Of a stretch of DNA of 35,510 nucleotides, positions 1 through 35,510 are shown in pieces (within the stretch, counting starts at the first letter, position 1; each line of letters starts with the position of its first letter). Under the pieces are notes generated by a model. That model did not search any database. It was not told the DNA's origin and was given only the letters and a program-made list of their open reading frames with translations. The stretch covers positions 1-35,510 of the IMG/VR virus record IMGVR_UViG_3300042377_000412. One strand, written 5' to 3'. The translations under genes and the position numbers were made by a program. Source of the stretch: a virus.

Positions 1-185
1 AAGGACTTCGTAAAGAATTGAAGGAGAACAGCGAAGACTTGTGCGCCGTAAATCGGGTAGTCCGTAAGGAACTTCAGGACACCCGGGAAGATCTCAACCG
101 CGTCAACGAAGTCCTCGCAAAGCTCTTCAAGACGCGCGCCTAATATGCCCGAGATCCCGGCCAACCCTCCGACCGCCATGTCGCA
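1..185. repeat. Left copy of terminal redundancy (circular closure)
   Basis: Bases 1-185 match 35326-35510 with one difference: A at 59 versus C at 35384. In the coiled-coil gene that crosses this region the change is GTA versus GTC, both Val, so it is silent. An overlap of this kind at the two ends of a contig is the usual sign of a circular or circularly permuted genome; a true short terminal repeat cannot be excluded. The mismatch shows that the two copies come from slightly different molecules or carry one sequencing error. Confidence 0.93.
3..143 (+). CDS. C-terminal part of coiled-coil protein (5' cut by window start)
   Basis: This is the last 46 codons plus stop of the gene that is complete at 35160-35468; it is cut only because the circular genome was opened here. 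The reading frame runs into a TAA at 141-143. The charged Lys/Glu/Leu-rich pattern is the end of the coiled coil described for the complete copy. It should not be counted as a second gene. Confidence 0.9.
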   Translation, partial: GLRKELKENSEDLCAVNRVVRKELQDTREDLNRVNEVLAKLFKTRA

Positions 186-399
186 CATGGCATCCAAGAT
201 GCCTCGCGAGAGCCACGCCTTGTTCCTAGTCATCGACGGGCGCGTGGAGAACCCGGAGTTCGTCGTCTGGGATCGCGACTCTTTCACCGAGGAACTGTGG
301 AAGTGGAAGCGGCGCGCCGTCCGGGTCGCCGGACATAATGTCGAGTTCTGGGCCAAGCACGGACAACACTTCTGCCGCTTCAATCCTAACGCCGTATGA
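145..399 (+). CDS. Small unknown phage protein, paralogue of the next gene
   Basis: An 84-residue protein of unknown function. It starts at ATG 145, one base after the TAA of the upstream coiled-coil gene, and its end overlaps the next ATG by four bases, so it is probably translated by coupling. Residues about 25-60 contain ALF, a 22-residue stretch, then FTEEL-W-WKRR, a layout shared with the neighbouring gene at 396-647. I see no membrane segment or signal peptide. The ATG at 178 would drop the poorly conserved N-terminus and is an alternative start. Confidence 0.75.
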   Translation: MPEIPANPPTAMSHMASKMPRESHALFLVIDGRVENPEFVVWDRDSFTEELWKWKRRAVRVAGHNVEFWAKHGQHFCRFNPNAV

Positions 400-647
400 A
401 GAAGATCGCCAAGCCTAGGCCGACCCCGCTGGGGATCTTCAAGCTCAACGCCATGACCCCGGAGCCGTACGCCCTGTTCATCTTCCTCGACAGCATCCCG
501 TATGTGGAGGTCAAGGCCAAGCGCATGGCCGAGTTCACCGAAGCTCTCGCCATCTGGAAGCGGGACAACATCGCCTCGCTCCGGCCTCCCGTCAACGTAC
601 GCTTCTTCGTCAAGACAGAGCTTTACATCAACGAAGTCCGCTTCTAA
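396..647 (+). CDS. Small unknown phage protein, paralogue of the previous gene
   Basis: An 83-residue protein of unknown function. ATG 396 overlaps the stop of the previous gene (ATGA). It carries the same scaffold as its neighbour: ALF followed about 21 residues later by FTE-L--WKR, then a V-F pattern near the C-terminus. This suggests an old tandem duplication followed by strong divergence. It lies between a coiled-coil gene and a methyltransferase in the early transcription unit. There is no recognisable catalytic motif. Confidence 0.75.
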   Translation: MKKIAKPRPTPLGIFKLNAMTPEPYALFIFLDSIPYVEVKAKRMAEFTEALAIWKRDNIASLRPPVNVRFFVKTELYINEVRF

Positions 648-657
648 CAATACGCCC

Positions 658-1002
658 ATGACTAACCGAGAAAGCCTAGCCAGATACATCAAGAATATCG
701 ACGAGCAACTTGGCTCGCTTGAATATTACTGCGACACCGAGATCGTCGGAGACGACGCGCGCCACCTCCTCGACGACATCCACGCCGCCCAGCGCGAACA
801 CCTCCGGCTCTCCAACGAGACGATCACCCGGGTCGAGGATCTCAAACCGATCTACGACCGACTCAAGCGGATCAACAGTTCGATCAAGGTCATGCGGAAC
901 ACCCTCTCCCAATGCGAGAAGGCGATCGCCTCTGCTCTTGACGCCGCCGACCACGCCGCTGAGAACTTGTCGCAGGACAACACCGAAGACGAAGATCTAT
1001 GA
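658..1002 (+). CDS. Coiled-coil protein of unknown function
   Basis: A 114-residue, mostly helical, charged protein. The start chosen is ATG 658; the longer open frame upstream overlaps the 396-647 gene and is a shadow. Heptad-like spacing of hydrophobic residues runs over about residues 5-95, and the C-terminus ends in a strongly acidic stretch (NTEDEDL). Its stop overlaps the ATG of the methyltransferase by four bases. It may be a partner or adaptor of that enzyme, but this rests on position only. Confidence 0.7.
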   Translation: MTNRESLARYIKNIDEQLGSLEYYCDTEIVGDDARHLLDDIHAAQREHLRLSNETITRVEDLKPIYDRLKRINSSIKVMRNTLSQCEKAIASALDAADHAAENLSQDNTEDEDL

Positions 1003-1826
1003 AGCACGACATCCTCAACGAGAAGCTGAACACGCTCCTTGAAAGCTTCCTCTCAGAGTATGCCCTGACTCAGCCCATTGACAAGGACAAGGCAAGGACT
1101 CAGATCCGGCAGACCCTCAAGGCCTTTGACGCCCCGGGAGGACATGAGCAAACACTCATCCACGTCCAAGACGCGGAGGACAAGTGGTACGGCGCGCTCG
1201 CCCGGGGTCAGGTCGATTACTCCGTCTATGACCAAGACTATTACTTCACCGATCTTTGGGTGTGCTTCGTCAAGTTCAGCCGGAAGTACGTCCGGGAGAT
1301 CCTGAAGCCCAAGTCGCTGGACGGGGTCAACTCCGTCAGGTCTGTCTTCGGTCAGGTCAACTCCGTCGTGGATCTTGGTTGCGGTGTCGGCCTGATCAGC
1401 GCCGCCTTCACGCAAGCTTTCCCCGGCGCGCGCGTCTACGCGACCAACCTCGAGAACACCAAGCAATGGGAGTTCTGTCGGCGCATGTCCGACCGATACG
1501 GCTTTACTCTGGTCAACGGCATCAAGAAGATCCCGGGAGGCGTAGACGTCCTGTTCGCCTCCGAATATTTTGAACACATCGAAAGGCCGCTGGAACACAT
1601 CCAAGACATCTGCTCCAAGCTTTCACCCCGCTACTTCATCATCGCCAACGCTTTCAACACCCGGTCGCTAGGTCACTTCGTCAAATACAAGGACGGAGAC
1701 AAGGTCATCGATCAGTCAGAGATTTCCAGACTTTTCAACCGCAAGCTCAAAGATCTCGGCTACGGTAAGGTCAAGACCAAGTGCTGGAACAACCGTCCTG
1801 CCATCTTCGCCCGGATCGACCAATAA
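999..1826 (+). CDS. Class I SAM-dependent methyltransferase
   Basis: A 275-residue protein with a Rossmann-type SAM-binding core. Motif I is VVDLGCGVG at about residues 123-131, an acidic/Asn motif II follows (ATNLEN, about 148-153), and a motif-III-like ASEYFEHIERP lies near 188-197. The last is typical of the UbiE/Methyltransf_11/23 group. The first 110 residues are not part of the core and may bind the substrate. None of the classic DNA methyltransferase signatures (PCQ, DPPY, NPPY) are visible, so the substrate is open: a nucleotide, modified base, sugar or protein. The gene overlaps the upstream coiled-coil gene by ATGA and is followed by the exonuclease, placing it in the early replication operon. 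Confidence 0.85.
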   Translation: MKHDILNEKLNTLLESFLSEYALTQPIDKDKARTQIRQTLKAFDAPGGHEQTLIHVQDAEDKWYGALARGQVDYSVYDQDYYFTDLWVCFVKFSRKYVREILKPKSLDGVNSVRSVFGQVNSVVDLGCGVGLISAAFTQAFPGARVYATNLENTKQWEFCRRMSDRYGFTLVNGIKKIPGGVDVLFASEYFEHIERPLEHIQDICSKLSPRYFIIANAFNTRSLGHFVKYKDGDKVIDQSEISRLFNRKLKDLGYGKVKTKCWNNRPAIFARIDQ

Positions 1827-1852
1827 TTTCCCACCAACCCAAAAACAAAACC

Positions 1853-2659
1853 ATGCCCAACATCATCAACACGCGCGCCGAATACGACGCCACGAAAGCC
1901 ATCAACTGCTCTGGAATGAAAGAGCTGTTGAAGTCCCCGGCCCACTACAAGGCCTCGCTTACCGCCGAGCGCACCGAGAGCAAGGCGCTGAAGGTCGGCT
2001 CCTTCGTCCACCACCTCGCGCTGGAGTCTACCCCGGTCGGCGAGAAGTTCGCCGCGATCCCGGAAGGCATCGACAGGCGCACCAAGGAAGGCAAGGCGGC
2101 TTATGAGGCCTTCACCCTCGCCTCCGCCGGGAAGATCCTCATCACCTCCGAGGAGTGGCAGATGGGCCACCTCGTAGCAGACGCCGCCCAGCGCGCGCGC
2201 GACTCCATCGGGGTCAAGTTCACCAAGACCGAGTTCATGTTCTCCGTGGACTATTGCGGTACGACCCTCAAGTCCGCTATCGACGCCGTAGGTGATGACG
2301 GCTATCTCTACGACCTCAAGACGACCGAGGACGCCAGCCCCAAGGGTTTCCTCCAGAGCGTGAGATCCTACCGCTACAACCTTCAGGCGCACTTCTACCG
2401 CCTCGCCTACGAAGCCGCCTTCGGCGAACGACTCAAAGGTTTCCGCTTCATCGCCGTCGAGAAGAACGCCCCGTATGAGTTCGCCGTCTACGAGCTTGGC
2501 CCGGAGCTGATGACCTACGCCTCCATGGATTTCGAGGCCGGACTGAAGGCCTACAAGTCCTGTACCGCCTTGGACGAGTGGCCGGGTTACGGCTCCGAGA
2601 TCAAGATCCTCGACGTCGGCGCGCCCACTAAGATCTCCACCCCGATACAATTCGCTTGA
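1853..2659 (+). CDS. RecE/YqaJ-type PD-(D/E)XK exonuclease (DUF3799-like)
   Basis: A 268-residue protein matching phage RecE-like 5'-3' exonucleases. Visible motifs are the GSFVHHLALE box (residues 49-58), an Asp in LKSAIDAV (D144), the core YDLKT (D154, K156) and a downstream Q-H-Y helix (NLQAHFYRLAY, near 177-187). Such nucleases resect double-stranded ends to give single-stranded tails for an annealing protein, here the ERF protein at 34561. The start at ATG 1853 follows an A/C-rich leader (CCACCAACCC...AAAACC) with no Shine-Dalgarno; the longer frame from 1781 overlaps the methyltransferase. The SSB-like gene follows directly. Confidence 0.85.
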   Translation: MPNIINTRAEYDATKAINCSGMKELLKSPAHYKASLTAERTESKALKVGSFVHHLALESTPVGEKFAAIPEGIDRRTKEGKAAYEAFTLASAGKILITSEEWQMGHLVADAAQRARDSIGVKFTKTEFMFSVDYCGTTLKSAIDAVGDDGYLYDLKTTEDASPKGFLQSVRSYRYNLQAHFYRLAYEAAFGERLKGFRFIAVEKNAPYEFAVYELGPELMTYASMDFEAGLKAYKSCTALDEWPGYGSEIKILDVGAPTKISTPIQFA

Positions 2660-2712
2660 TGGCGACCCTCGGCCCGTTCACCATACCAATCTCCCACCAA
2701 CCAGAAACCATA

Positions 2713-3195
2713 ATGAACCCTCCCAACAACGAACTCCCTCCCCTCAAGAACATCGAGAAGTCCGGCACCTATCTCCTCAAGCTCACCAAGCCCAAGGACG
2801 AGAAGATGCTGGAACGCTTCAAGGTCAACAAGAAGGGCTTCGCCTCCTGCCGCCTGTTCTTCGTGGACGGGGACGGCAACTGCATGACCAAGAACTACTC
2901 CGTCGAGTTCGGCAAAGGCCTCGCCATGCTCGTCGGCAAGATGACCGGGAGCTTCACCCCGGAACCGCCCACCTCGATGACCGTCGATAACCTGATCCGC
3001 TTCGTCTCCCCGGCCTTCGGTCGCAAGGCCACTATCGAGATCGAGGCCACCCCGGACAAGGAGTGGAACGGCAAGATGCAATACAACTACAAGCTCAAGA
3101 AGATCACGCCGTTCGGCGCGCCGGGTCAGCAGGACGCCACGGGCGACATCCCCGAGTCCTTCTCCTCCGGCTCCGACGAACAGGTTCCGTTCTAA
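2713..3195 (+). CDS. SSB-like single-stranded DNA-binding protein
   Basis: A 160-residue protein between the exonuclease and a nucleotide kinase. The body looks beta-rich and OB-fold compatible, and the last residues (SGSDEQVPF) resemble the acidic tip of bacterial SSB (DDDIPF type), which docks replication and repair partners. I infer a role in coating ssDNA during recombination-dependent replication. It could instead be one of the phage DUF669/DUF2815-like ssDNA-binding families; sequence by eye cannot decide. The start at ATG 2713 follows the leader CCCACCAACCAGAAACCATA without Shine-Dalgarno; the upstream in-frame start at 2656 would overlap the exonuclease. Confidence 0.65.
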   Translation: MNPPNNELPPLKNIEKSGTYLLKLTKPKDEKMLERFKVNKKGFASCRLFFVDGDGNCMTKNYSVEFGKGLAMLVGKMTGSFTPEPPTSMTVDNLIRFVSPAFGRKATIEIEATPDKEWNGKMQYNYKLKKITPFGAPGQQDATGDIPESFSSGSDEQVPF

Positions 3196-3217
3196 TCATC
3201 CAGAGATCCTTCCCGTC

Positions 3218-3799
3218 GTGAAAACAGTCATCCTCATCACAGGTTACGCTCGCGCCGGGAAGGACACCCTCGCGGAAGGCATCCAGCTTGGCGCGACCAA
3301 GCCTGTCGTCCGCCTTAATTTCGCCGACATGCTGAAACAGGCATGCGACTGCTACATGCAAGTCCTCGACCTAGGCGGTAGCGGATCCTCACGCACGTTC
3401 CGCAACGAGGCCTTCAAGGTAAAGCACCGGGACTTCCTCGTCGCCGCCGGGATGTTCGCGCGCTCCCTCGACCGGGACGTATTCGCCCTCGCCTTCACGC
3501 GCCAATGCAATCGCGAGGCCTCCGCTTTCCCGGAGGGAGACATCACGGTCGTCTGTTCCGATTGGCGGTACATGAACGAACTCACCATCGTCAAATACAT
3601 CCTAGGGGATCTCGGTTGGAATATCGTCACCGTCCAGATCGGCACGACCGACGTCCACGCATCCAACGAGGAAGAAGGAAAGTCGATCGGGGAGATCATC
3701 CGCAACACTCCGATCCATGTCAGCTACGGCTTCAAGCCGGACAGCAAGCCAGCCATCGTCTCCGAAGGCAAATCGCTTGCCAGACAACTTGGACTTTGA
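3218..3799 (+). CDS. Deoxynucleoside monophosphate kinase-like P-loop kinase
   Basis: A 193-residue protein with a P-loop near the N-terminus (GYARAGKDT, residues 9-17), the form found in phage dNMP kinases such as T4 gp1. The residues that follow contain many Arg/Asp pairs expected for a lid and NMP-binding region. It would phosphorylate dNMPs, possibly unusual ones, to dNDPs. Translation appears to start at GTG 3218; no ATG fits better without losing the P-loop. It is shorter than T4 gp1 (241 residues). In some phages this enzyme serves modified nucleotides, which is of interest given the glycosyltransferase at 9482, but no nucleotide-modifying enzyme is visible next to it. Confidence 0.75.
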   Translation: MKTVILITGYARAGKDTLAEGIQLGATKPVVRLNFADMLKQACDCYMQVLDLGGSGSSRTFRNEAFKVKHRDFLVAAGMFARSLDRDVFALAFTRQCNREASAFPEGDITVVCSDWRYMNELTIVKYILGDLGWNIVTVQIGTTDVHASNEEEGKSIGEIIRNTPIHVSYGFKPDSKPAIVSEGKSLARQLGL

Positions 3800-3800
3800 G

Positions 3801-4151
3801 ATGGTCTGCGACAATTCAGGTAAAAGACCACTCGACCTCAAAGAGCGATGTGAGATCCTAGGCATCAGTATGGCTCGCGCGATGTTCCTGATCTCATGCG
3901 CGCGCCACGACGCCGGGTTCGGAAAGAACGGAACCGACCGAGGCCAGACAATCCCCTACGACCCGGCAGTCCAAGTGAAGGAAGCTTTCCGCTTAGGCCT
4001 AGGCCTGAAAGACACCGCCGAGATGATGGGCATGACCACCGAGGAGATCCTCGCATACGGGCTTCCCTTCCCGGCGCGCTCCGCTTACCCGCTCCCTCCC
4101 GGGCCGTCCAAGACTTACAACCTCTTCCAGCCGGAAGAACTACATCCCTGA
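3801..4151 (+). CDS. Putative helix-turn-helix DNA-binding protein
   Basis: A 116-residue protein with two short helical units that look like HTH motifs: LKERCEILGISMARAMFL (about residues 13-30) and LKDTAEMMGMTTEEILAYG (about 69-87). The C-terminus is Pro-rich (FPARSAYPLPPGPSK). ATG 3801 lies one base after the stop of the kinase; a longer frame from 3717 only overlaps the kinase. It lies in the replication operon, so a regulator or an origin-binding protein is possible. No family can be named with confidence. Confidence 0.6.
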   Translation: MVCDNSGKRPLDLKERCEILGISMARAMFLISCARHDAGFGKNGTDRGQTIPYDPAVQVKEAFRLGLGLKDTAEMMGMTTEEILAYGLPFPARSAYPLPPGPSKTYNLFQPEELHP

Positions 4152-4155
4152 CCTT

Positions 4156-4923
4156 ATGAGCGACAAACCAATCAAGTTCGTCTTCGCCTCCGACAGCCAC
4201 GGCGACATGGCGGACGAAGAAAGCTTACAAGCTCTTTACGCGTACTGTAAGGACTTCAAGCCGGACATCCGCATCGCCGGAGGTGACCACTTCGATATGA
4301 GATCTCTCCGCAAGGGAGCTACGTCCGACACCGAGGGAGCGGAGTCCCTGAAGGAAGACGTCGAGGCCGGGGTCGATTTCCTCCGGCGTTTCCGACCTAC
4401 ATATTTGCTCAAGGGAAACCACGAATACAGGTTGTCAGCTTTGGCTCAATTGCATCCGTCCGCTGTAGTTCGCGATTACTGCTCTGACCTCGAGGCTAAG
4501 ATCGACCGGGAAGCTCGCAAGGCCGGGGTCAAGAAGATCCTCCCGTACCACGGCAAGCGTGGTCTTCTCCGTATCGGGCCAATCTCCGCGCACCACGGCA
4601 TCGGAACTAACCTGACCAAGCTAGGCATGCACTACGCTACGGAAGGCGGGCTGTTCATGTGCGGTCACGGCCATACCGGGCATCAGGTGAACCTACCCAA
4701 GCACAACGGTGGCGCCGCCTACATGTCTCCATGCCTTTGCCGGATCGACGACATGGACTACGCCGCAAACTATTTGGGGACGGCGCGCTGGAATAACGGT
4801 TTCATCGCCGGGTGGTTCCAAGGATCCGATTGGAAAGCTTGGATCATCCACCGCATCGGTGACCGTTGGCTCTGGCAATCCGACCTGACCGTGTGGACTC
4901 CGCCAAAAGGTTTACGCCGATGA
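4156..4923 (+). CDS. Calcineurin-like metallophosphoesterase
   Basis: A 255-residue protein with the complete metallophosphoesterase motif series: DSHGD (residues 13-17), GGDHFD (42-47), GNHE (87-90), then SAHHG and GHGHTGH further on. These residues bind two metal ions and cleave phosphomono- or diesters. Phage members act on nucleotides, on DNA ends or as nucleases (compare SbcD/Mre11); the lack of an extra capping domain makes a small-substrate or DNA-end role equally possible. The gene is flanked by HTH-type proteins and precedes the replicative helicase. Confidence 0.85.
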   Translation: MSDKPIKFVFASDSHGDMADEESLQALYAYCKDFKPDIRIAGGDHFDMRSLRKGATSDTEGAESLKEDVEAGVDFLRRFRPTYLLKGNHEYRLSALAQLHPSAVVRDYCSDLEAKIDREARKAGVKKILPYHGKRGLLRIGPISAHHGIGTNLTKLGMHYATEGGLFMCGHGHTGHQVNLPKHNGGAAYMSPCLCRIDDMDYAANYLGTARWNNGFIAGWFQGSDWKAWIIHRIGDRWLWQSDLTVWTPPKGLRR

Positions 4924-5207
4924 AAGCTCCCCGCATGGCATACCGCCGCAAGGCTGACCCTATTCTCTCCGCCGTCATCGCCGAGATCAACAAGTCCGCC
5001 GTCAAGCCTGACCCGGGCTTCCTCAAGCGGGACGATTGGGCCAAGCGTTGGAAGATGACCAACAGCCAAGCCGCCATCTACATCGAGCGCGCCCTGAAGT
5101 CCGGGATCCTTATCACGCGCCGCTTCCGGGTCATCACGAACGGACGGCTCCGTGTGCTAGAACACTTCGGCCCACCAGATAAGATTAGACACCGACGCCG
5201 AACTTAG
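4920..5207 (+). CDS. Small winged-helix/HTH-like protein
   Basis: A 95-residue basic protein. ATG 4920 overlaps the stop of the phosphoesterase (ATGA), which decides the start over the longer frame from 4866. Residues about 38-65 (DDWAKRWKMTNSQAAIYIER) look like an HTH, followed by a possible wing (ILITRRFRVITNGRLRV). It ends in a basic RHRRRT tail. It sits directly before the helicase gene, a place where phages often encode an initiator or a helicase loader; this is inference from position. Confidence 0.6.
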   Translation: MKAPRMAYRRKADPILSAVIAEINKSAVKPDPGFLKRDDWAKRWKMTNSQAAIYIERALKSGILITRRFRVITNGRLRVLEHFGPPDKIRHRRRT

Positions 5208-5239
5208 TTTGTCTCGGCCCCCACTCTCCCCACAAATCC

Positions 5240-6562
5240 ATGCCCAACCACAACCAGACAGACATCGAGCGCCACTTGCTCGGTGTGCTGTTGAGAGACT
5301 CTCTCCCCTTCCCTCCCGGCCTGATCCCTTCGGACTTCCTTGAACCGAAGCACCAAGACGTCGCCTCCGCGATCCTCACCCTAGCAGACGAGGGGATCTC
5401 CGCAGACGAGCTTACGGTCACCATGCGCTTGCGAGAGCGTAAGTCCACCGTCGAGGCGTTCTACATTTCCGAGCTGACTTCCACGGTCGGCTTTTCTCCC
5501 TTCAACCCGGCTTGGGCTTCGGAGCTTCAGAAGCAGTCCGCGCTCCGGCTCATCGCCTCCGTCGCCAAGAAGACCGCCGAGCTGGCCGCAGATCCGGCGA
5601 CCGACCCGGACACCCTCTTGGCCTTCACGGAAGGATCTCTCAAGGCCGCGCAAGGCCGGGGAGCTAAGTCCGGCGCGCCAGCCAAGATGGAAGCGGACGC
5701 TCTCCTCGCCTTCGACCGCACCAACGACCCTAACACCGTCCTAGGCAACCGCTGGCTCTGTAAGGGTGGCTCAGCCCTGATCGTCTCCCAAGCCGGGGTA
5801 GGGAAGTCATCCCTGATGATGCAAGCCGCCGTCCATTGGGCAGTCGGAGGTCGTAAGGACTTCTTCGGGATCAAGGCCAAGCGTCCCCTCCGTATCGTCA
5901 TCGTCCAAGCCGAGAATGACTTCGGGGATGTCGCCGAGGCCTACCAAGATGTCGTAGCTGGCGCGCAACTCTGGCCGGACGAGCGCGTGACCCTCGATGA
6001 CAACCTCGCGATCTTCCGCGACGCCAACTCCGTAGGGGAAGCTTTCCCCGGGATGCTCCGGGATCTAATCACCACGCACCGAGCCGACCTCATCTTCGTC
6101 GATCCTCTCCTGTCCTTCGCCGGGATCGACATCGCCGACCAAGAACAGGCGTCCCGGTTTCTCCGCCACGATCTCAACCGCATCCTCGTCGAGACGGGCG
6201 CCGTCCTGATCGCCATGCACCACACCACCAAGCCACGCGCCGCGAAAGACAAGGAGGGTCAGACCATCGCCGACCTCGCCTATTCGGGAGCTGGCAGTTC
6301 CGAGTTCGTCAATTACTTCCGAGAGGTGGCGGTGCTTGTCCGGCAACAAGGGGATGAGCCGATTTTCAAGTTCGGCCTGACCAAGCGTCGTGGGCGCGCC
6401 GGACTCAAGGACGTCTCCGGGGACTTCGCCGGGGAGATCTCTATCCGACACGCCCGAGCCAAAGGGGAGATCCGCTGGGAATACGCTTTCCCCGGGGAGG
6501 GTCAGCCCGGGGAGGCCTCGGCAACCCCTCCAAAAGCCCCCCAGAAGCCACGGAGCTGGTAG
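5240..6562 (+). CDS. Replicative helicase: DnaB N-domain-like plus RecA-fold (RepA type)
   Basis: A 440-residue protein. Residues about 8-80 resemble the DnaB N-terminal domain (ERHLLGVLLRDS near the start, then paired helices). Residues about 165-400 are a RecA-fold ATPase: Walker A SQAGVGKSS (183-191), IVQAEND (221-227), Walker B LIFVDPLLS (284-292) and IAMHHTTKP with the sensor His pair. This matches the RepA/AAA_25 hexameric helicase family. It would unwind the phage fork. The leader is A/C-rich (CTCCCCACAAATCC) with no Shine-Dalgarno. It is the last gene of the early arm before the promoter at 6634. Confidence 0.85.
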   Translation: MPNHNQTDIERHLLGVLLRDSLPFPPGLIPSDFLEPKHQDVASAILTLADEGISADELTVTMRLRERKSTVEAFYISELTSTVGFSPFNPAWASELQKQSALRLIASVAKKTAELAADPATDPDTLLAFTEGSLKAAQGRGAKSGAPAKMEADALLAFDRTNDPNTVLGNRWLCKGGSALIVSQAGVGKSSLMMQAAVHWAVGGRKDFFGIKAKRPLRIVIVQAENDFGDVAEAYQDVVAGAQLWPDERVTLDDNLAIFRDANSVGEAFPGMLRDLITTHRADLIFVDPLLSFAGIDIADQEQASRFLRHDLNRILVETGAVLIAMHHTTKPRAAKDKEGQTIADLAYSGAGSSEFVNYFREVAVLVRQQGDEPIFKFGLTKRRGRAGLKDVSGDFAGEISIRHARAKGEIRWEYAFPGEGQPGEASATPPKAPQKPRSW

Positions 6563-6619
6563 ACCCTAGGCCTACCCCTCCCGAGGTTACAAAAGGCCTC
6601 AAAAGGGGTCGGTTTGTAA
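6563..6619 (+). other. Intergenic stretch with a TTACAAA/TTTGTAA dyad
   Basis: Between the helicase stop and the promoter lie CCTAGGCCTACCCCTC (6566-6581), a word also found at 18173, and a 7-base dyad TTACAAA (6587-6593) / TTTGTAA (6613-6619) separated by 19 bases. There is no T-tract, so it is not a clear intrinsic terminator. It may be an operator just upstream of the promoter. Confidence 0.3.
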
Positions 6620-6621
6620 AC

Positions 6622-6660
6622 TGAAACAAACGCTTTACAGCACCCCGGGGTCACTATCTA
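6622..6660 (+). promoter_or_regulatory. Phage promoter, family copy (late-arm entry)
   Basis: AAACAAACGC is followed by TTTACA (6634-6639), a 15-base spacer with CCCCGGGG in it, and TATCTA (6655-6660). The same layout is at 31210 and 32842, and looser versions are at 29291 and 17624. The ATG at 6692 lies 31 bases after the -10, leaving a short A/C-rich leader. It is the only promoter-like site between the replication arm and the terminase and so may start the late transcript. Confidence 0.7.
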
Positions 6661-6691
6661 TTGGCTTTGCACCACAAACCACCCACCACAA

Positions 6692-6952
6692 ATGAAACCC
6701 TCCGACTTCTCTCACTCCGACGATTACGCCAAGGCCTTCACCGCCGCGCATCCCGGGTTCTTCCCCACCTACTTCTCCAGCCTTCAGACCGGGTGGGAAG
6801 TCACCAAGGAAACCGAGAAGGCCGTCCTCGTCTCTCACGAACATTGGTTCCCCAAGTCACAGATCCTCGTCCAAGACGGTCAGGTCATCGGCGTCAAGAA
6901 AAGCTGGTACAAGCGCATCCTGCGCTCCGCTACCCGTCAGCCGGGTTTCTAA
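6692..6952 (+). CDS. Unknown protein, first gene after promoter
   Basis: An 86-residue protein rich in aromatic and charged residues, with no membrane segment. The pattern SHEHWFPKSQILVQDGQVIGVKKSW in the second half (about residues 48-72) suggests a small beta-rich fold. The leader is CACCACAAACCACCCACCACAA before ATG 6692 with no Shine-Dalgarno. It is the first gene read from the promoter at 6634 and is separated from the next gene by four bases. I do not recognise the family. Confidence 0.75.
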   Translation: MKPSDFSHSDDYAKAFTAAHPGFFPTYFSSLQTGWEVTKETEKAVLVSHEHWFPKSQILVQDGQVIGVKKSWYKRILRSATRQPGF

Positions 6953-6956
6953 TCCG

Positions 6957-7418
6957 ATGAACATCTTCTACGTCCACGAAGATCCCGAGGTCGCCGCCCG
7001 GATGCTCTGCGACAAGCACGTCGTCAAGATGACCCTCGAAACCGCCCAGATCCTCTCCACCGTCCTAGGTGGCCCATACCGCCCCACCCATGCGCGCCAC
7101 CCCTCAGTCATCTGGGCGGCAGATAACATCCCGTGGGTCATGCGCCACTTCAAAGCTCTCCTCGCCGAATACACCTTCCGCTACGGTCGCCAGCACAAGT
7201 CCGGGGAGATCCTGCCCCTTCTCACCCAAAAGGCCTCCACAGCCCAGCCAAAGGCCTTTACGCCCCCACCCCTCTGTATGCCCGAGGCCTACCACGGCCC
7301 AGACCCGGTCGAGGCCTATCGGACATATTACGCCACCGACAAGGCACCCATAGCCAAATGGGAGCGCGCCAGACCAGCCCCAGAATGGTTCACCGCCCGG
7401 ATCTCCCTCCCGGTTTGA
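6957..7418 (+). CDS. Conserved phage protein with CDKHVVKM motif
   Basis: A 153-residue protein beginning MNIFYVHEDP and carrying CDKHVVKMTLETAQILST (residues 18-35), then a PTHARHPSVIW-type segment and EYTFRYGRQHKS. I recognise this as a protein common in many unrelated tailed phages but without an assigned function. The conserved His, Cys, Asp and Lys residues near the N-terminus look catalytic or metal-binding. It has a Pro-rich middle (about residues 95-110). It ends three bases before the 18-base conserved element at 7421. Confidence 0.8.
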   Translation: MNIFYVHEDPEVAARMLCDKHVVKMTLETAQILSTVLGGPYRPTHARHPSVIWAADNIPWVMRHFKALLAEYTFRYGRQHKSGEILPLLTQKASTAQPKAFTPPPLCMPEAYHGPDPVEAYRTYYATDKAPIAKWERARPAPEWFTARISLPV

Positions 7419-7420
7419 GG

Positions 7421-7455
7421 TGGGACATACACCGTAATACTCTTACAGAGTATTA
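7421..7455 (+). ncRNA. Conserved element A: 18-base box plus hairpin
   Basis: The box TGGGACATACACCGTAAT (7421-7438) runs into a hairpin with stem AATACTCT (7436-7443), loop TAC and AGAGTATT (7447-7454). The identical 18-base box occurs reverse-complemented at 29191-29208, next to a hairpin with the same TAC loop (on that strand) but a different stem sequence. Stem changes on both sides with pairing kept argue for a selected structure. A second small hairpin, GCACC/GGTGC (7470-7482), follows. Whether it acts as RNA or as DNA is unknown. Confidence 0.6.
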
Positions 7456-7510
7456 GGGGCATTCGCTTGCACCCTAGGTGCGCGCTCGCCCCCCAGACTT
7501 ACCACCCAAG

Positions 7511-7891
7511 ATGACCGCCTACCGACCCAGCCGCCGGATCCGTACCCTCCAGCTCTGGAAGCGTCTATGGAGGGAGAACCCGGAGGGGATGGAGAAGACC
7601 CGGCTCAAGGCTACCGAGGCCGCTCAAAACACCTACCGCCAGAGGAACCAGAAGCTCGCCGCCTACGTCCAAGGCTGGCCGGACACCCTAACCAACCCGG
7701 AACTGAAGGACAGGTGTCTATTGCGCGCCGTAGAGTTTGGGTTCAAGCCGAGATCTATGAAGGTCAAACTCCGTCGCCTAGGCCTTATCGCCTATGACCC
7801 GGTACGGAAGATCTGGGTCAACCAGACGAAGCAAGACATGCAAATCGACACTTGCCTAAGAAAAGAAACGCCTCCCAATGGAGGTGCTTGA
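7511..7891 (+). CDS. Basic putative DNA-binding protein
   Basis: A 126-residue basic protein. Residues about 5-50 are rich in Arg and Lys, and the later part (LRAVEFGFKPRSMKVKLRRL, about 78-97) could be an HTH, followed by a wing-like GLIAYDPVRKIWV. ATG 7511 follows an A/C-rich leader (CTTACCACCCAAG); an alternative GTG at 7478 would start inside the structured element. Its stop overlaps the next start. It sits between element A and the late genes, so a regulator of the late arm is possible. Confidence 0.65.
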   Translation: MTAYRPSRRIRTLQLWKRLWRENPEGMEKTRLKATEAAQNTYRQRNQKLAAYVQGWPDTLTNPELKDRCLLRAVEFGFKPRSMKVKLRRLGLIAYDPVRKIWVNQTKQDMQIDTCLRKETPPNGGA

Positions 7892-8520
7892 CAACCGCAA
7901 GGTCAATTTCCAAGGAATACACCAGCTGGTGGCGTCGTCTCTCCGAGCAGGAGCGTAAGGCACTAGTCGCCTCTGGAGCTTTCCGGGCTGACGCACCGCA
8001 GGACGGGGAAGCTTTGGAAAGCAGATCTCGACTTAACGGCAACCACTTCGACTTCCAGCGCAACGAGCAGGAGTCCTTCAACCGGGTTGCCATGCGCCTA
8101 GGGTCTTTCGCCCTAGGCCGGGATCAAACCAACCCTACCGTCTCCGAGGTCGAGGCCAATGAGTCTGACGGCGCGCTCCAAGATCCTCGCCTTGCCGAGC
8201 TGGATCTCGCCTCACTACGCCTCAGGGCCACGCTTCACTTCCTGCTTGAAGGGCTGGACGAGTCTACTGACCCGGCCATGCGCCTACATGCCGACATCAT
8301 CCGCATCGTGGTAGGTGAAGGCAAGCCACCCAAGATGACCGTCCTAGCCAAGCGTCATAAGATGTCACGCGCCGCTGTGTCCCTGAGATGTCGTAAGCTC
8401 CTCCGGCGGCTAGGCCTTGAGCCGTCCCGGTTCATGCGCCCTGAGGACGAAGTGAACTCCATGCGGATCTCCTCGATCCTACGCCACGTCGATCGGCGCC
8501 ACACTAGCACCCCGGGGTAA
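7888..8520 (+). CDS. C-terminal HTH protein, candidate late regulator
   Basis: A protein of 210 residues from TTG 7888, or 222 from TTG 7852. I prefer 7888 because TTGA overlaps the upstream stop in the same way as the many ATGA junctions, and a GGAGG (7880-7884) lies just upstream; that GGAGG can pair with CCTCC at 7871-7875. Near the C-terminus MTVLAKRHKMSRAAVSLRCR and KLLRRLGL form a sigma-region-4-like HTH. The N-terminal part has no recognisable domain. Its position before the ParB/terminase genes fits a transcription factor for late genes. Confidence 0.65.
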   Translation: MTTARSISKEYTSWWRRLSEQERKALVASGAFRADAPQDGEALESRSRLNGNHFDFQRNEQESFNRVAMRLGSFALGRDQTNPTVSEVEANESDGALQDPRLAELDLASLRLRATLHFLLEGLDESTDPAMRLHADIIRIVVGEGKPPKMTVLAKRHKMSRAAVSLRCRKLLRRLGLEPSRFMRPEDEVNSMRISSILRHVDRRHTSTPG

Positions 8521-8535
8521 GAAATCTATTACCCC
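8514..8535 (+). other. Hairpin over a stop codon (weak terminator-like)
   Basis: GGGGTAA (8514-8520, containing the stop codon) pairs with TTACCCC (8529-8535) around an 8-base loop. No T-tract follows, so it is not a standard intrinsic terminator. The 102 bases from 8521 to the next gene hold only this arm, a C-rich stretch and an A/C/T leader. It may stabilise the 3' end of the upstream message. Confidence 0.4.
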
Positions 8536-8622
8536 CTACCCCCTGCTTCGTAGGTCTGTTCGCGTCCTCGGTAAAAACGCACAGTTTTAGTCAAAAAACC
8601 AAACTCTAAACCTTTTCCTGTC

Positions 8623-9495
8623 ATGATCTCCCACCACGAAGTCCTTTCGATCCCTGTCTGGGATCTGAAACCCTACGAAAACAATGCCCGGACTCATTCC
8701 CCGGAGCAAGTCGAACAGCTCACGAAAAGCATCAAGCAGTTCGGGTTTAACAACCCCATTCTAGTCCAAGACGATTTAACTGTCGTCGCTGGTCACGGTC
8801 GTCTGCTCGCGGCGAAGAAACTTGGCCTTGAAAGAGTCCCGGTGATCAAGCTCAAGCACCTCACCAAAGAACAGGTCAAGGCGTACGTCCTCGCGGACAA
8901 CAAGCTCGCCCTGAACGCCGGGTGGGATGCGGAGATCCTGAGGGACGAACTCCTTGGGATCCAAGAGTCCGGGGAGGTTGACATGGAAGCCATCGGCTTC
9001 AGCGACTCCGAGATGCTTTCCCTGATCTCGGGCGCGCAGACTTACGTCGATCCGGCTGTCGCGGCGAACACGCTTGGCCCTGCCGGACAGGTGGCGCCGG
9101 ACGAAGAGCGTCGTGACCGTCCTGAGTATTCCAAGAAGATTGACACCCCGGTGTATTCCCCGAAGGGAGACAAGCCGGACATCTCCACGCTCGTAGATCC
9201 TAACAAGACGACGGACTTGCTCCAGAAGATCGCCCTGTCCAATTGCACCCCGGACGAGAAGCACTTCCTGAACCTAGCGGCGCATCGTCACAACGTCTTC
9301 AACTACAACCTCATCGCGGAATATTACTGTCACGCCACCCCGGAGATGCAAGGCTTGATGGAGCAGTCCGCGCTGGTAGTCATCGATTTCGACAAGGCCA
9401 TCGAGAACGGCTACGTCGTCTTGTCTGAGCGACTCCAGAACATCTACTCCGAGTCGTACGAAGCCAACGAGGTCATCACCGATGATGAAGCATAA
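8623..9495 (+). CDS. ParB-like (ParB/sulfiredoxin-fold) domain protein
   Basis: A 290-residue protein with an N-terminal ParB domain at about residues 8-110: LKPYENNARTHS, GFNNPILVQ and VVAGHGRLLAAKKLG. In phages this fold is usually tied to DNA modification or acts as a nuclease or NTP-dependent clamp. The C-terminal half (about 175-290) is a different domain with conserved-looking His and aromatic residues (FLNLAAHRHNVFNYN, EYYCHATPEM); no methyltransferase domain is fused. The end overlaps the glycosyltransferase start by 14 bases, so the two are co-translated and probably work together, perhaps with ParB selecting the DNA target. Confidence 0.85.
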   Translation: MISHHEVLSIPVWDLKPYENNARTHSPEQVEQLTKSIKQFGFNNPILVQDDLTVVAGHGRLLAAKKLGLERVPVIKLKHLTKEQVKAYVLADNKLALNAGWDAEILRDELLGIQESGEVDMEAIGFSDSEMLSLISGAQTYVDPAVAANTLGPAGQVAPDEERRDRPEYSKKIDTPVYSPKGDKPDISTLVDPNKTTDLLQKIALSNCTPDEKHFLNLAAHRHNVFNYNLIAEYYCHATPEMQGLMEQSALVVIDFDKAIENGYVVLSERLQNIYSESYEANEVITDDEA

Positions 9496-10342
9496 GGACT
9501 TCGCCACCTTCATCCTTACGCATGGGCGCGCCGGACGAGTGGAGACTTTCCGCGTCCTCCGCAAGTGTGGCTACACCGGGAGGATCGTGCTGATCGTAGA
9601 CGACCAAGACAAACAGCTTGGCGATTACAAGGAAGAGTTCGGAGATCAGGTCTACGTCTTCAGCAAGCAGAAGGCCATCGAGATGACCGACGAATGCGAC
9701 AACTTCAACGATAGGCGCGCGGTAGTCTACGCCCGCAACATCTGTTGGGAGGTCGCCCGGGATCTCGGCATCAAATATTTCTTCATGCTGGATGACGACT
9801 ACAATGACTTCCGGCATAAGATGGATGACAAGAACCGCTTCATCGACCGAAGCTGGATGCGGAACATGGACGCCGTCCTCGACGCCATGCTCGACTATTA
9901 CATCAGCATCCCGGCCTTGACTATCGCGATGGCTCAGGGCGGAGACTTCGTCGGCGGCATGGACGGCACCTCTTGGCGCAAACCGAGACGCAAGGCGATG
10001 AACAGCTTCATCTGCTCTACCGACCGACAGTTCAAGTTCTTCGGCAGTACCAACGAAGACGTCAACGCATACGTCACCCTAGGATCCCGTGGGGATCTAT
10101 TCATGACGATCACGAAGGTGGCGCTCCAGCAGAAACAGACGCAACAGAACGCCGGAGGACTCACCGACATCTACAAGGCCTTCGGGACTTATGTGAAGTC
10201 ATTCTATTCGGTCATGTGCCACCCATCGTCGGTGAAGGTTTATTTTCTTCCCGGGAGCGTCGTAGATCGCATCCACCACCGCGTGACTTGGAAGCACACC
10301 GTCCCGGTCATCCTCTCGGAAGAATACAAGAAGCGTAGCTGA
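9482..10342 (+). CDS. Glycosyltransferase resembling TET-associated GT (TAGT), GT-A fold
   Basis: A 286-residue protein. The start has the look of a GT-A enzyme (FILTHGRAGRVETFRVL, then GYTGRIVLIVDDQDK), followed by DNFNDRRAVVYARN and the metal/nucleotide-sugar motif FMLDDDYNDF (about residues 101-110). This order matches my memory of the phage TET-associated glycosyltransferases that sugar-coat oxidised 5-methyl-pyrimidines in DNA. Here no TET/JBP dioxygenase or cytosine-C5 methyltransferase is seen, so the acceptor base, or even DNA as acceptor, is unproven; a protein or cell-surface glycan is the alternative. ATG 9482 or 9485 may be used. It sits between the ParB-like gene and the small terminase. 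Confidence 0.75.
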   Translation: MMKHKDFATFILTHGRAGRVETFRVLRKCGYTGRIVLIVDDQDKQLGDYKEEFGDQVYVFSKQKAIEMTDECDNFNDRRAVVYARNICWEVARDLGIKYFFMLDDDYNDFRHKMDDKNRFIDRSWMRNMDAVLDAMLDYYISIPALTIAMAQGGDFVGGMDGTSWRKPRRKAMNSFICSTDRQFKFFGSTNEDVNAYVTLGSRGDLFMTITKVALQQKQTQQNAGGLTDIYKAFGTYVKSFYSVMCHPSSVKVYFLPGSVVDRIHHRVTWKHTVPVILSEEYKKRS

Positions 10343-10938
10343 TGCCGATCAGCCAGAAGACATTGGTGGAACGCTGGGAGCTTTCCCCGGGCCGGATCTC
10401 CCAGCTTGTGGCTGAAGGGATGCCTCTGGACAGCGTGGAGGAGGCGGAGAAGTGGCGCGCCAATCGGCATCTCTCGACCGGGATCCCGCCTTCAGACTAC
10501 AAGCTGGAAGCGACCCCTCCGCCGGAACAGCCAGAGGAGACCGAGGAGAAGGAAGCCAAGACCGTCCTCGAAACATTCGACTCGATCATAGAGCGCCAGC
10601 GGATCCTCGTCCAGATCTCCCGCAACCAATACATCAAAGCGGTCAAGTCCGGGTCACCGCAACAGTCCCGGCTGTATGCTTCTTACGACAAGACGGTCAA
10701 CACCCTGACGAAGCTCAAGGCCGAGGCGGATCGCCTTGCGCTGATGAACCGGGAATACATCCGGGCCAACGACGCTACGGAGGCGATGCGTAAGCTCGCC
10801 GGGGACTTCGTCAACCGTCTGGACAAGCTCGCCCTCGATGTCGCCGAAGCATGCAACCCGGACAACCCGGCGAAGGCGGTAAAGGTTCTGGAAGCTTGGG
10901 CTTTGCGAGTCCGCGCGGATCTCTCCAAGGATGAATAA
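10342..10938 (+). CDS. terS: Terminase small subunit (Nu1-like)
   Basis: A 198-residue protein directly before the large terminase. The N-terminus holds a winged-HTH of the MerR/Nu1 type (QKTLVERWELSPGRISQLV, about residues 5-23), then an acidic Pro/Glu linker (about 55-75) and a long helical region for oligomerisation. It would recognise the packaging site and load TerL. The ATG overlaps the glycosyltransferase stop (TGATG), and the gene overlaps terL by 8 bases. It is close to lambda gpNu1 in length (181). Confidence 0.8.
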   Translation: MPISQKTLVERWELSPGRISQLVAEGMPLDSVEEAEKWRANRHLSTGIPPSDYKLEATPPPEQPEETEEKEAKTVLETFDSIIERQRILVQISRNQYIKAVKSGSPQQSRLYASYDKTVNTLTKLKAEADRLALMNREYIRANDATEAMRKLAGDFVNRLDKLALDVAEACNPDNPAKAVKVLEAWALRVRADLSKDE

Positions 10939-12751
10939 GGACGAGCTGGTCAAGATCGGGCGTGGAGTCCTTCGTCCGGCATACTCCGGCGACCCGGTGG
11001 AGTGGCTGGAGGCGAACGTCCTAGCCATCCCTGACTCTCCGATGCCCGGGCCGTTCCGGGCGGAGCGTACGCCTTGGATCGCGGAGGCCTTACGCATCGC
11101 CGCAGATCCCGAGACGAGATTGATGACCGTCCTCGCGAGCATCCAATCCGGCAAGTCATTGCTGGCGCGCCTGTTCTCCTGCTACATCATCGCCAATCAA
11201 CCCGGGCCGACCATGATCCTTCAGGCTACGGATGCCGAGGCCAAGGACTTTTCCATCCGCTATCTCCGCCCGGTCTGGAACAACTGTCCGCCCGTTAAGG
11301 CCAAGTTCAAGAACGACGACATGGAAAGGTCGACGACTTCGGACTTCGACCGCATGACGATCTACTGTCGCGGCATCCATAACGAAACCAACCTTCAGCG
11401 ACTTTCCCTGCGTTACGTCATCGCGGACGAGTGCTGGATGGCGCCGCAAGGCCACCTTGCCGAAGCGAGCGCGCGAGTGACTGCGTTCGGTTGGATGGGC
11501 AAGAGGATAATGATGTCGCAGGGAGGACAGGACGGGCAAGAGTTTCACCAGCTACACGAACAAACGGACATGCGGGAGTGGAACATGTGCTGTCCGTCCT
11601 GCGGTCATCTTCAGCCTTGGTCTTGGGGTCAGGTCAAGTTCCCGGACGACGCCAAGGTCAACGACGAGTGGGATCTCATCCGGGTTTCACAAGGGACGAC
11701 CTTTGAGTGCGTGTCATGCAAGGCGCGCCTGCCGGACACCAACGCGACCCGGCTGGAGGCCAATGCTAAGGGCAAGTTCATCTCCACCAAAGCTTCCAGC
11801 AACGCCAGCTACGTCGGACTCCATTGGAACAGCGTGGCGACGATGAGCTGGGGTGAGCTTGGCGTGATGATGATCAAGGCCAAGGAAGCCATCGAGGAGT
11901 ACGGAGACGAAGAGCCGTTGAGGATCTTCATCCAGAAGCGTCTGGCGGAAAAGTTCGAAGAACAGCCGGACGAGATTAAGACCGAGGCCAAGCCCGGGGA
12001 CTTCGCTATGTCGGAAGATTGGGAGCATGAGGGAGGGTTCGTCAAGGGTCGCCCTACCGCCTACAATCACATCACCCCGGAACAGCGCGCCGAGCCGGAC
12101 TTCGTCCGTATGAGGTTCATGGGCGTGGACGTCCAGAAGCGTGGGTTTTATTGGGTCATCCGGGGATGGTCTGGCGACGGAAGATCCCGGCTGGTCGATT
12201 GCGGTTATTGCTTCAGCTGGTCACAGCTGGCTGACGCGCATAAGAAGTATGGAGTCCACCCGGCAAATGTGTTCATCGACTCTGGCTATCAGCCGGACGA
12301 GGTGCTGGCGGCTTGTGCGTCTAACGGGTGGGTGGCGACCCGAGGTGACCAGCGCAACGAGTTCGCTTGGCGCGTGAAGACCCCGGCGGGACTCAAGACA
12401 GAGCTTCGCCCATACTCCGCCCCGGTCGTCGAGGCGGTAGGGAACAAGAGGGTCAAGCGGTTCTACTTCTCCAATCTCCGCCTGAAGGACGTCCTCGCCG
12501 CGCTCATCAAGCGAGGCAAGCACATGATCCCCAAGGACGTCTCCGACGAATACAAGGATCAGATGAAGTCCGAGAAGCGAACCATCGGCACCAATGGCAA
12601 GCCTTTCTGGGAAGCCATCGCCAAGGACAACCACTTCTGGGATTGCGAGGTCATCCTGATCCTCCCGGCCTTGGCTTGGAAGCTTACGGGACGGGTGGAT
12701 GACGTTATCTCCGAGAAGCCACCCGGGGAAGATCTCCCGGTCGAGTCTTGA
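10931..12751 (+). CDS. terL: Terminase large subunit, lambda GpA family
   Basis: A 606-residue packaging motor and nuclease. The ATPase part has Walker A ASIQSGKS (69-76) and Walker B YVIADE (162-167). Two CxxC pairs (C221/C224 and C260/C263) form a zinc-ribbon-like insert typical of the GpA family. The nuclease half starts near RMRFMGVDVQKRG (D400), continues with NVFIDSGYQPDEV, and ends with KDNHFWDCE, a GpA hallmark. Lambda gpA has 641 residues. GpA enzymes cut at cos sites, so cos-type packaging is expected; I could not locate cos itself. Confidence 0.92.
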   Translation: MNKDELVKIGRGVLRPAYSGDPVEWLEANVLAIPDSPMPGPFRAERTPWIAEALRIAADPETRLMTVLASIQSGKSLLARLFSCYIIANQPGPTMILQATDAEAKDFSIRYLRPVWNNCPPVKAKFKNDDMERSTTSDFDRMTIYCRGIHNETNLQRLSLRYVIADECWMAPQGHLAEASARVTAFGWMGKRIMMSQGGQDGQEFHQLHEQTDMREWNMCCPSCGHLQPWSWGQVKFPDDAKVNDEWDLIRVSQGTTFECVSCKARLPDTNATRLEANAKGKFISTKASSNASYVGLHWNSVATMSWGELGVMMIKAKEAIEEYGDEEPLRIFIQKRLAEKFEEQPDEIKTEAKPGDFAMSEDWEHEGGFVKGRPTAYNHITPEQRAEPDFVRMRFMGVDVQKRGFYWVIRGWSGDGRSRLVDCGYCFSWSQLADAHKKYGVHPANVFIDSGYQPDEVLAACASNGWVATRGDQRNEFAWRVKTPAGLKTELRPYSAPVVEAVGNKRVKRFYFSNLRLKDVLAALIKRGKHMIPKDVSDEYKDQMKSEKRTIGTNGKPFWEAIAKDNHFWDCEVILILPALAWKLTGRVDDVISEKPPGEDLPVES

Positions 12752-12756
12752 CATCT

Positions 12757-12772
12757 CCCGGCGCGCGCCGAG
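12757..12772 (+). other. GC-rich palindrome after terL
   Basis: A 12-base perfect palindrome, CGGCGCGCGCCG (12759-12770), lies just after the terL stop. A second hairpin, CCCGTCCC (12821-12828) / GGGACGGG (12847-12854), follows in the 130-base gap before the gpW-like gene. Neither is followed by a T-run. They may be mRNA processing or stability structures. Confidence 0.4.
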
Positions 12773-12801
12773 ACTAACCAAGCACCCTGTTAGCTCCGGG
12801 C

Positions 12802-12963
12802 ATGGACTTTCTGGGCGGCACCCGTCCCCTCTGCAATCTTTGTCATGGGACGGGCCATCTCTTTGACTGCCGCGTAGGGTCATGGCTCAGGCAACCGGGT
12901 GCTTCCTCATTCTCTCGCAAGCTCGCATCGAAGCTATTGCGGACAAAGCGTCCACGCTTTTGA
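12802..12963 (+). CDS. Possible 53-residue zinc-finger-like small protein
   Basis: An ATG at 12802 opens a 53-codon frame that contains CNLCHGTGHLFDC (residues 11-23), a CxxCxGxG motif as in DnaJ-type zinc fingers, followed by a basic tail (KLLRTKRPRF). It overlaps the start of the gpW-like gene in another frame. The frame runs through the 25-base repeat at 12862, which complicates any coding argument. It may be a real small gene or chance; confidence is low. Confidence 0.3.
   Translation: MDFLGGTRPLCNLCHGTGHLFDCRVGSWLRQPGASSFSRKLASKLLRTKRPRF
12862..12886 (+). repeat. Late-junction motif copy 1 (TTGACTsCsGCGTAG)
   Basis: This 25-base sequence runs through TTTGACTGCCGCGTAGGGTC into the ATG of the gpW-like gene. 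It is identical, including the start codon and the next two bases, to 25045-25069. Related copies are at 16100, 18190 and 19887. All five lie just before late genes that are not coupled by overlap to the gene upstream. Confidence 0.75.
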
Positions 12964-13148
12964 TGGAAGGCAAGACGATGATGACCTACACGGACTCAGG
13001 CACTTCCGTCAGCAAGTCCTTCCCGATGGACATCCAGACCACGCTGATCGAGTGTCGCTACGCCCTCCAGATTAAGGATCCCGCTCAGTACGGATCTATC
13101 GACCGAGTGCGTGTTTACAATGGACTCTGGAACTTCCGAGGCCTTTAA
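12882..13148 (+). CDS. gpW-like head-tail joining protein
   Basis: An 88-residue protein lying between terL and the portal gene, exactly where lambda has gpW (68 residues). The first part is helical (residues about 10-35, ARIEAIADKASTLLMEG) and is followed by a beta-like MMTYTDSGTSVSKSFPM, the helix-strand layout of the gpW fold. The C-terminal half (ECRYALQIKDPAQYG and on) is an extension. It would plug the connector after packaging. The start follows repeat copy 1. Confidence 0.65.
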   Translation: MAQATGCFLILSQARIEAIADKASTLLMEGKTMMTYTDSGTSVSKSFPMDIQTTLIECRYALQIKDPAQYGSIDRVRVYNGLWNFRGL

Positions 13149-13154
13149 TCTGTC

Positions 13155-14730
13155 ATGCCAAAAGATCTAACCAAGAAGCAAATCGAGAAAGCCATCCGGG
13201 ACGTCAAGGCCTACGCCAAGCGTAAAGGCCTGAAGGCGCGCGCCGATGGTTTCGGCGGTGGTGGTTCCGGGATCTTCTCTCAGTTCGAGGGTGCTAAATA
13301 TTCCAACAAGCGCCAATGGGTGAACACGCCTTGGCCGGCAGACCAGAAGAAGGTGATGACGGTTTTCGACCGTCAGGAGCTTACGCGCAAGATGCGCTGG
13401 CTGTCGGTCAACTCCGGCCTGATCCGGCAGATGATTTCGGACAATGTGGTCTACGCCATCGGAGACGGCATCCGAGGACAGGCCGCGACCAAGGACGAAA
13501 CTTGGAACGAGGCGGCAGAATATTACTTCAACGATTGGGCTAACAAGCCATGTGACATCACCGGGAGGTTCAACCTCTGGGAGTGCCAGCAGATCGCATG
13601 TCGCAAGGTCGATGTGGATGGCGAGATGTTCATCCTCAAGACTTATTCCACGGACGGGGTCGCTAAGATCCAGATGATCGAGTCCCACAGGGTCGGCACT
13701 TCTACCGCCGCCATGGGCGCGCCGGAAGGGATGTACGACGGCATCATGTTCAACAAGTACGGCGCTGTCGTTGGTTACAATGTCATTCGCTCTGACGGTT
13801 CGACCCGGCTCATCCCGTCGAACTCGATCATGCACCTGCACCACCCGGAGAACGTCTCAGGCGCGCGCGCCTATTCTCCGATGCAACACAGCATCAACAA
13901 CCTGATCGACATCCTCGAGATCCTGTCCATGGAGAAGCTGGCGGTGAAGACCGCCTCGGACATCACCCGGACTATCACTCGCGAAAACCCTCAGTTCGAC
14001 GGCACGACCGCCGACTTTGAGGCCTTCGGCATGCGTCCGCAGGATTACCCCAACGGAGTCTACGACAACCCGGAACAGGTCGGTTCCTTCATCGGCGGCA
14101 AGATCCTCTCCCTCGCCCCGGGCGAGAAGCTGGAAAGCTTCCAGAGCCAGCGCCCTAACGCCACCTTCACCGGGTTCATCGAGCATCTTCAGAAGGACTC
14201 TGCCGCCGGAGTCCTCCCGTATCAGTTCACCGCCGACCCTAACGGCATCGGTGGCGCCGCGATCCGGCTGGTAGTCTCCAAGGCCGAGCGACTTTTCGGT
14301 GCGCGCCAGCACATGTTCATGACTCGCTTCCTCACCCCGCTGTGGGGGTATGTCATCGGCAACGCCATCTCCCGGGGTGACCTCCCTCCCAACGACGAGT
14401 GGAACAAGGTCAATTGGGTCACTCCTCGCCGGGTCACGGTTGACGCCGGACGGGAGGCCTCCGCCAACCAGAAGGACATCGCCATGGGACTCAAGACTCT
14501 CTCCGACCACTTCGCGGAGCAGGGTATGGATCCTCGCGAAGAGATCCGGCGCCGAGCTTCCGACGCGAAGCTTCTCAAGGAAACCGCCGCCGAGTTCGGC
14601 ATCCCGGTGTCCATGCTCTACCAACCTTCAAACAATCCGGGAGACATCGACCAGACTATGGGCGACAATCCTTCCCCGGAAACCAAGAAAACATTCACCC
14701 CATTCCCCGAAGAACAGCCTACCGAATCCA

Positions 14731-14738
<8 letters not shown>
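13155..14738 (+). CDS. Portal protein, lambda gpB family
   Basis: A 527-residue protein placed between gpW-like and S49 protease genes. Visible signs of the lambda-type portal are LTRKMRWLSVNSGLIRQMI with a following VVYAIGDGIRG (about residues 75-108), a conserved DVDGEMF (about 155-161) and the wing/stem helices later on. The C-terminus is Pro/Glu-rich. It forms the 12-mer vertex ring through which DNA is pumped. ATG 13155 is seven bases after the previous stop, and the end overlaps the protease gene by 8 bases. Confidence 0.88.
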
Positions 14739-16099
<1,361 letters not shown>

Positions 16100-16104
<5 letters not shown>

Positions 16105-16120
16105 CTCCCGCGTAGACTCA
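16100..16120 (+). repeat. Late-junction motif copy 2
   Basis: CTTGACTCCCGCGTAGACTC spans the stop of the protease gene (TGA 16102-16104) and lies 13 bases before the ATG at 16133. It shares TTGACTcCcGCGTAG with the other four copies, and GACTC appears twice, 8 bases apart. Confidence 0.65.
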
Positions 16121-16132
16121 ATCAAACGACCG

Positions 16133-16594
16133 ATGACCCTCGAAGAAACCCTCAAGGCGCTGAAGTCCGCCTTCACTTCCAAGTCCGGCGAGGCCGAGGC
16201 TATGGCGAAAGAGAACACTGAGCTGAAGGCCAAGGTCGCCGAGCTGTCGTCCGAGAAGGCCTCCGCCTCCAAGGATCTCAAGCTCGTCGCCCGGATGACC
16301 TCTGAGCGCGACAGCGCGCTCGCCAAGGTAGTCGAACTGACCAAGGCGCTTGCCGCATCCGAAGCCGTCAAGAAGGAAGCCGTCGCTCAGATCGACTCTG
16401 TCGGCAAGAAGTCCGCCGCCATCGCCGCCTCCGTAGGCGTCGTCCCGGTTGAGATCTCCGCCGCTGACTCCGCCACCGCGAAGTCCCCGGAGGAAGTCTG
16501 GAGCGAATATCTCGCGATCACCAACCCTTCCGAAAAGCTGGCGTTCTACAACAAGAACCGCCCCAGCATCGTCGCCCATCTGGGCATCAAGTAA
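16133..16594 (+). CDS. Coiled-coil scaffold or capsid assembly protein
   Basis: A 153-residue protein. Residues about 20-95 form a long Lys/Glu/Ala-rich coiled coil (ENTELKAKVAELSSEKAS and similar). The C-terminal part carries SPEEVWSEYLAITNPSEKL and ends near NRPSIVAHLGIK, a small helical domain that may dock on the capsid protein. The place between the protease and the major capsid gene fits a scaffold; a decoration protein like lambda gpD is less likely because there is no beta-rich core. ATG 16133 is preferred over an upstream TTG inside the repeat. Confidence 0.7.
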   Translation: MTLEETLKALKSAFTSKSGEAEAMAKENTELKAKVAELSSEKASASKDLKLVARMTSERDSALAKVVELTKALAASEAVKKEAVAQIDSVGKKSAAIAASVGVVPVEISAADSATAKSPEEVWSEYLAITNPSEKLAFYNKNRPSIVAHLGIK

Positions 16595-16625
16595 TTTCAA
16601 CCCACCCCTCACTCACTAAATAATC

Positions 16626-17540
16626 ATGTCGAACAACGTCCTCAATCAGGGCTTGGCTCCTCAGTTCGTGGCCGCGGAAACTCTCCGCACCCTCGTCCCG
16701 GTGCTGGCTCCCCTCAACAAGATCGTGACCACCGATTTCAGCTCTTACGTCGCTGAAAAGGGTCAGGTCGTCCACACCCGCTTCGCGAACAAGTTCACGG
16801 CCACGACCTACGTCCGCGCCAACGGCTTCGTCCCGGAAGATGCCGACGCCACGGATGTCGCCATCACCCTCGCCGACCATAACTACGTCGCTACCGCTTT
16901 CGACGACACCGAAGTCGCCACGATCTCGCTCGACATGCTCCGTCGCGTGTTCATCGCGCCGATGGCTAACGCTACCGTCAAGTCCCTGTTCGATGGAGTC
17001 CTCGCCCAGACGACCGCCGCGAACTACGCTGGCATCGCCTACACCGGCACCAAGGCCAATTTCAACCGTGTCGCCATCGCTGGCGCCGCCACGAAGATGA
17101 CCAAGGCCAACCTCCCGATGTCCGACCGCTCGCTCCTGCTCTCGCCGGACGCCTTCGGCCAGCTCCTTCAGGATGCCTCTGTCGCTCAGTACCTCTCCAT
17201 CGGCGACACCTCGGTGATCCGCGACGGTAAGGTCGGTCGCCTCCACGGCATCGACATCTACGAGTACAACGGTTTCGACGCCGCCCCGGCTGGTCAGAAC
17301 CTCGCTGGTATCGCCTCCTGCCGCGAAGGCCACGTCATCGTGACCCGCGTCCCTGCCGCCCCGACCACGGGTGGTGGCGAACAGATCACCGTTCAGGATC
17401 CTGAAAGCGGCTTCGCCTTCTCGCTCCGTAGCTGGTACGATTGGACCAAGGGTCTGTCGAACCTCAGCGCGTCGTGGATCATCGGTCAGTCCGTGGGCAA
17501 CCCGGACGCCGCCCTCCGCGTCGTCATCACCGACCTCTAA
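16626..17540 (+). CDS. Major capsid protein (HK97 fold)
   Basis: A 304-residue protein at the position of lambda gpE (341 residues). Segments such as VAEKGQVVHTRFANKFTAT, then ITLADHNYVATAFDDTEVA and later GRLHGIDIYEYNGF are typical of capsid proteins with an HK97 core, with the A-domain in the C-terminal half. Its codon use is the most biased of the window (GCC, GTC, CTC, ACC), as expected for the most abundant protein. The leader is A/C-rich (CCCACCCCTCACTCACTAAA) with no Shine-Dalgarno. A strong terminator follows. Confidence 0.85.
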   Translation: MSNNVLNQGLAPQFVAAETLRTLVPVLAPLNKIVTTDFSSYVAEKGQVVHTRFANKFTATTYVRANGFVPEDADATDVAITLADHNYVATAFDDTEVATISLDMLRRVFIAPMANATVKSLFDGVLAQTTAANYAGIAYTGTKANFNRVAIAGAATKMTKANLPMSDRSLLLSPDAFGQLLQDASVAQYLSIGDTSVIRDGKVGRLHGIDIYEYNGFDAAPAGQNLAGIASCREGHVIVTRVPAAPTTGGGEQITVQDPESGFAFSLRSWYDWTKGLSNLSASWIIGQSVGNPDAALRVVITDL

Positions 17541-17564
17541 GCCGCAAGGCCAGAGGAAGGAAGC

Positions 17565-17592
17565 AGACCCCGGGCAACCGGGGTCTTTTGTT
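17565..17592 (+). terminator. Intrinsic terminator after the capsid gene
   Basis: A perfect 8-base stem, GACCCCGG (17565-17572) / CCGGGGTC (17577-17584), with loop GCAA is followed by TTTTGTTT. It lies 24 bases after the capsid stop. As drawn it would cut the late transcript before the tail genes, so read-through or antitermination is needed for tail expression. Confidence 0.88.
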
Positions 17593-17611
17593 TGCGCGCG
17601 ACGAACCCGGC

Positions 17612-17651
17612 CCAAAAAATAGCTTTACACCAACGTCGCTTTCTGTATAAT
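17612..17651 (+). promoter_or_regulatory. Promoter of the one-gene unit at 17757
   Basis: TTTACA (17624-17629), a 16-base spacer and a perfect TATAAT (17646-17651). The upstream CCCAAAAAATAGC and the CTTTACACC start resemble the phage promoter family, but the -10 is the full sigma-70 consensus and the spacer is one base longer. A 100-base leader follows, with a hairpin CCGGGC (17719-17724), GCAA, GCCCGG (17729-17734) before the start codon. Confidence 0.75.
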
Positions 17652-17718
17652 GTATTTTGTAAGGTTAAGTTTTCCTTACTGTTCTTTCTCAAAGTTTCTT
17701 TCCGGGTCATAGATCTTT

Positions 17719-17734
17719 CCGGGCGCAAGCCCGG
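17719..17734 (+). promoter_or_regulatory. Leader hairpin upstream of the moron gene
   Basis: CCGGGC, loop GCAA, GCCCGG sits 22 bases before ATG 17757. The same GCAA tetraloop and a CCGG-rich stem occur in the terminator at 17565. No T-run follows, so it is likely a leader structure rather than a terminator. Confidence 0.45.
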
Positions 17735-17756
17735 GATAACCAAACCACAAAAAACC

Positions 17757-18077
17757 ATGACCACAAAAGGAAAAGAAAAACCAACCGAAATCATCATCAC
17801 CGGGTTCGCGATCGCCGACAAGCGGTACGAAACTTGCACGAAGATGACCATCCGCACTTCCGAGTGCTGTGATGCGTTCTCTCCGCTCGCCAAGTTCTAT
17901 TGCATCAACATCACGATCTGGGATGACAAGGGCGGAAGTCCTTGGCACAACCATTGGATGAAAGGCCATAAGATCCAGAAGTTCAACTTCAGGACTTTGC
18001 CCGAAGCCAATGCCGCCCTCGCCCCGGCCGCGGAAGCGATCAGGGATCTCCTCCGGGAGAAAGGTTGGATGAAGTAA
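17757..18077 (+). CDS. Moron-like small protein of unknown function
   Basis: A 106-residue soluble protein with Cys (C27, C37, C38, C49), His and Trp residues in the middle (IWDDKGGSPWHNHWMKGH, about residues 54-71) that might bind metal. It has its own promoter and is enclosed by two intrinsic terminators inside the late operon, the classic layout of a moron, a gene added for the benefit of phage or host rather than for virion assembly. Start: ATG 17757 after the A/C-rich leader CCAAACCACAAAAAACC. It is unrelated to anything else in the window. Function is unknown; superinfection exclusion or anti-defence are only guesses. Confidence 0.8.
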   Translation: MTTKGKEKPTEIIITGFAIADKRYETCTKMTIRTSECCDAFSPLAKFYCINITIWDDKGGSPWHNHWMKGHKIQKFNFRTLPEANAALAPAAEAIRDLLREKGWMK

Positions 18078-18085
18078 AGAACAAG

Positions 18086-18118
18086 GGCCATCCGGGAAAC
18101 CGGGTGGCCCTTCTTATT
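18086..18118 (+). terminator. Intrinsic terminator after the moron gene
   Basis: An 11-base stem, GGGCCATCCGG (18086-18096) / CCGGGTGGCCC (18101-18111), has one G-T wobble and a GAAA tetraloop, and is followed by TTCTTATT. It ends the one-gene unit 9 bases after its stop. Confidence 0.88.
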
Positions 18119-18209
18119 GGATATGCCGTTTGACCCCTCTGGCTGGCCCGTGGCGCCCGTTTCCCCGGGGAGTCCTAGGCCTACCCCTCTTTGACTCCCG
18201 CGTAGGCCT
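18119..18209 (+). other. Gap with rearranged repeat words and motif copy 3
   Basis: The gap between the second terminator and the connector gene holds GCCGTTTGACCC (18125-18136) and the overlapping ACCCCTCTGGCTGGCC (18133-18148). Both words recur reverse-complemented at 29091-29102 and 29110-29125 but in swapped order. CCTAGGCCTACCCCTC (18173-18188) recurs at 6566. No clear promoter is seen although transcription of the tail genes must pass or start here. Confidence 0.5.
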
Positions 18210-18213
18210 ATGG
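18190..18213 (+). repeat. Late-junction motif copy 3
   Basis: TTTGACTCCCGCGTAGGCCT runs directly into the ATG of the connector gene at 18210, with the same motif-to-ATG distance as copies 1 and 5. Confidence 0.7.
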
Positions 18214-18554
18214 GAAGCATCCAAGACGAGTGGGCCGCTGACGCCGGGGAGATCCTCGCCGAGATCCCCAAGGCGGTCACAGTCCAGAAGGCCAACGGAG
18301 TCCCGGTCACCTTTGATGTCCTGATGGGAGATCCTATGGTTCAGCAGGATCTCGAAACGGGCGGCTTCCTCGACAGCGCGTCCTTCGACGTCAAGTTCCT
18401 GAAGGCTGACTGCTTGGTTCACCCCGGTGTGGTCATCTACGGCAACATCGTAAGCTTTAACAACAAGCAGTACCGTATCGTAGCCATCAACGACCGCCCT
18501 CCCTCCGCGTGGGTCATCGCGCGCGTCCAGACCAAGGTTGGACCAGCCGCCTGA
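18210..18554 (+). CDS. Head-tail connector, lambda gpFII-like position
   Basis: A 114-residue protein, close to lambda gpFII (117 residues) in length. The first 25 residues are helical and acidic; the rest looks beta-rich (FDVKFLKADCLVHPGVVIYG, then NNKQYRIVAINDRPPSAWVI). The small beta-barrel followed by a loop rich in hydrophobics fits a stopper or tail-attachment protein. It is the first gene after the moron unit and overlaps the next ATG (TGATG). Confidence 0.6.
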   Translation: MGSIQDEWAADAGEILAEIPKAVTVQKANGVPVTFDVLMGDPMVQQDLETGGFLDSASFDVKFLKADCLVHPGVVIYGNIVSFNNKQYRIVAINDRPPSAWVIARVQTKVGPAA

Positions 18555-19444
18555 TGGCGATCAAAGTTACAAAGAACACCCAGATCGACAGCTCTAATCT
18601 GGTCGGTCATCTGCATGACTTTTCCAAGGTTCTCGGAAAGGATCTTGGGGAGGTCGTCCGGGAACAGGCCGGACACTTCTGTATGGATCTGGTCAAATAC
18701 ACGCGCCCGTTTACCAGCCCGGGGAAAGGACTAGATAGCGGCTCAAAGAGCAAGGGTGAGGACAATGTCCGCAAAGCCATCTTCACGATCTTCCGTCCTC
18801 TCGCGCTCGCGACCAAGCAGGAGATCGCGAACACCAAAAGCTTTGAAGTATTCAAGATGTGGAACAAGGAAAGGGGTCAGGGCAAGTCCTCCCTTTCCAA
18901 CCAGAAGCAATGGGAGATGTTCCAAGCGCGCAACCCTCCCGGGCGGAGTCTCACCTTCGTCGGATCTGACCTTGGCGCTATGGGCAAGATCCATAGCAAG
19001 CTCCGCAAGTTCTCCGGCAAAGGTGGTCTCGTAGACTACGCCAAGAAGTCCAAGTCACCCTTCGCTCTGGCGCGCCGGGAGAAGGACATTGAGAAGTACG
19101 CCAAGCAGAAGTGGAAGGACGTCGGTTCGCTCAAGGCTGGCTATTGGTTCGCCGCCCAGAAGATCCGGGCCAAGGAGATTAAAGCACCCGCTTGGATCAA
19201 ACACAACGTAGGGCAGACTTACGCCATCGGGCAGGACATGATTAACCAGCCCATGAAGCCCGAGGCCTTGGTGGGCAACCTTGTGGGCTTCCGGGCCATG
19301 CCCAGAGGACTGTTGCGGTCTGCCATCAATTACCGTATGTATGCCATGCGCGTCAAGATGGCGGCAGAGCTTAACAAGCGGAAGATCCCTCTCTGGCTTG
19401 CGACCGCCCAAGGACTCACCACCAACACCCAAAGCAACTTTTGA
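18554..19444 (+). CDS. Unknown head-tail or tail completion protein
   Basis: A 296-residue, very basic protein (Lys-rich throughout, for example YAKKSKSPFALARREKDIEK). The place between the connector and the tail terminator corresponds to lambda gpZ or HK97 gp10-like completion proteins, though it is longer than those (about 190). The N-terminus (residues 15-45, VGHLHDFSKVLGKDLGEVV) is a helical segment of the kind seen in that family. ATG 18554 overlaps the upstream stop. Function is inferred mostly from order. Confidence 0.6.
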   Translation: MAIKVTKNTQIDSSNLVGHLHDFSKVLGKDLGEVVREQAGHFCMDLVKYTRPFTSPGKGLDSGSKSKGEDNVRKAIFTIFRPLALATKQEIANTKSFEVFKMWNKERGQGKSSLSNQKQWEMFQARNPPGRSLTFVGSDLGAMGKIHSKLRKFSGKGGLVDYAKKSKSPFALARREKDIEKYAKQKWKDVGSLKAGYWFAAQKIRAKEIKAPAWIKHNVGQTYAIGQDMINQPMKPEALVGNLVGFRAMPRGLLRSAINYRMYAMRVKMAAELNKRKIPLWLATAQGLTTNTQSNF

Positions 19445-19446
19445 CC

Positions 19447-19902
19447 ATGACCACATACGGAATTAGAACTATTGCGGAACAGTCCATGGCGGCTTGGTTC
19501 GCTACGAACTCGGCTATGCTCCCGGGAGTCCAGATCAACATCGGCCAGACCGGGGAGATCCGCACGATCCCCTCCGTGATCCTGTACGCCGAGAGCGCCG
19601 ACTCCCACCCTAACTTCGGAGGACGTCCCGTCGGCAACTTTGAGCTGACCCTCAAGATCTATGTGTATTCATCCGCAGACGACGCTCCGACGGAGGCAGA
19701 GGCATTGACCCTTCACAGATCCCGGGTGGAGAACGTCCAAGCCATCATGCAGGATCTCCCCGGACTGAAGGCCGCGTGGACTCAGGGCCGACTCTACCAC
19801 GCTTGGTTGCGCTCCGACGAGGAAGGCGTGGCTGACCGTCGTTACGGGAACGTCCTGACCTACACCGCCGCGGCGGTCTACCCCGGCTTGACTCCGGCGT
19901 AG
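19447..19902 (+). CDS. Tail terminator-like protein (gpU position)
   Basis: A 151-residue alpha/beta protein. Residues about 45-75 (SVILYAESADSHPNFGG, then GNFELTLKIYVYSSADD) show the strand-loop-strand typical of tail terminators, followed by a helix (ALTLHRSRVENVQAIMQD). Lambda gpU has 131 residues. ATG 19447 lies 2 bases after the upstream stop; a TTG at 19441 would give two extra residues. The last codons overlap motif copy 4. Confidence 0.65.
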   Translation: MTTYGIRTIAEQSMAAWFATNSAMLPGVQINIGQTGEIRTIPSVILYAESADSHPNFGGRPVGNFELTLKIYVYSSADDAPTEAEALTLHRSRVENVQAIMQDLPGLKAAWTQGRLYHAWLRSDEEGVADRRYGNVLTYTAAAVYPGLTPA

Positions 19903-19908
19903 ACTCAA
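19887..19908 (+). repeat. Late-junction motif copy 4
   Basis: CTTGACTCCGGCGTAGACTC covers the final codons and stop (TAG 19900-19902) of the tail terminator gene and lies 16 bases before ATG 19924. It matches copy 2 except for one base in the CCCG/CCGG part. Here the motif is inside coding sequence, unlike the other copies. Confidence 0.6.
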
Positions 19909-19923
19909 CACTAAGCGACCCTC

Positions 19924-20265
19924 ATGTCCCTTCCCAACACCTACGGCATTGATCACGAATACGGCCCGGTCGATGTGACTCAGTCGTTCATCACCATTCA
20001 GTCGGACAACTTGAAGGAGAACTGCAACCTCCACGTCGAGGTCAAGGACGCGCAGGGCCGTATCATCACGGTTCGTAAGGACGACCTCCAGAAAGGCGTC
20101 AACTTTGTCGGTGTCCTGAAGCTTGGCGCCGAACCTCCCGTTCCCGGCAATCAGCTCACCTACGGCGGCGTTCAGTACATCATCGACGACATCACCAACG
20201 ACGGCACGAACGAAAGCTTCCGTCGCGTCGGTGTGAACGCCCGCAAGTACCAGCAGATCGCCTAA
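19924..20265 (+). CDS. Small tail protein, possible tube component
   Basis: A 113-residue, beta-rich protein (LHVEVKDAQGRIITVRKDDL; LTYGGVQYIIDDITNDGTNE). It lies between the tail terminator and the chaperone candidate, the usual place of the major tail protein. The codon use is strongly biased, as in the capsid gene, which suggests high expression. At 113 residues it would be short for a tube protein (lambda gpV 246), so the identity is open; it could be an unusually small tube subunit, with 22079-22942 as the other candidate. Confidence 0.6.
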   Translation: MSLPNTYGIDHEYGPVDVTQSFITIQSDNLKENCNLHVEVKDAQGRIITVRKDDLQKGVNFVGVLKLGAEPPVPGNQLTYGGVQYIIDDITNDGTNESFRRVGVNARKYQQIA

Positions 20266-20287
20266 TCCCCTCCCGGGGATACCACCA

Positions 20288-20869
20288 ATGGAAAAGAGGT
20301 GGATCAAGGCGGCGACAATCCTGCAACCCTCAATCGAGGTTTGTGGGGTTCGTCTTTTGCCGTTCTGCTTGCGCCACCGGGTCGCGCTTGAAGCAATCGA
20401 CAGCCCGATCCTAAGCACCAGCAAGCCCGTCACCCCGGCTCACTTGGTCGCCGCGACTAAGATCCTGTCGTCTATGTCGGTTTCCAAGATGGCGACTCCG
20501 GCGACCTTGCGCGAAATGTTCTGGGTGAGCCGTATGCAATTCTCCGAGAAGATCCTCGTCGATGAGGTCTCCAAGCTCGTATCGTATCTGAACCAGCAAG
20601 CCTTCTGGCCTCGCTTCTGGGAGAAGGGTGGATCTGAGGGTCAGACCAACAAGAACGGGATCCCTTGGCAACTTGCCGTAATCGCCTCCCTGACCCGGAA
20701 CGGTTGCACCTTGGAAGAAGCTTGGACTATGCCGGAGGCGGAAGCCATCTGGATGCACATCGCGCACAGTACTGCTCTCGGCGCCGATGTCTCCGTGATG
20801 TCTGATGTTGAATACGAGGCGATCCAGAAATACAAACGAGAGCAGAAAAACCAAACCCCAAGAAACTGA
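20288..20869 (+). CDS. Tail assembly chaperone candidate
   Basis: A 193-residue, mostly helical protein directly before the tape measure gene, where tail chaperones such as lambda gpG lie. It has no enzymatic motif. I looked for a programmed -1 slippery heptamer near its end: GCAGAAAAACCAAACCCC is A-rich but not canonical, and no second frame (gpGT-type) product is evident. The role is inferred from position. Confidence 0.6.
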   Translation: MEKRWIKAATILQPSIEVCGVRLLPFCLRHRVALEAIDSPILSTSKPVTPAHLVAATKILSSMSVSKMATPATLREMFWVSRMQFSEKILVDEVSKLVSYLNQQAFWPRFWEKGGSEGQTNKNGIPWQLAVIASLTRNGCTLEEAWTMPEAEAIWMHIAHSTALGADVSVMSDVEYEAIQKYKREQKNQTPRN

Positions 20870-20872
20870 CCT

Positions 20873-22072
20873 ATGGCAGACGACGTAAAAGTAAAGTTCG
20901 GAGGAGACTTCACCGATGTATCCAAAGGTGCCAGCGAAGCCGTCAACAAGGCCGGAGGCGCGCTGTCCTCTTGGTTCAGCGATTTCAACAAGTCTACCGT
21001 CGCCAGCATTACTTCTGCTCTGGCTCTTTCCGCCGTGTTTGGAAAGTTCACGGAAAGCATGAGCAACACGCTTAAAACCGCCAAAGGAATAGACGAAGCT
21101 TTCAAGCGTTTCGGAACCGGGAAAAGTTCTCAGGAGTTTCAGCTTTTGGCTCGTTACGGAGCGGAGGTCGGAGTGTCCATGGAGGCTGTTGGCCGGACGA
21201 TGAATTACTTCTCCAAGGCATCAGCTGATGCGTCGAAGCAGTCCGGCGAGAGAAGGAATGTTCTCAGGGCTTTGAAGTTCACTGAGGAGGAGATCCAGAA
21301 GAACAATATTTCGGCCATAGAGGTGTTGCGAAGGATGGCTGATGAGTACGACAGAACCGGGCTTGAGGCACTTTCCGCCCAGCGCGCCGTCCAGCTATTC
21401 GGAAGCCAAGGAGAACAGCTGTCAGCTATTTACAAGAACGGCAAAATTAGCCTCGATGAATTCGCCAAGTCGGTGACGCTTATGAGCGATGCGACCGTCG
21501 CGAGCATGGCAAAGACTGAGAGGAGAATTGAAAGAACTAAGAGAACCATGGCTGATCTGTCAGGAATTGTGTTCGGAGAAATCGGAAGGGAAGGATCCGC
21601 ATCAAAGGCCGAAGGCGCTGTCATTGAAACCATGTCAGGACAGTACGGTCAAACAGGGGGCACCCCGGAGCAAGAAGGTCGAAGCATCGGCGCGCAGATC
21701 TACAGCGATTTAAAAGACGACGAGGACGCATTGGCTAAGGCTATCGAAATGCTGAGAGACTATGAGCGAGACGACTTGTTCACGTCAGAGAAAAAAGCAA
21801 TGACGGCCGAAGAAGCGGTTAAGACCATGCTGTCTCTTATGAAGGAGGAAAAGAAAGCCCAGCCGGAAGGACCGCCCCTTCTCCAAGTCGCCAAGGTCAT
21901 GGCTGTTTCCTCCCTTCAGGAGATCGGCGGTGGCGACGTCAACTCCGTCCTCTCCGGGACTTACCAGAGTTCAATGCTTGACGCGGCCAATAAGACCGCC
22001 GAGAATACCAGCAAGCTTGCCCAAGATGCCGGGAAGATCCCGCCATCCAAGCCCGTTAACGTCGCCAAATAA
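20873..22072 (+). CDS. Short tape measure-like protein
   Basis: A 399-residue protein with tape measure character: an Ala/Ser/Gly-rich helical N-terminus (STVASITSALALSAVFGKF, about residues 40-58), repeated helical segments and a Lys/Glu-rich coiled-coil middle (KTERRIERTKRTMADLSG, about 211-228). With the usual rule of about 0.15 nm per residue this would give a tail of only about 60 nm. Arg is often AGA/AGG here, unlike the CGC/CGG of head genes, and GC content drops, pointing to a different origin of this segment. ATG 20873 is 3 bases after the previous stop. Confidence 0.65.
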   Translation: MADDVKVKFGGDFTDVSKGASEAVNKAGGALSSWFSDFNKSTVASITSALALSAVFGKFTESMSNTLKTAKGIDEAFKRFGTGKSSQEFQLLARYGAEVGVSMEAVGRTMNYFSKASADASKQSGERRNVLRALKFTEEEIQKNNISAIEVLRRMADEYDRTGLEALSAQRAVQLFGSQGEQLSAIYKNGKISLDEFAKSVTLMSDATVASMAKTERRIERTKRTMADLSGIVFGEIGREGSASKAEGAVIETMSGQYGQTGGTPEQEGRSIGAQIYSDLKDDEDALAKAIEMLRDYERDDLFTSEKKAMTAEEAVKTMLSLMKEEKKAQPEGPPLLQVAKVMAVSSLQEIGGGDVNSVLSGTYQSSMLDAANKTAENTSKLAQDAGKIPPSKPVNVAK

Positions 22073-22078
22073 AACACC

Positions 22079-22942
22079 ATGCCTACCCCATCAACAACGC
22101 GCAAGTCATACGGAGAAGGACTTGATGAAGCACCCGGAAAGCTATCACCAGCTGGAGCAATCAACATTGATGCTTTCGGTCTGGCTCAGGCCCAGCTCGT
22201 CTACACGGTGGACTCGGCTGACAGCTCACTTACCAACACAATCGACACAGTCTGCATGGGTTTTGATTACCCGTACGACGTCGGTTTCAAGATGGTTTCG
22301 CACAAGTACGCCATCTCGCTTCAGCCCGGTGGAGTTGCTACCTTGACGGTCGACTTCATGGGTGTGGCGCGCGGCATCGGATACACCGACGCTCAGATCT
22401 CAGGTGTGTCTACGACGACGGCGCAACCGATTGAGACGCACCCTAACTTCACCATCATTACTGATCCGACGATTGGCGGGATCCTCGCTGGTCCTCCGGC
22501 AAACCCTTCAAGCAATGCCAACAAGCCGATCTTCGTTGCCTCTGGCGAACCGACCTCTCCTTGGAGGTTTGAAGGTTTCGGTCTTCCGGCAAACGGAACC
22601 CGGAACAAGAAAGCTGGCATCCGTCAGTTCCTGCGCCCGATGTATTCTGTCAGAGGTGTCATTTTCTTCAATCAGGAAAAGGGTTCGTTAGTCGCGACTA
22701 TGACCAACGGGGTCGGAAGGACTCTATTCAACGCCGCTGACATGTTCAAACTAATCACACCGGGAGATGTCTTGGGCGCGCTTTCACCTGAGCTTTGTTT
22801 GCTTACCGCGGCCAACGCCGAGTGCATTGGTACGCCGGACAATTACGCTGGCATCAAGGTCGTCTACGACATCATGGTCGGCGGAGAGCTTGGCTGGGAT
22901 CCTGACATCTACGGCCCGATGCAGACATCGATCTTCGCGTAA
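22079..22942 (+). CDS. Tail protein of unknown function
   Basis: A 287-residue beta-rich protein (DFMGVARGIGYTD; PMYSVRGVIFFNQEK; VYDIMVGGELGWDPDIYG). It follows the tape measure, where distal tail or tip proteins lie, but its repeated Gly/Ala/Thr beta segments would also suit a tube protein. The leader is AAAACACC before ATG 22079, and the TAATGG junction couples it to the next gene. It shares the AT-richer codon use of the tape measure. Confidence 0.65.
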   Translation: MPTPSTTRKSYGEGLDEAPGKLSPAGAINIDAFGLAQAQLVYTVDSADSSLTNTIDTVCMGFDYPYDVGFKMVSHKYAISLQPGGVATLTVDFMGVARGIGYTDAQISGVSTTTAQPIETHPNFTIITDPTIGGILAGPPANPSSNANKPIFVASGEPTSPWRFEGFGLPANGTRNKKAGIRQFLRPMYSVRGVIFFNQEKGSLVATMTNGVGRTLFNAADMFKLITPGDVLGALSPELCLLTAANAECIGTPDNYAGIKVVYDIMVGGELGWDPDIYGPMQTSIFA

Positions 22943-24531
22943 TGGAAGACCTTGGCTTCAACGGATCCGGGTCGCGCTTCAATTCAAGATTTGAAGCCGG
23001 ATCTCCTATCCAAGCGAAACAGCTTAACGACCTAGCGGCCGGAGTTCAGGCAAGCTTGCCGATGCCTTATCTTGGTGACGGCGCGTCGGTTTCCTTCACT
23101 CCGGGTGGCGCCGTAATCACTACTACGCCGTCCGTATTCACCAAAGGTGCAGGCGGCGGAACTTACTACAATCAGTTTCAATGCGTGGTCACCGAGGAAG
23201 AAGACGAGGACGGGGACTTAGCTTGGTATCTTCAGATCGTGAAGGGTTCGGTCGTCTACGGAAACGACAAGCAAGCCACTCAAGTCGGGATTGATGCCGC
23301 TACTCCGGGATCTCCCGCAACGGTGACCGTGGTAGAAGGAGACGACCCAGACTCAATCTTTACGGAGAAGGGTGGCTATTACATCCTTGGAGAAGATGTT
23401 TCTTGGAGCGTCTACTTGGTACACATCAAGGTCACGGAGACAGATAAGCACTTCACCTATCTGTATATCGCTGACCAAGACACCTACAATTATCCGAGCA
23501 ACAATTTCGTCGCTTACGGAGTAGACGACACCCCTCCGGGACTAGACACCCCGGAAACAGCATACACGATGAGCGTCGTCCAGATCGCGCAGATCATCTG
23601 GGACGCGACAGACAAAGCATACACGTTGTCTCAGGAGCTTATCGGGACTCAGTCGTTGCCGACAATCACTCCGCCTATTCAGTTCGCCGTCGATGTGATC
23701 AACCGGGAGAAGGACATCACCAAGCAACCGGATTGGCTTTTGCGCGTCGCAAAGGGTGTCGTGCTTTACCCTCCGGATCTCCCGGGCGGGTGCGCCAATG
23801 TTCAATGGGTTGATGAAGTCTCTCCGATTGTCGGCCCGGTCATCGGAGACTATCAAGACTCTCCGTATACGAACCGCGGAGGTGGTGTTAACGTAACCCG
23901 GACGCTCGATTACGACGTCTATCTTTTCTTGGTCAGAGAAGAAGCTGGCTCAGGTGTCAACCCTGTTTTATGGGTTGGACCAACGGCAAACTACGAAGAC
24001 AAGTGCCCGGTCGAACTTCCAGAGGACATCAGGCCTCCCGGTCCGTACACGGCGCAGTCTGTTCACATCGCCTTCGTCGAGCAGAAGGACACGACTTCCA
24101 ACACTTGGGTGGTCAATCAGATTGTTCAGGGAACAGTCACAGTTCCTGATGACGGAGAAGCAGACAGACATCCGTTCTTCATTTACTTCAGGCCGGGAAA
24201 TGACGGCGCGTTCGATTGGAGTTACAAGGTTGGCTCAGTCAACAATGTGATGCTTCCTCCTGATGAGGGGCCATGGTCTACGGACACCGGCGACGGCTAC
24301 ATCGTCTTGAGAGCGCAGTATGTAGAGCCAGACTACCCTCAGAACCCAGACGGGGTATCGATCAATTTCTTTGCTACAATCCCGCCAGATACAGACGAAT
24401 TCGGACGCATCGCTCTCGCTCAGATTACAGGCGGCGGTAAGAAGATTAATCAGCTCGTCACGGGATCTCTCTGGTCTAACCGCATCAAGCTTGGACTTAA
24501 TACGGCCCGCTATTTCTGGGCGCGGATCTAA
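22942..24531 (+). CDS. Tail tip/baseplate protein with three internal repeats
   Basis: A 529-residue acidic protein. I see three related units. Each has an aromatic strand pair (DLAWYLQIVKGSVVYG; DWLLRVAKGVVLYP; DWSYKVGSVNNVMLP), then a second strand block (VSWSVYLVHIKVTE; DYDVYLFLVREE; GYIVLRAQY) and a closing block before V-G-SLP or V-GSLW (IAQIIWDATDKAYTLSQ; HIAFVEQKDTTSNTWVVNQ; IALAQITGGGKKINQL). Such triplication fits a structural or receptor-binding part of the tail tip. No enzymatic motif is visible. ATG 22942 overlaps the upstream stop. Confidence 0.7.
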   Translation: MEDLGFNGSGSRFNSRFEAGSPIQAKQLNDLAAGVQASLPMPYLGDGASVSFTPGGAVITTTPSVFTKGAGGGTYYNQFQCVVTEEEDEDGDLAWYLQIVKGSVVYGNDKQATQVGIDAATPGSPATVTVVEGDDPDSIFTEKGGYYILGEDVSWSVYLVHIKVTETDKHFTYLYIADQDTYNYPSNNFVAYGVDDTPPGLDTPETAYTMSVVQIAQIIWDATDKAYTLSQELIGTQSLPTITPPIQFAVDVINREKDITKQPDWLLRVAKGVVLYPPDLPGGCANVQWVDEVSPIVGPVIGDYQDSPYTNRGGGVNVTRTLDYDVYLFLVREEAGSGVNPVLWVGPTANYEDKCPVELPEDIRPPGPYTAQSVHIAFVEQKDTTSNTWVVNQIVQGTVTVPDDGEADRHPFFIYFRPGNDGAFDWSYKVGSVNNVMLPPDEGPWSTDTGDGYIVLRAQYVEPDYPQNPDGVSINFFATIPPDTDEFGRIALAQITGGGKKINQLVTGSLWSNRIKLGLNTARYFWARI

Positions 24532-25034
24532 TGGGAACAGTAGTCAGGACTTGGGCAGATCATCTGGCGCCGATTGATGCTACGCCTTATGGATCTGCTG
24601 AGATAATCGGCAGGTGGGATTTCTTTGTTCCGGGAAGCCAGAACCTGATGACCAAGGAATATGTGAACACCGAAGGCAAGCCCGTGACTTGGTTCACGGC
24701 GGAAGACGGCTCGCTTTTCTTTTATCCGTTCGGAAGGGTCACCGGGTTTTACCTGAACCTTGGAGACGGCCCTTTTGACTATCTGATGCACCAGATGTTC
24801 TTGGGCGACAGGCCAAATACATCACCCGGAACAGAATTTATCTTTGGGTTCGTCTACCTGATTGACAGCGATTTCTCAGAGATGATTGGGCAAAATGTGA
24901 CTTGCGAGAACGCTGGGTTTACAATCACAGAAGAAGGCAGGCTTGATGCTGGGTCTGGCGGACAACTATTGACTCCTCCCGAGGAAGGTTATGGGGACAT
25001 CGTTTCTTGCCAGAAGCTTGCCCCGGTGACCTGA
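24531..25034 (+). CDS. Tail-associated protein of unknown function
   Basis: A 167-residue protein rich in aromatic and Gly residues (RWDFFVPGSQNLM; GSLFFYPFGRVTGFYLNLG), which looks beta-rich and virion-associated. It is coupled to the upstream tail tip gene by TAATG. Its place before the fibre genes suggests a tail tip or fibre adaptor. I do not recognise a family. Confidence 0.65.
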   Translation: MGTVVRTWADHLAPIDATPYGSAEIIGRWDFFVPGSQNLMTKEYVNTEGKPVTWFTAEDGSLFFYPFGRVTGFYLNLGDGPFDYLMHQMFLGDRPNTSPGTEFIFGFVYLIDSDFSEMIGQNVTCENAGFTITEEGRLDAGSGGQLLTPPEEGYGDIVSCQKLAPVT

Positions 25035-25044
25035 CGCGCCGGGT

Positions 25045-25069
25045 TTTGACTGCCGCGTAGGGTCATGGC
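25045..25069 (+). repeat. Late-junction motif copy 5
   Basis: This copy is identical over 25 bases to 12862-12886. It runs through TTTGACTGCCGCGTAGGGTC into ATG 25065. It begins 10 bases after the upstream stop codon and therefore lies in non-coding DNA. Confidence 0.75.
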
Positions 25070-25391
25070 GGCGCCTACTATCATCTGGAAGCGGGGACAG
25101 ACCTTTGTGGCAACCGGGCCGTATGTCCCGGGTCAGGGAGATCCGGCAAACCTTTCCGGGGTGACCATCCAGAGCGAGGTCCAAGACCACTCCAAGCGCC
25201 GTTTCCCGCTGGCCGTGACCATCGGAGGCGACAACATCACCGTCACCCTGCGCGCCGAAGCTTCTGAGACGGCCACTTGGGATGTCGGAACCGCCGCGAT
25301 CGATCTTCGTTGCATCAAGGACGGGGTCGTCTTCTCGACCACGACCGTCCGTTTCGTCATCGAACAGGAGATCACTTTGCCCAATGGCTAA
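25065..25391 (+). CDS. Small Ig-like/beta-sandwich tail protein
   Basis: A 108-residue protein starting MAAPTIIWKRGQTFVATG and continuing with GDPANLSGVTIQSEVQDHSK, a layout I know from small phage proteins placed just before fibre genes (beta-sandwich, similar to BppU N-terminal-type domains). It probably links the fibre to the tail tip. The gene overlaps the fibre start by 8 bases. Confidence 0.6.
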   Translation: MAAPTIIWKRGQTFVATGPYVPGQGDPANLSGVTIQSEVQDHSKRRFPLAVTIGGDNITVTLRAEASETATWDVGTAAIDLRCIKDGVVFSTTTVRFVIEQEITLPNG

Positions 25392-27516
25392 CATCGAACT
25401 CGTCCTCACCCCGGCATCCCCGACGGGATCTATGGTTTTCACGCTCGGCGCTCCCGGGCCGCAAGGCCCAGCCGGACCGCAAGGCAATCCCGGCCCACAA
25501 GGTCAGCCGGGTGTAGGCGTACCGACGGGAGGATCCATTGGTCAGTTCTTGACTAAGACGGGCGCGCCGGACTTCGCGACCGGGTGGACGACCCTTTCCT
25601 TGGCTGGCTACGCCACCGAGTCTTGGGTTCAGGCCGGGTTCTATCCCCTTACGGGCAACCCTTCAGGCTTCATCACCAACGCCGCGCTGGCGCCGTACCT
25701 GACTTCAGCGACCGCCGCTTCGACCTACCAGACTCTCGCCGGGATGTCGGCCTACGCGACGCAGTCCTTCGTCACCTCGCAGGGTTACATCACCAGCGCG
25801 GATCTTTCACCTTATCTCCTTAGCTCGACTGCGGCCTCGACCTATGCCGTGATTGCGGCAGGACAGCCCGCATCTGGTACTGTCGGTCAGGTTCTAACCA
25901 AGCAGAGTGGTTCTGACTACGACTCCAGCTGGCAGACCCTTATCCCGGGAGACCGATACCTGACGACCTCGACGACGAGCCTGACCATCAACAACGACAA
26001 CAAGACCCTAACCGTCGGCACGGGTCTGTCTTACACCTTGCAGCAGGATGTGATCATCGCATATGATGCGAACAACCATATGCACGCTCAGGTGTTGACC
26101 TACAACTCGGTCACAGGCGTGATGACGGTCGATGTTCGCAGTCACTCCGGCTCGGGCACGTTCTCGCTCTGGACGGTCAACGTCGGCGGCACGGTGCCGA
26201 TGGCCTCTATCGTTTGGGGTGACATTACCGGGATCTTAGGAAATCAAGCCGACCTATCTTCCGCGCTGAACGCCAAGTTGGAAGTTACCACTGCCGCTTC
26301 GACGTATTTCACCATCGCTTCGGCTGCGGGCAAGGCGAACCTCTCTGGGGCGACCTTCACGGGTAAGGTCAACTTGCCCACCCGAGTCTCTGGTGGTGAA
26401 GCAAACCTCAACCTCGGTGCGATCCCTGATAATCTTTCCGCACCGACCACGCTCGTCGCTGGAGACGTTTTTCTGACGGACATCGAGCCTTCTACGGGGA
26501 ACTTTAACACCCGACTAAACTATGTAGGTCGGACTTTCTCCGGCGCGCTTGCCACCATCCAACTTGCCGCGCTCAACGGCGTTTCAAACTTCTTCAGCCA
26601 GACGCAGACGGTCGTAGTCACTAGCACGACCCCTGCAGTCAGGATTCAGCAACTCGGAACCGGCGACGCCTTCCGAGTGGAAGATGAGAACCCGGAAAAC
26701 AGCCCCTTCGTCATCAATCAGTTCGGCAAGGTCGGCATCGGCGTCGCCCCGGATGCGACCGCCGCGCTGAAGGTGGACACGAACGGCATCATGTTCGGCA
26801 ACGGGTCTGTCCAGACTGTGGCCGCTAATCCGTTCACCGGCGGAGCAATCACCAGCCCGATTACCTATGCGGGTGCTGTTTACAACTCTCAGTTCGGAAG
26901 CGATTTGATTGAAGTGAAAGTCAACGGCTCCAGCGACCAGTCGTATCAAGCCGCAGGAGGGTTTTACACTTCTTACAATCAAATTGTTCCTAGCGGTGGC
27001 ACCAGTCTCAGGCAGGTCTACATTGATAAAGATGGGTTGAGCAACACCGAGGAACTTACCAGCCTCGGCGGTCACAATGTGTTCATCAAGCCGACGTTCT
27101 TCTCTTCTTCCGTATACCTTCCGTCTGAGCAAACCGAGTCTTTTGAACTCACGAAAAACGGCATCCAATGTCAGCGCGTCAATCCTGCCGGAGGAGGTTA
27201 CCAGACCATCAGGTTTTCAAACGACGGCGTCCAATTCTCTGACGGAAGTGTTCAGACGAGTGCTGCCAATACTAGCGGTCTTGCTAGCGAGTCTTGGGTA
27301 AGCTCTGGGTTCTACCCACTCAGCGGAAACCCGAGCGGCTTCATCGACTCCTCTACGGCTTCTTCCAGCTTTTACCCTCTGAGCGGAAACCCTTCTGGCT
27401 TCATGTCCTCACCGGGAAGCGGTTCGTATGTCTGGTATTCTGGAGGTTGGTATTCTGCTAACCTGACCACCGTCCTCGACTCCTCTTACAACTACGTTAA
27501 TGTCCTCACCTTCTAA
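25384..27516 (+). CDS. Collagen-like tail fibre protein
   Basis: A 710-residue fibre. After a short N-terminal domain there is a Gly-X-Y collagen-like run (residues about 18-42, GAPGPQGPAGPQGNPGPQG), then a trimerising repeat region with SFYPLSGNPSGF-type units (GFYPLTGNPSGFI early; two copies near the C-terminus) and TAASTY units. It is a likely receptor-binding fibre. ATG 25384 is chosen; the frame further upstream overlaps the small tail gene. The stretch 26870-27480 has AT-richer codons than the start, which suggests exchange of the receptor-binding end. Confidence 0.85.
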   Translation: MANIELVLTPASPTGSMVFTLGAPGPQGPAGPQGNPGPQGQPGVGVPTGGSIGQFLTKTGAPDFATGWTTLSLAGYATESWVQAGFYPLTGNPSGFITNAALAPYLTSATAASTYQTLAGMSAYATQSFVTSQGYITSADLSPYLLSSTAASTYAVIAAGQPASGTVGQVLTKQSGSDYDSSWQTLIPGDRYLTTSTTSLTINNDNKTLTVGTGLSYTLQQDVIIAYDANNHMHAQVLTYNSVTGVMTVDVRSHSGSGTFSLWTVNVGGTVPMASIVWGDITGILGNQADLSSALNAKLEVTTAASTYFTIASAAGKANLSGATFTGKVNLPTRVSGGEANLNLGAIPDNLSAPTTLVAGDVFLTDIEPSTGNFNTRLNYVGRTFSGALATIQLAALNGVSNFFSQTQTVVVTSTTPAVRIQQLGTGDAFRVEDENPENSPFVINQFGKVGIGVAPDATAALKVDTNGIMFGNGSVQTVAANPFTGGAITSPITYAGAVYNSQFGSDLIEVKVNGSSDQSYQAAGGFYTSYNQIVPSGGTSLRQVYIDKDGLSNTEELTSLGGHNVFIKPTFFSSSVYLPSEQTESFELTKNGIQCQRVNPAGGGYQTIRFSNDGVQFSDGSVQTSAANTSGLASESWVSSGFYPLSGNPSGFIDSSTASSSFYPLSGNPSGFMSSPGSGSYVWYSGGWYSANLTTVLDSSYNYVNVLTF

Positions 27517-27703
27517 ACTCTACATCCCGGTCGAGGCCGGCAAGGTCGGCGTATATTACGACCCGATCACCAAGGTCATCTCGCATTACGCAACGTACCC
27601 GCACAAGGGAACCATCGTCACCGCCCTCCCCGTGATCGTGGCCGACGACGAAGCCGCCCTCAAGGTCGCCATCGCAAAAGCCGGACTCATCGAACGCAAA
27701 TGA
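27500..27703 (+). CDS. Small protein after the fibre (possible fibre cap or chaperone)
   Basis: A 67-residue soluble protein (MSSPSKLYIPVEAG, then KVGVYYDPITKVISHYATYP). ATG 27500 lies inside the last codons of the fibre gene (17-base overlap), so the two are coupled. Small genes in this place often act as fibre chaperones or C-terminal caps; this is inference from position. Confidence 0.65.
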   Translation: MSSPSKLYIPVEAGKVGVYYDPITKVISHYATYPHKGTIVTALPVIVADDEAALKVAIAKAGLIERK

Positions 27704-27807
27704 TCTACATCATCACCCTCGCTATTGGTTACGCCGCCGGAGTCTACCGAGAGAAGATCTCGGAGAAAGCCCGCGAGCTTTACATCAAGATCTCCGAGCG
27801 CCGATGA
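27700..27807 (+). CDS. 35-residue membrane-anchored small protein
   Basis: The ATG overlaps the upstream stop (ATGA) and the stop overlaps the next ATG, so this frame is closed in on both sides by translational coupling, which supports it as a gene. Residues 2-16 (IYIITLAIGYAAGVY) form an N-terminal membrane segment, followed by a charged helix (REKISEKARELYIKISERR). It is the size and layout of a small inner-membrane lysis accessory or pinholin-like peptide. Confidence 0.65.
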   Translation: MIYIITLAIGYAAGVYREKISEKARELYIKISERR

Positions 27808-28505
27808 GGTTCGCGTGGCTGGCCTTCCTGCTTGCTGGATGCTCCTCCAAGCCGGAGAAGATCCCAACCCAGCCTACCACGCCCTCCGCCGCCGCCAAGC
27901 TGGAGTCCGGCATCGACACGCGATCCTCCAAGGTCGCCGCCGCCGTCACGGTCGTGAAAGAGAACGCCGGGAAGCCCGAGGTGGTCAAGGCGGAGTCCGC
28001 GCTCGCCCTGTCCTTCCTGCCTACGCCCTCCGAAGGGGACGTCGCCCTAGCACGACAGCGCGCCGGGAAAGCGGATCAGAAGGACTACGACGAGGCGGTC
28101 AAGTTCGGCAAGAACATCCTCGCCCAGATCGACGACGCCCGGGTCAAGATGGACGCCGACCGCCGGGAAGCCGCCCGGATCTCCGGGATCAAGGACGCGC
28201 GCATCGCCGAGCTGACCAAGGAGATCGAGACGGTCAAGAAGGAAGCCGCCGCGAACATCTGGACTCTCACCGGGGCGGGGCTGGTCGTCGTCGGCGGTCT
28301 GGCCTGTGCCTTCTCCTCGATCCGCATTGGGATCCCTATCATCGTCTGCGGAGCTTTCGCCGGATCTCTCCCGTTCTTCTTCGACTCCGCGTACTTCGGG
28401 GTCATCGCTACAGTCACCCTAGCCATCGTCGCCGGACTCGGTGTCTGGTGGATCTACGACCGGGTCAAGGACTCGGTCAACGAAAGCGATGTCAAAGCCG
28501 ATTAA
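27804..28505 (+). CDS. Lipoprotein with C-terminal membrane segments (lysis or envelope protein)
   Basis: A 233-residue protein. The N-terminus is a lipoprotein signal, RFAWLAFLLAGCSS, with lipobox LAGC and Cys13. A Lys/Glu/Ala-rich coiled coil follows (to about residue 150), then three hydrophobic segments in residues about 153-225 (LTGAGLVVVGGLACAFSS; GIPIIVCGAFAGSLPFFF; GVIATVTLAIVAGLGVWWIY). A lipid anchor plus transmembrane helices in one chain resembles a unimolecular spanin, but those have a single C-terminal helix, so this is unusual. The gene sits in a lysis-like cluster. Confidence 0.65.
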   Translation: MRFAWLAFLLAGCSSKPEKIPTQPTTPSAAAKLESGIDTRSSKVAAAVTVVKENAGKPEVVKAESALALSFLPTPSEGDVALARQRAGKADQKDYDEAVKFGKNILAQIDDARVKMDADRREAARISGIKDARIAELTKEIETVKKEAAANIWTLTGAGLVVVGGLACAFSSIRIGIPIIVCGAFAGSLPFFFDSAYFGVIATVTLAIVAGLGVWWIYDRVKDSVNESDVKAD

Positions 28506-28785
28506 GGTCGTCTGGCGCAAGCTAGGCCGGGAGGTGGCTTGGGGTCAGGCGCACTTCGACGCGGCGCGCCCGCTGATCGAGATGGATCCCCGGCTCGGAG
28601 CCAAGCGACAGCTGGAAGTCCTCTGCCACGAAGTCCTCCACATCACCATGTTCCCGGGAGACGCCTCCCCGGAGACGGAGAAGATCGTGGACGCCGCCGG
28701 GAAGAAGCTTTGCGAGACTCTCTGGCGCCAGAACTACAGGCGCGTCCTGCTCGACAAGAACACGAACCCGCCGAAGATCTCATGA
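28489..28785 (+). CDS. HExxH putative metallopeptidase
   Basis: A 98-residue protein with HEVLH (residues 47-51, in LCHEVLHITMF), the zincin-type zinc-binding motif, and a Glu further on (ASPETEK) that could be the third ligand. It is too short for a full peptidase domain of a known large family, but such mini-HExxH proteins occur in phage late regions. ATG 28489 overlaps the lipoprotein gene by 17 bases; the longer frame from 28441 is less likely. It overlaps the holin-like gene by ATGA. Confidence 0.65.
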   Translation: MSKPIKVVWRKLGREVAWGQAHFDAARPLIEMDPRLGAKRQLEVLCHEVLHITMFPGDASPETEKIVDAAGKKLCETLWRQNYRRVLLDKNTNPPKIS

Positions 28786-29090
28786 GTCCGACCCCGAACC
28801 CGGACGAGATCCCGGTCAGCTTGCGAGACATCGGGATCGGCGTGACCATCGGCGCCACCTCTTGGATGGTTCGTTACTTCTGTTCGCCGGAGAAGCACAC
28901 GCTGGGATACATTGCGCGCCGGACGGTCGTCGCCGGGTTGACGTCTCTGCTGGTGGGGCTGGCCACGCAGTCGTACTTCTCCAACCCGGGACTAGGCTAT
29001 GCCGCCGCCGGGATGGCTGGGTATGCCTCCCCGGAGCTAGTGGACGCTGGGCTGGCTTGGATCCGTCGCCGGGGTAAGTCTAAGGGTTGA
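28782..29090 (+). CDS. Holin-like small membrane protein
   Basis: A 102-residue protein. Residues about 17-33 (GIGVTIGATSWMVRYF), 48-65 (TVVAGLTSLLVGLATQSY) and 70-92 (GLGYAAAGMAGYASPELVDA) can form two or three membrane segments, and the end is basic (RRRGKSKG). That pattern and its last place in the late operon fit a holin. The partner lysin is the secreted transglycosylase-like protein at 32403, which is in another operon. Confidence 0.6.
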   Translation: MSPTPNPDEIPVSLRDIGIGVTIGATSWMVRYFCSPEKHTLGYIARRTVVAGLTSLLVGLATQSYFSNPGLGYAAAGMAGYASPELVDAGLAWIRRRGKSKG

Positions 29091-29176
29091 GGGTCAAACG
29101 GCCTCCTGAGGCCAGCCAGAGGGGTAGAATGGCCTAGTGCGACTGACACCCCACCCGGGGTGGAGGGAAGCACTTA
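29091..29176 (+). other. 3' intergenic stretch with rearranged repeat words
   Basis: This part of the late 3' end carries the reverse complements of GCCGTTTGACCC (29091-29102) and ACCCCTCTGGCTGGCC (29110-29125) found at 18125-18148, the palindrome-like GGCCTCCTGAGGCC, and CCACCCGGGGTGG. No open frame is convincing. Confidence 0.4.
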
Positions 29177-29208
29177 AATCCCTGTAAGGGATTACGGTGT
29201 ATGTCCCA
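29177..29208 (-). ncRNA. Conserved element B: inverted copy of the 18-base box plus hairpin
   Basis: On the minus strand this reads TGGGACATACACCGTAAT (29208-29191) into a hairpin with stem AATCCCT / AGGGATT (29193-29177) and loop TAC. It is identical in the 18-base box and loop to element A at 7421 but differs in stem sequence while keeping pairing. It lies after the last late gene and just before the late terminator. Confidence 0.6.
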
Positions 29209-29214
29209 AGATCT

Positions 29215-29239
29215 CCCCTGACGGAAATCAGGGGTTTTT
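29215..29239 (+). terminator. Intrinsic terminator of the late operon
   Basis: CCCCTGA (29215-29221), six-base loop CGGAAA, TCAGGGG (29228-29234) and then TTTTT. It separates the late operon from the first early promoter at 29291. Confidence 0.85.
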
Positions 29240-29278
29240 GGCCTCCGAACCCGGTTTTTGAAGAAAAGTGCATTTTCC

Positions 29279-29317
29279 TGAAAATAATCCTTTAACGGGA
29301 CGGGATCTCACTACTTA
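29279..29317 (+). promoter_or_regulatory. Phage promoter family copy, divergent form
   Basis: GAAAATAATCC is followed by TTTAAC (29291-29296), a 15-base spacer and TACTTA (29312-29317). The upstream GAAAATAATC is the same as at 32830 and the spacing is as in the other family copies, but both boxes differ. It should start the early arm at 29351. Confidence 0.55.
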
Positions 29318-29350
29318 CTCACAATCGCACCTACCAAACCAAGCACACAA

Positions 29351-29578
29351 ATGAACATCACCATCAAGTCCATCCTCCTCTCCCTCGAAGATCTTCATCA
29401 GTCGCTGATGATTCAGAGCGGATCCGAACACGCCAAGACCCTCAAGGAGTTCAACAAGCTCGTCGTCAAGGCGAACAAGGTTCTCCGTAAAGAAAAGTAC
29501 ACCGACGGCACCCCGGTTTGGACGAAAGATCTTAACGGCTACGAACTCCTCGCCCTCAACGAATACATCTCCGCCTAA
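29351..29578 (+). CDS. Small unknown early protein
   Basis: A 75-residue, helical Lys/Leu-rich protein with no membrane segment, the first gene after the promoter at 29291. The leader CCTACCAAACCAAGCACACAA is A/C-rich with no Shine-Dalgarno. Early single-gene positions of this kind often hold host-takeover proteins, but nothing in the sequence identifies a target. Confidence 0.7.
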   Translation: MNITIKSILLSLEDLHQSLMIQSGSEHAKTLKEFNKLVVKANKVLRKEKYTDGTPVWTKDLNGYELLALNEYISA

Positions 29579-29608
29579 TCCACTCTCACCACCAACCCAC
29601 AAACGCAC

Positions 29609-29899
29609 ATGACCACCACCGCCAAGATCTCCTCCGAGGAGTCTCTCCTCATCACCGCCAACCGGGAGGCCGGGATGGAAGTCCCGCGCGCTCTCCCCAA
29701 GGCGTGGAACAAGCTCACCGCCGAAGAGCAGACCCTCGCCCTCTGGTTCATCCAGAACATCACCTCGTACTTCGACAAGACGCAGGTGGCGCGCCACATC
29801 ATCGGCCTCGAGATCTCCACCAACATTCAGGCCGGGATCTCCCCGTGCATGACCAAGGAGCGCGCCGACGAACTCTGGAAGCTCGTCTTCAACAAGTAA
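29609..29899 (+). CDS. Small unknown early protein
   Basis: A 96-residue, helical, soluble protein (WNKLTAEEQTLALWFIQN; RHIIGLEISTNIQAG). It has its own A/C-rich leader (CTCACCACCAACCCACAAACGCAC) before ATG 29609 and no Shine-Dalgarno. Family unknown. Confidence 0.7.
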   Translation: MTTTAKISSEESLLITANREAGMEVPRALPKAWNKLTAEEQTLALWFIQNITSYFDKTQVARHIIGLEISTNIQAGISPCMTKERADELWKLVFNK

Positions 29900-29918
29900 T
29901 TCTCACCCACAAACCACC

Positions 29919-30119
29919 ATGCCCAAACCCACCCGCAATCCCCAGAGCTATCGCGAAAGCCAGCAGAAGGGATCCACCGTCAACATCACCGTCAGCGTTC
30001 CCCGGCCCATCGCCAAGATGGTTCACCTCCACGCGAGGATCAAGAACCAGACGGTGTCCGCCCTTCTCCGCGAACAGCTGGAGGGGAACTACAAGCACCT
30101 GTCCCGGTTCTCCCGCTAA
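29919..30119 (+). CDS. Ribbon-helix-helix DNA-binding protein
   Basis: A 66-residue basic protein. The strand TVNITVSVPRPIAKMVHLHA (about residues 20-39) followed by helices KNQTVSALLREQLEGN is the ribbon-helix-helix (CopG/Arc) pattern: a beta strand that enters the DNA major groove as a dimer, then two helices. It is a good candidate for a repressor of the early promoters, whose spacers hold short CCCGGG-type palindromes. Leader: CACCCACAAACCACC. Confidence 0.7.
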   Translation: MPKPTRNPQSYRESQQKGSTVNITVSVPRPIAKMVHLHARIKNQTVSALLREQLEGNYKHLSRFSR

Positions 30120-30120
30120 C

Positions 30121-30414
30121 ATGTACAACCTCGAAACCGTTGCGCGCCCGAACATCTCCATGCTGATGGGGGAAGATCCGGCTGGCGTCAGGATGCTGGA
30201 GGCCTTCCACAAGTCCCTAGGTCGCCCGGAGTGCCACCTCACCTACGGCGACAGCTTCTCCCTCCACATCGAGAAGGGTCAGACCCTCAAGGAAGCTCTC
30301 ACCCTCGCCGACGAGGACATCCACCATCCCGGCGGCGGGATCTACGACTTCACCGTAGAGCAGACCGAAGCGGCGCGCCACCACGTCCCGAAGCTCCTCG
30401 CCCAGCTCCGATAA
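30121..30414 (+). CDS. Small unknown early protein
   Basis: A 97-residue soluble protein starting one base after the previous stop; a much longer frame from 29704 is a shadow. It is acidic with His residues (DEDIHHPGGGIYDF, about residues 65-78). The end overlaps the next start (TAATG). Family unknown. Confidence 0.65.
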   Translation: MYNLETVARPNISMLMGEDPAGVRMLEAFHKSLGRPECHLTYGDSFSLHIEKGQTLKEALTLADEDIHHPGGGIYDFTVEQTEAARHHVPKLLAQLR

Positions 30415-30593
30415 TGACCCCGTACCTCGCATACAGCATCGCAGTAGGCGTCCAAGCGCCGTTGAGCATCGATCAGGCGGCAGAAGCCGTCGCCGTCTTG
30501 GAAGCTCACCCGGAGATGCTGACCAGCGGCGAAGCTTGCCGGGGTCTGGAGCGACTCCGCTACATCGTGGAACGCCACGCATCCGATGAGTGA
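30414..30593 (+). CDS. Small unknown early protein
   Basis: A 59-residue helical protein (LSIDQAAEAVAVLEAHPEML, then GEACRGLERLRYIVER). The ATG overlaps the stop of the previous gene, and the end overlaps the next gene by 8 bases. Translational coupling on both sides supports it. Function unknown. Confidence 0.6.
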   Translation: MTPYLAYSIAVGVQAPLSIDQAAEAVAVLEAHPEMLTSGEACRGLERLRYIVERHASDE

Positions 30594-30822
30594 ACCTGAA
30601 CACGCCGCGATCCGGCTTGAACCCCGGATCATCTTCGACGAGGCCATCGTGGGATACACGAATGACAATTGGGCCGTCTACGATTACGACAAGCTAATCC
30701 CGGTGGTCAAGCGGGCGCATGGGATCCGAAGCACCAAGGACGCGATGGAATTCATCGACTACAACATCGGATCGTTTGAAGGCCTAGGCCTCCGTATCTG
30801 CTACCGAGACGAACAGCTGTGA
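30586..30822 (+). CDS. Small unknown early protein
   Basis: A 78-residue protein (IIFDEAIVGYTNDNWAVYDY, about residues 14-33; later RICYRDEQL). It looks mixed alpha/beta and soluble. It overlaps its upstream neighbour by 8 bases and its downstream neighbour by 4 (GTGA). Function unknown. Confidence 0.65.
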   Translation: MSEPEHAAIRLEPRIIFDEAIVGYTNDNWAVYDYDKLIPVVKRAHGIRSTKDAMEFIDYNIGSFEGLGLRICYRDEQL

Positions 30823-31187
30823 AGATCTACAACCGCAACGACATGCTCCCTCCCTTCTGGTGGGTGTTCCCTTGGGCCACCGCCCGGGAGCTTCACCGCA
30901 TCGCCAAGGCCACGCTGGATTGGGGAGACAGCGCCGACCTTGCGCTCGACCTCCAAGCCCGGATCATCGAGGATCAGTCCGCAGAGATCTCCCGGCTGAG
31001 ACTCCGGCTTGAGGACTTGAACGAGGAGATCCTCCGAGGGCGCGCCATTACCCCGGATGCCTACCCATTCAACCCTACCCCTACCCCGGAAGCTTCAAGG
31101 CCTGCCAAGGGCCAGCAAGAGGGTTTGAGCTATCTCCCGGTTGACCCTGAGGATCCCCTAGCCAGCCAAGGGCCAATCCGCACCTGA
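30819..31187 (+). CDS. Unknown early protein with coiled coil
   Basis: A 122-residue protein if GTG 30819 is used; the GTGA overlap fits the pattern of the operon, though ATG 30843 is an alternative. Residues about 45-72 (DLQARIIEDQSAEISRLRLR) form a coiled coil. The C-terminal third is Pro-rich and probably disordered (NPTPTPEASRPAKGQ). The beginning has a Trp/Pro-rich patch (LPPFWWVFPWATA) that might associate with a membrane. Function unknown. Confidence 0.65.
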   Translation: MKIYNRNDMLPPFWWVFPWATARELHRIAKATLDWGDSADLALDLQARIIEDQSAEISRLRLRLEDLNEEILRGRAITPDAYPFNPTPTPEASRPAKGQQEGLSYLPVDPEDPLASQGPIRT

Positions 31188-31197
31188 AACCCGGCCT

Positions 31198-31236
31198 GAA
31201 AACAAACGCTTTACACCGTACCGGGTTCGCTATCTA
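31198..31236 (+). promoter_or_regulatory. Phage promoter family copy (31.2 kb)
   Basis: GAAAACAAACGC, TTTACA (31210-31215), a 15-base spacer with CCGGG and TATCTA (31231-31236). It is the same as the 6634 copy in the upstream box, both boxes and spacing. It drives the ArdA-like/lysin unit; no terminator separates it from the genes before. Confidence 0.75.
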
Positions 31237-31269
31237 GTCATCCTCGTACCCACAAACTACACCACACAA

Positions 31270-31668
31270 ATGAAAAACACCACCAACGAAATCAAGCTCG
31301 CCAAGACCACCGCCCGGATCGTCCCGGCTCTCTCCGGGTTCAAGCCCGAGGAGATCCTCGCCGCCGACAAGGTCACGCGCACCCTCGCGCAGATCGCCCG
31401 CCACCCGCTCGTCGCCGACGTCTCCGACGAACGGGGATACGGAGACGGCATCTGGGTTTATCTCAAAGACGGCTTCATCAACTCCAACACCGACACTTGC
31501 GCCATCCACGAAGACACCGTCGCCGAGTGCCTCGCCCTCCTCAAGACCGCGTGGTTCGACATCCGGGATACCGAGTCTGAGATCTTCGCCGAAGCTCGCG
31601 CCGCCGCCAAGGGCGCGCAGAACGAGGACGAAGCCAACGCCATCGCCATCCGGGTTCTCAACCGATAA
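31270..31668 (+). CDS. Unknown early protein
   Basis: A 132-residue protein, alpha/beta, with a helical C-terminus (SEIFAEARAAAKGAQ). The middle (ARHPLVADVSDERGYGDGIW, about residues 42-61) may be a loop-rich active or binding site. The leader is ACCCACAAACTACACCACACAA before ATG 31270. First gene of the unit that also has the ArdA-like gene. Family unknown. Confidence 0.7.
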   Translation: MKNTTNEIKLAKTTARIVPALSGFKPEEILAADKVTRTLAQIARHPLVADVSDERGYGDGIWVYLKDGFINSNTDTCAIHEDTVAECLALLKTAWFDIRDTESEIFAEARAAAKGAQNEDEANAIAIRVLNR

Positions 31669-31690
31669 CCCTCAACCCGGATCTACACCA

Positions 31691-31774
31691 ATGACCTACG
31701 ATCTCTTCGCCGACGCGATCCTCCTCCCGGCCTGTATCACCGCGCTCGTCCTCTTCACCCTAGCCAACAAATAA
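31691..31774 (+). CDS. 27-residue single-pass membrane peptide
   Basis: ATG 31691 opens a 27-codon frame that is almost entirely hydrophobic: DAILLPACITALVLFTLA, ending NK. It has the A/C leader (TCTACACCA) and ends just before the next gene. It could be a toxin-like, holin-like or signalling peptide. Its short length means it could also be chance, but the clean leader and tight packing favour a gene. Confidence 0.55.
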   Translation: MTYDLFADAILLPACITALVLFTLANK

Positions 31775-31778
31775 TCAC

Positions 31779-32129
31779 ATGAGCCATAAAGAAGATCTCC
31801 CGGCGCGCGTCGCCGAGCTGTACCCAGACCCCAAGGTGTCCATCAAGCCGGAGGCGGCTGTGGCCTACTTCGACCACATGGGGATCTCCTCTCCGACCCG
31901 GGAGCAACTCCGGCAAGCGGACGAGGCCTATTACGGAGAATACAAAAGCGACGCCGAGTTCGCCTCCGAGTTCGCCGACGGCATCGGCCTATTCTCCAAC
32001 CTTCCGCAATGGGGACGGGACTCCCGGGACACGCACCCGTGTGAGCTTTACTTCAATTGGGACGCCTACGCCCGGGATCTCATGTACGACTATTTCGAGG
32101 CGGACGGGTTTTACTTCTCCAACTACTAA
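31779..32129 (+). CDS. ArdA-like antirestriction protein (short form)
   Basis: A 116-residue acidic protein. Residues about 50-70 (AYYGEYKSDAEFASEFADGI) and the end (YFNWDAYARDLMYDYFEADG) match the core of ArdA (in known members: GEY-S-EDFA-EFA, then YFDYEAFARDLF--DYF). ArdA mimics bent DNA and blocks type I restriction enzymes. It is shorter than the classic 165-170 residues and seems to lack the N-terminal domain. The gene lies early, where antirestriction is needed on entry. Confidence 0.7.
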   Translation: MSHKEDLPARVAELYPDPKVSIKPEAAVAYFDHMGISSPTREQLRQADEAYYGEYKSDAEFASEFADGIGLFSNLPQWGRDSRDTHPCELYFNWDAYARDLMYDYFEADGFYFSNY

Positions 32130-32130
32130 C

Positions 32131-32406
32131 ATGGACTTTCACACACAAGTCGTCCGGCAGATGTTCATTAGATCCGGGGAGATCAACGAGCGCATCGTCG
32201 CCGGGGACATCTGCTCCGCCAAGACGGGACTCCCCAAGGCGCGCAAGCTTTGCGAGGAATACGCATCCACGCTCGGCAGTTGCGGGTGTCAGGAGATCTC
32301 CATCGACCCGTTCGTAGCCTACGGTGGTTGGATTGGCATCACCTACAGCTACAACTTCCGGGGTCAGGACTTCTCCGGCTCCGCCGTCGTGCGCTCCCTG
32401 TCATGA
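32131..32406 (+). CDS. Small unknown early protein
   Basis: A 91-residue protein starting one base after the ArdA-like stop. It has three Cys (about residues 28, 41 and 50-52) and a beta-rich end (GGWIGITYSYNFRGQDFSG). The end overlaps the lysin start by ATGA. The position directly between an antirestriction and a lysin gene gives no clear function. Confidence 0.65.
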   Translation: MDFHTQVVRQMFIRSGEINERIVAGDICSAKTGLPKARKLCEEYASTLGSCGCQEISIDPFVAYGGWIGITYSYNFRGQDFSGSAVVRSLS

Positions 32407-32831
32407 ACCTCCTGACCCTAATGGCTATCGCCGCCGCCCCGCTACTCGCCCAGCAGGACGCGCCCAAGATCCTCCGGGCGATCGCAATGGTGGAGTCCGG
32501 GGAAGATCCCCTCGCGGTCGGAGACTCCGGCAAGGCGCTGGGAGCTTGGCAGATCCACCCCGAGGCGTGGCAGGATGCCAATGACTTCCGGGCGGCTCAA
32601 GGCCTACCCCGGTTGTCCCGGTCAAGGTGGAGAGAGCCGGGAGTTCAGGAAGGGGTGGCAAAGGCCTTTCTCAGCCTGATACAGACCAGATTGGCCGGGG
32701 CGGGGGTGGTTAGGCCTACCCCGGGTCAAATCGCCCTATGCTGGAACATGGGCTTTGCCGGGGCGAAGTCCCGGGGTTTCCGGCCTACCGCCTACTCAAC
32801 CCGGGTGGCGCGCCTTGTGAAGATCCTCTGA
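32403..32831 (+). CDS. Secreted lytic transglycosylase-like lysin (SLT fold)
   Basis: A 142-residue protein. Residues 1-16 (MNLLTLMAIAAAPLLA) form a signal sequence, followed by ILRAIAMVESG with catalytic Glu31, GALGAWQIH-type strand (KALGAWQIHPEAW, 44-56) and ALCWNMGFAGAK (about 110-121), all in SLT order. It cleaves the glycan chain of peptidoglycan. It is short for an SLT and lacks a binding domain. As a Sec-exported lysin it would not need holin pores for release. It is placed in an early operon rather than with the holin-like gene. Confidence 0.8.
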   Translation: MNLLTLMAIAAAPLLAQQDAPKILRAIAMVESGEDPLAVGDSGKALGAWQIHPEAWQDANDFRAAQGLPRLSRSRWREPGVQEGVAKAFLSLIQTRLAGAGVVRPTPGQIALCWNMGFAGAKSRGFRPTAYSTRVARLVKIL

Positions 32832-32868
32832 AAATAATCGCTTTACACCAGACCCGGGTCGCTATCTA
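32830..32868 (+). promoter_or_regulatory. Phage promoter family copy (32.8 kb)
   Basis: GAAAATAATCGC, TTTACA (32842-32847), a 15-base spacer with ACCCGGGT and TATCTA (32863-32868). It starts at the stop of the lysin gene and drives the recombination/replication operon at 32890 onwards. Confidence 0.78.
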
Positions 32869-32889
32869 TTGCTTTCACACCCACCACAA

Positions 32890-33111
32890 ATGAAGACCAC
32901 CAACAACATCCCCCACATCGCCGTCATCAAGAGCATCGCCCGCCAGAAGGCCGAGCTTCACTCCGCTATCCGCCGGGACATCGGAAAGCTCAAGTCAGTC
33001 CTCGCCAACATCGAGGCCGGACGTTTCCAGCCGGGAGATCTCGAGATGATCAAGCTCGCCGCCGCTGGTTGCGCTCTCAACGCCGAAAGCTACGCGCACC
33101 TCGCCAAGTAA
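32890..33111 (+). CDS. Small unknown protein, first of the recombination operon
   Basis: A 73-residue helical, basic protein (IAVIKSIARQKAELHSAIRR, about residues 10-29). ATG 32890 follows CTTTCACACCCACCACAA; an upstream TTG would start within the promoter's leader. No HTH is recognised. The first position after a strong promoter suggests an abundant early protein. Confidence 0.7.
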   Translation: MKTTNNIPHIAVIKSIARQKAELHSAIRRDIGKLKSVLANIEAGRFQPGDLEMIKLAAAGCALNAESYAHLAK

Positions 33112-33142
33112 TTTCCACCAACCCACAAAACACCACACACAA

Positions 33143-33394
33143 ATGAACCACGCCGAACTCACCTCCAAGATCTCCGAACTCACCGACATCATCGAGAGCC
33201 GGAAATACAAGCTGAAGCTCGCCAAGCAGGGCATTACCTTCATCCTTCAAACCGCCAAGGAGTCTAACTCAGACTCGTCTAAGATCCGGCTCGCCGACGC
33301 TTACATTGACATCTCCCGGCAGGAGTACGAGCTTTACAACCTTACCGACAAGCTCAAGAGCTTCAAGAAAGCTTTCACCAAGCTCGCCGCCTAA
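33143..33394 (+). CDS. Small coiled-coil protein
   Basis: An 83-residue, all-helical protein (ELTSKISELTDIIESRKYKL; QEYELYNLTDKLKSFKKAF) with two helices that could form an antiparallel hairpin. Leader: CCACCAACCCACAAAACACCACACACAA, the longest A/C leader in the window. Function unknown. Confidence 0.7.
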   Translation: MNHAELTSKISELTDIIESRKYKLKLAKQGITFILQTAKESNSDSSKIRLADAYIDISRQEYELYNLTDKLKSFKKAFTKLAA

Positions 33395-33397
33395 CCG

Positions 33398-33574
33398 ATG
33401 AAGACTCACTACAACTACGAAGGCAACGCCCGGATTTTCTACGACCGCCACATCCGACTCTGGACGATGATCAAGCTGGACGACGAAGGAAACCAAATCG
33501 GCAACGCGGAATACACGCAATGCCGAATCGAAGCCAAAATGTGGCTCTCCCTCAAGGGTCACCTCCGCGACTAA
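33398..33574 (+). CDS. 58-residue unknown protein
   Basis: A short frame (ATG 33398, TAA 33572-33574) between two clear genes with no room to spare (3 bases from the previous stop, 4 bases to the next start). It is beta-like with aromatic residues (HYNYEGNARIFYDRHIRLWT, then KMWLSLKGHLRD), soluble and basic. The packing supports it as a real gene. Function unknown. Confidence 0.65.
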   Translation: MKTHYNYEGNARIFYDRHIRLWTMIKLDDEGNQIGNAEYTQCRIEAKMWLSLKGHLRD

Positions 33575-33578
33575 TCAC

Positions 33579-33863
33579 ATGGACGCTATCCACAAGCTCG
33601 CCAACCGCCGGGAGATCCTCGCCGCGACCCGGGAGGCGGTCAAGATGCACAAGGCCTACGCCAAGCGCGCGCGCCAAGATCTCTCCAAGGCAATGCTGGA
33701 GATCTCCGCAGACCCGGCTCACGCCCACCTCCGCTACTCCGAGGTCGGTCGCCTCTACGTCACCGCGAACCGGGAGGACATCCTCGCCGATCTCTCTCAC
33801 GGATCTTGCTTGACCTTGCTCTCCGAGATCTTCTCTCTGGAGGAACAACTCAAGAACCAATGA
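33579..33863 (+). CDS. Small helical unknown protein
   Basis: A 94-residue protein, basic helical in the first half (IHKLANRREILAATREAVKM; HKAYAKRARQDLSKAMLEIS). It overlaps the resolvase start by ATGA. It may be a partner of the resolvase, but position is the only argument. Confidence 0.65.
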   Translation: MDAIHKLANRREILAATREAVKMHKAYAKRARQDLSKAMLEISADPAHAHLRYSEVGRLYVTANREDILADLSHGSCLTLLSEIFSLEEQLKNQ

Positions 33864-34324
33864 ATAACATCCTCACCATCGCGATCGATCCCGGCGTCAA
33901 CGGAGGAGTCTGCTGGCGCTTCCAAGGCAAGACCACCGCGATGAGGATGCCTCCGACTGATTTCGACACTTGCTCCCTGCTCGCAGATCTCTCCAAGCGG
34001 GCCGGGGTCGTAGAGCTTTACATAGAACTGCCGCCCCTCTTCGCCGGGAGAAACATCCCCGGGTCTGCCATAGGCAAGCTCATGCTTAACTACGGCGTGT
34101 GCTACGGCGCCGCTGTCGCGCTGGGTTTTAAGATCCACCCGGTCAGGCCTCCCATCTGGCAGAAGGCCCACCCGGTCGGAACGAAAGGCGAGCAGACCAC
34201 GACCGTCTGGAAGAACAAGCTCAAGGCGCGCGCGTCTGAACTGTTCCCGGATCTCCCGGTGACACTAGCCACCGCCGATGCGCTCTTGATCCTTGACGCC
34301 GCCCTCCGGGGAGCTATCAACTAA
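33860..34324 (+). CDS. RuvC-like Holliday junction resolvase
   Basis: A 154-residue protein with the RuvC/RNase-H fold pattern: ILTIAIDPGVNGGVCW (D10), ELYIELPP (E56) and TLATADALLILDAALR (D140 in the C-terminal ADALL block). The length is near E. coli RuvC (173). Such phage enzymes trim branched DNA before packaging. Start ATG 33860 overlaps the previous stop. It lies two genes before the ERF protein, supporting a recombination module. Confidence 0.85.
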   Translation: MNNILTIAIDPGVNGGVCWRFQGKTTAMRMPPTDFDTCSLLADLSKRAGVVELYIELPPLFAGRNIPGSAIGKLMLNYGVCYGAAVALGFKIHPVRPPIWQKAHPVGTKGEQTTTVWKNKLKARASELFPDLPVTLATADALLILDAALRGAIN

Positions 34325-34351
34325 TTTCCACCCACCACAAACTACACACAG

Positions 34352-34540
34352 ATGAACACATTCAACATTGGGCTTGTCCCCGTTAAGCGTAAGAAAGTAT
34401 GGATCGTCACGATCTACATCAACCCGGATCGTCAACCGCAGTCGTTAATCGACTCTGAACATTCCTTCAAGACCAAGCGAGATGCCAACCTGTTCATCTC
34501 CGGGTGGCTTGAGTTTCTCGATTGCTACAAGCGTATCTAA
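34352..34540 (+). CDS. Small unknown protein
   Basis: A 62-residue basic protein (VPVKRKKVWIVTIYINPDRQ, then ANLFISGWLEFLDCYKRI), which could be a small beta-beta-alpha fold as in Arm-type or dsRBD-like DNA-binding domains. Leader: CCACCCACCACAAACTACACACAG. Between the resolvase and ERF genes. Function unknown. Confidence 0.65.
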   Translation: MNTFNIGLVPVKRKKVWIVTIYINPDRQPQSLIDSEHSFKTKRDANLFISGWLEFLDCYKRI

Positions 34541-34560
34541 TTTCACCACCACACAAAACC

Positions 34561-35163
34561 ATGCCCAAAGAAAACAAAACGGCGCGCCAAGATCTGGTCG
34601 CCTTCCTCAATGCCATCGGCAACGTCTCCGCTGACCGCGTGAACCCGGCCTTCAAGAGCAAGTACGCTTCGCTCTCGGAGATCCTCGACACCGTGAAAGC
34701 AGTCGCCCGGGAGCATAACCTCGCCGTCCACCAAAGCCTGTCCTCGGCGGACGGTCAGGTGCGCGTCTCCACCGTCTTCCTCCACGACTCCGGGGAGATC
34801 CACGACAGCGGGACTCTCGCCTTCGTCGCTCCGGGAGATGCCCAGAAGCTTGGTTCGGCCATCACCTATCTCCGCCGTCAGTCCCTTCAGACCGCCTGTG
34901 GGATCTCTACCGACATCGACGATGACGGCGCCAAGGCCTCCGGCCCGTCCGTTGGACGCGGGAACTACCAGAGAGAAGACGACCGCCGGGTTGGCAAGTG
35001 GCATGACTTCATCCCGTCTGACACCCTGCGCTTGAAAGCCAAGGAATATCTCGTCGCCAAAGGTTGGCTCGCCGCCGATGCGTCTATTGACACACTAGGC
35101 AACGAACACCAGATGGTCATCGCCGAGAACCAAGCCGCCTTCCTGAAGGCCATCTCCAAATGA
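34561..35163 (+). CDS. erf: ERF-family single-strand annealing protein
   Basis: A 200-residue recombinase of the ERF family (P22 Erf). Signs are NPAFKSKYASLSEILDTV (about residues 23-40), VSTVFLHDSGEIHDSGTL in the middle and the hallmark DAQKLGSAITYLRRQSLQTA with GISTDIDDDG. It anneals single strands left by the exonuclease at 1853. The C-terminal part after residue 135 is charged and may contact SSB-like protein. Leader: CACCACCACACAAAACC before ATG 34561. Confidence 0.88.
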   Translation: MPKENKTARQDLVAFLNAIGNVSADRVNPAFKSKYASLSEILDTVKAVAREHNLAVHQSLSSADGQVRVSTVFLHDSGEIHDSGTLAFVAPGDAQKLGSAITYLRRQSLQTACGISTDIDDDGAKASGPSVGRGNYQREDDRRVGKWHDFIPSDTLRLKAKEYLVAKGWLAADASIDTLGNEHQMVIAENQAAFLKAISK

Positions 35164-35468
35164 GCCGGGACGAGCAGACGGATCTCGAGAAGGAGGTCGT
35201 TCACCTCCGGCTGGATCTTCACCACGCCAAGATGCAGGTCGAACGCCTCACCCATGTCAGTCAGTATCACAGCATCGAAGCCCGGGATTTCGAGGCCAAG
35301 TGGCTTCGCGTCCTTGAGGAGAACGAAGGACTTCGTAAAGAATTGAAGGAGAACAGCGAAGACTTGTGCGCCGTAAATCGGGTCGTCCGTAAGGAACTTC
35401 AGGACACCCGGGAAGATCTCAACCGCGTCAACGAAGTCCTCGCAAAGCTCTTCAAGACGCGCGCCTAA
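35160..35468 (+). CDS. Coiled-coil protein (complete copy, crosses the contig junction)
   Basis: A 102-residue, almost fully coiled-coil protein (LEKEVVHLRLDLHHAKMQVE; ENEGLRKELKENSEDLC; KELQDTREDLNRVNEVLAKL). The ATG overlaps the erf stop (ATGA), so it is coupled with ERF. In the circular genome the next gene is the one at 145. It may be an ERF partner; no other motif is visible. Confidence 0.8.
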   Translation: MSRDEQTDLEKEVVHLRLDLHHAKMQVERLTHVSQYHSIEARDFEAKWLRVLEENEGLRKELKENSEDLCAVNRVVRKELQDTREDLNRVNEVLAKLFKTRA

Positions 35469-35510
35469 TATGCCCGAGATCCCGGCCAACCCTCCGACCG
35501 CCATGTCGCA
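35326..35510. repeat. Right copy of terminal redundancy
   Basis: This is the same 185 bases as 1-185 with the C/A difference at 35384. Together with intact gene order over the join (the coiled-coil gene, then the small paralogue pair) it shows that the contig closes to a circle. Confidence 0.93.
35470..35510 (+). CDS. 5' fragment of the gene at 145-399 (cut by window end)
   Basis: The first 41 bases of the small paralogue gene that is complete at 145-399. It is a duplicate produced by the circular overlap and should not be counted as another gene. Confidence 0.9.
   Translation, partial: MPEIPANPPTAMS

What the first reader, a model, noticed from the sequence alone, without database searches (positions are those of the whole stretch)
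7421..29208. Inverted 18-base box with covarying hairpins brackets the whole late arm
TGGGACATACACCGTAAT at 7421-7438 recurs exactly in inverse orientation at 29208-29191. Both copies run into a hairpin with loop TAC, but the stems differ (AATACTCT/AGAGTATT versus AATCCCT/AGGGATT) with pairing kept. One copy lies before the first late regulators, the other between the last late gene and the late terminator. If one transcript covers the arm, its 5' part and its 3' end could pair over 18 bases (a panhandle) and the hairpin loops (CTTACAG/CTGTAAG) could pair too. Other options are an inverted binding site for a recombination, replication or packaging protein. I know of no described element of this form.
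Basis: partly seen in the sequence, partly recalled or inferred. Interest (0 to 1): 0.85.

Follow-up and report, generated by a model that had tools for sequence, protein, structure and literature searches.

The report
Paired phage regulatory RNA, inverted copies
The short repeat is the front end of a previously undescribed, strongly conserved folded RNA that sits just before a late-regulator gene in a family of phages probably infecting Verrucomicrobiota; this phage carries a second copy pointing the other way, and the two copies share their exposed parts but not their stems, so both probably answer to one regulatory partner.

Summary
The repeat and both hairpins are real. The 18-bp inverted match is not significant by length alone; its significance comes from what follows it. 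Each copy opens a ~66-nt two-helix element (leader CACCGTAAT, hairpin P1, forked hairpin P2). A covariance model built only from first-site copies finds the window's second site unaided (E=2e-5). Across 33 distinct sequences from relatives, 20 of 22 pairs show two-sided changes (161 cells against 46±5.5 shuffled). Rfam has no match. In every first-site copy with enough sequence, the element lies a few to 60 nt before the start codon of one small protein family (126 aa here, modelled as helices plus a winged helix), itself followed by a conserved helix-turn-helix protein. The inverted second copy also occurs in two related contigs (G017, L180); ten other near-complete records lack it. The copies bracket the early arm as much as the late arm. 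In the window lineage the box (GCC to CAT) and P1 loop (UAAA to UUACA) changed identically at both sites while stems and P2 stayed site-specific, so the copies share a ligand or contact each other. Best reading: a cis-regulatory leader RNA for the late-regulator operon, with a second copy engaging the same factor. Panhandle pairing is possible but not required; inversion is unsupported.

The parts
7421..7438 (+). site 1 box / 5' leader TGGGACATACACCGTAAT; its 3' half (CACCGTAAT) is the leader of the family
   Evidence: leader conserved in relatives
7435..7455 (+). site 1 hairpin P1 (TAATACTCT/TAC/AGAGTATTA)
   Evidence: two-sided changes across relatives
7456..7492 (+). site 1 hairpin P2: outer stem GGGGC/GCCCC, middle CGC/GCG, inner GCACC/GGTGC
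7511..7891 (+). gene directly downstream: 126-aa 'WKRxW' family protein, predicted long helices plus winged helix; the leader element lies before this family in every complete site-1 case
7852..8520 (+). conserved helix-turn-helix-like protein, putative late regulator
   Evidence: alignment A9; no Pfam/PHROG match
29191..29208 (-). site 2 box, identical to the site 1 box
29177..29193 (-). site 2 hairpin P1 (AATCCCT/TAC/AGGGATT)
29136..29174 (-). site 2 hairpin P2: outer stem AGTGC/GCACT, inner CACCCC/GGGGTG
   Evidence: found by a model built from site-1 copies only; orthologues in L162 and L180
29215..29234 (+). intrinsic terminator of the late arm, just beyond site 2
29290..29317 (+). degenerate copy of the early promoter-like repeat (CTTTAAC-N15-TACTTA), pointing away from site 2
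   Evidence: read; repeat family at 6633, 31209, 32841; intact copy at the same place in G017
29087..29112 (-). weak terminator-like hairpin (GGCCTC/GAGGCC then GTTTG) downstream of site 2; L180 has the compensated GGCCCG/CGGGC then TTTTG
   Evidence: position approximate, weak in G017 and G003

Best explanation
The box is the 5' leader of a two-helix structured RNA (P1 hairpin plus forked P2 hairpin, about 66 nt) made as part of the transcript that runs from the replication genes into the late-regulator genes. SHOWN: the structure is under strong selection across a phage family, and it sits just before the start codon of one small protein family, with a helix-turn-helix protein next. INFERRED: it is a cis-regulatory leader that sets when or how much of this late-regulator pair is made, by binding a trans-acting factor (the encoded winged-helix protein itself, another phage protein, or host RNA polymerase/ribosome) through the unpaired box and the P1 loop, while the stems serve as scaffold. 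The window phage and its close relatives carry a second, inverted copy beside the first early promoter that presents the same box and loop, so the same factor probably acts at both places, most simply through a short leftward RNA that mimics the leader.
For: Covariation: 92% of cells paired, 20 of 22 pairs with two-sided change, 161 double-change cells against 45.8±5.5 shuffled and 15-30 when slid. The model built from site-1 sequences only recovers site 2. Fixed position before the WKRxW gene in all complete site-1 cases, 10 to about 120 nt after an upstream gene where measurable. Few G-U pairs, but clearly internal ones (L222, L078) occur on the sense strand. Crossing pattern: stem and P2 follow the site (window site 1 = L006 37/37; window site 2 ~ L180 37/40) while box and loop follow the genome (18/18 and UUACA in the window; 18/18 and UAAA between L006 and L180). 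WKRxW model pLDDT 89; weak best PDB matches are mostly winged-helix regulators. No match in 388 genomes of the L176 MAG's phylum (insensitive) or in Rfam.
Against: No expression data. Site 2 has no gene downstream on its strand, and no convincing leftward promoter was seen. The concerted change rests on one lineage and two characters. Stems are almost purely Watson-Crick, so a DNA-level hairpin is not excluded. The trans-acting factor is not identified. A few relatives of the downstream gene lack the element or P2 (L220, L224, L249).
Confidence: 0.5

Rival explanations
1. A put-like RNA: the nascent two-stem RNA binds the elongating host RNA polymerase and makes it resistant to terminators, so that transcription runs into the late arm; the inverted copy does the same for a leftward transcript.
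For: Same size class and two-stem layout as HK022 putL/putR (PMC9378689); two copies in opposite orientation; terminators inside the late arm that a late transcript would have to cross (17565-17586); host polymerase as common ligand would explain the concerted box and loop change.
Against: The model does not match HK022 (best 13.6 bits, E=0.38); site 1 is about 760 nt from the nearest promoter-like repeat and is between genes; site 2 faces no leftward genes; most relatives have one copy.
Confidence: 0.17
2. Panhandle or antisense pairing: plus-strand transcripts carry site 1 as sense and site 2 as its complement, and the boxes (18 bp) and P1 loops pair to control the late transcript or the regulator leader.
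For: Perfect 18-bp complement in the window; box and loop changed together at both sites; own-genome duplexes of window and G017 are stronger than their mixed ones.
Against: G006 and other one-copy phages keep the element; the same pattern follows from a shared ligand; G017 has two box differences inside the paired part; the unpaired P2 features of the sense strand are kept at site 2, which antisense pairing does not need.
Confidence: 0.1
3. A DNA hairpin signal for replication, such as a single-strand initiation or priming site on each strand, used with the AAA_25/DnaB-like helicase encoded just upstream of site 1.
For: Almost purely Watson-Crick stems; position next to the helicase gene in most relatives; two copies on opposite strands as in RSF1010 ssiA/ssiB (from memory, not tested).
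Against: Fixed spacing before one start codon; clear G-U pairs on the sense strand only; no primase found among the proteins scanned; most near-complete relatives have the signal on one strand only.
Confidence: 0.1
4. Inverted recombination site that flips the segment between the copies.
For: Exact inverted box.
Against: Stems and P2 differ between copies; every related record examined has the same relative orientation of the arms; no recombinase seen next to either site.
Confidence: 0.02

Closest known systems
HK022 putL / putR antitermination RNAs
   Same: About 70 nt, two stem-loops with internal bulges, two copies in oppositely oriented transcripts of one phage (PMC9378689)
   Different: No sequence/structure match to the model; between genes before a regulator gene rather than just after early promoters; usually one copy; function untested
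Autogenous translational operators of phage mRNAs (such as those reviewed for T4, PMC3014915; title and abstract only read)
   Same: Structured leader directly before the gene of a predicted nucleic-acid-binding protein
   Different: No binding shown; unrelated protein family; large conserved two-helix structure; an orphan inverted copy elsewhere in the genome
Lambda nut sites (boxA plus boxB hairpin)
   Same: Linear box followed by a hairpin in a phage transcript
   Different: P1 loops are UAAA, UAC, UUACA, UUUCA rather than the boxB loop; second forked hairpin; no N-like gene identified
RSF1010 ssiA/ssiB single-strand initiation sites
   Same: Hairpins on opposite strands; phage encodes an AAA_25 helicase
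   Different: Kilobases apart, fixed before one start codon, most relatives have one copy, no cognate primase found

Membership tests
HK022 put RNA | about 70-nt RNA with two stem-loops | tested here: met
   put description
HK022 put RNA | sequence/structure homology to putL or putR | tested here: not met
   R2 search of HK022: best 13.6 bits, E=0.38, 40 nt
HK022 put RNA | located downstream of early promoters in two operons | tested here: not met
   site 1 lies between genes about 760 nt after the nearest promoter-like repeat; no leftward genes at site 2
HK022 put RNA | antitermination through the RNA polymerase beta' zinc-binding domain | not testable with these tools
   needs transcription assays
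Autogenous phage leader operator | structured element in the leader of its own regulator gene | tested here: met
Autogenous phage leader operator | encoded protein binds the element and represses it | not testable with these tools
   winged-helix model only
Any described Rfam family | match at gathering score | tested here: not met
Lambda nut site | boxB-type hairpin loop and an N-like protein | tested here: not met
   loops read; an N-like protein was not searched for specifically
Invertible recombination site | segment found in both orientations in relatives | tested here: not met
   same arm orientation in the related records mapped
RSF1010-type ssi site | priming site recognised by a dedicated primase | tested here: inconclusive
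   no primase domain in the 20 proteins scanned; not all proteins scanned

The most novel reading that the evidence does not exclude
One phage RNA module used twice: as the cis leader of the late-regulator mRNA and, inverted beside the early promoter, as a short leftward RNA mimic of that leader that titrates the same factor, so the two copies form an early/late switch and must keep the same exposed box and loop.
Probability: 0.2. Interest if true: 0.78.

Novelty: new variant of a known kind. Interest (0 to 1): 0.62.

Why it matters
It is a new, statistically secure structured RNA family in uncultured phages probably infecting Verrucomicrobiota, whose gene regulation is almost unknown. It marks the early-to-late junction and points to a previously unnamed regulator gene pair. 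The doubled, inverted form, with stems free to drift but box and loop evolving in step, tells an experimenter which nucleotides are likely contacted.

Tried and rejected
Length of the inverted repeat as evidence (rejected: 18-bp matches occur in shuffles). Known RNA families (none). Sigma-70 promoters just upstream of either site (none convincing; near shuffled background). Site 1 as intrinsic terminator (no U-run after P2). dsDNA operator (stem sequences differ between the two sites of one genome). Gene conversion between sites (would have carried the stem lying between box and loop). UNCG-type tetraloops as proof of RNA (dropped: those loops read better as UAC or UUC triloops). A pseudoknot between CCG of the leader and the P2 loop (not consistent). 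Prophage or host copies (no match in 388 genomes of the L176 MAG's phylum; filters strict, so weak). PDB and Foldseek for the WKRxW protein (nothing significant). AlphaFold of the 7852-8520 protein (pLDDT 58, not used). MAFFT alignment of divergent copies misregistered the stems, so the seed was padded by hand.

Full report
OBSERVATION. The 18-base word is at 7421-7438 (+) and 29208-29191 (-), with no other near match, and both copies run into the hairpins described. The length of the match is not itself remarkable: two other 18-bp inverted matches exist, and 12 of 60 Markov shuffles reach 18 or more. The window is a closed circle (185-bp terminal overlap, one mismatch), so the copies delimit the early arm (29209 round to 7420, 13.5 kb) as much as the late arm. 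They point outward from the early arm.

WHERE IT IS. The contig is a tailed phage. Its nearest named TerL is in Verrucomicrobia phage P8625 (24% identity). Site 1 starts 2 nt after the stop of a pyrimidine-dimer-glycosylase-like gene and ends 18 nt before the start of a 126-aa protein, followed by a 222-aa helix-turn-helix-like protein. Site 2 lies between the last late gene and the late terminator (29215-29234), about 80 bp from a degenerate early promoter-like repeat. Contig ends of relatives coincide near 8553-8566, so the virion order is probably cos, late arm, site 2, early arm, site 1, the two regulator genes, cos, as for late regulators in lambdoid phages (comparison from general knowledge).

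WHAT IT IS. Reading relatives at the same place showed that the box is only the 5' end of a larger element: leader CACCGTAAT, hairpin P1, then a forked hairpin P2. A covariance model from six site-1 sequences recovered the window's site 2, which was not used to build it, at E=2.2e-5 in 781 kb. A second model found the element in further contigs. On 33 distinct sequences, 92.2% of cells pair, 20 of 22 pairs have two-sided changes, 161 cells carry such changes against 45.8±5.5 in shuffles and 15-30 in slid controls, and the covariation score is 0.539 against 0.141. The alignment was fitted to the structure, which inflates these figures somewhat, but the margin is very large. Rfam has nothing.

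CONTEXT. Every site-1 copy with enough sequence lies just before the start codon of the same protein family (typically 13-60 nt, alignment). AlphaFold gives a confident model with two long helices and a C-terminal winged helix (pLDDT 89); PDB matches are weak (E at least 0.17) but mostly winged-helix regulators after the first hits. The next gene is very conserved with a C-terminal helix-turn-helix-like segment. Both being late regulators is inference from position and fold.

THE SECOND COPY. Whole-record scans show that ten near-complete relatives (27-36 kb) have only site 1: G003, G004, G006, G007, G008, G012, G435, G438, G440 and G446; an unfiltered scan of the G006 junction also found nothing. 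The inverted site 2 exists in G017 (L162: 18949-19013 + and 5411-5475 -, with the same 13.5 kb early arm between) and in the contig L180. Comparing copies gives a crossing pattern: stems and P2 follow the site (window site 1 and L006 identical in P2, 37/37; window site 2 and L180 37/40; window site 1 against site 2 24/40), but box and loop follow the genome (window sites 18/18 and UUACA; L006 and L180 18/18 and UAAA; both G017 sites GGGAGCC and UAAA). In the window lineage the same changes, GCC to CAT in the box and UAAA to UUACA in the loop, therefore occurred at both sites. Gene conversion would have carried the stem between them. This leaves a shared ligand or direct contact between the sites.

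MECHANISM. I favour a cis-regulatory leader of the late-regulator operon read by a trans-acting factor through box and loop, with site 2 presenting the same surface, perhaps on a short leftward RNA. A weak terminator-like hairpin follows site 2 on that strand, with two compensatory changes between window and L180, but no leftward promoter was recognised, so this step is speculative. The put-like rival fits the layout and size but not homology or position. Panhandle pairing fits the concerted change but cannot be the primary role, since one-copy phages keep the element. A DNA-level role is not excluded because stems are nearly free of G-U pairs; the clear internal G-U pairs fall on the sense strand, which is mild support for RNA.

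VERDICT. A real, new, conserved structured element, very probably RNA, ordinary in kind (phage leader RNA) but undescribed, with an unusual doubled inverted form.

Noticed in passing
8553-8566: Contig ends of relatives coincide here (L001 ends and L004 begins with the same 14 nt GGTCTGTTCGCGTC; other contigs start in the homologous region): likely cos end of the virion genome.
   Followed up: partly
12862, 16100, 18190, 19887, 25045: Five + strand copies of TTTGACTSCCGCGTAGRSTCA in the late arm, at least two directly before start codons, none expected by chance; possible late regulator sites or translation signals.
   Followed up: no
6633, 31209, 32841 (degenerate at 29290): Repeated early promoter-like module CTTTACA-N15-TATCTA on the + strand, also beside site 2 in G017.
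   Followed up: partly
17565-18077: Moron-like insertion after the major capsid gene: own terminator (17565-17586) and sigma-70-like promoter TTTACA-16-TATAAT (17624) before a small ORF.
   Followed up: no
9482-10342: TET-associated glycosyltransferase (PF20691) next to a ParB-like gene: hint of DNA base hypermodification.
   Followed up: no
31779-32129: Sub-threshold ArdA-like antirestriction protein match, E=1e-5.
   Followed up: no
L047, L049, L052, L076 upstream of the element: Distant subfamilies share a 5' flank GGTATANTTCCGTA before P1, doubled in L076: possible binding box or promoter part.
   Followed up: no
L220 around 1500: A relative that keeps P1 (GTAATATACC/TAC/GGTATAT) but has no recognisable P2 before the same gene.
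   Followed up: no
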